Below are positions 1-64,000 of a stretch of DNA of 64,000 bases, in pieces (position 1 is the stretch's first letter; each line of letters opens with the position of its first letter). Source of the DNA: Buxus sempervirens (Eukaryota; Streptophyta; Magnoliopsida; Buxales; Buxaceae); the NCBI GenBank assembly GCA_947561395.2, contig OX387182.1:4946595-5010594 (forward strand). Direction: 5' to 3'. Below the pieces are notes generated by a model. That model ran no database searches, was not told the DNA's origin, and worked only from the letters and a program-made list of their open reading frames with translations. The translations under genes were made by a program, and so were the position numbers.

Positions 1-155
1 TTTTAAGTGCGGTTTGGTCATGACCGCACTGAAAATGCGGTTCTGACCTTCTAGAAGCTGCCACGCGTTGCTAACTGGCAGATTCGCGTAGATTCGCACG
101 TTTTAAATTCCAACCGCACTTTAAGTGCGGTTCCTGCACTTTTAGTGCAATTCAA
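1..155 (+). repeat. Palindromic array upstream of LTR L1 promoter
   Basis: Several short imperfect palindromes built from ACCGCA...TGCGGT, for example ACCGCACTTTAAGTGCGGT near 113-132, lying just before the TATA box at 181. The same word recurs downstream at 1898-1985. Confidence 0.8.
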
Positions 156-180
156 GAGGGTTTGACAGGAAAATTTTGCT

Positions 181-188
181 TATAAATA
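181..188 (+). promoter_or_regulatory. TATA box of LTR L1
   Basis: TATAAATA preceded by GAAAATTTTGCT; the same context occurs in L7 (56647-56654) and, with CCTATAAATA, in L2 (5759-5766). Confidence 0.7.
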
Positions 189-1275
189 GGCCCCAGCAGC
201 CATTATTTGGAGGAGGCCTTTTGAACCCTGTCATTACCCTGCTGCTCTGGCAATCTGAAACCTCCCAGAAGCTTTGCCCACACATCTAAACTCTTTTTCA
301 TCCCCAAAATACCCTTGGATCCCCTTTTTTCTTCTTCTCCTCTCATTTCTATTTATAAAAGAGCAAGAGGAGGTGATTTTTGGGAACGAAGGAGACTTTG
401 AAGCTACTGTCCACCTTCACGGGAGGATCACAACACTTTTAGATAAAAGGTAACACCAAGGTGAGAAAGCTTGTGATATTTTGTTCGATATAAAGTAAAA
501 TAAAGTTCCTTTGATTTTATTTTTTTGAGTTACTCTGTATTTATCTCTTTTTATTCATCTCTAACCGTTTTGATTTTATTTTGCACGTTGTGGGAGTCCC
601 CATGGTAAGAGGGACTCCCCATACGAAGAAATGGGAGGAGAGTATGTCTTTACAGAAGAAAGGGATGTTTGAATAATCTTAGACCCCATTTGTATCTTGT
701 TAATTAATCTTTCAAAAGAGCGGTTTGTCCTCTTTTCTCCATCCGATGTATCCTTAAATCCCCCTTTCCCTTCATTTATGGTTTTGTTTGCTCCATTTTT
801 TCCTGTCATATGATTGATCATCGCATCATCATGTCATCCCACGCATAGAATAAGATAAAGCGAACATTTTTATTTCCCTTTGTTTATGACCTTAACATGT
901 TTGTACAGGTTGCATGTAAACACCATACACACACCCACGTACAACATCCAAGAGCATACTTAGGTGCTTGTCTTGTCATACATGCATATCACCATGAGTA
1001 GCTGTGAATGGTTTCTTGTTTAGCATACTTTCTTGTTTAGCATACTCAATAGACTATCTATATTGATTCCACATGCATTAAAAGTTGTATCAAGCATCAT
1101 GCATGTAATCTTCTTCATTTACTGTTTGATGAATTTTAAAACATCACTTGCACACACGATCATCATTGTTTTGCTTAATTCATATGTGTTTACGTGTGCT
1201 GATTTAAGGTATGTGTGGATAATGGATGAAGGTGGTTTGTTTTAAGCCAAATTTGAGCATTGATACCACTGTGAG

Positions 1276-1797
1276 TAGGGCTGGCAATGGTTCGAATATA
1301 TATCCGAATCCGATCCGAAATTACCGAATTCGGATATAGGATTTAGATCCACGGTTCGGATACGGATCTCGAATTTCGAATCCGAATTTTTTTGGATTCG
1401 GATTCGGATATACATGTACCGATCCGAAAAAGATCCGAATCGAAAAAGATCCGAACCAAAAACATACTTATAATATATATCAACTTAGCCCAGACCATGG
1501 TGCAACCATAAGTTAAAAGGGTTAAATCATCATTTGATCATTAGACACTTGGATTTGTGTTAAAATTTATAGTTAAATTTACTTTAATTGTTAAAATTGT
1601 TTTTTAAAGTTTCAGGTTCAAACAGGCTCGAATTCGGATTTAGGATCGGATATCGGATCGAATTCGGATTTCGGATATTCATTGAATTTCGAATTCGGAT
1701 TTAAGTATTAAAGATCCGTCGGATATCGGTAAACTTTTTTCAGATCGGATTCGGATCTTAGCAGATCCGTACCATATTCGACCGATTGCCACCCCTA
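1276..1797. mobile_element. Non-autonomous hAT-type MITE
   Basis: Starts TAGGGCTGGCAATGG and ends CCGATTGCCACCCCTA, so the ends are imperfect inverted repeats. Both sides carry the 8-bp duplication ACTGTGAG (1268-1275 and 1798-1805), the size expected for hAT. Interior rich in short forward and reverse GATCCGAAT-like repeats, as in the ends of the large hAT at 13023-20139. No coding capacity. The same insertion is in unit B (57733-58234), so it predates the duplication. Confidence 0.9.
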
Positions 1798-1897
1798 ACT
1801 GTGAGTCTATTCAGAGACCCACAGAAGATCACGAATGCCCTTGGGGAGAAGTCGAGTTGAATTTCGCGGCCATTTCGGACTTTTTTGGATTTTCGGA

Positions 1898-1985
1898 CCT
1901 GAACCGCATACTCAAAGCGGTTCGGGCAAAACTACACTTGTTCTGCGGTTGTGCCTTGACCACACAAGATGTGCGGTCAGTTCCC
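1898..1985 (+). repeat. Downstream palindromic array of LTR L1
   Basis: Repeats of ACCGCA / GCGGTT / TGCGGT / GTGCGGTC in about 90 bp, the same word as the array before the promoter. Confidence 0.7.
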
Positions 1986-2770
1986 AGAAACCACAAAAAT
2001 CCAATTTCTTTGACCCGGATCCATCCGACCCAATCCAAATTTAATCAAACTGAACCATTTGGGTCCTCGGGTCAACCCAAGCCCAATTTTTGAGACGTGG
2101 GCCCATTCGGGGTCCAATAATGCTTTGTGGGCCTTCCAATGGGGCCTAAATTCAATCCGGCCCAAACCAAGGCCCATTTTCAATAAACGGGCCCAAGGCC
2201 ATTTGGATATTTGCCCATGGGTCACAACCAAGCCCAAGGGGCCTTAAAAGATTTAACCCACTAATTTCTGTAAATATAATTGAATCTCAAATCAAATAAC
2301 CAAATCCAAAAAGGGTTACCCAATAACCCTAATGGGCCTTAGGTTTGACTGAAGCCCGGTATGGAATCCCATGGGCCTTCCAACGGGGCCCACATCCAAC
2401 TCACTTCACTGAAAAAGGATAAAAAGATAAAATCGATTAAATAAAGGGGGCTAACACCTTCAGCGGTCCCCACCAGACCAAATAAATTGCATACTGGCCT
2501 AGGAAATTGGGTGAGAATAATTTGACTCGAACCAGGGAGACCCGAGGGACCCATCAAACCGACGGGGCGGGCCAGGGTGTATTGGGACTTCCCTGGACAT
2601 AACTAAGAACTTAACCAGAATCTCTAATAAGCCACAGACTAGTAAAATTAGGCCTGGATAGGCACCCTTTGTGTCTGTCTGCATCTCTCAGGCAGTGGAG
2701 ATCCAAATGTCCCGAGGCACGCACGTCCCACGTGCGCCTCGCCCGTGTGAAATCAGGTGCGCACAACTTG

Positions 2771-3278
2771 AATGTACTTTGGGTAATACATGAGGGTACT
2801 TTAGGTGTACTTTGGGCATACAATGGGGGTACCTTGGGTAATACTTGAGTGTACTTTGGGTATACTTGAGAGGTTATTTAGGTATTCTTGGAAGATACTT
2901 AAGGTACAATAGAGAGGTACCTTGAGTATTCTTAAGAGTTACTTTAGGTATTCCTAGAGGATAAATTGGGTACACTTGGGAGGTACCTTGGGTAATACTT
3001 TAAAGGTACTTTAGGTACTCTTAACTCTAATTTTTCAGAATTTGATTTCCAATTCACTAGATCTAATTGAAGGATACCTTAGCCAGTTGTAATTTAGACA
3101 TAACACTAACTAAGCTTATCTTAATAACTTCAATAAAGTTTAATTTGATTTCCCTAAAGTTTCAATTATAATCTACATTTACCTCATCTTCATAATACAA
3201 TTACTTAATTAATCTAATAATCACGCTTTAGATAATTAATCTTAATAATGAAGATATAATCCGGGTCGGGGTTTTACA
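2771..3278 (-). mobile_element. Tail of older LTR E0 with GTACyTT tandem repeats
   Basis: From 2771 to about 3020 there are degenerate units of about 22 bp containing GGTACTTTGGGTAATAC-like sequence, then AT-rich DNA ending CGGGGTTTTACA at 3278. The matching stretch in unit B is 59178-59664, where it closes the long LTR E0 that begins at 45791. Read on the minus strand it starts TGTAAAACCCCGACC, a common plant LTR 5' end. No gene. Confidence 0.7.
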
Positions 3279-3665
3279 AGAAGAGTTCCCATGAGAGATT
3301 ATTTGATCACTCTGTCCCAATTTAATAAAATTTCGATCTTTCCCACAAATGGGTAGGTATACATCTACTTCCGTGTTGAAATGAATACAAAGACATATAT
3401 GATGTGAAGTGTGAAAAGAAGAGCTCACCAAGTTTGAAATATCATCTACTTTGTTATTAAATAAATTGGGCAAGAAGAGTTCCCATGAGAGATTTTTTGA
3501 TCGCTCTGTCCCAATTTAATAAAATTTCAGTCTTTCCCACAAATGAGTATGTATACATCTACTTCTGTGTTGAAATGAATACAAAGACATATATGATGTG
3601 AAGTGTGAAAGGAAGAGCTCGCCAAGTTTGAAATATCATCTACTTTGTTATTAAATAGATTGGGC
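3279..3665. repeat. Two tandem copies of a ~190-bp repeat
   Basis: The block starting AGAAGAGTTCCCATGAGAG and ending ATTGGGCA is present twice in succession (about 3279-3471 and 3472-3665). It is duplicated in unit B (59665-60057), and a partial copy lies left of E0 at about 45672-45790. Not coding. Confidence 0.85.
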
Positions 3666-3983
3666 AAGAAGAGTTTTAATGTTTATGTGCTTATGTATCA
3701 CTACAATTGTTAACGTTTGAGTTTATGTATAACTAGCAAATGTTAACGTTTTCACATGGAGGTTGATATTTCATTAGACCAATAGATTTTTAATAATTAA
3801 ATAAAAATGATTTTTTGTAAATTAATTATGTAATATTTGAAAGATATTTTCTTGAATTATTTTTCAAAGGCCACGAGAGTTTTATATTTATTTATGTTAT
3901 TGAAATTGATATTTAGAATTTAAAAGGTTTTTCTTAATTATTATTTTTAGGCCTTTTGCATTCATACCCCTATATTATAATAT
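3666..3983. other. AT-rich gene-free flank
   Basis: Low-complexity AT-rich DNA with no open frame of interest; it ends in the target duplication AATAT (3979-3983) of the gypsy element. Confidence 0.6.
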
Positions 3984-4969
3984 TGTTTACACCCTATACG
4001 AACCGACGAATAAGAGAAGAGCACGTGGCACCTATGTGGCTTACTTAGGCCATGTCATCAACACACGTAGGCTTTGTACAATTGGACAGGCCACGACAGC
4101 ATACGCATAAACCAAGAGTACAGTTAAAGCCACACAAGCAAATACGACAAAACCACATTCACAACTATCAGAAGATCGTGCCATCGGTCGTTCAAGAGTA
4201 ACCTATTTTAAGATCGTGGCCGAGCGGTTATCTTTCTGTAGTAGAAGACTAAAGACGGCCAACCGCCATGAAGATTGTGCAAGAGTAGGACGTTGAGCAA
4301 CCGTCAAGGATTGGCTATAAAAGACACAACTTCGAAGAACTTAGGGACACAATCCATCCAACCGCAACCGGTTATAATATTATTTTGATCATCCATGATC
4401 TTTATGCCCTCTCCTACACTGTAGTCAGAAGGATAAACTGAGACCTCTCTCACTGCTTCCAGTCGCAGTGACATCTTAGACCCCTCTTTACTCCGATTAA
4501 CACCAGAATCCTGCCACCGGAGAGTAAGTTGAGGCCGCCCCTGACTCGCAGTCGGTCCTGAGACTCGCTCTGATCACGCCAGGTGACTTGTGTATTTTCA
4601 GATAAGCAGCAATCCAAGGTGAACCCCCTGAATTGGCTTTGTTAACAGCTGCCCCCTTCCTCCTGTGCTTATACCCGATTACGGATATAAGACCAGGACA
4701 GGCCGGTCCTGCAAGCCCTGTCAGTTTTCTTTTTACTTTTTGTTTCCCTTTTGAGGATTATCTGTTGTCTCTTTCGGCCCGTCGGCCGATTTTATAATAA
4801 AGGATTTGTGTGCCATTTGTTGCTTTCACTTTCAAACACTTACAAGAACCCAAACGAAGACCGAACCCCTAGTCTTCATATCATCGCCTGACCGATTTTA
4901 TTACATGTGACTTGTAGTACGATTGAACCGATCCCAGTTTGGATTCGGAACAGGTGCCCGGGGTCAGGG
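3984..4969 (+). repeat. 5' LTR of gypsy element, main part
   Basis: Matches the 3' LTR (25011-26122) but lacks 26 bp present there near 25580-25605. It is cut by solo LTR L2 at 4969/4970 and resumes at 7430-7530 after the duplicated CAGGG. The rejoined length is 1087 bp against 1112 bp for the 3' LTR, the difference being the 26-bp gap plus one base of counting uncertainty. AATAAA-like sequence near 4796 is a possible polyadenylation signal. Confidence 0.93.
4316..4323 (+). promoter_or_regulatory. TATA box of gypsy 5' LTR
   Basis: GGCTATAAAAGACAC, identical at 25343-25350 in the 3' LTR and at 60703-60710 in the solo LTR of unit B. Confidence 0.75.
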
Positions 4970-5521
4970 TGTTAGCACCTGATTTTTGCACCCCCAAAAA
5001 TGCAGAAAATAAAAATTTCAATTAAAAAGTCAAACCTTGAGGGGCTTGAAAATTGATTTTTTAATTCAAAGAGAATTGGCCATCAAACTTCCTCTCATTG
5101 AAAAGAGCATTTCGACACGGTTCTAACGCAACTGAGTTTGCCAGAATCAGGGTCCGGATGAGGAAGTTATGAGCCGGTCAAAATTTTGGGGAAGCAAAAG
5201 TTGACTTTTTGCTCGACCCCAATTCAGCTGCCAAACTTGATCCCAATGGATAGGTGGTTCCGAGCCGGTTCCAGTGACACCAAATTTGCTGAAATCGGAC
5301 ATCGAACGGAAAAGTAATAGGCAGTTGAAGTTTCAAGAAAGCTGCCCATGTGGCAAAACAGCAGCAAGAAGCAGAATAGATGAATTAAATAAATAAACAA
5401 AATATTTTTTAATAATATTTTAATAAAAGAATCTCGTTTTATAATATAATAATCAAAAAATCGGATAAAATCTTTAAATAAATCAAATTTAATAAAGCAT
5501 TTGAAATCCAACATTTTAACA

Positions 5522-5748
5522 ATGTGCTGGACCGTATTTGAAGTACGGGTGAGGCATGCCCGTATTTCAAATACGGGTAAGCTTCTAGAAGGGGACGCGT
5601 GTCGCTGTACGGCGGGATACGCGTCCCGTACGGCCGATTCTGCGAGATTTGAAAATGTGCGTTTTTCGCCCGTACTTGAAGTACGGGCAAGGCACGCTCG
5701 TACTTGAAGTACGGGCAAGGCATGCCCGTACTTCAAATACGGGCACGA
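5522..5748 (+). repeat. Palindromic array upstream of LTR L2 promoter
   Basis: At least five palindromes of the form CCCGTACTTGAAGTACGGG or CCCGTATTTCAAATACGGG, some joined by CAAGGCATG. The last ends about 10 bp before the TATA box. The 12-mer GGCATGCCCGTA (5719-5730) is repeated in the downstream array. Confidence 0.88.
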
Positions 5749-5758
5749 AAATTTTGCC

Positions 5759-5766
5759 TATAAATA
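5759..5766 (+). promoter_or_regulatory. TATA box of LTR L2
   Basis: TATAAATA after GAAAATTTTGCC, in the same context as the L1 and L7 boxes. Confidence 0.7.
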
Positions 5767-6549
5767 GAGAGGCCACCCCCTCATTTCAGCAAGCCTTTCT
5801 CTTGGCCGAAACCCACTTCCTCTAGGTGTTTTTCAGGACCAAACTCTACCCAATTGTCACCATGCCCAATACCCAAAATACCCCATCCTACTTAAACCAT
5901 GCCTAATCCCTCTCTTTTAGCCTTCATTCAATTCCACCTCAACAAACCTCTTTCAAAATCATCCTAAGAAAACTCGGAGGACGCGGAAGCACTGCCAAAA
6001 TCTTTGGAGGACCTCAATATCATCTAAACAAAGAAATAAGAGTGTGGTAATGTTTCTTTTAACTTCTATTTCAGTACATACATAAACTTCTTTATTTAAA
6101 GAGTGTTAAATTTTATTGCTTTATTACATTGTCTACTAACCCTTTTGTTTATTGTTGATAAGATTCCTCTATGCGAATTTGAATGTCCATATGAAAAGAG
6201 AAAGAGGAAATTCAAAAGAAAGAATGAAATTGTCATAAGATCCATCCTATGGGTCCATTTGAAAATGCAAGAGAAATTTATCCAATTTAGATCATCCCCT
6301 GTAATCTCCCCTATTCCTCCCTTTGAGAACAGCCATGAATGATTAAGAAGAAGGTTTTTTTTCCCCGGTGAAACATAAAGGAAGAAGAAATGGCTTTTTA
6401 AGCCAAATGGAGCAAATGAAGAGTCATGAAGGCCATGAAGAACCCGACGGAAGACGCCGGACGTCCCAGAAAATTAACCAAGTTGATCCCAAGCAAAATC
6501 GGCACCAGAAATGCAAAATTGGCCGCGTCCGTAAACTCAGAGCGGTCCA

Positions 6550-6633
6550 GGCATGCCCGTAGTTAATCTACGGTCTGGCCTGAACCGTATTAAAATTACG
6601 GTTCTGACCAGACCGTGAATTAAATACGGTCAC
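6550..6633 (+). repeat. Downstream palindromic array of LTR L2
   Basis: Starts with GGCATGCCCGTA (6550-6561), then TACGG, ACCGTAT, ATTACGGT, GACCGT and ATACGGTC. It aligns with the L4 array at 46828-46930, but with CGTA/TACG wherever L4 has CGCA/TGCG. Confidence 0.82.
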
Positions 6634-7530
6634 TCGATAAAGTAACTTAAAAAACCATTTTTTCGACCCGGTTGGACCTACTCCGACCCATTTTTGTATA
6701 ATCTGAACCAATTGGGCTTCTTGGACTTTTCCAAGCCCATTTTGAGACTGTGGGCTTAAGTGGGCCCACCAAGGCTTCGTGGACCCTCCAATGGGGCCCA
6801 CATCCCGTCTGGCCCAACCAAAGCCCGTTTTGATAAATGGGCTAAGGCCACTTGATTATATTACCCTTGGGCCAAATCCAAGCCCAGAGGGCCCTAAAAA
6901 ACTTCAACCCGCTAACTTTGTGAATATTCAATAAATCTTTAAACCAAACAGCCAAAATCCAATAAAGGGTTACCCAATAACCCAAATTGGGCCATGGGCT
7001 TGACTAAAGCCCAACACGGATTCCATTGGGCCCTCCAACAGGGCCCATACCAGACCCACTTCATTACTTAATAAAAAGATAAAATCAAATAAAAGGGGAA
7101 CCTACACCATCAATGGTCCCCACTCAGACCAAATCAGTGTGCATGATGGTCTAGGAAGGGTGAAAATTAAGTTGACTCAAGACCGAGGAGACCCACGGGA
7201 CCTGTCAATCGACAGGGCGGGCTAGGGTGTCTTCGGGCTTCTCTAGACGTAACCGAGAACTTACTCAGATCTCTAATAAAGCCACATACCAGAAAATTAG
7301 GCCCGGATAGGTGCCATTTTGTGTCTGCCTGCACCTCTCAGGCAATGGCGACTCCAAAACAGTCCCGAGGCGAGCATCACTTTGCATGCACCTCGTCGTG
7401 CGGCCCGAAATTGGGGTGCGCACACAGGGCTCGATCCGAAATCATTGTATCAAACGATACTGGCACGCTCGCGTAGAGACACATCATCAACACCGACACG
7501 TGTCCACACCGGCCCAATTTCGGAGCAACA

Positions 7531-7557
7531 TCCCTTTTTGGCACACCCGGTGGGACC
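7531..7557 (+). other. Start of gypsy internal region, probable primer-binding area
   Basis: Immediately after the 5' LTR end (GAGCAACA, 7530) comes TCCCTTTTTGGCACACCCGG. Plant gypsy elements hold the tRNA primer-binding site here; the tRNA was not identified. Confidence 0.45.
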
Positions 7558-7579
7558 ATTAGTCTTTGAAAGAGCACTA

Positions 7580-10067
7580 ATGGCGGCAAGAAGAAGTACT
7601 CGACATGCTGAAAATGCAACGCCAGAGGAACTTGCCGAATCTCAGGTAAATCCTCTTTATGCTTCAGAAGTCCCGGAAGAAGGACCTTCGAGTTCTCAGC
7701 CGGATCTTAATGAACAACTTATCCAGGCCATACAAGGTCTTAGCCAGCAAATGGCAGGCTTTGGTCAGGGTTTTAACAAAATTTCTTCCAATAATGGTAG
7801 AATCTTAGCAGTATCGCAGGAAGGATTCTCCACAATGGCGAGACCGGCAATAATGGCCGAACTAGCCGAGACATCGGTCGCTGGTTCAAATGATCATGAA
7901 AGGATAAATATCCCAAAGCAGCCACCACCTATAAACTTAGGCGGTAACGGCCGAAATGAGACGGCTAACGTCGCTGCTGCTAGAGGAGAAATACCTCCTG
8001 CTATCCCAATTCCTCCTAATGTGCCTCTGGCCGAATTACGCCCTGGAGGGCAAAGGGAGGTCCAGGAGAACCATAGAGAGGACATCGGCGTAAGGAATAT
8101 GGCCATGAACCATAATTACATTCAGAATGTGATTCAAGAAATGATCGGAGATCAATATCACCGACGAATGACTAGGCCAGTATATCGTAAACCTTACCCG
8201 GCCTGGATTGACCAGCAATTTGAATTTCCTAGGGGATACAAAATTCCTGAATTCACTTTGTTTTCAGGAGAAGGCCAACAATCTACCATTGAACATATTG
8301 GCCGATTTACGGTTCAATATGGAGAGGCTACTGGTAATGATTTTCTCAGACTCAGATTATTTGGAAATTCATTAACCGGATAGGCCTTTACATGGTACAT
8401 TACGTTGCCAGCTAATTCCGTTACAAATTGGGCGATGATGGAAGAAAATTTTCACTCCCAATTTTATCGAACGGAACCCGAAGTCACCATGGTTGATCTT
8501 GCTCAGTTGAGACAACAACCAGGGGAATCGGCCGATAAATATATCGCTCGATTCAAATATATGAAGAACAAATGCCGAATTCTTTTACCAGAATCGGAGT
8601 TTACAAATCTAGCTTTAAACGGTCTACACTTTGAACTCCAAAAGAAGTTCGAAGGTGAACAGTTTGAAGACTTATTTGAGTTGTCGGCCAGAGCCGCCAA
8701 GTATGAATGGCTGTTACAGGAAGACAACGAACAGAAAACCTCATCTTACGGGTCGTATTACAGGGACCCGAATTTTGAGTACAGAATGGTAGAGGTCGTG
8801 GGAAAACAATCAATTACCTGTCCGATTCTTATCCGAAAAACCAAGGATAAAGAAGAAACGAAAGAAACAAATACCTTCAGCCGAAATTACTCTTTCAATA
8901 TTCAAAAAACGGCTGAGATATTTGAATATCTTTTAAAACAGGGATTTTTCAGACTAACCAAAGACCACCCTCTTATACCGGCTAGTGTAGCGGCCAAGGG
9001 TAAAACGTGTAAATGGCACGGCATGAAGACTCATGAAACTAATGAGTGTACTGTGCTTCGAAATGTGATACAGGAAAATATTGATAAAGGACTCCTGAAG
9101 TTCGCCGAGACAGACAAGGAAAAGATGCAGGTTGACACACAACCGTTTCCTAAAGAAGTATCAGCGAACATGGTCACCATTGGTTTGCCTAAACGCACTC
9201 CAACCGTTAAAATCGACCTAGACGGATCTTCCTCAAAAAATTTGGGAAAACAAATACCACCGGTTCAAAGCCAATTGAACTTACAACCAAGAAACTATTG
9301 GAGGTATCCGCCTACTCAAGGTCGATCGTGGCGACAGGAAAGAAGAGGTGAAATTTGGGGAGAATGGTGGCATAAGTCCAGGCGCGAATCCAACAGGGAA
9401 GACAACAGAAAGCAAGTCCTCGGCGAGATGTTAGAAAAGAAATTGACTGCAATTTCTTCCGAGTTCTCCTCCACCCGAGTTGCAGCCACAAAGCGACTGG
9501 AAACGGTTGCCAAATCATCCGAGGGTTCATCCTCTAAACAAGATATACAGAGTAAACTCCCGGAGAAAATAGAAGTATCACCAGGCGAACTCTGTTACAA
9601 TTGCAAACAAAAGGTGATATTAGAATATCAACATACGCAACGTAACAAAGGGAAACTTCTAGAGTACGAAGATACACGCCCCACTCAGGGGGGCAAAAGG
9701 CCATTTTACTTGGCTTCTGGAAGACGAGTACATTCGCCGCCAAGGTCGGCGGGTCCATATAGTGCAGCTCTGGAAAGCGGTTATATGACTTATGAGCAAT
9801 ACATGATGGTAAACAAGGGCAAGCCCAGGATGGTAAAACCACCTATTATTAGAAATGGCCATTGGAAAAAGTTAACTCATCCTAAGTTCCCTTTCCATTC
9901 ACAAGCAAATGTCGCGGAATTAACCAGAACGCAAAAGCAACGCTGGTAGCGACAACAAGCTAAAAGACGATACCAAGAACAAAGTACTGGATCTTCGGAG
10001 CCGTATTGGTCATCCAGGTTTGCTGCCAAAAGAAGCACCCCCAAATCACAAAAGCTCCAGAAGAGCC
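7580..10067 (+). pseudogene. gag: Gypsy gag (broken by two stops and an insertion)
   Basis: The start ATG at 7580 opens MAARRSTRH and a Gln/Asn-rich N-terminus. A retrotransposon gag core follows, with FSGEGQQSTIEHI near 8260 and FHSQFYRTEPEVTMVDLAQL near 8450, then a basic, Arg/Lys-rich C-terminal part. A TAG at 8381-8383 lies inside the gag core between LTG and AFTWY, and a second TAG is at 9947-9949; the reading frame is unchanged across both. At 10067/10068 solo LTR L3 interrupts the frame, which resumes in phase at 20351. No clear CCHC zinc knuckle; only a single CYNCK remnant near 9592. The protein packaged element RNA in particles; this copy cannot. Confidence 0.88.
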
Positions 10068-11185
10068 TGAGCGCACCTGACTTCGGTGGTTGCACTGGGT
10101 AAAAATGGGAATTTAGAGTCGCCACCGCCTGATGGGGTGCAGGCGGACACCTGGGTGCCTAGATTTTCTATTAGATTGGTCTGCGGCTTAGAGATTCTAA
10201 GTAAGTTCTCGGTTGCGGTCTGGGGAAGTCCGTAGACACCCCAGTCCACCTCGTCAAGTGATGGGTCCCATAGGTTTCCCTGGTTTGAGTCAACTTTTGG
10301 TCTCTCACTCACCCGATTCCTATTCCAGCATTCAATTTTGGTTTAAGTCTGGCGAGACCACCAAAGTGGTGTGGGTCCCTTTACTTGGTTTTATCTTCTT
10401 TAGTTAGAATGATCTGGGTCTGGTGGGGTGGGCCCCGTTGGAAGGCCCACGGTATCCCTTGGTGGGCCAAGTGTGGCCCACATGTTCCTTGATGGGCCAA
10501 TTGTGGCCCTTTGGACTTTGGTTCAATTTGAATTGATTTTATTTTGAAGTTCAAGTTGGGTTATTAAGTTATTTCCATGCAAGATGGGCCGAATTGCTTT
10601 GCGGGCCCGTGAGTGGGCCACACAATGGTAGCCAAGTGATTCATTGAGTTTATCTTGCTTAGGTTTCCAAAATGGGCCAGGCCTTGGGCTTGGGGGCCCT
10701 TTACCTGGGCTTGGGTTTGAAGGCCCAAGACTTCCTTAGTTAGGGTTTTAAAACCCTATCCTGGTCTGGTTCAATGGGCTTGGTGGGCCCAACAGGCCCG
10801 GCCCGTGGTCTCGGCCAAACCACAACCTAATTTAAGCATGCATGGCCCACATAGGGCTTGGGTGGGCCTCAAGTGGTCTGGCTTGCCCAGTTCCTTTGCT
10901 AATCTTATTTTAGTGCAATTCAATGGTTCGGGCTGGGGTGGGCCCCGTTGGAAGGCCCACTGGAAATCAAGTCAGATCGAGTGGTCTGGGTCCCATGTTG
11001 GGTTCCCGAGTGACCCGGAAACCCTATTGGCATGTTTGGTTCGGTTTGAGAATGTCACCCCACTGTCAACAAAGATTACAGAATATGCAGAAGTCATGAA
11101 ATACCCAAAATATACGAAAATCACATACACTGGGTCCAAGGGGTAGTTTCGGAATTTTAAAAATATAGGCAATTCGTCCTTAAAA

Positions 11186-11584
11186 GGGTATGCGCCGACC
11201 TCCGGGCGCTAGGCGCGAGGTCAGCGCGAAGTGGGCGGACCGAAAACAGCGAAAAAGCACCTGCGGGCAATGTGGGCGCGAGGTGAGCGCACCCAAAAAA
11301 AAGAAGTAGGCGCGAGGTGAGCGCACCCAAAAATGAAGTGGGCGCGAGCTGAGCGCACCCAAAAATGAAGTGGGCGCGAGCTGAGCGCACCCAAAAATGA
11401 AGTGGGCGCGAGCTGAGCGCACCCAAAATGAAGTGGGCGCGAGCTGAGCGCACCCAAAAATAAGTGAGCACGAGCTGAGCGCACCCAAAAATAAGTGAGC
11501 GCGAGCTGAGCGCATCCAAAAAAGGAAGTGGGCGCGAGTTCAGTGCACCCAAAAAGGAAGTGGGCGCGAGCTCAGCGCATACCC
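11186..11584 (-). repeat. GC-rich 32-bp tandem array in LTR L3
   Basis: About ten units of GTGGGCGCGAGCTGAGCGCA followed by CCCAAAAATGAA, length about 32 bp with small changes. The array is bounded by GGGTATGCGC (11186-11195) and its reverse complement GCGCATACCC (11575-11584). The second word also closes the promoter-side palindrome at 12285-12294. Long minus-strand frames across the array are by-products of the repeat. Confidence 0.88.
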
Positions 11585-12227
11585 TGATTTTCTGTTTTTT
11601 CTTTCAAACTCCATTTTTAACTAGTTTTTAAGCTCTGCAACTGCTTTCTGGGGATCCTTAGACCCCCTGAAGACCTCTAAACACAATTTGAAATTAATCT
11701 AACCTAACATATCCTCACCACTCATCACTCAAATCTCTCTGCAAACTTACAAATCCGAAACAAAACATTAACAGAACATACAAAGAAGGGAACTGGGGGC
11801 TTTATCGGGGTACATGAGATCGGAGGAGGTGATCATGGGAACAGACTCCCACCTTCGAATCAAACAAGCAAGAACAAAAAATGACATGCTAAAATGGGAA
11901 ATATGCTCGATTTATACATGTTAAAACAATAACAGAGAGAAAGAGTTCACCTTGGTTCCAAACCTTTGTAGAGCAAGCTGGAGGGTTCCTTGGAGCTCAC
12001 GAGCTGCTGCCGGAGCCTCCTTCTTCTCACACCAACAGCACAACCTCCTTCGGGTTCGTCGAGGAAGGAGAGGAAGGGAGAGGCCAAGTCGAGAGGAAGA
12101 GAGAGGCCAAGTGTGTTTGGTTTTTTTTCTTTCGGGAAGATGGTGGTCAAGACCACCTTAAAAATGCCGAACTTAAAAATCCTAACCAAAAAAACCTCGA
12201 ACCCCTCTGCATGAAGTCTCGTGCAGC

Positions 12228-12234
12228 TTTTATA
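12228..12234 (-). promoter_or_regulatory. TATA box of LTR L3
   Basis: Minus strand CTATAAAAGCTGC, between the palindrome at 12245-12298 and the 5' leader side. Confidence 0.6.
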
Positions 12235-12244
12235 GGAGCGAAAA

Positions 12245-12298
12245 CAAGGGGGTATCCGCTAAGCTTGCGCTGAGCGCAAGCTTAGCGCATACCCCTTG
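12245..12298 (-). repeat. 54-nt near-perfect palindrome upstream of L3 promoter
   Basis: Core GCTAAGCTTGCGCT, one G, then AGCGCAAGCTTAGC; outer arms CAAGGGGGTAT and ATACCCCTTG. A second hairpin with arms GAGCGGCC and GGCCGCTC follows at about 12308-12350. Confidence 0.92.
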
Positions 12299-12569
12299 CC
12301 ACGTTCGCGCGAGCGGCCAAATGATTAAAAACATTTAATGTGGCCGCTCGTTTGTTTAAAAAATCCGAAAATTAGGATATAGTCCCTGGGATATTTGGAT
12401 TTAATATTATTTTATTCAGATATTTTTAAATATTTTCAGATTGGTCCCTGGGATCTTTTGAATGTTTGGATATTCACGGATTTGATCCCCGAGATATTCT
12501 CCTGCGCAACTTGCCATGTGTGCAGCTTTTGCCACGTGCGCAGTTTGCCGGATTTGCTGCTCGGGAATT

Positions 12570-13014
12570 TTGTCAGCTCATATTTTCTTCATCCGGGCTC
12601 CGATCTAGGCAAACTCAGTTGCGTTAGAATCGTATCGGAGCCCTCTATCCAATGGCATGGGGGTAAGCACCTGGATCAGGATTTAGCAGAAAGTCAACTT
12701 TCGGCTCCGCCCAAGTTTGACTGCCCGCAGAACCTTCATCCGGACTCCGATTCCTGCAAACTCAGTTGCGTTGGAATTGTGTCGAGATTCTCTATCCAGT
12801 GACATAGAGCAAGGTATCTGGATCGGATTTTAGCAGAAAGTCAACTTTTGGCTCCGCCGAAGTTTGACCGCCCGCAGAACCCTCATCCGGACTCCGATTC
12901 CTGCAAACTCAGTTGCGTTGGAACCGTGTCGAGATTTTCTATCTAATGATATAGAGGTAAGCACCTGGATCGGATTTTAGCAGAAAGTCAACTTTTGGCT
13001 CCGCCCAAGTTTGA
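12570..13014 (-). repeat. Tandem ~150-165-bp units in LTR L3
   Basis: Three consecutive plus-strand units with TCCGGACTCCGATTCCTGC, CAAACTCAGTTGCGTTGGAA, a GTGTCGAGATT segment and AGAAAGTCAACTTT. A fourth lies beyond the hAT insertion at 20148-20280. L2 and L4 hold one or two such units each. Confidence 0.85.
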
Positions 13015-14968
13015 CCGCCCGCTAGGACTGTAAACGGAGCGAATACAGAGCGGATCCTGTTGAATCCGAATTCGAATCCGTTTAAGTAATAGGATATCCG
13101 TATTTGTTTAAATATTCGACGGATATTTGAAATACACTACCAAGTCCGAATCCGATAAAAAATTGAACATCCGTATTCGTATCCGATTGTATTCGAATTC
13201 GATTAAATATTCGAATCCGTTAAGAGATCCGAAAATCTGATTAAATTTCACCATTACAGCATGAAAAAATTAGAAAAATTTACAGCATAAAAGTTCTACT
13301 CCAGCTTTCCCCATAAAAAATTACAGCATAAAATTTCATCTAATTGAAAGTTCTGCTCCAACATAAAAAATTACTGCATAAAAAATTACAGCATAAACTT
13401 TCATCTAATTGAAAGTTCTACTCCAGCATAAAAAATTACAACATAAAAAATTACAGCATGAAGGGTTTTGGTTCTCATTCTCTAGCCTCTTTATCAATGA
13501 AAATTCTACTCCTAGTAACCTGAAAACTTCATATAGTATCATGGTTACCTGCAATACAAAATTCAATAATTTCAAAGAGCTTGAATATATAAAATGTCAA
13601 AGTGTCATTAACATATAAACTGAAACAGAACCAAGAGCAACAAATACCATCACGGCAAGTAAATCCAGTGCTTCAACTTAAATTCTAGCCAGGAGCACCA
13701 ATCAATCACGGTACTATAGTTCATGACAGTAGCCCATTCTCCAACATTATTCACAGCCAATTTTAAGCTCTCTTTTACAAAGATCATGTAAAAGTATACT
13801 AATAGATGCCAATATCCTTATAACCCTTTGAAAACATCTCAGTGCACAAAGCTGTCTAGACTCCACAATCCTCCATGAGTACAAGAAGCAAGAATAGACC
13901 CAAATGTGCTCCAATGAGGTTTAAACCCACTCACCATCTCATCAAATAACTCTACACCACAACGTAAATTCTAATCCTCCATCATAGAATTTATAGATCA
14001 GAAAATTACCACTCGAATCCAAATCCACAAACCTAAACCACCACCCATCTCAAAGAACCTCATCCAGCCAAACACACTGATCTAAGCCAAAAATGAGTGA
14101 AGCAAATTACATAGTTCTCTAAAACTTTTTTGTCATAATAAACACTTCATACACAATCAATTTGCTGAAATGTACAAATAAGACTAGAAATTTAACTCAC
14201 CAATTTCTTCTGTTCATTCTGCTTTTTCTCCTTCCAAATTTCAGAACTAAATTGATGAACTAGATAACTTCAATTCAAAATAAAAATGAACGAAAAAAAA
14301 TCTATAGGTCTGAATTCTATCAGCTTAATCAGTTATCGTGTTGAACAGTTTCCTAAAGATAGGAGGTGATCCAGACAATTTGTTGCAGCATTTGAAATGA
14401 TTTTGGAAACTGATTTTTGAGTCTAACCCTAGCTACAAAAAACAGATCCAAATCCTAAAATAAAGATGCACTAAAAGGATAACATTTTTGCTATTTAAGT
14501 CCAACCAAAATGATTTGAATTCTTACAGTCGTGGTGCTCTAAGCTGCCAATAATTTTATGTTATGTACCTTCAATATCATGGCCTTCATATTACCATATA
14601 AATAAATATTTTAGAGCTTGATTGCTCTAAGCTGCTTGATTGCTGAAAGGCTTTAAAAATATTTTAGAGCTGTTATGGCAAACAAGAAACTACGATAAAT
14701 GTGAAACACTAAAAGCACAGTAAGTTGTTTCCAGTGGAAACTGTTTTTCAAGAATTTATCAGAGTTTCAGGTATCTTTCCAAGCTGATTAAACAGAAATT
14801 TTTTTTCTCTCTTTTAAACAGAAAATCCTTTCTCTTGGGTCTTTGTCAGGGAATTAAATCTCGTTTTCAGATTTACCCGGGCAATTCTGCCTCATGAAAT
14901 TAACTCTTGCTCTAATAAATTCCAGGGACTTTGTACATATTAAACTAAGATGAGGGAAAGAGTCTTGC

Positions 14969-15568
14969 CTTTCATTGTTGAGGCTTTTGTAGCAGCTTTT
15001 GACTCCTCATTTGCATCCTGTAAATGAAAAGGACAGGAAAAAAATATGCATATATATTAGAAATCTGTTGTAAGTTAAAATTAGTTAATTGACCTGGTTA
15101 AAACCATAATATTGCAAAAGTACTGCACCTGAATAATCAGTGTAAAATCTGCATCTTGAAGTACTTTTAGCCTGTTGATCCTAATGACACATATGGAGCT
15201 GAATTTGTGAAATTATGTGAATATGGACCAAACAAGGTGAAAATTCTACTACTATTTCCTAGTCACTTCTTGTGATCATAGTAGAACTGTTGTTATAATT
15301 TGCACAAAGATGTGAGCTTTACACCCCTTGATCAGATGGAATGATATTAAACTTAAATATAAAGAGAAGATAGAAAGCCTGGCTGTGATATAAGTGCTGT
15401 AAGCCCTGGTGTAGGACCAGGAAGACATGCTTTTCATCATAAAATCACATTTCTAACTGCCTCCATGGATACAAAGTAGCACCTATTTTATGAGATAAAA
15501 ATAATTCATACCTTGAGTTTCTGGAGTAGATCAGAGAGCCTTTCCATCTGTTTCTCAACCCCTTGAAT
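14969..15568 (-). pseudogene. Two captured exons of a syntaxin (SYP13-type) gene
   Basis: On the minus strand, exon 15568-15512 follows ..TTTCAG and is followed by GTATGA; it reads IQGVEKQMERLSDLLQKLK in phase 0. Exon 15017-14969 follows ..TTTACAG, reads DANEESKAATKASTMK plus one base, and is followed by GCAAGA, the consensus of the rarer GC-AG introns. Joined across the 494-bp intron they match the start of the N-terminal helical region of plant plasma-membrane syntaxins of the SYP132 group, where DANEESKSVTKASAMK-like sequence follows a KLQ-type exon end. No further exons were recognised on either side, so the fragment is partial. It lies inside the hAT, downstream of the transposase and in the same orientation, so it could be read as a 3' extension of the transposase transcript. 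Confidence 0.8.
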
Positions 15569-16177
15569 CTGAAATGAAAAGCAGCAAAAAAATAAAATAA
15601 AATTTTAAAAAAAAAAAATAAACAGGAGACACATGTAAATTAAATCTGGTTCAAATTTGAATGGATCACATTCAATCTGGTTCTCACCTTAGAGCACCAC
15701 TTACTAGTTCAAATTTGTTTTAAGGAGAGAATTACCTAACCAAATGAAGCAGCAGCAACAGGTTCCTCAGAGAAATACCTAAAGAAAGTTTCCAAGGGAG
15801 AATCTAACACTCTAAAACAAAGTGAATAATGGAGAATCTAACACACTAAAACAGTTAAATAACCACAGCATAAATAAAATAAAAATTTGGGATAAGAAGT
15901 TCAAACAGTTATACAATAAAAAGTTGGGATAACAGGAGGTTACTTCATGAGAACTTGAGAAGTCTAAAACATTTAAAAAAAGTTCCTTAATAACTAAAAC
16001 AAAGTTTTGATTCTTCTGTTACTTCATATATCCAGCAAGGAAGCAACACCATCTTGACTTCTCCTGCACATTCATATAAAATTTAAGAAACAGAAGCAAG
16101 CTAGAAAAAATGAACAAATAAAGTAAATGAACAAATATACTTATATACTTACTTTTCAAGATAAATGCAATTGAATT

Positions 16178-18227
16178 CTCTATTCATTGTCATCAGAGTC
16201 TAAGAAAAAAAAAAGCAAATGAACAAATAAAATTGAAAGGATAAAAAATGAATTATACTATAGAAAACTAAATATAATTATATACTTACTTTTCTTCTTT
16301 TGAACTTCCAACCAATCACGTGCACAGATCAAAGCCTCCACTATCTCCGGGGTCAAAGAGCTGCGAGTGTCATCAATAAGCCTACCTCCAGCGCTAACAG
16401 TCTACTCTAAGGCGACAGTAGAAACTGGGATTGCTAAAATATCACGAGCCATCTTTGCAAGTGCTGGAAATTTAGGACTATTGACTTGCCACCAATCCAA
16501 AATATCAAATTCTTGACTACAAGGAAATATTGTGTCATCCAAGTATCGGTCAAGTTCAGATTTTTCCGAAGCACGGATAGTAGCACTTCTTACACTCTTA
16601 TACCAATTTTGAAAACCCATAAGCATGTCATTACTTGAGGAATTGCATGGAGGCTGAGAGCTACTACAAGTACTATCACTTACATCAAAACTAGACTGCA
16701 TCACATTATGGGAATCACCACTATACTCAGTGAAAAGATCCACAACAGCAGTGCGAATCCTCATTACATACACATCAGCATTAGTACCATAAAGTTCACC
16801 ATAAAAATACTCAACTAAATCCATCTTGAATCTTGGGTCAAGTACAGTAGCGATCGCCAAAACCAAATTGCAAGAATCCCAATATTTTTCAAATTTGAGT
16901 TTCATTTTAAAGGCCATATCACGAACATATGCATGCTCACTTTTCTCCATATCTAGCAAGTGCTTGTGAATCTTACAGATATCAGGAAAAAATAGATTTG
17001 CAGTTGGATACTTGTAACCAGAAAAAGCACAAGTAACTTCATAAAACACTTTCAAACATCCACAAACAACTTGAGCCGTATCCCATTCTTCCTTGGATAA
17101 ATTCACATTGAATTCACGATCAATTTGCTGGAGACGAACAAATGCCTCTCTCAACTCTAGTGCTCTCTCAAGCATCAAGAAAGTGGAATTCCACCTAGTC
17201 TTCACATCAAGAATAACACCTTTTCTCCCAAATAACTTCACTTGATTTAAGGCATTTTTAAACTTTTGCTTCTTTTGAGGTGTTGATCTAACATACCGAA
17301 CACTTTTCCTGACATTCTTAATGATTTCTTTTATTTCTTGTAACCCATCTTGGACAATAAGATTAAGAATGTGTGCACTACAACGAATATGAAATAAACT
17401 TCCACCCAAAGGAAGTAAATTCTGATCCTCAAGCCATCTTCTTAACTCTCTGACCATTGCATCATTCGTACTAGCATTATCAACAGTTATAGAAAACAAC
17501 TTTTTATCAATATTCCACTCCAAAACCACATCTTTGATCAATCCAACGAGTGTCTCTGCATCATGTGGACTCTCTAAAGACATAAAACTCAGAAGTTTCT
17601 TTTTCAAGTCCATCCTTCATCAATGAAGTGTATTGTCACACAACAATACCCAATGTTTTGCTCACTAGATGTCCATAAATCTGTAGTCAAGCTAATACGA
17701 GAAGACAGTTGATCAAAAGAATCATACAACTTCTTCTTCTCTTCCTTGTATACAACAAGAACATCAGCCCTTACAGTATTCTGTGATACCATTTTAAACA
17801 TTGGCTGTAAGTTGTTAACAAAAGTCTGAAAATACTCATGCTCAACCATGTTAAAACTGTATTCGTGCTTAATAATCATCTTTACCAAGTCCATTCTACT
17901 TCTTTCATGATCAAATTTAAAATTCCTCACACCACTAGAACTCCCCTTACTCTTGGTAATTGCTAACATTTGCTGACCTATATCTCCATGTTTTCTCCTA
18001 GGACACCTATGCAAATGATTTTTTAAATGTGTTGTGCCACTACTACTTGCTCCAGTAAATGTCCTTTTGCAATGATTACATGAAGCAATTTCAACTCCAT
18101 CTTCCCCTGTGATCTTCTTAAAATCATCCCACACCTTCGATGTTAATTTTCTAGGCCTCTTTAAATTTGGGTCAGGTGAGACCTCTACTTCTACCATGTC
18201 ATCCTCAATAGTAATAGGATTAGACAT
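16178..18227 (-). pseudogene. hAT transposase, RICESLEEPER-like, broken
   Basis: Reads from ATG at 18227 (MSNPITIEDD). Residues ~30-75 form a BED zinc finger (VWDDF, CNHC, HLKNHLHRC). The RNase-H-fold core has TTDLWTS and TVDNASTND, holding two candidate acidic residues, and a DUF4413-type segment (KYWDSCNLVLAIATVLDPRF). The C-terminal hAT dimerisation domain starts near DRYLDD. One base is missing at about 17610: frame 1 stops after DEGWT and frame 2 continues with LKKKLLSF. A TAG at about 16405 cuts the dimerisation domain between VALE and TVSAGGR, after which the same frame runs on through LTPEIVEALICARDWL. The frame reaches a GTAAGT near 16290; an AG at about 16199 would add SDDNE and a stop at 16178. 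Both lesions should inactivate it. Confidence 0.9.
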
Positions 18228-19873
18228 TTCAACAATTTATCCTTCAATACAAAAAAAAAAATTAATTAACACATAATGGATTACTTGTAATTTAAGTAGA
18301 CAAGCACAACCCAAAATTACCATTAAAATACTAAGATGGGTGCATTAAGCAGATGTATCAAAGTTTCGAAAAATTACTAGGACATAAAAAAAAAAACTGA
18401 GCAATATATACTCCTACAACTTGTAACCGAAGTCCCTAATTCACAAAAGAATGAATTTTTCAAATAAAAAATTTCCCAGCAGAAATGATAATGCAACCAG
18501 TACTTGGGAAGACCATAATTTGATTACAAGAGAGAAAAAAGAAAAATAAATAAACAATAGGTCTTACTTGGGACAGTTGCCAAGAAATTGCAAGCCTTTG
18601 TTTCAAAAGTTTCATGTTGGCAAATTTGAATACATCATATATATATATATAAAGTTGCTACCGAAGCCAGATCATTTCTCAATCCAGAAAGAAGCCACTT
18701 TATTGTTTGAATTATATAACCATAGAACCCAACTCAAAACATCATAAACATTATTTACAAACCAAGTATCATAAGAAAAAAACAACATTATTAAACTAAA
18801 ACAATTATCGATAGGTCTAAAAAGAATATAATGCATACCAAAATACATATGTGATTCTCATACCCATTATAATGAAAAAAATATTCTATATAATTTTAAT
18901 AGGTGATTCTATTTCTTTAAAAACCGTCCATCTCAAAACCAAGTAACAGTCATTCAACCATCCAGTATGGTATGTGCTTTACAATATCAATCCTAAATAC
19001 AATGTTTCAAAATAAAATCATAAGGATAGGAACTCAAGATGAATCAAGATTCGAAGTACCAAATTGATTGATCCATAAGTATATTCTTTTAAATAAATAA
19101 AATTATATTTAAAAATGAATCGCATTGAAAGATAGCCATGTTTGCATTCACCAAAGCAATCAGTTAAGAAGAATGTCTAAATACAAATGGTCTTCAAATA
19201 TTCACCTCGAATGCCAATGCCTGAGCGAAGGTAAAAGCCAGACCAATACTGGATGAAAATGAGAATAAGTAAAACAAAAATCCTCTTCTGGATCAACCAA
19301 AGCCCTCTTTCAAATGGCCAATAAGAGTTGTAGCAAATAGAAGTTCACAATACAGGACGGCCAAGAACTTGCCGTCCACTGCTAAGACTTCTCGAACTAC
19401 TAGCTGTGACTCCAAGAATCGAACTACTAGCTCCGAGCGATCCGCCAAATTTCTTGGTTTCTTGGTCGGTCTGTCAAAACGAAATGCTCATGTGATTTTG
19501 GGAACTCCAGATCTTTAAGAATATAAATAAACAAATGGGATTTGGGGTTGGGGGGGGGGGGGTAGAGAGAGAAATAGAGAGAGGGCGAGAGAGCACGGTG
19601 AGAAGAAGATATCGAGTGCAGAGAGAGGGCAGCGAACCAGTGCAAGGTGTTCGGTCTCCTGACTCTCCTCTTCTTCGTCTTCATTTCCTTCTGAACTAGA
19701 GAGAGCAAGAGAGAGAGGGAGAAAGAGCACGGTGAGAAGAAGAAATCGAGTGTAGAGAGAGGGTAGCGAACCAGTGGAAGCAAGGTGTTCGGTTCGGTCT
19801 CCTCTTCTTCAGTTCTTCGTCTTCGTTTCCTTCAGGTAGAGGGTTAGGGTTTAGGGAAAAATCGAAATGTTGC

Positions 19874-19880
19874 TTTTATA
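19874..19880 (-). promoter_or_regulatory. Candidate TATA box of hAT transposase
   Basis: Minus strand TATAAAAGCAAC, followed by a CT/GA-rich leader with a ~130-bp direct repeat (about 19590-19655 and 19727-19795, plus strand). It is 1.65 kb before the ATG, so a 5' leader intron is likely. Confidence 0.5.
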
Positions 19881-20345
19881 GATAGAGCATAAAATGACTT
19901 TATTATCCTCAATACTATATGTAATTTACAAATACATTATACTTATTTAATCGGATTCGGATCTTAATCGGACGGATATTGCCCTGATCCGAATCCGAAT
20001 CCGATTATAAACGGATCCGAAAATCGGATCCGAATCCGATCCGACGGATCATTTAATCGGTTAAAAATCCGATTAAATCGGATAATTTAATCGAAAACGG
20101 ACGGTAAACGGGTCATGATCCGATCCATTTATAGCCCTACCGCCCGCAGAACCCTTATCCGGACTCCGATTCCTGCAAACTCAGTTGCGTTGGAACCGTG
20201 TCGGGATTCTCTATCCAATGATATAAAGCGAGGTGGTCAATTTTCACTTGATCAAAAAGTCAACTTTTTGTCCCCTCAGGGTTTGACTTTCTGCTAGGGT
20301 TTTCATTTTCAGCACTTCCAGAGGTGCAAAAATAAGGTGCTTACA

Positions 20346-21465
20346 GAGCCCGTTACCTAGTACATCGGTTACTCCGGTTACTGCACCCGAGCCAAGTTCC
20401 AATACAGTAACTTCAGTGACTGAAAGACTGGTATCCGATGATGATCTGACGGATAACTTTGCTGGAGGGGAAGGCGAACAGTTGCTAGTTGAGCAGTTAC
20501 TAACTGAATATAGCAGGATGTCAACTCCCTCCACGGTAGAAATGACTGAGGAGATGATGCTCGAAACACCAAAATATGAGATTAGTGAATCACTGGGTCG
20601 GCCACCATTGAGTGCTGATGCATCAATAGCCGAAATTTGTTTCGGCCGAATGCCTCTAATGCCACTCGACTGTCACATGGTTCTCACTTTACCTATGACT
20701 TTTGGGGCAAGCATGGAATTACCACGACCGGAAGAAATCAGTGATGAAAGGGACCCAGTCGCATTATATGTGATTGATCCGGAACATCTTGAAGAAGATA
20801 AAAGAAGTCAAGAACCGACCGATAATGACCAAATCGGCCCGGTCGGAGAGGTATGTTTTGCTAAACCATCCTTCGCTATGACTCAACATTTGAAACCGTT
20901 ATTTATAAAGGCGTATATGAACGGGATCCCTATCAATAAAATTCTAATTGATAACGGGGCTGCAGTGAATTTCATTCCGATTTCCACATTGAAGAAATTA
21001 GGTAAGTCTTATTCGGATCTAATTCCTTCCGAGATCACTGTTACTAACTTTGCAGGTGGTGTTACAGGAACAAGAGGAATCCTCCCAATCGAACTAACGG
21101 TTGGGGCGCGGCAATCTCTAACGGCATTCTTCGTAATTGAATCATCGGCCGGATACAACGCATTGCTGGGAAGAGATTGGATTCATTCGAATGGATGTGT
21201 ACCATCTTCTTTGCACCAATCGTTGCTGTTTTGGAAAGATGGCAAAATCGAAGAGGTAAAAGCCGACCAGCGGCCTTTTGCCGTAAACTCTAATGCCGCA
21301 CATGCATCCCTGTATGAAGAAGGGGTGAAACCAATTTCATTTAGTGGTTATGACAAGAACAGGCAGCCGATCGCTTCAAGTTCAGGCATGCTAAAAACGG
21401 CGCAATACCCTCTCATATGGATAACTGCGATCGCCAAGATCAAAGAATTAGCAAATGATGGTTGA
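20346..21465 (+). pseudogene. pol: Gypsy pol part 1: protease
   Basis: Continuation of the gag frame after L3 (joined in phase at GAGCC). It has no ATG of its own. An acidic, low-complexity linker precedes the retropepsin core IKAYMNGIPINKILIDNGAA (about 20905-20970), with the catalytic Asp at about 20950-20952 in an LIDNGA context, where many relatives have DSGA or DGGA. GYNALLGRDWIH (about 21150) is the conserved second protease motif. The frame stops at 21463-21465 and the protein continues in the next frame from about 21455, so one base has been gained or lost there. Confidence 0.87.
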
Positions 21466-23785
21466 ACCATCAGAAGTTGCAAAAGCCGTCTTGAGAAAGA
21501 TGACAGCTTATATACAAGAGGAAAAGGTGCGGATATTTCAACAAGACCATGAGTGGTTGGGAAACGGCCAGATAGTAATAAATTCGGCCGAATTCATCAA
21601 TGAACAAAATGATGAAGGAATACAAGATCGGGATGAGATAACTCTCGCCGATTTACAAGCTGCACCAGCCAAGCTAGAAGACCTAAAGGTAAATACCCAA
21701 GATCCCTTGGAAGAAATCAATGTAGGAACAGAAGCCGAACGGAAGCCTATTTTCATAAGCAAGTTATTACCGCCTTCGGTCAAACAAGAAATGATACAGC
21801 TATTAGCTAAATACTCAGATTGTTTTGCTTGCACGTACCACGAGATGCCGGGATTAGACCGAAAGGTGGTGGAACACCGACTCCCTATCAAGCCAGAATT
21901 TAGACCATTCAGACAGCCATCCAGGAGAATGGGTGAGGATGTGATCAGTAAAGTAAAAGTAGAAATAGAACGGCTGTTAGCAGCCAGGTTTATTAGGTCA
22001 ATTCGATATGCAGAATGGATGTCAAACATTGTGCCTGTAATAAAGAAGAATGGTTAGATTAGGGTGTGTATTGATTTCCGCAATTTGAATTCTGCAACGC
22101 CCAAAGACGAATATCCTATGCCGATCGCTGATCTCTTGGTAGATAATGGATTACGGCATAAGATTTTGTCATTTATGGACTGCCACTCCGGTTATAATCA
22201 AATTTTTATTGCCGAAGATGATGTAGCCAAAACGGCATTTTGCTGTCCTGGAGCGTTAGGAACTTACTGTTGGGTAGTCATGCCCTTCGGTTTAAAAAAT
22301 GCTGGCGCAACATATCAAAGGGCAATGAATCTTATCTTTCATGATATGAACGGTCAAATACTGGAGGTATATATCGACGATGTGGTGATAAAATCTCAGA
22401 CCGAAACAGACCACTTGCAACATTTAAAGCGGGTTTTTGAGCGACTTCGAAGATATAGTTTGAAGATGAACCCATTAAAATGTGCTTTTGGTATATCGGC
22501 CGGAAATTTCCTAGGCTTTCTCGTACACCAAAGAGGAATAGAGGTTGACAAAAACAAGGCAGAGTCGGTTATAGAAGCCAAACCACCGATCAATAAGAAA
22601 CAGCTACAAAGATTGCTCGGCCAAGTAAATTTCTTGAGGAGATTTATTTCAAACTTAGCAGGAAAGATCCGGATTCTGTCTCCATTGCTAACGATCAAGG
22701 ATACTGAAGAATTTATTTGGAATGAGAAACACCAAGCCGCTTTTGAAAGCATTAAGCAATATTTGGCAACACCATCGATCTTAGTGCCACCTTCAAAAGA
22801 ACGGCCACTAAAGCTTTATATAGCGGCTACGAATGATTCAATAGGAGTCTTGCTGGCGCAAGAGAATGACCAGGGCTTTGAGCAGGCCATTTATTATCTT
22901 AGCAGATTCCTTACTCCAGTGGAAGAAAGGTACACTAATCTGGAAAAGTTGTGTCTCACACTTTATTATGTGGCTACCAAATTGCGACATTATCTCATTT
23001 CGGCCAAAGAAATTTTCGTCATAGCAGCCACTGACGTGGTCCAATATATGCTCACTCGACCCACGGTGAGTGGCAGACTAGGGAAATGGACCTTAACTCT
23101 GATGGAGTTTGACTTCAAATATGTACCACAGAAAGCGGTAAAAGGGCAAGCATTGGCCGATTTCTTGGTCAATCATCCGTCTAGTATGCAAGAAAAAGAA
23201 CTTGATATCCCAGTATTTCATGCCAGTTTTTGCTATGCCGAATTCCAGCCGTGGACACTGGAATTTGATGACTCAAAAATAGAATTTGCTTCTAGGATTG
23301 GAATAGTGATAACTTCACCAACCGGTGATAAGCACGAACATGCATTTCAGCTCGAAGAGTTGTCTACGAATAATCAAGCGGAGTTTGAAGCTACGATTAT
23401 AGGGTTGGAAATTTTATGGGAAATGGGTGCTCAAGCGGTCAATATTGTTGGGGATTCCCAGCTGGTGTTGAAACAAATGGAGGGCATATATAACTGCAAT
23501 AGTGAATCATTGGCACTTTTGCTACGAAGAGCGAGATTCTTGGCTCAGCAGTTCAATAGAATTGAATTTGAATATCGGCCAAGGAAGGAAAATTACCAAG
23601 CTAATGAATTGGCACAGTTGGCATCCGGACTCAGACTACGTGATCCAATCAGAACAGTCACCATACAATCTCTCCCCAATTCCGAAAAAAGACCATTTTG
23701 GTGGATTCACTGGCATGTTGTAATCAAACAATACAACAAGATTGGAGAGGTGAAATCTGGGAATATCTTAAGGATCCTACTGTGA
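21455..23785 (+). pseudogene. pol: Gypsy pol part 2: reverse transcriptase and two RNase H domains
   Basis: The N-terminal LPIKPEFRPFRQPSRRM leads into the RT, broken by TAG at 22055-22057 just before IRVCIDFRNLN. RT motifs: FMDCHSGYNQI, MPFGLKNAGATYQRAMN and YIDDVVIKS (about 22369-22395), so the catalytic Asp pair is present. The first RNase H spans about 22740-23170 (QAIYYLSRFLTPVEERYTNL...ALADFL). A second, different RNase H begins at WTLEFDDS (about 23254), with ELSTNNQAEFEA and GDSQLVLKQ supplying the further acidic residues, and ends near NELAQLASG (about 23625). The second domain identifies the Tat lineage. The frame is lost near 23690, where the integrase continues in another frame. 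Confidence 0.92.
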
Positions 23786-24750
23786 AGACTAGCAAATCAA
23801 CCAAAAGAAAAGCTGCCAATTATTTCATTCTGGGCGGCCAACTATACAAAAAGAGTATCGATGACATTCCACTTAGATGTGTTAACCCTACAGAAGCCAT
23901 GATAGTAATGGCCGAAGTACATGAAGGAGTCTGTGGTGCACACCAAGCTGGAATCAAGATGCGGTGGTTATTACGTCGACATGGATATTACTGGCCTTCG
24001 ATCTTAAAGGATTGCCAAACGTTTGCCACAGGGTGTCAAGAATGTCAAAAACATGGACCAGTTCAAAAGGTACCAGCATTCGAGTTGCAACCAATAGTCA
24101 AACCATGGCCCTTCAGAGGATGGGCAATGGATTTAATTGGAAAGGTGTATCCTCCTTCATCTAGGCTACATAATTTCATCATAGTGGCTACCGATTACTT
24201 CACCAAATGGGTGGAAGCCAAACCTTTGAAAAAGGTGGAACAATCGAATGTGATCGAGTTTATCAGGGAGCAGATAATTCACAGATACGGCATCCCAGAA
24301 ACCATCACGACCGATTCCGGCACCGTTTTTGTGGAACAAGAAATGATTGAATTTGCCAAAACATATGGCATAAGAATGATTCAATCGACACCTTATTACG
24401 CACAGGCAAATGGATAGGCTGAAGCAACCAATAAGGTGTTGAAAAATATTTTGAGAAAGATGATTGAAGATAAGCCAAGAAGTTGACATAAACTTCTATC
24501 TGAAGCATTGTGGGCGTATTGTACGTCTTACAAGACGTCTATTGGAACTACCCCTTTTGCCTTAACCTTCGGCCATGAGGCAGTTATTCCGGTGGAGATC
24601 ACGGTCAAATCTTTAAGGGTGGCTATTCAAAATAATTTCACTCCCAAGGATTACAAGGAAGCAATGTTAGTTGAGCTAGAAGACTTGGGAGAAATGAGGA
24701 GGCTAGCCCTAGACCGACAGATATCGAGCTGTCGAAAACTTCGACCGTAG
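23698..24750 (+). pseudogene. pol: Gypsy pol part 3: integrase
   Basis: Zinc-binding HHCC region: VHEGVCGAHQAG (about 23920) and CQTFATGCQECQKHG (about 24012). Catalytic core: WAMDLIG (first Asp), TTDSGTVF (second Asp) and EATNKVL (Glu). Stops break it at 24415-24417 (TAG after QANG), 24484-24486 (TGA after KPRS) and 24748-24750, all in one frame. FALTFGHEAVIPVEI is the usual segment after the core. Beyond 24750 only short broken pieces continue towards the polypurine tract. Confidence 0.9.
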
Positions 24751-25000
24751 AGGTATAGCGTATGATATTACCCGCCGTTGAAGAAAAGGGAAGAAGAGAA
24801 GACAATAGCCGAAAGAGACAAGGAAAGTGAAAATTTCGGCTACGATACTTTATAAGCAAGCTGGAAGATGAAACCCGAAAAGTCTCATCATTTCGATCGA
24901 GGGAAAGTGGCGAAATCTTTCACATCAAGCAACGGACAAATTTTGAAAAACCCAAAATACTTACTCATCACATCGGCCGATGACGGCGTAATAAGTAAGT

Positions 25001-25010
25001 AGGGGGGCAA
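25001..25010 (+). other. Polypurine tract of gypsy element
   Basis: AGGGGGGCAA directly before the 3' LTR start; it primes plus-strand DNA synthesis in this class. Confidence 0.75.
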
Positions 25011-26122
25011 TGTTTACACCCTATACGAACCGACGAATAAGAGATGAGCATGTGGCACCTATGTGGCTTACTTAGGCCATGGCATCAACACACGTAGGCT
25101 TTGTACAATTGGACATGCCACAACAGCATACGCATAAACCAAGAGTACAGTTAAAGCCATACAAGCCAATACGACAAAACTACATTCACAACTATCAGAA
25201 GATCGTGCCATCGGTCCTTCAAGAGTAACCTATTTTAAGATCGTGGCCGAGCGGTTATCTTTCTGTAGCAGAAGACTGAAGACGGCCAACCGCCATGAAG
25301 ATCGTGCAAGAGTAGAACGTTGAGCAACTGTCAAGGATTGGCTATAAAAGACACAACTTCGAAGAACTCAGGGACACAATCCATCCAACCGCAACCGGTT
25401 ATTATATTATTTTGATCATCCGTGATCTTTATCCCCTCTCCTACACTGTAGTCAGAAGGATAAACTAAGACCTCTCTAACTACTTCCAGTCGTAGTGACA
25501 TCTTAGACCCTTCTTTACTCCGATTAACACCAGAATCCTGCCACCGAAGAGTAAGTTGAGGCCGCCCCTGACTCGCAGTTCTGTGTTTACAGAATCCCGA
25601 GCAGTCGGTCTCGAGACTCGCTCTGATCACGCCAGGTGACTTGTGTATTTTCGGGTAAACAGCAATCCAAGGTGAACCCCCTGAATTGGATTTGTTAGCA
25701 GCCGCCCCCTTCCTCCTATGCTTATACCCGATTACGGCTATAAGACCAGGACAGGCCGGTCCTGCAAGCCCTGTCAGTTTTCTTTTTACTTTTTGTTTCC
25801 CTTTTGAGGATTATTTGTTGTCGCTTTCGGCCCGTCGGCCGATTTTATAATAAGGATTTGTGTGCCATTAGTTGCGTTCGCTTTCAAACACTTACAAGAA
25901 CCCAAACGAAGACCGAACCCCTAGTCTTCATATCATCGCCTGACCGATTTTATTACAGGTGACTTGCAGTACCACTGAACCGATCCCGGTTTGGATTCGG
26001 AACAGGTGCCCGGGGTTAGGGCTCGACCCGAAATCATTGTATCAAACGATACTGGCACGCCCGCGTAGAGACACATCATCAACACCGACACGTGTCCACA
26101 CCGGCCCAATTTCGGAGCAACA
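25011..26122 (+). repeat. 3' LTR of gypsy element
   Basis: TGTTTACACC...GAGCAACA, 1112 bp, TATA box at 25343-25350. It differs from the 5' LTR by scattered substitutions and by the 26 bp missing there. Followed by AATAT. Confidence 0.95.
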
Positions 26123-26127
26123 AATAT

Positions 26128-26517
26128 ATTTGTATATATATTCTCTTGTTTTTAATATTTGTATTTATATTCTAATATCAAATTCCATTAATCTTTTATT
26201 GTTTATTTTTATTAAATGACTAGAATTTATTAAAAAGTAATACCAACATAATAAAAATATAAGAAAACTTATCCAATGCGTGATTTGCAAGAGATTGAGC
26301 AAGATTGAGAAACCTTATTGCCTTCACGGTAAACACGAGAGAAACAAACTTGAGAAAATTTCACACCGACTCACACGGCATTATGTGATTCATATTTTAC
26401 GCATTTTTTTGATCAAAACGTTTTCTTGGATCTTCAGCTTTACCAAATACCACCAATTCTCACGAGCTGTGCAATCACGCCTTCTCGCGAGCACCCTAAC
26501 ATTTTGGCTTTTCTTAT
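26128..26517. other. Gene-free flank of gypsy element
   Basis: AT-rich and near-identical to 61488-61877. Its open frame of about 97 codons is shared by both units but shows no recognisable protein and runs into the MITE. Confidence 0.6.
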
Positions 26518-26933
26518 GGGAAAATTATGAAAAAGTCAATTTTTTAAATATATTTATAAAAACAATCTATTAAGATGTTGAATTATAAAAAAAGGTCACT
26601 TTTTAAACATAATTAAAAAATAGTATTATTTTATTATAGAAAAAACACATTTGTATCCACGTATGATACACTCGTAGTCTACATAAAATGTTTGTATCCC
26701 ATGTAAGATACACTTATGTCCCATTTAAGAAACTTGCATATCATGTACAATGCGCATGTATCCCAAGTAAAATGATCTTCAAACTTGATTTTTTTGAAAA
26801 GTGATTCTATAATTTAATTTTTTGGACTTTTTTTATAATTATCAACGAAAAGTGGTCCTTTTTGCAATTTAACATCTTAATGGACTGTTTTTATAAATAT
26901 TTAAAAAAAGTTATTCTTTTCCATAGTTGTCCC
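26518..26933. mobile_element. Fold-back MITE, copy 1
   Basis: The first ~85 bp (GGGAAAATTATGAAAAAGTC...) are the imperfect reverse complement of the last ~85 bp (...CCATAGTTGTCCC). No coding. Related copies at 61878-62296 (unit B) and 45151-45510 (opposite orientation). Target duplication not clear. Confidence 0.78.
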
Positions 26934-26979
26934 TTTATTTTGTTTATACATTTTTTTTTCTCTTTCATACTTTTAGGTG

Positions 26980-26987
26980 ATCAGGAA
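26980..26987. other. Empty site of unit-B MITE
   Basis: A single ATCAGGAA where unit B has a 573-bp MITE between ATCAGGAA and ATCAAGAA. Confidence 0.88.
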
Positions 26988-27081
26988 TTGGTGGACATGT
27001 TTTCCCCACTTTGAATGCTGAGAGGCAATACCGACAAAAAAATTAAAGTAACTTTTTGGCACGTTGCTTCCCCCTTCTTTT

Positions 27082-28809
27082 GAGTCGAAATCGTCTCCAC
27101 CGAATGGTCGTTCGAATGGTCATTCCAACGACCTAAACACGACACGCGTCCTTCCTTTCCATCCGTTGGAACTTCGTGCTCGATCATGGGCAAATCGCCC
27201 CAAAATCGTCACACTTGTGTAATTTTGCAATCTTTACAAATTTAAGGACCGACCATGGTGGGACTTGTAACCAGGCATTGTGGGACTTGTAACCATGCAT
27301 AGTGAGACTTGTAACCAGGCATGGTAAGACTTGTAACGGGACATGGTGGGACTTGTAACTGGGCATAGTAGGACTTGTAACCAGGCATGGTAGGACTTGT
27401 AACAGGTATGGTGGGACTTGTAATCAGGCATAGTAGGACTTGTAACGGGACATGGTGGGACTTGTAACCAGGCATTATAGGACTTGTAACAGGCATGGTG
27501 GGACTTGTAACTAGGCATGGTAGGACTTGTAACGGGGCATGGTGGGATTGTAACCAGGCATGGTAGGACTTGTAACGGGGCATGGTGGGACTTGTAACCA
27601 AGCATGGTAGGACTTGTAACCGGGCATGGTGAAACTTGTAACCAGGCATGGTGAGACTTGTAACCGAGCATAGCGAGACTTGTAACGGGGCATGATGGGA
27701 CTTGTAACCATGCATGGTGGGACTTGTAACCAGGCATGGTAGGACTTGTAACAGGGCATGGTAGGACTTGTAACGGGGCATGGTGGGACTTGTAACCAGA
27801 CATGGTAGGACTTGTAACCGGGTATAGTGGGACTTGTAACAAGCATGGTGGGACTTGTAACCGGGTATGGTGGGACTTGTAACCATGCATGGTAGGACTT
27901 GTAACAGGCATGATGGGACTTGTAATCAGGCATAGTAGGATTTGTAACGGGGCATGGCGGGACTTGTAACCAGGCATAGTAGGACTTATAACGGAGCATG
28001 GTGGGATTTGCAACCATGCATGGTAAGACTTATAACTGGCATGGTTGGACTTGTAACGGAGCATGGTAGGACTTGTAACGGGGCATGGTGGGACTTGTAA
28101 TCATGCATGATAAGACTTGTAACCGGCATGGTTGGACTTGTAACGGGGCATGGCGGGACTTGTAACGGGGCATGATAAGACTTGTAACATGCATGGTGGG
28201 ACTTGTAACCGAGCATGGTGGGACTTGTAACAGGCATGGTAGGACTTGTAATATATAATATAATTTTTCAAATTTAATGGGTAATGTACCTAATACATCT
28301 GCCTACTACTGCAAGTATTAAATGTAGCTTATTAGTCCAAAAATGACAATTATATGGCAGTCAATTTTGAATTTTTGAATCAATTAAACAAAATTAGGTT
28401 GATTTGTTAACCACTTGTTTGGTTGGATTTTTTTCCATATTAAGTTTTAACTTTTGAGTTGCACACTTGACAATGCTACTTCTCATGCACCGTAATGAGC
28501 TACTCCTTTTGCTATCATTGGTATTGTTGAACTTTTTTTTTGTTACTGTGTTTCCCAAATGATAGTGAGTACTTTTGATTGGGTTCCTTTTCAAAAAATC
28601 GTGTAGGCTACAAATATTAATTTTGTATTTTATTTGTTTGAGCGAAACAGGAGGGAAGGGACGGATTAGGGAGAAAGATGAAAACTAACGGGAAGAGGAA
28701 GACGGCCGTTGGGTTTGCTTAGGTGAGAGAAAAGTATGTTGGACGCATGTCGAGTGCTGGGCATTCCAACGACCATTTGAAAGACCGTTCGGTGGAGAGG
28801 ATTTCGGCT
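27082..28809. mobile_element. Non-autonomous Mutator-like element with tandem array
   Basis: The left ~70 bp (GAGTCGAAATCGTCTCCACC...) and the reverse complement of the right ~70 bp (GAGCCGAAATCCTCTCCACC...) match with scattered differences. Long terminal inverted repeats and a roughly 9-bp flanking duplication (CCTTCTTTT and CCTTCTTTC, boundary uncertain by one base) indicate MULE. Unit B has no insertion here (near 63015-63025). No transposase; the interior is mostly the 22-bp array, then AT-rich DNA (28260-28640). About 1.7 kb. Confidence 0.85.
27257..28250. repeat. ~22-bp tandem array inside the MULE
   Basis: Roughly 45 units of GACTTGTAACCAGGCATGGT plus AG, some 21 or 23 bp, with position-specific variants (ACGGG, ACCAGG, ATCAGG). 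Because 22 is not a multiple of 3 and the unit lacks stops on the minus strand, all minus frames are open over hundreds of bases; this is not evidence of a gene. Confidence 0.95.
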
Positions 28810-28950
28810 CCTTCTTTCTTGTTTTTTTCTTTTGGCTTTTGTAGAATTGACATGTTGCTTTCATTCAAGACCTTTTAAGGATAAGGCGTAGGGCTTTAGT
28901 TCCGGATGGGTGGATCCGGTTTTCATTAATTGAGTTCGGTCTAATCGAAA

Positions 28951-29245
28951 ATTTATTTATTTATTTATTTTTTTGAAAAGAGAAGGAAAAACTTTGCATT
29001 ATGTAAAACCAGAGTACATCTAGGGAAGGAACGACCGTAAAAATCATTTTTCAAAGCGATAAAAATGGTAGAAGGAAAATTACTAAACCAAAGACAGGAG
29101 AAGAAGTCAAGAGCAAAATTGGCAAGACAATCCGCCACACAATTTGCTTCACGGTAAATGTGTCAAATCTTAATATCTTCAACAAAAAAAAACATGATCG
29201 CCCATGCTTTTTCAATAAGATCAGCAATATTCCGAGGCAAACTAA
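28951..29245 (-). pseudogene. LINE 3' fragment (RNase H end) with A-rich tail
   Basis: The minus strand reads HIYREANCVADCLANF, then ALDFFS, the typical C-terminal part of the RNase H domain carried by plant L1-type LINEs; upstream LPRNIADLIEKAWAIMFF fits the same domain, with stops between. Downstream on the minus strand it ends in an AATAAATAAATAAATAAAT tail (28951-28972), as left by target-primed insertion. 5'-truncated. Same insertion in unit B (about 63219-63515). It sits within 300 bp of the CNL start codon. Confidence 0.75.
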
Positions 29246-29508
29246 AATTTATTAGTCCAAACGTTATTATTTGAGTTCGATTCGGTTCATTAATTGGTTT
29301 CAGGCCACAAATGAAACTTGCCTAAACCAAGTGCAAACTAAATGCTCAATTCAAGCTTTTATTCCGGTTGGGTCGAATGGGCTTTGGCGGTCGGGTTAGG
29401 TTTACAACTAAAAGCTCGGATAAGGAGAGATATTTCTGCACTACTGAGTTCTTTTTCTTTTGTTCCACTCCTTTATTTTCTTCTTTGTATCACCTTATCC
29501 CAGAAACA

Positions 29509-32500
29509 ATGGCAGCAGAGATATTTCTGGGCCCTATCGTCGAAGAGCTACTCGAGAAGTTGATCTCTGGTCCGGTCCGACACGTCGCAGACCTATGGAA
29601 GGTCACCACCCAACTTGGAAAGATGAGCAAAACGTTGTCAGAAATTCAGGAGGTTCTGGATGACGCAGAGGCTCAGCAGATAATGAACAGCAGCATCAAG
29701 GAGTGGCTGAACAAGCTTAAACATGTGGCCTTTGACTTGGAGGACTTGGTAGACGAGTTTGAGACCGAATCTCTTCGAAGGGAAGTGGAAGCTGAAGCTC
29801 CAACCAACCCAAATAATCAGGTACGGATCCAAAACATCGTCCCTTCCTCTCTCCTCCCTTCCTCTCTCCGTCCTTCGGTTGTTTCGTTTAAATTGAAGAT
29901 AGCTTCAGGGCTAAAAAAGACTAACGAAAAACTGGAGCAAATTGCAAAAGAAAGGGATGCTTACGGTTTGTCGAAAAGATTTGGAGGGAATTCCACCCCT
30001 GTAGTCAGGCCAGGAGCACCCACATCTTCCCTTCCAGATAACTCTCCTGCAGTCGGTAGAGAGGAAGATAAGGAAAAGCTAATCCAAAAATTGCTACAAT
30101 CAGATGCAGCAAGTGATGATGGAATGCCTGTGACAGTGATTCCCATCGTGGGTATGGGTGGAGTAGGCAAGACCACCCTTGCTAGGCTTCTATACAATGA
30201 CGAGAGGGTCCACAAGAATTTTAATCTGAAAGCCTGGGCTTATGTGTCTCAAGAATTTGATCTGGTAAGGGTTACACAAGCAATTCTTGAGTCATTTACG
30301 ACCAATATGTCACACAGACATGAGGAGTTGGAATCATCAGCTGTTGGGGCTACCACCAACAAGTCTCATCATCTTGAACACCTAGATCCACTTCAAGTTA
30401 CACTGAGGGAGAAACTGAATGGGAATAAATTCTTGCTTGTTTTGGACGACGTCTGGAGCATCAGAAATACTGCTTGGGATGAGTTACTGAAACCGTTTAG
30501 TGTTGGGGCCTCTGGAAGTAAAATTTTAGTTACAACTCGAATTTCTAACTTCTTGAAAATGCCTATCGATGTTGCTTTTAATCACCCTCTCAAGGAGTTG
30601 ACCAATGAAGATGGTTGGTCATTGTTTTCGCATCATGCATTTAGAAATAGAAACCTTGATGCATATCCAGAATTGAAAGAAATTGGGAAGCAAATCGTAG
30701 GAAAGTGTCAAGGTTTGCCATTGGCGGTGATCACGCTCGGACGCCTCCTGAAATCTGTTGAAAATGTTAAGGAATGGGAAAAGGTTTTGAAGAGTGAAAT
30801 ATGGGCTCTGCCGGATGATCAAAGTGACATCCTTCCAGCTCTAAGATTGAGCTACTTTCATCTCCCTTCACACTTGAAGCGGTGTTTTGCTTACTGCGCG
30901 ATACTCCCCAAGGGCTCTAAATTTTCATCAGAACTTTTGACAGAGTTATGGATAGCAGAAGGTCTTGTAATGCCTGAAAAAAATAAAAATATTGAAGATG
31001 TGGGCCATGAGTACTTTGATGATCTTTTATTAAGGTCATTCTTTCAAGTGACTCTGGAGGATGAAATGTACACCATGCACGACCTCATTGTGGAACTAGC
31101 TAAATTTACTTCAGGAGAAATATGCTTTCAGTTGGATGATTTGGAGTCCAATCACTTGGTCAACATTTCCGAGAATTGTCGCCACTTTTCATATACAAGT
31201 GAGTTTTGTGAAAGTAGAACAAAATTTCGTGGCGTTTTCGATGCCAAGCGCTTACGAACCTTCTTCAAATTAAAAAAAGGTCTTGAAACCTCCTACATAG
31301 CTAGACAGGTCACGTATGATTTGGTGTCTTCACTAAAGTACTTACGGGTGTTGAGTTTATGTCATTATAACATCTCAGAGCTACCAGATTCAATTGGCAA
31401 TTTGACACATCTGAGATATCTTAACCTCTCCAACACTGCAATCAAAAGTTTACCGGCTTCAATATGTATGCTCCACAATCTACAGTTTTTGTTTTTAATG
31501 GCATGTGGATTTCTTACCGAGTTGCCTACAGACATGGCCAGCTTGATTAACTTGCGTGTTCTGAAAAACGATTGTTGTTTCAGCCTACAAAAGATGCCTA
31601 GAGGAATGTGTAGGTTGAGAGATCTCAGGCATTTGTCCTATTTTGTTGTGGGAAATGATAGTGGATCAAGCATAAAAGATCTACAGGATTTGGATCTTCA
31701 AGAGAGTATTCACCTATCTAAGTTGGAGAATATTATTGATAGTGGGGATGCTCGAGAGGCCAATTTCAGAAACAAGCTCAATCTTAATGGGCTGAAGTTG
31801 GAATGGAGTAGTGACAGAAATGAGGCCGAAGATTCTGCTAGAGATGGAAAAGATGTGCTTGAATCACTTGAACCTCATGAGAAACTGGAAAGCCTTTCCA
31901 TTGTTCACTACCATGATAGAGAATTCCCAAGCTGGGTAGGGCATTCATCCTTCAGTACATTAAGTTTCCTCGAATTGACCAATTGTAAAGAATGCCGGTC
32001 TCTCCCTACTCTTGGGTTACTTCGTTCGCTAAAGGAGCTTCGCATTGTTGGATTCCATCAAGTAAAGAGCGTAGGTCCAGAGTTCTATGGGGTTGACTGT
32101 CATGAACCATTTAGATCACTGGAGAAGCTTACATTCATCGATATGCAAGAGTGGGAAGAATGGACAGGAAGTCAAGAAGAACTGCCTTGCTTATGCATGC
32201 TTCACATAGAGCGTTGTCCTAAACTACGAAGATCCTCACAATTGTTTCCAGCAGCCTTGGATGAATTGAAAATAATAGATTGTGGAGAACTGGTAGAATT
32301 TTCACGGGATTCGTCACTCTCGCATGATTTTTTACGACGCAAAAAGCCGAAAGCATCACTTGTAATCTCTAATTGTCCCAAGTTGATTGGACTTCCGAGG
32401 CGGCTTCTACAAGTTGGTGAAGTAGAATTATCAAACTTCAATAATGAGATAGTTATGACGAGTGATGTTGAAATTTCATCTCTTACATCATTCCATTTTT

Positions 32501-33837
32501 CTAGAATTCTAGTGCTTGGGTGTCTGCCGCTTTGGTTTTTGCAATTTTCGGTAACCCTTGAAAAGTTAGAGATTGATGGATGCAAGTCCCTGGCAGCTTT
32601 GTCAGATGATGGGTTTCAACGCCTCAGTTCTCTTCAACATTTGAAAGTCTCTCGGTGTCCTCAACTAACGTCTTTGTTGGAGGATGAGGGATTGCCACCA
32701 AATCTTAGAGTCTTGCAGATCGAAGAGACTGCTAAATTGGAGAAGTTGCCAAATGGATTGCGCAACCTTGGCTCTCTTAAAGCCTTAGATATTGATGATT
32801 GTCCAGCGCTTAGGTTCTTTCCGGAAGGGCTGCTATGCAACACTTCTCTTGAATACTTGAGGATCAGCAAATGTCCATCTCTCACAGCCATCACAGGAGT
32901 AGGAGGTGCAAGTTTAGGGCTTGTGACTGCCACTTCCACCAGTGTTAGCACTTCAAAGCTTAAGGTCCTTATGTTTCATGACTGTAAGAATCTCAAATCC
33001 TCACTCGAAGGCAATAACAACTTCACGGATCTTGAGTGCTTCATCATTAAGAATTGTCCTCGTATCGTATCTCTTCGCAAAGGATTGTTGACGGCTACCA
33101 ATCTAAGAATTCTTCGTATTTTGAACTGCCATAATCTAAAGTTTCTACCAAATCGGTTTCATGATCTAACGTCTCTTTATCAGTTAGCTATTGTGCGTTG
33201 TCCCATATCCATTCCAACTAAAAAATGGTTCCCCAAAAATCTGAGGCATCTTGTGCTTGGAGATGATGATAACACTCTTGGGCCCCTTTCGAAGTTGGGA
33301 TCACACTTGTCCGAGCTCACCTCCCTTGAATTACTCTTTCTTTCTGAAATTTCTAGCGTCGAGTCGTTTCCGGAAATAATGTTTCCTACAACTCTTCAGG
33401 TCCTTATAATCAGTGGGTGCTCAAATCTCAAATACCTACCCAAAAGGCTGCACAAGCTAACCTCTCTTGAAATTTTAATCATTAGAAAATGCCCAAAGCT
33501 TGCCTACTTGCCTGAGAATGGCCTGCCTTCTAGAAAACTTGGTATTTTGGGAATTTTTGATTGCCCTCAGTTGAAACTACGATGCCAAAAGGAGAAAGGG
33601 AAAGATTGGTCTAAAATAGCTGACATCCCCTTGGTAGGAATTGATGACAAGGAAGATTTGGTCCGGCACCAATTCGGCAGAAAGTGCCACCAATTCGAAA
33701 GTAAGCTCTTTCTCCTTCCTTTCCCTTACATGATTTCTTTTGTGCTGTCTACCTTAGAAACCTGCTTGCATCTCCCATATTTTCTATATTACCCATATAT
33801 TCTACCTTTTAGGTACTATTACTCATTGATTGTTTGA
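29509..33837 (+). CDS. CC-NB-ARC-LRR (CNL) disease resistance protein
   Basis: Intracellular immune receptor of the R13/RGA type; 1442 codons from the ATG at 29509 (MAAEIFLGPIVEELL). The frame is open 47 codons further upstream, but that part has no family match and MAAE is the usual start. Rx-type coiled coil ~1-130 with LEDLVDE (77-83) as the EDVID motif. NB-ARC: P-loop GMGGVGKTT (215-223), kinase 2 LLVLDDVW (309-316), GSKILVTTR, GLPLA (402-406), CFAYCAILP (from 459), MHD 523-525; all key residues intact. LRRs ~590-1370, many ending in C-P as in R13-type receptors. The canonical end is near IPLVGID (~1375-1381); the next ~60 residues are hydrophobic and may be intron read-through (see 33701-34124). 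No stop or frameshift in 4.3 kb, so probably functional. The second copy should lie just past 64000. Confidence 0.95.
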   Translation: MAAEIFLGPIVEELLEKLISGPVRHVADLWKVTTQLGKMSKTLSEIQEVLDDAEAQQIMNSSIKEWLNKLKHVAFDLEDLVDEFETESLRREVEAEAPTNPNNQVRIQNIVPSSLLPSSLRPSVVSFKLKIASGLKKTNEKLEQIAKERDAYGLSKRFGGNSTPVVRPGAPTSSLPDNSPAVGREEDKEKLIQKLLQSDAASDDGMPVTVIPIVGMGGVGKTTLARLLYNDERVHKNFNLKAWAYVSQEFDLVRVTQAILESFTTNMSHRHEELESSAVGATTNKSHHLEHLDPLQVTLREKLNGNKFLLVLDDVWSIRNTAWDELLKPFSVGASGSKILVTTRISNFLKMPIDVAFNHPLKELTNEDGWSLFSHHAFRNRNLDAYPELKEIGKQIVGKCQGLPLAVITLGRLLKSVENVKEWEKVLKSEIWALPDDQSDILPALRLSYFHLPSHLKRCFAYCAILPKGSKFSSELLTELWIAEGLVMPEKNKNIEDVGHEYFDDLLLRSFFQVTLEDEMYTMHDLIVELAKFTSGEICFQLDDLESNHLVNISENCRHFSYTSEFCESRTKFRGVFDAKRLRTFFKLKKGLETSYIARQVTYDLVSSLKYLRVLSLCHYNISELPDSIGNLTHLRYLNLSNTAIKSLPASICMLHNLQFLFLMACGFLTELPTDMASLINLRVLKNDCCFSLQKMPRGMCRLRDLRHLSYFVVGNDSGSSIKDLQDLDLQESIHLSKLENIIDSGDAREANFRNKLNLNGLKLEWSSDRNEAEDSARDGKDVLESLEPHEKLESLSIVHYHDREFPSWVGHSSFSTLSFLELTNCKECRSLPTLGLLRSLKELRIVGFHQVKSVGPEFYGVDCHEPFRSLEKLTFIDMQEWEEWTGSQEELPCLCMLHIERCPKLRRSSQLFPAALDELKIIDCGELVEFSRDSSLSHDFLRRKKPKASLVISNCPKLIGLPRRLLQVGEVELSNFNNEIVMTSDVEISSLTSFHFSRILVLGCLPLWFLQFSVTLEKLEIDGCKSLAALSDDGFQRLSSLQHLKVSRCPQLTSLLEDEGLPPNLRVLQIEETAKLEKLPNGLRNLGSLKALDIDDCPALRFFPEGLLCNTSLEYLRISKCPSLTAITGVGGASLGLVTATSTSVSTSKLKVLMFHDCKNLKSSLEGNNNFTDLECFIIKNCPRIVSLRKGLLTATNLRILRILNCHNLKFLPNRFHDLTSLYQLAIVRCPISIPTKKWFPKNLRHLVLGDDDNTLGPLSKLGSHLSELTSLELLFLSEISSVESFPEIMFPTTLQVLIISGCSNLKYLPKRLHKLTSLEILIIRKCPKLAYLPENGLPSRKLGILGIFDCPQLKLRCQKEKGKDWSKIADIPLVGIDDKEDLVRHQFGRKCHQFESKLFLLPFPYMISFVLSTLETCLHLPYFLYYPYILPFRYYYSLIV
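30149..30171 (+). promoter_or_regulatory. Possible miR482/2118 target site in P-loop codons
   Basis: The P-loop coding sequence contains TATGGGTGGAGTAGGCAA. miR482/miR2118 are known to target this motif in many CNL genes and trigger phased siRNAs. By eye the core agrees with the known consensus except for about two positions. No small-RNA data here. Confidence 0.4.
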
Positions 33838-34124
33838 TATCTGATGCTCATGCCGGATAATAATGCAGCGGTTGATTATTTTATTTAAACCTTCCAACAA
33901 TATCTGTACTGGAGTTGAGAACCATGCTCATGTAATCAAGTATTTGAATGTTTTTGGGTCCAAAATAAGGAGGTAAGCACTTGCAGATATGCTCATGTAA
34001 CAATATCTATTTATATATCTCACTAAACATGCCTCAGCAAATATGTTTAATTATTTGTTCAATACTTGCAGATCAACAAAGCATTTTCAAGGAGTCCCAA
34101 CAGAAGATTCTGCTAGCATTTTGA
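33701..34124 (+). other. Possible 3' intron and terminal exon of the CNL gene
   Basis: GTAAGC at 33701 could be a donor after CAATTCGAAA, and TACTTGCAG ending at 34071 an acceptor. Joined, the frame adds NQQSIFKESQQKILLAF and stops at 34122-34124, replacing the hydrophobic tail of the unspliced frame. The acceptor region recurs in decayed form at about 34780 and 36285, which supports it being a real exon edge. Confidence 0.45.
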
Positions 34125-36350
34125 GTCATCATGGGATCATTTAGGTTTCAAATGTGGCCTTGAAATTGAGATTGTTCTGAAAGTATCATTTTTTCAGTTA
34201 AAAGGATTTGGCCTACCGCCCAACGTCCACATTTACTCTCTGATTTTTTTTTTCCTCTTTTTTCCCATTGGCCATTCCAGGAGACTGAGAGTTGCCAAAC
34301 CCAGCTTGTGTTGATGTGGAGATAATGGAACTAAAGAGTGTCGAGCTTTGCATCGACATGCCGCTCCAACTTTGTTATGGAACCAAGAGGTGGATGCTTG
34401 AATATTTGTTTAATTAGCTCTAGACCAATGATTCAATGTTTGGTTATTAAATCTTCCTGGACCTGAGATATTAACACCTTTAGTCTTTAATCGAATTTGC
34501 TCCGCTATCCAATAATTTTCCATTAATGTTTTTGGTGCTATTTGACTCAATCCAATCAAGTAAATTAAAGGATATGTATCATGCACCGGCTTTCAGGAAA
34601 CCTGCCTACATGACTATTAATTGTTTTCAGTGAACTATGAGTAAGTAAATCATACCTGATTTGGCAAGGTGTCCTAATTTTTCTGTAAACAAAAATAATT
34701 ATGAGCTAAGTAAAATGAATTTTGCTAGGATTCTGTTAATCCTATAAACAAGATTCATCAAAAAACAATTATTTCTTTATACCATACTTGCAAGTCACCC
34801 TAAGGCATTGTTCAAGGAGACCCATTAAAAATTGCTGTTGGCTTGGGTCATGGATTAGGTACAGTGATATCCCAAATCTGAGAATGTAACCTATTCTGAA
34901 TATTTACAATCGCAAACGCAGAGGATTTCATGCGTATGGGTGCAGTGATCAAGCAAAATAATGGATTATATAGTAATCTTTCTTTCTTTCTTGATCTTTT
35001 TATGGAGTATCCATTGAAAGAACAGAAAAAGATGTATAAAGTAATTTTTTCTACAGTATACCAGTTTAGTTTCATTCTAACTTGTTTCCTTTAATTTTAT
35101 ATGTACACCAAACATGACTCCATAATGCTTGGATGATGAAAAGTGATAATGAGCTTGATCAATATCCTAGTTAAAGCCTTCACTTGAAAGAACTTATTCT
35201 CTGTTGTATGACTAAAATAATTGTTGTCATCAAATGCTTTGATTCTGCACTATTAAAAAGGTTTATATCTCAGCTGTCTTCACAACACTAATGCCTTGAA
35301 CATCAATTCTATCTTGAACTCTTGATTCATCTACTCTCCAGCATGGTTGTTAAATATGATTCTATGTTATGCATTTATTTTATTGCAATCCTTGTATTTT
35401 AACACCAGTCGAACAGAACATTTGTAGTCTGGGACGTTGTAAAAATTCTTTAGGTACTTTAAAACATAACACTCCCATTTACAACTTTTCAACATCTATA
35501 AACTTTCCTTGTATGATATTTGAGCCAGTATTACGTATGTATGACAGTGAAGGAAGATAAAACTGAAGAAATGAGGAGGCCAAGGTCACAATGGGACTCT
35601 TATTATATTTGGTGAGCTTCAAATACTGAAATTAACCACCCTCCTGTTTTCAATCCATGCCATATTTTTCTTTTCAACTCTCTGATATATCGTATTTCCT
35701 GTAATCTGTGTAGTTGTAGTTTATTTTAGTTTCGTTCGTGCTAATTACCATAAAACCTGTTTGCATCTCAGTTAGCTACTATTATTCATATTGACGTCTA
35801 ACACCCGTGTTGGATTATAATGCGAAGGTAGCAATTTTCATCCAATCCTCCAAAAACAAGTATGGTCAACTTGAGAAGCATGCTCATAGAATCCAGTATT
35901 TGAACATCTCAGTCCAAATAAGGAGGTAAATATCATGTAAATTTGTTATTTTGAGAGGTGATTAATGAGATAACCTAACCACTTTTATCTCTGCAAAGGG
36001 TCTACTGCTTATAAGAAGCAGAAATTCAGAATTAATTGCCTTTGTAGAACCAGCTTCATCCATCCTTTTCTAATTGGGTAAGCTACATTTTGACTTGCTT
36101 TCCAATAGTTGCAAGGTTTTACATTAATCGTACATAATCTACCACAGTATCCATATTTCTGTATATAAATGAAAGAGTTCTGAGCTAATTAATTTCAGCT
36201 TTGATGGGTTCTGTTTGTACATTCCATATTCCACACATAATTCAACGAATACTTTAGTCTTTGATTTATACCTGCAGATCCACCACAAGCATTGTTCAAG
36301 GAGTCCCAGTAGAAGAAGCCAGTAATGTCTTCAGTTATTAATGTCAGGAT
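34125..36350 (+). pseudogene. Decayed duplicate copies of the CNL 3' end
   Basis: Stretches downstream of the CNL repeat its own 3' region. 35740-35930 resembles 33760-33975 (CATGCTCATAGAATCCAGTA against CATGCTCATGTAATCAAGTA, and CAAATAAGGAGGTAA). 34783-34860 and 36275-36350 resemble 34065-34150 (ACTTGCAG, CATTGTTCAAGGAGTCCC). No LRR-coding part lies between, so these are remnants of tandem duplication and loss. The rest is AT-rich, gene-free DNA. Confidence 0.65.
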
Positions 36351-37075
36351 TCTTGGGTTCCAGACATAACAAGCTGAACTAACTTGTCCATTCTCCTAGA
36401 ATGAGCTGACTGATTGCTGTGGGAGCAAATAATTTCATGGTTAATCTTCTTCCTTTTCATATTAGCAGAAGAATTCGGTCCAGCTTCTGTTATATAATTG
36501 GAATGCCTTATTGTTGAGCATCCCTACTGTTTGACTGGATTGTTCTTACTGCTATCTGCCTTTGGGATCTTGAAGAAAAATTTTCAACTGATGGTTATGT
36601 CATTAGTAGCAATCCTGGGTTCCTGGACGTCTGCTGGCTTTGACATGATCATCCTCTTTGCTCTTTGATCAAGCAACTTTAAGTGGTGAATGCCAGTTTA
36701 ATCAGTTGTCTTTTTAGGAGTAAAACAGGGTTATGTGACTTCATCCTTCTTTTGTTGATGCTTGAATCCAACCTACTTATGTTTTTGTTTTCATAAGAGT
36801 CCAAACATATTCATGCACCAAAGCCATTTCAGTCAATTGGAATTTTTTGTTGATGTCTGAATCCAACCTGCTTAAGTATACTAAAGGGATCCGTTTTTCA
36901 GATACAAATCCAAGACTGAGCATTTTAATCGGATCTAGCTCGTAACCAAATCTAGATCCGAACCACTCTGAGAGCCCTTCTCGTAAGTCGTTACCCTTCC
37001 TCTGCTTATATTATGCCTCAATGGATTTGCTGCCGTGACACGTATTGATTAATGCCTCCAGCTCATTCACCTCTT
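36351..37075. other. Intergenic, no gene seen
   Basis: A ~40-bp piece with GATGTCTGAATCCAACCTGC occurs twice (about 36755-36780 as GATGCTTGAATCCAACCTAC, and 36853-36880). Nothing else was recognised. Confidence 0.5.
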
Positions 37076-37315
37076 GTAAGCTTAATTCCATTATTGTCTG
37101 CAACTGTAAGAATCTTGAATCCTTACTCGAGGGCACGGATCTTGAGTGCTTCATTATTAATAATTGTCCTCGTATTGTATCCCTTCCCGAAGGATCATTG
37201 TTGGATACCAATCTGAGAAGTCTTTCCATTGTGAACTGTCCTAATCTGAATTCTCTGCCTAATCTGTTGCACGATCTAACATCCCTTTATCAGTTAATTA
37301 TTTTCGGTCATTTCA
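37076..37315 (+). pseudogene. LRR fragment of a CNL gene
   Basis: Reads CKNLESLLEGTDLECFIINN, then CPRIVSLPEGSLLDTNLRSL, then LPNLLHDLTSLYQL. It aligns with the CNL at about 32970-33195 (same order, a 12-nt in-frame gap at 37130, many substitutions). It has neither the N-terminal domains nor a proper end; the frame runs into a stop at about 37333. The substitution level suggests an older duplicate than units A/B. Unlikely to be expressed as a protein. Confidence 0.9.
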
Positions 37316-37330
37316 AAATTAGTGATGCTT

Positions 37331-37821
37331 ACTAGTTTTAGTAATCCAAAAATATAACCGAAAGTTAAATGTTCCCTGCCAATTCCATTAAGAAGAAATT
37401 GGCCTTTTAGTGTTGTTTTCTAAAACTAATTGATGTACAAAAACTGTGACAGTCGTTTTTAATTTTTTTATAGAAGCATCACCATTTTCAAATTGTAGTG
37501 AATTTGCCTAAAATGTATCACTATAAAACAATTTATCAGCAATGTATTGTGGAATAATTAAAAACTAGCAAGCAACCCATATGAACACCAGGTCAGAGTT
37601 GATTTTGGTTGCAGGTTACTTGTGTGGCCTTTGGCTTGTTACTTAACCTCTTTCTTAAATTAAAGGGAATACAACATAAATACAACTTGAACCCCTAAAG
37701 TTCAATTTCAAAGCAAAATTCTAATAGAAGCTAAACATCTCTTAATATCTCAAAAGTCAAAACCTTTTGGAACTGTGCTGGTCTTTCACCAAGAAAGATG
37801 AAGTGGGGATGCTAGAGATCC
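37331..37821. other. Intergenic, no gene seen
   Basis: AT-rich sequence downstream (3' side) of the small minus-strand gene at 37822-38070; its transcript end may lie here. Confidence 0.5.
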
Positions 37822-38070
37822 TTACTGAACCGACGATCCATCTGGACTTTTCACCTTATTAACCGGTAAGAAACGCTTAGCTTTGGCTATAAGTGATGGG
37901 TACTTGTTATCCGGAACTACTGGACTGAGCTGCTTGGCATCTTTAATGGCTCCTTCTTCGTTTTGGCCTTCGACCGGGTGGACGTGAGTGTTGTCTCTTG
38001 CTCCATTGACAGGAACTTGAAAACGGGGAAGCAAATCAGTAGGAAAGAAAAGGTACTGTAAGTTGGCCAT
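37822..38070 (-). CDS. Small protein of unknown function, paralogue 1
   Basis: 82 codons: MANLQYLFFPTDLLPRFQVP at the start, a variable acidic middle, then NKYPSLIAKAKRFLPVNK and SPDGSSVQ. Paralogous to 40048-40347 along its whole length, with the start block, AKAK and PDGS conserved, which supports a real gene pair. No signal peptide, membrane segment or known domain is seen. Minus-strand CTATAAAAATC near 38165-38175 is a likely TATA box about 100 bp upstream, and the upstream 250 bp also resemble those of paralogue 2. I recognise no named family. Confidence 0.7.
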   Translation of the reverse strand: MANLQYLFFPTDLLPRFQVPVNGARDNTHVHPVEGQNEEGAIKDAKQLSPVVPDNKYPSLIAKAKRFLPVNKVKSPDGSSVQ

Positions 38071-40047
38071 TAGATCTTCTTCAAGGAGTACAGCTGGTAG
38101 AACGTAAGACGACGCAGAGAATGAAAAAGGACTATTTTGGAGGGGCTTTGAAGCCGTCTGAGATTTTTATAGGGAGTGAATTGAATGACTTGGGGTTTAA
38201 GGTTTCCTTGTTGCCGTTTGATTGTAAACATACGTGGGTGTATTGGTCTCTTGATTAGAAGTTTCCAGATTCTTCTTGGGAATCAGAGTTGAAAAGGAGT
38301 TCAAATCCTGTCGATCTTTTGTCTAGACTCCTTATATTGTGCTACATGTGTCCCTTAAAGCATTTAAGAAAATTACATTTACACGATTTAAAGGGCACAT
38401 GACGCAACTTTTGGAGGATCCGCATAAAGAATCCACAAGTCATTCCCAAAATCAAGTTGTTATATTACAACTTACAAGGCTCCGTTCCAAATCCTGTTCC
38501 GGGAATGTTCTTTGTCGTCCGTGGCCATCAAGTTTCCGTTCCGATTCGGTTTGTATGTTTGCTTGACGCGCTTTTGACATGCGTTTGCTTTTCCAATTTC
38601 AGTGACGCATTTTGCATTTGTCAACTTATTCAACAACATATATTTGAAGCATATATACACTTAAAATGTTTTCTTAACGTCAGCAAGTCTACTTTCATCC
38701 CCATACAAACAGACAAACAATTTATGGGTCGTGTGTCTGGTTTCCAGAATCCAAGAATCCACTAAAGGCATTTGGTACAGATCACTCGGTTCTACAATCA
38801 GATGTTAGAATTCAGTATGAATCTACAATCCATAAAAAGACGGTTTCTACGGTATCAAATAGGATTAGGAATTTGAAAATCAACAAGAAAAATATTAAAA
38901 TCTACATTATAATCCAAAATCTAGAATCCAAAAACCTAGCAAAAGAACCATTAATTTTACTTGCAGTTTAATTTCATACATGTTCTCCAATCCAAACATA
39001 GATTCTCGTGCTTTCTAATAACCAACCAACTAGGGTCAAACCAGGCTTTGGTACAAGGTATAGGAGGCCCCATGCATGCATGCCCAAGCTTTGCCTAATA
39101 TAGTTTTTACAATTTGTTTTTTCTTTTTTGGATATTTTTATTAAAAATAAATGCTTGAACTATTTATACTTACCTATAAAATATAGTTTTTGATACGTAT
39201 TTTCCAATAATTTAAGCCAATAAATAAATAAATAATTTCACCAAATGTTACAAAATGAATTAATAATATGATACATTAAGATATGCATAAAAACATTAAA
39301 CAAGCTTTATACTTGCATTGGGAACCAAATCAGGCTTCACCATGTGCTTAGCCCAAGCTCAGCCCTAACTATTTCAGGCTATCGGGCTAAACAGGCTTGT
39401 GGGCTTCAGTCAAGCTTAAGCCCAGTTAAACAGGGCCAGGCCTAAAATTGCCACTCCCACGCATATATTAAGTCATATCGTTTTTGGGCAGAAGCATAAA
39501 CCTTTATTATGGATTTTAAGATTTGACCCTATTTCACTACCAAGTTATAATGAGTGTTCACAAAAAAAAAAAAAAAATGACAGGCCAAAGTTTGAGAAGT
39601 ATGTGCTAAAGGAGACATGAAGTTTTATCTTTTCTGATTTTGAAGCAAAGAAGAGGACTGATGTTTCGGAAATTCCATCCAATTAGGAATGAGAGAATAT
39701 GCTGCAGATGAGTTCCATATGTGGCAAGTTTATGCTTTTAAAACTTGAAAACCCACTCAATCTTTATTTTTCTTTTTCCATTTTTCTTCCAAAAGGATCA
39801 CCTTGTTCATTGAGAAATCTGGAAGTGTTATCTTAACAACTCTTAACTTTGTAAAGCAGCGTAATTTGCTTGAATTTGAAAACTATGCACAGACTGAAGC
39901 CAAACCCAATCTTATTTAGCAAACAATTTGCTCTTTTAAAGGCAACATAAATACAAGAAATCAAATTAACCCCAAAAAATTTCCAAAGCTAAATACTAGC
40001 AAAACATTAATGACATAGAATCAAAACATCCCCTAGCTAATATATCT
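38071..40047. other. Intergenic between the small paralogues
   Basis: 38071-38340 is promoter and leader of paralogue 1. 39040-39470 holds repeated AGGCTT/GCCCAAGC words and a CAATTTTAGGC-like end resembling decayed hAT-type MITE DNA, without a clear partner end. The open frames at 38339-38765 are not supported. Confidence 0.45.
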
Positions 40048-40347
40048 TCAACAGCCCAATAACTGTAACCAACTGCTCTTCAAGAAAGAAAGATGAACAG
40101 ACCCATCGGGCCTTTTCACCAAAATCGGCAATAAAGGCTTAGCTTTGGCCACAAGTGGTACGTACTTGTTACTCTGAACGCCTGGCCTGAGCTGGTTGAC
40201 CTCTCTAATGGCTCCTTCTTCCGTACTTGGGCAGCCTTCAACTGGAGCAACTGGTGGGTAACTGATTTTGTCTCTTTCTCCATTGACAGGAGCTTGAAAG
40301 CAAGGCAGCAAATTCGTAGGAAAGAAATGGTACTGTAAGGTGGCCAT
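40048..40347 (-). CDS. Small protein of unknown function, paralogue 2
   Basis: 99 codons from the ATG at 40347: MATLQYHFFPTNLLPCFQAP, a variable Pro/Glu-rich middle, KYVPLVAKAKPLLPILVK and RPDGSVHLSFLKSSWLQLLG. The start is chosen because paralogue 1 begins at the same place; the frame is open 15 codons further upstream. The C-terminus is longer than in paralogue 1. TATA box (minus, CTCTATAAATATG) at about 40432-40440, roughly 90 bp before the ATG. Soluble and basic at the end; no known domain. Likely a tandem duplicate about 2.3 kb from paralogue 1. Confidence 0.75.
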   Translation of the reverse strand: MATLQYHFFPTNLLPCFQAPVNGERDKISYPPVAPVEGCPSTEEGAIREVNQLRPGVQSNKYVPLVAKAKPLLPILVKRPDGSVHLSFLKSSWLQLLGC

Positions 40348-41327
40348 TTGATCCTCTTGATGAAGCGTAGGAAACAGGAATCTAAATATCAAACAGAGAA
40401 GAAATTGAAGGGGTTTGAAGGATAACTGACATATTTATAGAGTGTAATGTTGAGGGTTATGACAACATGACTTGGGTAGATCGCTGTATCTTTAGCTGTT
40501 GCTACTTTTGTTCTTCTTGGATTCAGAGTTGGAAACTTTGGAACTTGTTTTATTAGAAGGAATCATTCTTGGAATAGGAGTTCGAGACTTAGAAACCAAT
40601 GTCCTTGTGTTATTAGAAATTTAGAAGATACCCCTACACCCTTTTCGGCGTAGAAGATTCTTTTGTCGTCCTCTTCGGTCTCAGACGTTGAATGCTCAGT
40701 TGAGATACGAATGTCCACTAAATACACGGGTTTATTTACCTTTTCCCAGGTGAAATATAACTTGACATTTTACATGAAGAAATATGATTTAAATAGCATT
40801 CGTAGGATGCTAGATTTCAACTCGTGTGTGTCTTACTGTACATGTTGTAAAGTAAATTTTTGCTGTAAACGATCATATATTACTCATCTTAAAGAATTAA
40901 TTCATTCCCAAAATCAAGGGTGCCATGTTGTCAAGACCCACTGTGTCATTCCTGCCGGCATGCCAAAAATTCAAATGACTATAATAAAAGCACAAAATTA
41001 TTTAAAAAAAATAGACTAATAAATTTTACAAGTTTCTATTATCCTTTTTGAATTTTTAAATTTTTTTATTTTTATTTTGAGTTGTTTATTCTAATAGAGA
41101 ATGAAATGTGCCCTTTTCTTTTAAGTAAATACCAAACATAGCTCCCTGGCCAAATCTGAGATCTTAAGATGAGAAGCCCTCGTCACTGTGTAATATTAAT
41201 ATTAATTAGACAGATGATACAGGTGTTCCATCTCTTCTCACACTTTCAAGTTTTCAAAGCTCATATGGCTTATTTACTAAAATATTTCTGTCGACGCTTT
41301 GTTGCCTCTTCCTAAGTACTTAATGCC
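40348..41327. other. Intergenic, promoter side of paralogue 2
   Basis: The first ~250 bp resemble the upstream DNA of paralogue 1. An open frame at 40663-41019 (+) has no recognisable family or paralogue and is left out as a gene. Confidence 0.5.
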
Positions 41328-41764
41328 TCATGGAACCGTATAACCTGAAATGGAGGAAAATACAAAAGATCTGATAACCAGTTTCAGAAAGGGAAGAAAA
41401 AAGGGCCAAGAAGAGATGGTTACTTACTCCCACATTTGGTTCCAGCAGCTAGTTTCTTGCCACAGTAGCCGGCGACATACACCACCTTGTCCATGCTAAT
41501 GATATTCTCCACGTCTTTGGTAATGTGATTACACACACACGGTACGTCCACTTTTTGCACAACAGCACAGCATTCCGGCGACGGTGGAACCTTCGGGCCA
41601 GGCTTCTGAACGAATCGGCTGCATTGCTCAACCAGCCCTTTGAAATCACCTTGGCAGGCCTGCCCGGAAACTTGGTGGCCGGAGCTCAAAATTCCGACGA
41701 TCACAGCAGCTACAAAGACAAAGTGAAAAACGTTTGTATGAACTGCCATGGCTTCCTCTCTCAC
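41328..41764 (-). CDS. nsLTP-like 8-cysteine secreted protein (two exons)
   Basis: Exon 1 runs 41764-41428; the preferred ATG is at 41749 (MAVHTNVFHF), five codons inside the longest frame. A signal peptide covers the first ~29 residues (VFVAAVIVGILSSG), then the mature protein starts near QACQGD. The eight-cysteine pattern is complete: C..C..CC..CVC..C..C, with a conserved ISMDKVVYVAGYCG segment. The donor GTAAGT after TGTGGGA (41428) and the acceptor TTTCAG before 41344 join to end the protein KCGSYTVP, stop at 41328-41330; KCGSY plus a short tail is the usual end of this subgroup. Unspliced, it would end KCGSK. Such proteins are secreted and carry or sense lipids; the individual role is unknown. 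Confidence 0.88.
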
Positions 41765-41822
41765 CTTCAGTGCCTTTTGATCTGAGTGTTTGTTGTGAAG
41801 GTTAGTTCACCAGCAAGCACCG

Positions 41823-41829
41823 TATATAA
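41823..41829 (-). promoter_or_regulatory. Candidate TATA box of the nsLTP-like gene
   Basis: Minus strand CTTATATACGG, about 75 bp before the ATG at 41749. Confidence 0.6.
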
Positions 41830-41834
41830 GTAAG

Positions 41835-44800
41835 TAGACGTGGAAACAGGACGAGGTGGGTTAGGGAATACTGTGGGCGCCACGTTGCAAAAACTGAGGA
41901 AAGTGGTCAGAATATACCTTGAGAACAGTGAGAGAAGCCTGAGAAGGGGTTACTATTTGTGTGGGCTCCACAGTGCCACCATGAGATTTCACGTTGGCAA
42001 TGGCTAGCTTAAATTTACGTTATGATTCTTGTTTACACTTTTACGTTACTGTTGTAAAGCTAGTCCTAGTCTTTAATTTGCAACTGTTGTGTGTTATGCT
42101 CTTGTTGTAAAGTGACTTGTACGTCAAGCTTTTGCAGTAGGGCACAAGCCTGAATCTGGGCCAAACGGGCTAATACCCAGTTGATGTCTAGTCCCAAGCT
42201 ATGTCTAATAATAGAACTTGTTTAGACCTAATTCGTTGACAATTATTTGTAGGTGCCTTTTTCGAATCCATGTCCACATGTCCAATGTTGTCTCCACTGT
42301 ATCGAAATGCCGATGACATGTTTTCAAATCTTGAATCTGAGTAGGAGAGGTGTGTCTGATTGTGATACTTGTCATGATCTGGGGTTTTAGGCATGTTTAA
42401 CGACTATCATGAATCCGGTTTCAGAAATGTCTAGGTTCAAGATAAGAAAAAGAGATAATAATTATTATTTTTTAAATACAATAAATAATAGAGCTCTTTG
42501 ATTGATACATTGGGTCCCACATTTTAACATGTGAAAATGTATGTCACTTAACATCTACGTTATTCTAGGTTGGCATATCAAAGCTCATTACTGGTTGCCA
42601 ATGATTCCCATGCACGTGAACGCTACACCTTAAAGACCACTAAATAAGTTTCATATGTAATTTAGTGGGGTCTCGCCCAAGACGGAGATCTCTACTCGAA
42701 TATGCCAAATAAGGTTCATATTTAATTTAAACAATTCATATCACATTTAATTATTATTTCTGTCAAGTAATAAATAACCCACGATAGATAATTATATAGG
42801 TGATGTGTTAAGTTATAAAAATGGTCATCTATATCATTTATCTTATTTGAGATCTTCAAACCCTGTCTTGGAACGGCTCTCTTATTGGGTCAAAGTACAA
42901 AAACAATTGGGCGGCTTGATCCATTTTTGATCCTAACAAAAGCACCCACTTAGAGCCATATCTCACTTACGGTGTGATGCTACCAACTTGTAGAGATGGC
43001 AATGGGACAAGGTTAAATGGGCAACCTGCCCGCCCCTAATGGTTAGGGTTTGGTATTGTCGAAATTAGGTTGGGAGTGTGTTCGGGTTTAGCTCACCGAC
43101 TCCAACCTTAACCAATTAAAATATTATTTTTCATATAAATAATATGTAAAAATACATATTTTATTAATAAATATATTATTGATTTATATATTTAATTTAT
43201 TTAAAACTTATATCTTTATGTATTTTGTAGTATAACCGGGTTAATAGTTTTGCTTCATGAAAAGATGTTCATAGAAGCAAAAGCAATCCAATTGCTTTTC
43301 TTGCTTTTTGAATCAATTTTTGAGAAGCAATACTAAACACAGCCTCAATCAACACAAGGCTCTTTCAATGTATGCCATTTTCCAAAACAGAAGTAATAAA
43401 TAAAGTTTACATTTTCCCAACATCCCTCCCCCTTGAGACATAATTTCTTCTAACTCAAAGCATATTCCTTAGCTTGCTAAAAGTATCACATTTGACAGGC
43501 TTTATGAAAATATTTACAATTTGAAGATATGTCTTCAATTAGTTGGTTAACCTTGATTAATTTGGTAAACGTTTTGCATAGGAGCTTGTTTTGAGGCTTC
43601 TTAATCAACAAAGTGTCAATTACAAAAAAGATGTTTTCTCCATTATAGAGGACGAGGGATATGTTGAACAAAAAACTATAATTTGTGAAGAAAAAGGGCA
43701 TTCCTATGCAAGGTTTTCTAGACTGGGACAGGACCCGGTCCGATCTGATCTCAATACAATCTATATCGGACCGGCTAATCCCAAGTGATCCGATCGAAAA
43801 AAGAGAAAATTTTGATTTTCTTTGGATCGACCGGTACCGATCCAGTCCAAAATGGTACCGGTAGGTCCATAGCCAGTCCGGTCCGGTTTAAAAAATTTAG
43901 AAAAATTTAAAAAATGGCAAAAAAAAAAGTAAAATTCATTTATAATTGTTAAAAATTATAGATGATTGATATAAGATATAATGAAATTGAAAATCTATGT
44001 TAAAATGTCAAATTATAACATATAATTTGATATGTTATAATTATAACAAATAATATGTTATTTTTATAATTTGACGCTATAGCTTATCATATTAGATGTT
44101 ATAACATGTAATATAAATGAGCTACTATAATCTAAATGATAATAATATAAACATCTATAACCTAATAAATACATTCATAAAAATACATAGTAACGATCAT
44201 AATTAATGTAAACTTTAACACACGTTTCTCAATGAACAACATCATGCATCGGATCCTAATATCAGTATAGCAAGTCATTCCTTGCTGTTTCTATCATTAA
44301 ATCACTTAAGTATTTTATATACACAATGGAGTAAGAGCACATCAATAGAAATTAACTTGCAATATCAAATTCAAACAAGTAAGCATCATACGCTATAATG
44401 CAGTCACAAGCATATCAACATTCACAAATCAAAATCCCCTTATTCCATATAATTTGGTCTCGATGATTCTGTGTGTTCGAAGACAACTATTATTGTTAAC
44501 TTTCACCAATCAAAATCCTTATAATTACAGACTGTTGACTAGTCAGAAACTTTAACTTGGTGAACATCAATGTGTAAAAATCTGGGTCCTTACATTTCAA
44601 GCCTCTTTTTATACGAGTAACGGATACCTCAATTTCCGTGTCTTTTTAAAAATATTTTATAACGAGAAAAAGAAATGGAAAAAAGACTCCACATCCGTTA
44701 AATAAAGACGTCCGTTTACATATGGATTTAATAATATTTCATTAAAAAAAAACACAAAAGACTTTCATGTTTAAATAACCGCCTAGGTATCCGTCCATTT

Positions 44801-45150
44801 CCATGTCCGATGACTAGTCATAATAAATGACTTTCGTATTTATGCACTTTCTTTGACGCTGTATTGTTTGAATATGTATTCTGGAAAAGAAACATGTTAG
44901 CTGATGCGATTGTTAATTTTGCCATTCTACATTTATCCTATTTCTAGATTGGAAAGCTACCAAAATGTATTAACCGTGTTTATTTGGATGACTTTTTGGG
45001 TAGGACTTTTGATAGAATAGTTTCCTTTTTAGATACAAACTGATTATTATATAAAGCTTGCTATCTTACTATCCAAAAAAAAAAGATTAGTCATAATTTT
45101 CCTTATATAAAAACATACTAATGGGCGGTCGTAATAAGTCATTTCTTGGA
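41835..45150. other. Long intergenic region, no gene seen
   Basis: AT-rich. TAGAGATGGCAATGGGACAA at about 42993 resembles a hAT-type end, but no matching second end was found. 43345-43660 looks like a degraded copia-type remnant, on general likeness only. 43715-43880 is a run of GGTCCGATC/GGTACCGATCC words. 44200-45140 shows nothing recognisable. Confidence 0.45.
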
Positions 45151-45510
45151 GGGAAATTATGAAAAATGTCACTTTTTAAAAATATTTATAAAAACAGTCC
45201 ACTAGATGTCGAATTATAGAAAAGGGCCACTTTTTATCAATAATTATAAAAAAAATCCATCAAAATTAAATTACAAAATCATTTTTCAAATATAATTAAA
45301 TTTGAAGATCATTTTACTTAGAACTCAACAGCAGTGTGCATGAGATGCAAGCTTCTTACATGGAACACAAACACATCTTACATGTGGCATAAGTGCATTC
45401 AAAGTGGACACGAGTGCATCATACATGAACACAAGCATATTTTGTCTATAATAAAATGATACTATTTTTTAATTATGTTTAAAAAATTGACCTTTTTCAT
45501 AAATTTTCCC
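45151..45510. mobile_element. Fold-back MITE, copy 3 (reverse orientation)
   Basis: Starts GGGAAATTATGAAAAATGTC and ends CATAAATTTTCCC. The interior matches the reverse complement of 26518-26933 (TTTGAAGATCATTTTACTT, GTGTATCATAC-like blocks). No coding. Confidence 0.75.
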
Positions 45511-45790
45511 CAAACTTCTCTGAATTCCTTTCTGTCGGTCAAATTTGAGCATGAGCATACATAAAGGGAAGGAAATCATGTGGTCGACACGCGCTGGTGA
45601 ACCATACTCTTGATAAGTTTTCTTGTTCTTGGTTATATTCTCACCTCTGTCTCTTGTTAATTTCCTTCTGGGTGATGCCCATGAGAGATTTTTTTATCGC
45701 TGAGTCCCAGTTTAATATAATTTCAGTCTTTCCCACAAATGGGTAGGTATACATCTACTTCCGTGTTGAAATAAATACAAAGACATGTAT
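45511..45790. other. Flank of E0 with a partial ~190-bp repeat
   Basis: 45672-45790 matches the tandem repeat at 3279-3665 (CCATGAGAGAT to AATACAAAGACAT), broken off where E0 begins. Confidence 0.7.
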
Positions 45791-46827
45791 TGTAGCACCC
45801 TAGACCCAGGTCTGCCCTATCACGACACCAATCCGTCCCTGAGACCTACTTATGGGCCCAATAGAACTTGATATACACAATTTCTTGGGCAATTACAATG
45901 TAATCATCAAAGTGCATAAGCTAAAGAAGCATGGAATAAAAATTTTCCATTCAACCAAAGATCACCTGTATTATAATTTACAAAACATGATATCTGTGTA
46001 TATAAAATACAACTAAGGCAACTAAATGCTCACAAGTTTATAAGTCCAAAAATAATATTTACATCCCATAAACAATTTCCCAAAACAAAATACTACATCA
46101 TAAAGAGAATCCTACTGTGCGCACCTAATTTTGGATCGCACTCTGGGCGTACGTGGAGTTCGTGCGTGCCTCGGGACTTTCGGGTTGCTAGTGCCTGAGA
46201 AGTGCAGGTAGACACAAGGATTGCCTATCCGGGTCTAAGTCTGGTCTGCGGCTTATTAGGGTTCTGGCTAAGTCCTCGGTTACGTCCGGGGAAGTCCGAA
46301 GACACCCCGGCCCGCCTCGTCAGTCTTACGGGTCCCTCGAGTCTCCCTGGTTTTTGAGTCAATTTCATCCTTCCTAGACCAGCATGCCACTTTTTCAGTC
46401 TGGTGGGACCCTCTGATGGTGTGGGCCCCTTTTTATTTCATTTTTTTATCTTTTTATTTAAGTGAGGTGGGTCAAATACGGTTCCCGTTGGAAGACCCGT
46501 GGGATGCCAAAATTTGGGCTTGGCCCCAGTAGGGTTACTGGGTAACCCTTTTTGGTTTATTGAATTAATTACATATGTTAAAGGCTTAATGGGCTTGGAC
46601 ATGACCCAATAGCACTTAAGCAAATGGCCTTGGGCCCGTTTATTGGAAACAGCTCTGGTTTGGGCCGGTCAGAGTATGGGCCCCATAGGTGGGCCCATTT
46701 AGGCCCACAGTCCACAGGTGGGCTTAAAATAGCCCAAATTGCTTAATGGATCGGATTTCCATGGTTTGGTTCGGGTTGAGTCCATTTGGGTCAAAAAATT
46801 ACATTTTTTAAGTTATTTTGAAACCGA

Positions 46828-46930
46828 TCGCATTTATTATGCAGTTTGGCCTAAACCGCAGGCGTAATGCGGTTCAGGCCAGACCGCATATTAAGTGCAG
46901 TCATACCTGGACCGCACTGCAAGTGCGATT
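46828..46930 (-). repeat. Downstream palindromic array of LTR L4
   Basis: AACCGCAGGCGTAATGCGGTT, GACCGCATATTAAGTGCAGTC and GACCGCACTGCAAGTGCG-like units in 100 bp, paralogous to L2 6550-6633 with a different core. Confidence 0.82.
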
Positions 46931-47743
46931 TTTGTCCAATTTTACTGTTTGGCGTCGATTTCGGCCAGGAACAGTTTTGCTAGCCTCCTGGAGTGTCCGG
47001 CGATTTCCATTGGGGGTTCTAGCACATTTTCGGTTGTGCCAACATCTTCATTTGTCTTCAAATCTCCATCTCTCCTCCTTGACATTTCATCACTTGCAAA
47101 CCCACATGCATGGGATTTTAAGAAAGGATATAGAAAGGGGTTACGGGGTACAACAGATGTTATGGGAGGACAAAACCCCTCCTTAATGACTGATTAAAAC
47201 AAACAAAGGAAAGAACAGTGTTAGCTTAATAATAAAAAAAAATGGTATCAACTTAAGCCTTTTGACTAAAAGTTACTCTCCTCTCCCTTCGTATGGAGAT
47301 TCCTCACTTTCATGAGGTCTCTCTTTCTCGTAATGTGCAAAAGAAAGCAAAATGTAGTTAGAGATGAGATATTAAGAATAAAATAAGGAAAAGAACCTTG
47401 AGAAGATACCAAAATCAATAGAATTCCACTTATGTTGAATACAAAGTTATAGAAATGCTTACTGTACCATTACCTGCTTGCTTTGATATGTTGTGATTCT
47501 CCGAGAATTTTGGCAGCGCTTCCGCACTCTCGTTGATTCTCCAAAATGACTTTGAAAAGGGTCTCTCCTACTTCGGGTTAAAAGGGATAGAGGGTAGAGA
47601 CAAAAAGGGTATGGTATAGGGGCAAAATGGTAAAAGCTTCGGGCTAGTAGAGTTTGGACAGAGTAGGGTCGTGGAAAAACACCATAGAGGAGAGGGGGAG
47701 AGCTTATGGGGGTTGGCTTGTTGAAATGGGGGGGCTGGCCCCT

Positions 47744-47751
47744 TATTTATA
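47744..47751 (-). promoter_or_regulatory. TATA box of LTR L4
   Basis: Minus strand GTCTATAAATAAGG; the promoter-side palindromes TGACTGCATTTGAAGTGCGG and GTGACCGCATTT (47760-47857) lie just upstream. Confidence 0.65.
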
Positions 47752-48340
47752 GACTTTTTTCTGTGACTGCATTTGAAGTGCGGTCGGCCGCCCATGTGCA
47801 CGAAATCGCGTCGAATCAACCAGCTGTCGCTCCGTACGGGACACGTGTGACCGCATTTAAAAAGATTCTTATCCGATTTATTAATATCTTTAGATTTTTT
47901 TTAAAATATTATTAGAAAATTAAGATATTTTCTAAAAACAATTATTTTATTTATTTTATTGATTTATTTTGCTTTTTGCTGCTGTTTTTGACACATGGGC
48001 AGTTTTCTTGAAACTTCAACTGTCCATAACTTCTTCGTCCGGTATCCGATTTCAGCAAACTTAGTGCCGTTGGAATCGGCTCGGAACCCACTATCCCAGT
48101 CAAACTTTTTGCTCCCCAAAAGTTTGATTGGTTCATAACTTTCTCATCCGGACTCCAATTCCAGCAAACTCAGTTGCATTAGAATCGTGTCGAAGTGCTC
48201 TTTTCAATGGGATGAAGTTTGATGGCCAAATTCACTTGAATCAAAAAGTCAATTTTTTGACCCCCTCAGGGTTTGACTTTTAGTTTGACTTTTCATTTTT
48301 CTTCATTTTAGGGGTGCAAAAATCAGGTACTAACACCTAC

Positions 48341-48827
48341 TATGGGTGGTAATAGTAATCCTCGGGCCTATAATCTGGATCTCCCTCAATCTCTGCCTCA
48401 GTGCGTAGCTCACCAGGAGGATTTGAAAACAAATCCGGTAAAACAAAACATGCGTGAGACTTAAAGTCTCAGTAAGTAGCAAACATGCATGTAGAGAATT
48501 AGTTTACGGAATTTTATAATATCATGATAATATTAACAGATATATATATATATATAGTACCAAACGTCAACCAAAATAATTCAATCGGATATGAAGAGAA
48601 ATCCCAAATCAAACATCTCAATCGAGTAACTCATGAAATCAAATCAACTAATACAATCAAATACTGCAAATATGTCTTATTAGGACTCGTGGTTAGCATG
48701 TCTATAAATTAAATTAATGACCACTATCCATTTGCCACCTACACGACTTACAGAAAGAAGCCTAGCTAGGGACATATCAACAAGCGGAGCACCCACGTAT
48801 GGGCTGGCAAGTGACAACCTAACCAAG
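48341..48827 (-). other. E0 segment between L4 and L5
   Basis: Contains GAGACTTAAAGTCTCAGTAAG, a short palindrome often seen near plant LTR ends, then AT-rich DNA. No gene. Ends with CCAAG, the L5 target duplication. Confidence 0.6.
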
Positions 48828-49394
48828 TGTAAGCACCTTATTTTTGCACCCCTGGAATTGCTGAAAATGAAAACCCTGGCAAAAAGTCAAACCCCGAGGG
48901 GACAAAAATTTGACTTTTTGATTAAGTGATATTTGGCCACCTTGCTTTATATCAATGGATAGAGAATCTCGACACGGTTCCAACGCAACTGAGTTTGCAG
49001 GAATCGGGGTCCGGATGAAGGTTCTGCGGGCAATCAAACTTGGGCGAAGCCAAAAGTTGACCTTCTGCCAAAATCCGATCCAGAGGCCTACCCCTAGGCC
49101 ATGGGATAGAGGGCTCCGATACGATTCTAACGCCACTGAGTTTGCCCAGATCGGAGCCCGGATGAAGAAAATATGAGCTGATGAAATTCCCGAGCAGCTA
49201 AACCGGCAATCTGCACACATGGCAAAAAGCTGCACACGTGGCGAGTTGCGCAGGAAAATATCTCGAGGATTAAATCCGTAAATATCCAAACATACGAAAT
49301 ATCCCAGGGACTAAATCCGTGAAAATCCGAGAATATTGGATTAAAGCAAAAATTACCGGGGGCTAAATCTTGATTTTTCGATTCTTTAGACAAA

Positions 49395-49468
49395 CGAGCG
49401 GCCGCATTTAATGATTTCTCATCATGCGGTCGCTCGAGCCAATGTGGCAAGCAAGTGGGCGCCCCTTT
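49395..49468 (+). repeat. Hairpin and GC word upstream of LTR L5 promoter
   Basis: Arms CGAGCGGCCGCAT (49395-49407) and ATGCGGTCGCTCG (49424-49436), 12 of 13 paired. Then GTGGGCGCCCCTTT at 49455-49468, ten bases before the TATA box. Confidence 0.85.
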
Positions 49469-49478
49469 GATTTTCCCT

Positions 49479-49485
49479 TATATAA
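49479..49485 (+). promoter_or_regulatory. TATA box of LTR L5
   Basis: CCCTTATATAAGCC, in the same relative place as in the other LTRs. Confidence 0.6.
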
Positions 49486-50097
49486 GCCGCGCGAAATCTC
49501 GCGCAGGAGGTGGGAAGTTTTTTTTGGAAAAAAAGCTAAGTGTTCGGCATCATTTTTCTGGGCTCGGGGTTTTGAAGATAAAAACCAGACACACAGGCCC
49601 CCTCCCTTCCTCTTCTTCCTCGTCAAATCCGAAGGAGGCCGCGCTCTTGGTGTGAGAAGAAGGTTGCTCCGACGGCCGCTCGCGCGCTCCAAGGAGGCTT
49701 CCTCCACTTCGGAGAGGTGTTAGGAACACCCAGGTAATGTTCTCAATGGCCACTGTTCCAAAATAAATAAGTCCATTGGTATCTGTTATTTTCTGTTATT
49801 TCGTATAGTAGCAGTGATGGTGTGATTCGAGGGGGGAGCATGTTCTCCCTGATGTTTGCATCTTCTGTATCCCATAAAGCCCCCAGTCCCCTTCCTTGCA
49901 TGTTCTGTTAGTGTTTAGGTGTTCGAATTTGCAGGTTTACAAGGAGGTTTGATTTTCATAAAAATGTGTTTAGATTAAATCCAAAACTAGTTGGGAAGTG
50001 TTCTGGGCATGTTAGGAGGCTAGTGGAACAGTTACAGACCGAAAAAAACCGGACAGAGATGGAGATCTCAAAAAAACAGAGAGTTGAAAATCACAGT

Positions 50098-50375
50098 GAC
50101 CTGCCGCCCACCTGGCGCCCACCTGGCGCTCACCTAGGAGGTGGGCGCCCCTTTTAGCTCACTTCCCGCCGAGCTGGCGCCCACCTAGCGCTCAGCTCGC
50201 GCCCACCAAAAAACAGGCGAAATTCTCGCGCCCATCTCGCGCTCACCTCCCACCCATCTCGCGCTCACCCCCCGCCCAGCTCGCGCTCACCTGGTATCGG
50301 GTGAGCGCCAGGTCAAAATTTCGCCCAGATTCTGGCGCCCATCTGGCGCTCACCTCAGGAGGTGAGCGCCAGGTC
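50098..50375 (+). repeat. GC-rich array downstream in LTR L5
   Basis: Repeats of CTGGCGCCCACCTGGCGCTC and CTCGCGCTCACC. GTGGGCGCCCCTTT (50141-50154) is identical to the promoter-side word at 49455-49468. Confidence 0.88.
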
Positions 50376-51579
50376 CAAAACAGGCCGAATTGTCATTTTT
50401 TTTGAAAATTCCAAAAATACCCCTTGTCATACCGCAGGGGGCTTCGCCCCCCGCACCCCCTACCCCTTCACTTCGCCCACAAGGCCCCCGGGTACCTCCC
50501 CTTGGACCCAGCACATTGAGCCATCTTTTTCTTGATAGGGTGTCAATTTTGTGTATTTTCTTATGTGATTATTGCTGAATGTGGGTTTTATTTCCAAACC
50601 GAACCGGATGAACCAATAGGGTTCCCGGGTCACCCGGAAACCCAACATGGGCCATGGACCGACCCGGTCCAAATTGATTTCCGGTGGGCCTTCCAACGGG
50701 GCCCACCAAGCCCGACCAACCCATTCATGCTTAACTAAGATAATAAAAGATTTGAGTGGGCCAGACCACTTGAGGCCCACCCAAGCCCTAATTGGGCCAT
50801 GTATGATTAAAGTAGGATGTGGTTTGGCCGAGACCACGGGTAGGGCCTATCGGGCCCACTAAGCCCATGAACCCCGACCAACTTAGGGTTTCCAAACACT
50901 AAGTCAGGAAGCCTTGGGCTTTCAAGCCCAAGCCCAGGTAAAGGGCCCCAAGCCCAGTACTTGGCCCGTGTTGGCACAGATAAGAAAGATAAAATCAAAA
51001 TCACTTGGCAACCCATTGTGGGGCCCACTCAAGGGCCCACAAAGCAATCCCGGCCCACTTTTGGCATGAAATCCACTTAACTAATCCAACTTGAACTCTA
51101 AAATAAAATCAATTCAAAGTGAGCAAAAATCCAAAAGGGCCACACTTGGCCCACCAAGGGATACCGTGGGCCTTCCAACGGGGCCCACCCCACCAGGCTC
51201 AGATCATCTTAATAAAAAAGATAAAATCAAGTAAAGGGACCCACACCACTTTGGCGGTCCCGCCAGACTTAATCAAAATTGCATGCTGGAATAGGAATCG
51301 GGTGAGTGAGAGACCAAAGTTGACTCAAACCAAGGAAACCTATGGGACCCGTCACTTGACGGGGTGGACTGGGGTGTCTACGGACTTCCCCAGACCGCAA
51401 CCGAGCCCCTACTTAGAATCTCAAAGCCGCAGACCAAAAGCCTTAGTAGAAGAACTTAGGCACCCAGGTGTCTGCCTGCACCCCATCAGGCAGTGGCGAC
51501 TCCAAACAAAACCCCGAGGCACGCATCGTTGTTTTGCGTGCGCCTCGTCGTGCGACCGAAACCGGGTGCGCACACCAAG

Positions 51580-53402
51580 GATCAAGGCAAAGTAGGATTC
51601 CCCACCCACTGCTCGATGAATCACAAGGACTCCCACCGGTTCCCTGCGATGGGGGGTTGCCGCAGCCCTCTGTTCCCCGAGAAGGCCTCACCGATTCCCC
51701 ACAGTGGAATGCTATATGGATAAGGAACTTAAAGCTAATAAGCCAACACCAACACACAGACTAGACTTACTGTGGATCTACACTAAGAACAACGTCCAAT
51801 TAGACGACTCACAATTCAAAACAAACCAATCAAATCAATGAATGAAACCAGTACTTAAACCAAAGCCAAGTGGAATTCCCCATCCATCGCCAAATCACAT
51901 CATAATCCAAGTGGAATTCTTCATCCACTATTAATTCAACCGAGACCAGGTGGAATTCCCCATCCACCGCCAATAAAACAATAAGCCAAAAGCCTTGTCA
52001 AATCATATAAGAGTTTTTTAACATTGCTTTCATAAATCCAAATCGATCAAAACGAACATCATAAAATCCTCAAAACACATTTTGGATGAGTGGGATAGTC
52101 TTAGGATTCCTAAATAAGTCACCATACCAAAAATCAATGGATTCCGAGACAAAAAAGTTTTGGACATAAAAAATATTCCAAGTTTGGTTAAAAATGTTTA
52201 CTTTTGGGTATATAATTTTTCTAGACAAATCTACAAGGAGTTTCAAGCTCAAATTCTGGTTGTAATCTAATGGAGGGTAAACAAATCTTCTGGAATAATA
52301 TGGGCTTCTGGATCATTCATTTGGGTATCAAACTCAAAAAGTGGCTTTGATGAAAATCAGGAAAACTGGAAATTTATGCATGAACTGAAAAGTTGACTTT
52401 TTATTGGTTGAGAATTGGGCCTTGGAAGCATTTTTTTTGGTTCCAAATGAGGGGTAAAACCTTATTTACATCTAAAGACTTAAGTAAATTGAGCAATAAA
52501 TACACAAGACATTGTTCGGGAAAGGGTTTGGGAAGAAAAGGATGAAGAATTGTCAAAAACAGGGTCCACGATTGGTTCTTAAATTAATTGCCCATGGGCG
52601 ATTAGTCTTAACGTTCGAGCGTTAAAGCCAATGTTCGCGTGCCCCAGGTTTAAAACAGGGCCGACGTGCGCACATCCCTCCTCACGATTAATCCTGATTC
52701 GCGATTTGAAATAATAGAGACTAATTTTTTTGGGGTTTTGGCTCAGGATTAATCACCAATTTTCAGGATTGATCGTCAGGTCGGGTTTTCAAATATTTTT
52801 GGCTATTTTCAACACAAAACTCATATAAATCATTTCCAACCTTTCCAACATCAAATAGGATGATCATAAAACATCCCAACATACTTAAAAACACTTTCCA
52901 AAACAGATAATGATCCCAAATCCACATGAACACAAATCCAACCCATGAAACATCATTTAAAATACCAAACTCAAACCCTAATCTGAAATATAATCAATAG
53001 AGGTTACAAATCCATGGTAAATTAATAGAAAACTAAACAAGGTTGTTTTACAACCAAAACCCTACGAATTTTAGAAGCAAAAACCAACATGCAAGATCAT
53101 TTTTTCAAATAAATCAAACCCTAGAGAGAGAATACGAATTTTGTAATACATTTTATTTTGAAGGGTTTGCTACTTACATGTTCATGGAGAAGCACAACTT
53201 CTGTCCAAGCTCTCCTCACCTTCTCCTTCTTCTTGAAGCTTTCAAGTAAGCTCACAATCTTCCTCTCTTGTTCTATATGTTCAAGACAAAAGAAAGTGAG
53301 TTCAAAACTCTTAAAATTTGAGCTAGGGCATCCTTTTATATGCCCAACTTTTGGTCTTTCAAATCTGCCCCTAAACAAAGCTTCTATTCTACTAAAACCC
53401 TA
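51580..53402 (-). other. E0 interior between L5 and the tandem array
   Basis: Repeated AGTGGAATTCCCCATCCA blocks (51870-51975), GATTAATC-rich stretch (52580-52770) and leader-like DNA with the TATA box at 53333-53340 (minus). Open frames here are short and unsupported. Confidence 0.55.
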
Positions 53403-53700
53403 AGGTGTACCTAAGGCATCCTAAGGGGGTATCTTAGTGTTAAGTGGGGGTACCTTAGTGTTATTTAAGGGGGTACTTTGGTGTTTTAAGGGGTACTTTG
53501 GTATTTTAAGGGGTTTTCCTTAGCTATTTCAAGGAGTATATACTTTAGGGGTGCTTGGGAGTACCTTAGTTATACAAGAGGGGGGGGTACCTTAGTTATA
53601 AGAGGGGGTACCTTTGTTATATAAGGGAGTACTTTAGTTTTACAAATGGGGGTACCTTAGCTATAAGGGGGTGTACCATTAGGTAATAAAAGTGGGGTAC
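53403..53700 (-). repeat. ~22-bp GGTACCTTAG tandem array of E0, left part
   Basis: Units such as GGGGGTACCTTAGTTATAAG, degenerate. Interrupted by L6 at 53700/53701; continues at 55677-55883, again interrupted by L7, and ends at about 59415. Confidence 0.85.
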
Positions 53701-55251
53701 TGTGAAATATGGAAAATCAATTTAATGACTTCCTAATCATCACACGGGATTCGTTAAAACAAGGAGTCGCCACCATTCTGTTTAGGTGTGAATGGACACC
53801 AAAAATATCAAATCCAAACAAGAAAGACAAAAACTAGAGTAAAAATAACTCTATTTTAAAATACAAAAAAAAAACCAAAGATGGATAAAGGGATTAGGAT
53901 ATGAACAGGGGAATGTGTTAGGCACTCCTATTTATCCACACAAGGTGGTTGCCAAGTATTGTTCATATTAAAAACAAAGAAAGCTTGCTTAAAATAAAAA
54001 AAACATAAAAGTGACAAAAGTGTATGGTTTTTCATATGAATAGCCCGATTAATTCAGAACCTTCAATATGATTATACCATTCTAAGGGTTTCATGATTAA
54101 AATAAAATTGAGATAAAAATCAAAGAAAACCAACCTAAAGTGAAACCTGAAAAACTAGCTTTAGGTTAAACCATTAAAAGGTTGAAAAACTAAATTGAAA
54201 TCTCTTGATTAAAAAATTGAAGAATAAAGTTCTTTGGAGTACAGATCTGATCCGGATCTCTCATTAGTAGAGAGATAGAACCCCCACTCAACCCATGTTG
54301 ATGAAAAAACATCAAAAGGGAGAGTTTAGACCATAGGATCCTTTCTCCAAGATTAAAACAACTTCAAAATCACATCATGAAACCCTATAGGTTACTTTTA
54401 GGCTTTTGGTTTCAGATTTACCATATAGATCATGGGTAGATCCAGAATCCTAGCCAAATATTACCAAAATCAAGAAAACAGTGATATAGGTGCAATATGT
54501 GTGAAAAACCAAAATTGTAGGAGGAAGTGGGGATCTCACGCTATGAGCAGCACAGATTTATAGGATTCCTCCAGATTCAGAATAAAACTTTTAAAACATG
54601 AACAAAATAGTAAAATAAATCACATATCACAGATTGCAGCACACATGGGCCTATCCTACAGATCCACCCGTTCTCTTTTCCCCTAGCTCTCTCTTCACAT
54701 TTTACGGCTAGAGAGGAGTCTTGAGGTACTTGGAGATAGGTTTGGGGATACAAACACAAACAAGAGGCCTTATTCTACAAAAAAAGAGAAAAGAACAGAT
54801 TATAGGGTTCTATTCTAAGAATCCACTTGTTCCCCTTTCCCTTATCTCTCTCTTCACGTTTTATGGCAAGAAATGAGTCTTGAGGTACTTGGAGATAGGT
54901 TTGGGAATACAAACAAGAAGTTGGCCTTATTCTACAAAAAAAAGAAAAGAACAGATTATAAGGTTCTATTCTAAGAATCCACCTATTCCCATTTCCCCTA
55001 GCTCTCTCTTCACGTTTTACGGTTAGAGAGGAGTCTTGAGGCACTTGGAGGCAGGTTTAGGGATACAAGTATAAACTAGGCCTTATTCTACAGAAATGGA
55101 GAAGATTATACTATTTCTAGAATTAAAAATAGAAAATAAAAGAGAAAAGAAACTTACCTGGATTGAGAAAGCAGAGAAGCAAGGGTTCCCTTCTTCACTT
55201 GGAGCTCTTCAAGCTTCAGATTCTCAGCCCTTTACTTGAGGAGAGGCCTTC

Positions 55252-55259
55252 TATTTATA
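55252..55259 (-). promoter_or_regulatory. TATA box of LTR L6
   Basis: Minus strand GCTTATAAATAGAAG. Confidence 0.6.
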
Positions 55260-55454
55260 AGCAAACCCAGGGGCATGGTTGGTCTCAGGGGTATGCCAAG
55301 ATAGGGTTCTAGAATGTTCCAATTGAGTTAAAAAAGGAGTTAATGTAAATCCATTAAACTACAGAGGATAAACAAGAGGATTCAAATCTCCCAGAGAGAG
55401 ATTTGAGTGTAGATAAGGCTCAGAAATCGAAAAATGATGAATTCGCACAAAAAA

Positions 55455-55570
55455 AAACCTGTACCCGCATATTTAATGCGGTCGTGCCTTGCTCGCATTG
55501 TTAATACGGGCACGGCATGACCGCATATCAACTACGGGCATGACCAGACCGCAGATAAAATGCGGGCATT
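55455..55570 (-). repeat. Palindromic array of LTR L6
   Basis: CCCGCATATTTAATGCGGTC, TTAATACGGGCACGGCATGA, CCGCATATC and CAGACCGCAG...TGCGGGCA: the word is a mix of the CCGCA and CCGTA forms. About 200 bp upstream of the TATA box. Confidence 0.75.
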
Positions 55571-56464
55571 GCATGTTTGACCAAATTTTACACTTTTTTT
55601 ATCTGTTTCAAATCCCAATTACATATTTTTAATTATTTTCTCGTTTTGTAATGCAATTTGGGGTGTCTACAGGTACCTTAGGTAAATCAGAGGAGTACCT
55701 TAGGCAATACAAGGGGGTACCTTAGGTATTTAAGTGGGGTACTTTAGGAATACAAGAGGGTACCTTAGGTATTCAAGTGGGGTACCTTAGGTAAAACAAG
55801 GGGGTAGTTTAGGTATTCAAATAGGGTACCTTAGGCAACACATGGGGGTACCTTAGGTGTACTTGAGTGGTACTTTGAGTAACACTTGTGTCAGCACCTA
55901 TTTTTGCTCCCCCAAAAATGCAGACAATGAAATTCTAATCTATAAAGTCAAACCCTGAGGGGGCCAAAAGTTGACTTTTTGATCAGGTGCAAATTGACCA
56001 CCATACTTCTTTCCATTAAAAAGGAAATTCCGATACGGCTCCCACGCAACTGAGTTTGCTTAAATCGGAGTCCGGATGAAGAAGTTATGAGTTAGTCAAA
56101 CCGTGTGGGGAGCAGAAATTGACTTTCTGCTAAAAATAGAATTTACCGCCATACTCTAGCTCAGTGGATAGAGAATTTCGAGTTGATTCCAACGATGCCA
56201 AGTTTGCTGAAATCGGACATCGGACGAAAAAGTTATGGCTGGTCAAAGTTTCAGAAAAACTGCCCACGTGGCAAAACAGCATCAAAAGGCAGAATAAATA
56301 AATATCAGAGATTAAGTAATTGTTTTATAAAAATATCTTGATTTTTAAATAATATTTTAATAAAAAATCTTGATTTTTGTAATAAAATATTCATAAAATC
56401 GGATAAAATCTTGCTTATAAACTAAATTGAATAAGAGATTTTCAAATCCAGCATTTAAAAAACG

Positions 56465-56618
56465 TGCACGATCGCATTTTAAGTGCGGTTTGGTCATGAC
56501 CGCACTTAAAATGCGGTTCCGACCTTCTAGAAGCTGCCACGCGTTGCTAACTAGCAGATTCGCACGTTTTAAATGCCAACCGCACTTTAAGTGCGGTTCC
56601 TGCACTTTTAGTGCAATT
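56465..56618 (+). repeat. Palindromic array upstream of LTR L7 promoter
   Basis: CGCATTTTAAGTGCGGT, ACCGCACTTAAAATGCGGT and ACCGCACTTTAAGTGCGGT, 30-180 bp before the TATA box. The downstream partner is 58339-58420. Confidence 0.88.
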
Positions 56619-56646
56619 CAAGAGGGTTTGACCGGAAAATTTTGCT

Positions 56647-56654
56647 TATAAATA
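56647..56654 (+). promoter_or_regulatory. TATA box of LTR L7
   Basis: TTGCTTATAAATAGG, as in L1. Confidence 0.7.
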
Positions 56655-57732
56655 GGCCCCAGATGCAATTATTTGGAGGAGGCCTTTTGAACCCTGTCAT
56701 TACCCTGCTGCTCTGGCGATCTGAAACCTCCCTGAAGCTTTGCCCACACATCTAAACTCTTTTTCATCCCCAAAATACCCTTGGATCCCCCTTTTTCTTC
56801 TTCACCTCTCATTTCTATTTATAAAAGAGCAAGAGGAGGTGACTTTTGAGAACGAAGGAGACTTTGAAGCTGCTGTCCACCTTCACTGGAGGATCACAAC
56901 ACTTTTAGATAAAAGTTAACACCAAGGTGAGAAAGCTTGTGATATTTTGTTCGATATAAAGTAAAATAAAGTTCCTTTGAGTTTATTTTTTTGAGTTACT
57001 CTGTATTTATCTCTTTTTATTCATCTCTAACCGTTTTGATTTTATTTTGCAATTTTGCACACTGTGGGAGTCCCCATGGTAAGAGGTACTCCCCATATGA
57101 AGAAATGGGAGGAGAGTATGTCTTTAAAGAAGAAAGGGATGTTTGAATAATCTTAGACCCCATTTGTATCTTGTTAATTCATCTTTCAAAAGAGCGGTTT
57201 GTCCTCTTTTCTCCATTTGATGTATCCTTAAATCCCCCTTTCCCTTCATTTATGGTTTTGTTTGCTCCATTTTTTCCTGTCATATGATTGATCATCGCAT
57301 CATCATGTCATCCCACGCATAGAATAAGATAAAGCGAACATTTTTATTTCCCTTTGTTTATGACCTTAACATGTTTGTACAGGTTGCATGTAAACACCAT
57401 ACACACACCCACGTACAACATCCAAGAGCATACTTAGGGGCTTGTCTTGTCATACATGCATATCACCATGAGTAGCTGTGAATGGTTTCTTGTTTAGCAT
57501 ACTCAATAGACTATCTATATTGATTCCACATGCATTAAAAGTTGTATCAAGCATCATGCATGTAATCTTCTTCATTTACTGTTTGATGAATTTTAAAACA
57601 TCACTTGCACACACGATCATCATTGTTTTGCTTAATTCATATGTGTTTACGTGTGCTAATTTAAGGTATGTGTGGATAATGGATGAAGGTGGTTTGTTTT
57701 AAGCCAAATTTGAGCATTGATACCACTGTGAG

Positions 57733-58234
57733 TAGGGCTGGCAATGGGTCGGATATATATCCGAATCTGACCCGAATCCGATCCGAAATTACCGAATTCG
57801 GATATAGGATTTAGATCCACGGTTCGGATACGGATCTCGAATTTCGAATCCGAATTTTTTTGGATTCGGATTCGGATATACATGTACCGATCCGAAAAAG
57901 ATCCGAACCGAAAACATACTTATAATATATATAAACTTAGCCCAGACCATGGTTCAACTATAAGTTAAAAGGGTTAAATCATCATTTGATCATTAGACAC
58001 TTGGATTTGTGTTAAAATTTATAGTTAAATTTACTTTAATTGTTAAAATTGTTTTTTAAAGTTTCAGGTTCAAACAGGCTCGAATTCGGATTTCGGATAT
58101 TCATTGAATTTCGAATTCGGATTTAAGTATTAAAGATCCGTCGGATATCGGATCAAATTTGAATATCGGTAAACTTTTTTCGGATCGGATTCGGATCTTA
58201 GCAGATCCATATATTCGACCGATTGCCACCCCTA
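57733..58234. mobile_element. Non-autonomous hAT-type MITE (B copy of 1276-1797)
   Basis: Ends TAGGGCTGGCAATGG and TTGCCACCCCTA, flanks ACTGTGAG (57725-57732) and ACTGTAAG (58235-58242). Same site as in unit A, with small internal gaps between the two copies. Confidence 0.9.
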
Positions 58235-59664
58235 ACTGTAAGTCTATTCAGAGACCCACAGAAGATCACGAATGCCCCTGGGGAGAAGTCGAGCTGAATT
58301 TCGCGGCCATTTCGGACTTTTTTGGATTTTTGGACCTGAACCGCATACTCAAAGCGGTTCGGGTAAAACTGCACTTGTTCTACGGTTGTGCCTTGACCAC
58401 ACAAGATGTGCGGTCAGTTCCCAGAAACCATAAAAATCCAATTTCTTTGACCCGAATCCATCCAACTCGATCCAAATTTAATCAAACTGAACCATTTGGG
58501 TCCTTGGGTCAACCCAAGCCCACTTTTTGAGACGTGGGCCTTACAACAGGGCCTAAATTCAATCCGGCCCAAACCAAGGCCCATTTTCGATAAACGGGCC
58601 CAAGGCCATTTGGATATTTGCCCATGCGTCACAACCAAGCCCAAGGGGCCTTAAAAAATTTAACCCACTAATTTCTGTAAATATAATTGAATCTCAAATC
58701 AAATAACCAAATCCAAAAAGGGTTACCCAATAACCCTAATGGGCCTTAGGTTTGACTGAAGCTCGATATGGAATCCCATGGACCTTCCAATGGGCCCACA
58801 TCCAACTCACTTCACTGAAAAAGGATAAAAAGATAAAATCAATTAAATAAAGGGGGCCTACACCTTCAGCGGTCCCCACCAGACCAAATAAATTGCATGC
58901 TGGCCTAGGAAATTGGGTGAGAATAATTTGACTCGAACCAGGGAGACCCAAGGGACCCATCAAACCGACGGGGCGGGCCAGGGTGTATTGGGACTTCCCT
59001 GGACGTAACTAAGAACTTAACCAGAATCTCTAATAAGCCACAGACTAGTAAAATTAGGCCCGGATAGGCATCCTTTGTATCTGTCTGCACCTCTCAGGCA
59101 GTGGCGACTCCAAATGTCCCGAGGCACGCACGTCCCACGTGCGCCTCGCCCGTGTGAAATCAGGTGCGCACAACTTGAATGTGCTTTGGGTAATACATGA
59201 GGGTACTTTAGGTGTACTTTGGGCATACAATGGGGGTACCTTGGGTAATACTTGAGAGGTTATTTAGGTATTCTTGGAAGATACTTAAGGTACAATAGAG
59301 AGGTACTTTGAGTATTCTTAAGAGTTACTTTAGGTATTCCTAGGGGATAAATTGGGTACACTTGGGAGGTACCTTGGGTAATACTTTAAAGGTACTTTAG
59401 GTACTCTTAACTCTAATTTTTCAGAATTTGATTTCCAATTCACTAGATCTAATTGAAAGATACCTTAGCCAGTTGTAATTTAGACATAACACTAACTAAG
59501 CTTATCTTAATAACTTCAATAAAGTTTAATTTGATTTCCCTAAATTTTCAATTATAATCTACATTTACCTCATCTTCATAATACAATTACTTAATTAGTC
59601 TAATAATTACACTTTAGATAATTAATCTTAATAATTAAGATATAATCCTGGTCGGGGTTTTACA

Positions 59665-60057
59665 AGAAGAGTTCCTATGAGAGATCATTTGATCACTCTG
59701 TCCCAATTTAATAAAATTTCGATCTTTCCCACAAATGGGTAGGTATACATCTACTTCCGTGTTGAAATGAATACAAAGACATATATGATGTGAAGTGTGA
59801 AAAGAAGAGCTCGCCAAGTTTGAAATATTATCTACTTTGTTATTAAATAAATTGGGCAAGAAGAGTTCCCATGAGAGATTTTTTGATCGCTTTGTCCCAA
59901 TTTAATAAAATTTCAGTCTTTCCCACAAATGGGTATGTATACATCTACTTCTGTGTTGAAACGAATACAAAGACATATATGATGTGAAGTGTGAAAGGAA
60001 GAGCTCGCCAAGTTTGAAATATCATCTACTTTGCTATTAAATATATTGGGCAAGAAG
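59665..60057. repeat. Two tandem copies of the ~190-bp repeat, unit B
   Basis: Counterpart of 3279-3665. The following 60058-60370 is the AT-rich flank equivalent to 3666-3983, with no gene. Confidence 0.85.
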
Positions 60058-60370
60058 AGTTTTAATGTTTCTGTGCTTATGTATCACTACAATTGTTAAC
60101 GTTTGAGTTTATGTATAACTAGCAAATGTTAACGTTTTCACATGGAGGTTGATATTTCATTTAGACCAATAGATTTTTAATAATTAAATAAAAATGATTT
60201 TTTGTAAATTAATTATGTAATATTTGAAAGATATTTTCTTGAATTATTTTTCAAAGGCCATGAGAGTTTTATATTTATTTATGTTATTGAAATTGATATT
60301 TAGAATTTAAAAGGTTTTTCTTAATTATTATTTTTAGGCCTTTTGCATTCATACCCCTATATTATAATTT

Positions 60371-61482
60371 TGTTTACACCCTATACGAACCGACGAATAA
60401 GAGAAGAGCACGTGGCACTTATGTGGCTTACTTAGGCCATGGCATCAACACACGTAGGCTTTGTACAATTGGACAGGCCACGACAGCATACGCATAAACC
60501 AAGAGTACAGTTAAAGCCACACAAGCCAATACGACAAAACCACATTCACAACTATCAGAAGATCGTGCCATTGGTCGTTCAAGAGTAACCTATTTTAAGA
60601 TCGTGGCCGAGCGGTTATCTTTCTATAGCAGAAGACAGAAAACGGCCAACCGCCATGAAGATCGTGCAAGAGTAGGACGTTGAGCAACCGTCAAGGATTG
60701 GCTATAAAAGACACAACTTCGAAGAACTCAGGGACACAATCCATCCAACCGCAACCGGTTATAATATTATTTTGATCATCCGTGATCTTTATCCCCTCTC
60801 CTACACTGTAGTCAGAAGGATAAACTAGGACCTCTCTCATTGCTTCCAGTCGCAGTGACATCTTAGACCCCTCTTTACTCCGATTAACACCAGAATCCTG
60901 CCACAGGAGAGTAAGTTGAGGCCGCCCCTGACTCACAGTTCTGTGTTTATAGAATCCCGAGCAGCCGGTCCCGAGACTCGCTCTGATCACGCCAGGTGAC
61001 TTGTGTATTTTCGGGTAAGCAACAATCCAAGGTGAACCCCCTGAATTGGCTTTGCTAGCAGCCGCCCCCTTCCTCCTGTGCTTATACCCGATTACGGCTA
61101 TAAGACCAGGACAGGCCGGTCCTGCAAGCCCTGTCAGTTTTCTTTTTACTTTTTGTTTCCCTTTTGAGGATTATCTATTGTCGCTTTCGGCCCGTCGGCC
61201 GATTTATAATAAAGGATTTGTGTGCCATTAGTTGCTTTCGCTTTCAAACACTTACAAGAACCCAAACGAAGACCGAACCCCTAGTCTTCATATCATCGCC
61301 TGACCGATTTTATTACATGTGACTTGCAGTACGACTGAACCGATCCCGGTTTGGATTCGGAACAGGTGCCCGGGGTCAGGGCTCGACCCGAAATCATTGT
61401 ATCAAACGATACTGGCACGCCAGCGTAGAGACACATCATCAACACCGACACGTGTCCACATCGGCCCAATTTCGGAGCAACA
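60371..61482 (+). mobile_element. Solo LTR of the gypsy element, unit B
   Basis: TGTTTACACC...GAGCAACA, 1112 bp, at the same position as the full element in unit A. Flanks AATTT (60366-60370) and AATAT (61483-61487), one mismatch. TATA at 60703-60710. It shares some bases with the A 5' LTR (GAGAAGAGCACG) and others with the A 3' LTR (GGCCATGGCATC, the 26-bp segment), as expected for recombination between two LTRs. Confidence 0.95.
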
Positions 61483-61487
61483 AATAT

Positions 61488-61877
61488 ATTTGTATATATA
61501 TTCTCTTGTTTTTAATATTTGTATTTATATCCTAATATCAAATTCCATTAACCTTTTATTGTTTATTTTTATTAAATGACTAGAATTTATTAAAAAGTAA
61601 CACCAACATAATAAAAATATAGGAAAACTTATCCAATGCATGATTTGCAAGAGATTGAGCAAGATTGAGCAACCTTATTGCCTTCACGGTAAACACGAGA
61701 GAAACAAACTCGAGAAGATTTCACACCGACTCACATGGCATTATGTGATTCACATTTTACGCGTTTTTTTGATCGAAACGTTTTCTTGGATCTTCAGCTT
61801 TACCAAATACCACCGATTCTCACGAGCTGTACAATCACGCCTTCTCGCGAGCGCCCTAACTTTTTGGCTTTTCTTAT
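61488..61877. other. Gene-free flank, unit B
   Basis: Counterpart of 26128-26517; no gene recognised. Confidence 0.6.
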
Positions 61878-62296
61878 GGGAAAATTATGAAAAAGTCAAT
61901 TTTTTAAATATATTTATAAAAACAATCTATTAAGATGTTGAATTATAAAAAAAGGTCACTTTTTAAACATAATTAAAAAATAGTATTATTTTATTATAGA
62001 AAAAACACATTTGTATCCACGTATGATACACTCGTAGTCTACATAAAATGTGTTTGTATCCCATGTAAGATACACTTATGTCCCATTTAAGAAACTTGCA
62101 TATCATGTACAATGCGCATGTATCCCAAGTAAAATGATCTTCAAACTTGATTATTTTTTAAAAGTGATTCTATAATTTAATTTTATGGACTTTTTTATAA
62201 TTATCAACGAAAAGTGGTCCTTTTTTGCAATTTAACATCTTAATGGACTGTTTTTATAAATATTTAAAAAAAGTTATCCTTTTCCATAATTTTCCC
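61878..62296. mobile_element. Fold-back MITE, copy 2
   Basis: Unit B counterpart of 26518-26933 with a few small gaps. Long inverted ends, no coding. Confidence 0.78.
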
Positions 62297-62350
62297 TTTA
62301 TTTTGTTTATAAATTTTTTTTCCTCTTTCATACTTTTAGGTGATCAGGAA

Positions 62351-62923
62351 TAGGGCTGGCAATGGGTCGGATATATATCCGAATCCGACCTGAATCCGAT
62401 CCGAAATTACTGAATTCGGATATAAGATTTAGATCCACGGTTCGGATACGGATCTCGAATTTCGGATCCAAAAAAATTCGGATTCGGATTCGGATATACA
62501 TGTATCCGATCTGAAAAAGATCCGAATCGAAAACATACTTATAGTATATATAAACTTAGTCCAGACCATGGTTCAACCATAAGTTAAAAGGGTTAAATCA
62601 TCATTTGATCATTAGACACTTGGATTTGTGTTAAAATTTATAGTTAAATTTACTTTAATTGTTAAAATTGTTTTTTAAAGTTTCAGGTTCAAATAGGCTT
62701 CAATTCGGATTTCTGATCGAATTCGGATTTTGGTTTTGAATTCGGATTTAGGATCGGATATCGGATCGAATTTGGATTTCGGATATTCATTGAATTTCAA
62801 ATTCGGATTTAAGTATTAAAGATCCGTCGGATATCGGATCGAATTCGGATATCGGTAAATTTTTTTCAGATCGGATTCGGATCTTAGCAGATCCGTACCA
62901 TATTCGACCGATTGCCACCCCTA
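62351..62923. mobile_element. hAT-type MITE present only in unit B
   Basis: Ends TAGGGCTGGCAATGG and GATTGCCACCCCTA, with ATCAGGAA (62343-62350) and ATCAAGAA (62924-62931) on the sides. Same family as 57733-58234. Unit A has one ATCAGGAA (26980-26987) and no insert. Confidence 0.93.
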
Positions 62924-63009
62924 ATCAAGAATTGGTGGACATGTCTTCCCCACTTTGAATGCTGAGAGGCAATACCGACAAAAAAATTAAAGTAACTTTT
63001 GGCACGTTG

Positions 63010-63145
63010 CTTCCCCCTTCTTGTTTTTTTCTTTTGGCTTTTGTAGAATTGACATGTTGCTTTCATTCAAGACCTTTTATTCTTTCTTGTATTTTTCTTT
63101 TGGCTTTTGTAGAATTGACATGTTGCTTTCATTCAAGACCTTTTA
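63010..63145. repeat. Local ~65-bp tandem duplication in unit B
   Basis: TTTTTCTTTTGGCTTTTGTA through CATTCAAGACCTTTTA occurs twice here and once in unit A (about 28822-28877). Confidence 0.85.
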
Positions 63146-63218
63146 AGGATAAGGCGTAGGGCTTTAGTTCCAGATGGGTGGATCCGGTTTTCATTAATAT
63201 AGTTCGGTCTAATCGAAA

Positions 63219-63515
63219 TTTATTTATTTATTTATTTTTTTGAAAAGAGAAGGAGAAACTTTGCATTACTGTAAAACCAGAGTACATCTAGGGAAGGAAC
63301 GACCGTAAAAATCATTCTTCAAAGCGATAAAAATGGTAGAAGGAAAATTACTAAACCAAAGACAGGAGAAGAAGTCAAGAGCAAAATTGGCAAGACAATC
63401 CGCCACACAATTTTCTTCACGGTAAATGTGTCAAATCTTAATATCTTCAAAAAAAAAAAACATGATCGCCCATGCTTCTTCAATAAGATCAGCAATCTTC
63501 CAAGGCAAACTAAAA
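63219..63515 (-). pseudogene. LINE 3' fragment, unit B
   Basis: Counterpart of 28951-29245 with the same AATAAATAAAT tail. The minus strand keeps the REANCVADCLANF-like region with one change (GAAGAAAATTG in place of GAAGCAAATTG). Confidence 0.72.
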
Positions 63516-63698
63516 TTTATTAGTCCAAACGTTATTATTTGAGTTCGATTCGGTTCATTAATTGGTTTCATGCCACAAATGACACTTGCCTAAGCCAAGT
63601 GCAAACTAAATTCTCAATTCAAGCTTTTATTCCGGTTGGGTCGAATGGGCTTTGGCGGTCGGATTAGGTTTACAACTTAAAGCTCGGATCAGGAGAGA

Positions 63699-63960
63699 CC
63701 ATGCCGCGTAGTTTTAAACATGTCGGCACAAACGCATTTTTTCTGAAGGTAAAATCCGATGGTTCAGAGAAACCATCGGCTCAGATGTGTTTTGGGGTGT
63801 GGGGCCCTATTGAAATGGGGCATCCGTATGTACGTTCCATGGATTCAATTATTGTGGTGGGATGCGAACGGGATTAATTGGAAGATCGAGCGTGCTGAGT
63901 TTCAAACTTCTCGTATTTGGACCTTCTACAACAAATCTGGTTCCTCATCCCACCATCTTC
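63699..63960. other. ~262 bp present only in unit B, before the predicted CNL
   Basis: Lies between AGGAGAGA and the CTGCACTACTGAG block that are adjacent in unit A (29423-29436). Contains GATGGTTCAGAGAAACCATC (63758-63777), a palindromic hairpin. No clear target duplication, so a deletion in A is as likely as an insertion in B. Confidence 0.8.
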
Positions 63961-64000
63961 AATCTGCACTACTGAGTTCTTTTGTTTCACTCCTTTTTAT

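Follow-up and report, generated by a model that had tools for sequence, protein, structure and literature searches.

Paired arrays of inverted dyads in long LTRs of a plant genome: candidate clusters of composite binding sites

Results

The window, that is, the whole 64-kb stretch of DNA analysed, contains five LTRs (L2, L3, L4, L5 and L7) with TG...CA ends and a 5-bp target duplication, which identifies them as solo LTRs. L2 (4970..7424, forward strand; target duplication CAGGG) was inserted in a Ty3/Tat-like element, L4 (46116..48335; CCTAC) lies on the reverse strand, and L7 (55889..59172, forward strand; ACTTG) carries a MITE. L3 (10068..20345, reverse strand; GGCTC) is split by a hAT element at about 13023-20134 with an 8-bp duplication, CCGCCCGC, and L5 occupies 48828..51574 on the forward strand (CCAAG). 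A further copy, L1 (1..2765, forward strand), is cut by the window edge, its 5' end lying outside. L1 and L7 shared 93.6% identity over 5 kb, flanks included; they therefore represent one insertion in a segmental duplication, leaving five independent LTRs. As described in the first-pass annotation, each LTR exhibited a TATA box with a cluster of palindromic words directly upstream and a second cluster about 0.6-1.2 kb downstream, MITE excluded, and all seven of the quoted strings tested were found in place.

The word arrays were more regular than first described. In L1/L7, L2 and L4, as well as in L8, which belongs to another LTR family, they consisted of dyads: a hexamer [A/C]CCG[C/T]A, exactly 7 bp, then its reverse complement, with the next dyad usually 9 bp away. 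Successive dyads usually started 28 bp apart, or 27 bp apart within part of one subfamily. The L2 U3 array (5531..5743, forward strand) was of the CGTA type, with 19-bp dyads at 5531, 5559, 5669, 5697 and 5725; its downstream array (6528..6630, forward strand) had dyads at 6528, 6556, 6584 and 6612, with CGTA or CGTG in 7 of the 8 half-sites. Both L4 arrays, on the reverse strand, were of the CGCA type: the U3 array (47766..47857) retained one dyad (47766) and remnants, in addition to one CCCGTACGG, and the downstream array (46827..46929) had dyads at 46827, 46855, 46883 and 46911. L7 carried, on the forward strand, a CGCA-type U3 array (56471..56597; dyads at 56471, 56499 and 56579) and a downstream array (58340..58414; dyads at 58340, 58368 and 58396) in which one half-site out of six was CGTA. 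The corresponding dyads of L1 started at 23 and 113, and at 1903, 1931 and 1959. Four dyads, mixed CGCA and CGTA, formed the L8 U3 array (55464..55566, reverse strand).

The arrays of L3 and L5 differed from these in both word and spacing. L3, read on the reverse strand, showed a promoter-proximal U3 palindrome at 12250..12295 with a GCGC-N7-GCGC module, and a downstream array (11186..11584) built as a 32-bp tandem with GCGC modules and edged by GGGTATGCGC and GCGCATACCC. On the forward strand, L5 carried the U3 word GTGGGCGCCCCTTT (49455..49468) and a downstream array with an 11-bp GCGC-N7 module (50095..50395).

Allowing at most one mismatch, the dyad was matched 28 times in the window against 1.57 expected, with 27 of the 28 matches inside arrays, so these arrays are not due to chance. 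Exact half-sites in the window were separated by 7 bp (14 cases) or 18 bp (one case), all other gaps from 0 to 30 bp being empty. Among exact half-site pairs at most 30 bp apart, the gap was 7 bp in 113 out of 120 and in 212 out of 213 (31 and 39 genomic copies, respectively). The linker was looser than the spacer, with a pentamer gap of 11 bp in 72 out of 91 and 115 out of 163 back-to-back pairs in genomic copies.

We then compared the N7/N11 and N8/N10 spacings on both strands of the 676-Mb plant genome to which the window belongs. CCGYA-N7-TRCGG-N11-CCGYA was matched 31,024 times, versus 0 for the backwards pattern; these are not independent events, owing to partial tandem duplication, the many transposable element copies and the overlap of forward and reverse matches; with this overlap, the number of dyad pairs is about half as large. 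Identical words with N8/N10, where a single base passes from linker to spacer, were matched twice (backwards control, 12). All three half-sites were CGTA in 22,455 matches and CGCA in 3,883, and 4,686 were mixed, i.e., 85% of the triplets (26,338 out of 31,024) were dialect-pure. In the first 100 or so places given for each pattern, spacers were very diverse while half-sites and spacing persisted.

The downstream arrays of L2 and L4 could be aligned unit by unit, in agreement with the first-pass annotation, and half-site position 5 was T in 7 out of 8 half-sites of L2 versus 0 out of 8 of L4. Over the U3 and downstream arrays together, CGCA had been replaced by CGTA in L2 at 13 of the 14 homologous half-sites. 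The same GCA-to-GTA change was found at 3 of 30 sites outside the arrays (Fisher's exact test, 1.4e-7; downstream array alone, 7e-5; neither value is blind, position 5 having been picked from the earlier note on this sequence), which excludes a general mutation bias. CpG or general C-to-T decay was rejected for that reason, and because position 5 is not the CpG. Spacers and linkers of the two downstream arrays differed at 17 of 55 sites, a divergence similar to that of the adjacent U5 (69.9% identity). The L2 downstream array was thus not overwritten, and copying of the U3 array over it was ruled out, since its spacers retain their homology to L4.

Among 22 L2-type copies, the CCG core (positions 2-4) of the downstream half-sites was conserved, with a per-pair difference of 0.03-0.08 versus 0.13 for spacers and 0.17-0.28 for flanks. 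Position 1 was as variable as the spacer (0.13), and in U3 some positions of the half-site were at least as diverse as the spacer (0.06-0.13). The L2 U3 array also contained 28-bp tandem copies at 90%.

For genomic copies, we scored the best 40 of 3492 candidates for L2, of 1455 for L4 and of 4155 for L5. Of the scored matches other than self, every one of the 39 was fetched for L2, 31 out of 39 for L4 and 14 out of 39 for L5. Coupling between the two arrays of a copy was partial. At position 5, U3 and downstream arrays were correlated (Spearman 0.56; partial Mantel r 0.58) across 28 non-redundant copies. These remained, after an inter-array length filter and an 8% distance threshold, from the 65 copies in which each array retained one dyad or more. 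Four of the 14 independent sister pairs differed by more than 0.2, and the contrasts over the 14 were not significant (p 0.48). The word tally left out 12 of 73 copies that did not have two dyads in both arrays; among these were L4, L050, L054 and L062, which are mostly CGCA.

The proposal that each copy has its own word, shared by its two arrays, held in part: L2 had switched in both arrays, but many relatives mixed words, and one copy (L058) was discordant, with 8 out of 8 CGTA-type half-sites in U3 and 2 out of 8 downstream. Nor were the two words of L2 strictly the same, as its U3 array read CCCGTA (9 out of 10 starting with C) and its downstream array mostly ACCGTA (6 out of 8 starting with A). 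In the L5 group the words were uncoupled, GTGGGCGCCCC being present downstream in 14 out of 15 copies and in U3 in 5 out of 15; CCGCA-N18-TGCGG was observed in U3 of 5 of the 15 L5-type copies. Words were thus mixed between arrays in the L5 group and partly in the other clade, and strictly copy-specific words were rejected.

When the L7 U3 array was aligned to downstream arrays, that of L4 scored 22.5, above the 9.5 obtained with that of L7 itself, a value which 61 of 500 shuffles attained. Permuting the arrays of the window within clades, where copies are few, gave 1-2 of 12 for k-mers and 4 of 12 for the alignment score. The LTRs were mosaic, copies changing place between the U3, middle and U5 trees. 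In the U5 tree, L4 and L7, both CGCA, were each grouped with a CGTA group; this is no proof of parallel switches, as other LTR parts yield other trees.

Full-length relatives, in which an internal region is flanked by an LTR on each side, were found with LTRs 9.4-9.7 kb apart for the L2 type and 10.4-12.3 kb apart for the L5 type. The internal region was read for one LTR pair of each type: one copy contained gag only (ORFs of at least 80 aa) and the other a single, unassigned 249-aa frame (ORFs of at least 150 aa). The additional DNA- or RNA-binding ORF suggested in the first-pass annotation was not seen in these two copies, although spliced genes could escape ORF reading, nor did either represent an autonomous copy with a Tat pol and additional RNase H. 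The dyad, at up to one mismatch, was absent from the internal 7 kb of one of them. A few bases past the LTR end starts TGGCGACTCTGCTGGGGA, which may resemble the Ogre primer-binding site; a search for this string in literature text gave nothing relevant among the matches listed. When the 117 plant-mobile-domain matches listed were compared by eye with the L5-type LTRs listed, one was seen 3.6 kb from such an LTR and had an internal stop. An Rfam gathering search and scans of viral contigs gave no match.

Discussion

We propose, with a probability of roughly 60%, that these arrays in non-autonomous Ty3-type LTRs are groups of composite sites to which a putative dimeric, sequence-specific protein would bind on DNA. 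The first-pass annotation had listed binding sites among the possible roles, and this fits a half-site spacing that is fixed, spacers that are freer and a single base switched array-wide. Each pair of inverted hexamers, opposed across exactly 7 bp, would form the site for a protein dimer. Such pairs directly precede the TATA box and recur in what is presumably the transcribed leader. We infer that binding would drive transcription or protect the LTR from silencing. The protein may tolerate, or alternate between, the CGCA and CGTA dialects, with arrays drifting to one of them through selection, local duplication and recombination among co-mobilised relatives. In the L3/L5 clade the dyad sites would have been replaced by the GCGC-N7 module, and the U3 palindrome of L5-like copies may have been exchanged without any change of the downstream array.

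The protein could be a host transcription factor, either one tolerant factor or two paralogous ones, acting on CCG[C/T]A dyads as an enhancer, with dialects that are neutral or paralogue-dependent; we hold this tentatively, at somewhat below even odds. The geometry is identical in L8 and in L2, L4 and L7, the U3 array abuts the TATA box, and position 5 is free in many U3 dyads of the copies from the L4 search (CT 43, TT 39, TC 12, CC 7 and TA 1; n = 102). Fixed inverted spacings of 7-8 and 18 bp, the latter recalling the CCGCA-N18-TGCGG of L5-type U3s, are described for ARF5 sites (PMC10690734); the half-site, however, does not fit the ARF word TGTCGG.

Alternatively, a VANC-like protein encoded by an autonomous relative, acting as an anti-silencing factor or an activator, may have shifted its specificity from CGCA to CGTA, both arrays following. 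The concerted one-base switch in both L2-lineage arrays and the dialect purity of genomic triplets point in this direction, as do the extra ORFs with a plant mobile domain reported in 57% of Ogre elements (PMC6317226) and antisense ORFs of Retand elements whose TRP28 domain is a predicted DNA binder (PMC11963269). We nevertheless consider such a factor unlikely, given that no such ORF was seen in the two full-length copies read, that the listed plant-mobile-domain match close to an L5-type LTR has a stop inside, that mixed or asymmetric arrays are common and L058 is discordant, and that VANC motifs are unidirectional whereas dyad half-sites alternate.

Concerted evolution free of function, in which slippage and template switching amplified and homogenised a 28-bp palindrome, appears improbable to a similar degree. 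It would account for the tandem copies in L2 U3, the mosaic LTRs, the dialect purity and a likeness of U3 and downstream spacers plus linkers across copies that reached 18 out of 23 (138 comparisons). A neutral array, however, should contain N8 units, which are nearly absent; half-sites and spacing persist among diverse spacers, and the L2 downstream array was altered base by base, not via copying.

A large, multi-family "address code" of tens of thousands of exactly spaced LTR half-sites, read by a dimeric two-dialect protein, in which promoter and leader arrays would switch jointly since an element-supplied factor that opens silenced LTRs changed specificity, as a counterpart of VANC/VANDAL among retrotransposons, seems to us quite doubtful.

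Pairing of leader and 3' UTR hairpins through a shared word, the end-to-end or dimer RNA pairing first suggested, is very improbable and was rejected: the palindromic units are foldable and half-sites match better within an array than when reshuffled over all arrays (p 0.002), but own dyad partners matched no better than same-array reshuffles (1462 of 2000 reached the observed value), RNA pairing between U3 and downstream arrays was no stronger for arrays of the same copy (equalled in 34 and in 56 of 120 permutations), and many U3 dyads combine a CGCA half-site with a CGTA one, so that the stem is broken.

A literature search over titles and abstract openings returned no description of such arrays, which does not prove their absence. 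Retrosat2 and RIRE3, long-LTR Ty3 elements with ORF0, may be compared with the present elements for their LTRs of more than 3 kb and their fast-evolving extra ORF; the words "palindrom" and "inverted repeat" are absent from the main text of that paper (PMC3485330). Ogre and Retand, plant Ty3 non-chromoviruses, have family-specific repeats and candidate DNA-binding extra ORFs (PMC11963269 and PMC6317226). In Retand, the repeats follow pol and precede the 3' LTR, and the LTRs measure 315-1,194 bp (PMC11963269), whereas here inverted dyads lie within LTRs of 2.2-3.3 kb. ARF composite elements (IR7-8 and IR18) share two inverted hexamers 7 bp apart, with 18 bp as a further spacing in use (PMC10690734); they differ in their TGTCGG/TGTCNN half-site, versus [A/C]CCG[C/T]A, and LTR dyads form long regular arrays.

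If a protein reads the arrays, they would offer thousands of natural variants of one fixed-geometry composite site in two dialects, sufficient to infer the specificity of the factor, and to test by what means retrotransposons that are not autonomous attract transcription or avoid being silenced. VANDALs are MULE-type DNA transposons, and the VANDAL/VANC arrays are the closest analogue of the LTR dyad arrays. The VANC target arrays of Arabidopsis VANDALs (PMC5735166) are dense, short, noncoding motifs in tandem, with C-type and T-type one-base variants. Both systems thus combine dense noncoding motif arrays, one-base variants and units that change together, with mixed arrays also present among the LTRs. 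VANC motifs have one orientation, whereas LTR half-sites alternate with a 7-bp spacer, and VANDALs encode VANC, whereas no cognate protein was seen in the two full-length copies read. Sequence-specific control common to the promoter and leader of an LTR element would amount to a VANDAL-like system among retrotransposons.

Dyad arrays of the long LTRs

The dyad arrays of the long LTRs are real, very regular and widespread. In L1/L7, L2 and L4, as well as in L8 (the U3 array of another LTR family), inverted hexamers of the form [A/C]CCG[C/T]A / T[A/G]CGG[G/T] were separated by a spacer of exactly 7 bp, with the next dyad usually 9 bp on. Exact half-site pairs in the window occurred at a gap of 7 (n = 14) and once at a gap of 18, and no pair had another gap in the 0-30 range; 28 dyads were counted at ≤1 mismatch, versus 1.57 expected, and 27 of these were inside arrays. 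Back-to-back pentamer pairs had a gap of 11 (n = 11, 2 of them outside arrays) or 13 (n = 1). Among genomic copies (two sets), 113/120 and 212/213 of the half-site pairs lying within 30 bp had a gap of 7; spacing was looser between back-to-back pairs, with a gap of 11 in 72/91 and 115/163. The dyad step within blocks of these copies was 28 bp, and steps of 27 bp were observed in the downstream arrays of one subfamily (L033-L045) and once in the copy L047. The U3 array was composed of two blocks with about 100-110 bp between them.

Across the whole genome, a 33-bp pattern (a dyad plus the next half-site) gave 15,501 forward and 15,523 reverse matches, and its backwards control gave 0. Among the matches listed, neighbouring dyads usually yielded both a forward and a reverse match, so dyad pairs should number roughly half of the 31,024. 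When one base was shifted from the linker to the spacer, 2 matches were found, versus 12 for the corresponding backwards control. Sorted by position 5, the 31,024 triplets were all T (22,455), all C (3,883) or mixed (4,686). With mixed triplets split evenly between C and T and independence of half-sites as the null, ~250 all-C and ~15,000 mixed triplets would be expected; by this estimate the arrays are strongly homogeneous at position 5, though TE copies are not independent.

Half-site words and coupling of the two arrays

Most half-sites retained CCG, with mostly A or C at position 1 and C or T at position 5. The L2 and L4 downstream arrays aligned one to one, and the CGCA to CGTA replacement described in the first-pass annotation was confirmed, with T at position 5 in 7/8 half-sites of L2 versus 0/8 of L4. 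In U3, position 5 was changed at 4/4 half-sites of the L2 distal pair relative to L7, and at 2/2 of the proximal dyad relative to L4, where the spacer was identical. Outside the arrays, GCA had become GTA at only 3/30 aligned sites from L4 to L2 and 3/33 from L7 to L2 (Fisher p for array versus non-array change: 1.4e-7 for both arrays, 7e-5 for downstream alone, 4e-5 for U3 alone). However, the word shared by the two L2 arrays is only partial, because position 1 was C in 9/10 U3 half-sites versus 1/8 downstream.

When each U3 array was locally aligned with its own downstream array, L2 and L3 beat all 500 shuffles, and the score was reached by 1/500 shuffles for L5, 3/500 for L4 and 61/500 for L7. 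Within-clade permutations of the window arrays gave 1-2/12 by k-mers and 4/12 by alignment score. Thirty-nine L2-type genomic copies were sampled, and the L4 search added 31 further places. Two or more dyads were present in both arrays of 38/39 L2-type copies, L047 having the downstream array only; T occupied position 5 in every U3 half-site counted, and in a fraction of 0.75-1.00 of the downstream ones. Some copies from the L4 search were of CGCA type and others of CGTA type, and a further large group had dyads that were asymmetric in U3.

Across the 61 copies whose arrays each had two dyads, Spearman coefficients were 0.34 (p 0.008) at position 5 and 0.40 (p 0.001) at position 1, falling to 0.24 (p 0.24) and 0.37 (p 0.06) when collapsed to 26 copies. 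With one-dyad CGCA copies admitted (28 non-redundant copies), they were 0.56 (p 0.002) and 0.53 (p 0.004), with partial Mantel r of 0.58 (0/2000 permutations) and -0.04, respectively. Independent nearest pairs of this set gave p 0.48 at position 5 and p 0.30 at position 1, and the two arrays of the copy L058 were discordant. We read position 5 as coupled at the lineage level, with clear exceptions. The U3, middle and U5 trees of genomic copies conflicted, which indicates that the LTRs recombine. Four LTRs within L033-L036, identical in the U5 part from which the tree was built, were spaced at 9.5-kb steps (G000:C4:48763257-48793000); these are tandem elements with common LTRs.

L3 and L5 (clade B) arrays carry an 11-bp GCGC-N7 module. 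The L5-like sample (n = 15) comprised L5 and 14 of 39 non-self scored matches, with downstream sequences 92-99% identical to L5. GTGGGCGCCCC was present downstream in 14/15 copies but in the 110 bp preceding the TATA box in only 5/15; this U3 stretch contained a GCGCTCACCT/GAGCTGGGCG palindrome in 8 copies and a GGGTACGCGC palindrome in 2. Regardless of U3 type, the downstream arrays contained GCGCTCACCT in 15/15 and GAGCTGGGCG in 13/15, and GGGTACGCGC was absent from all 15. Most L5-like U3 words therefore also occur downstream, though not copy-specifically. GGGTATGCGCT was found in both arrays of L3 and in U3 only in the copies L084 and L094. The U3 site of the L5 group is exchanged independently of the downstream array, so the proposed coupling fails there. 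A copy-private word in both arrays, as first suggested, holds in the L2 lineage at one position and is weak in general.

Setting of the LTRs in the window

The window belongs to a 676-Mb genome whose gene content marks it as a plant's (an NB-ARC/LRR gene, plant-type Ty3 and hAT elements). L2, L3, L4, L5 and L7 are solo LTRs with TG...CA ends and 5-bp target duplications (CAGGG, GGCTC, CCTAC, CCAAG and ACTTG, respectively); a single insertion is represented by both L1 and L7, through a segmental duplication. In the Ty3 element hosting L2 and L3, gag lies on the upstream side, and RT, RNase H and integrase follow downstream. The L3 LTR is split by a hAT element (13023-20134; transposase ORF 16402-17613, second ORF 17604-18227), and MITEs with similar ends (TAGGGCTGGCAATGG...) are located in L1 and L7. 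Near LTR 3' ends (about 7345, 51500 and 59098), a PBS-like TGGCGACTCC precedes the true LTR terminus by ~60-80 bp, a placement that would fit growth of the LTR beyond an older PBS. Related GGTACCTTAGG-type minisatellites (period 22/44/66) adjoin several LTRs (2773-3022, 53422-53700, 55672-55858 and 59180-59409). Another minisatellite (27234-28251, minus strand; 22-bp unit, about 46 copies) has several open frames with repeats such as PGYKSHHA, and a CNL disease-resistance gene (29368-33837, plus strand) has a long open frame with Rx_N, NB-ARC and LRR.

Putative function and coding content

Pairing of the arrays as RNA, either between or within arrays, is not favoured. The arrays are best read, from their sequence, as predicted composite protein-binding arrays. 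A dimeric DNA-binding site would fit best, since what persists is the half-sites and the distance between them. One full-length L2-type copy had a PBS-like sequence and a gag ORF (PF03732, E 2.4e-13), with no pol seen, and one full-length L5-type copy had a single unassigned 249-aa frame. Both copies look non-autonomous, in which case the host or a different element would supply the putative protein that reads the arrays. For the plant mobile domain, 117 scored genome matches were obtained, with no link to these LTRs established. At about a dozen G000 loci, by eye, such matches were paired ~3.4 kb apart on one strand (e.g., C4:42315242 and 42318696), and these pairs are some kind of repeat. 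Plant mobile domain genes are named for Ogre elements in a passage of a published account (PMC6317226).
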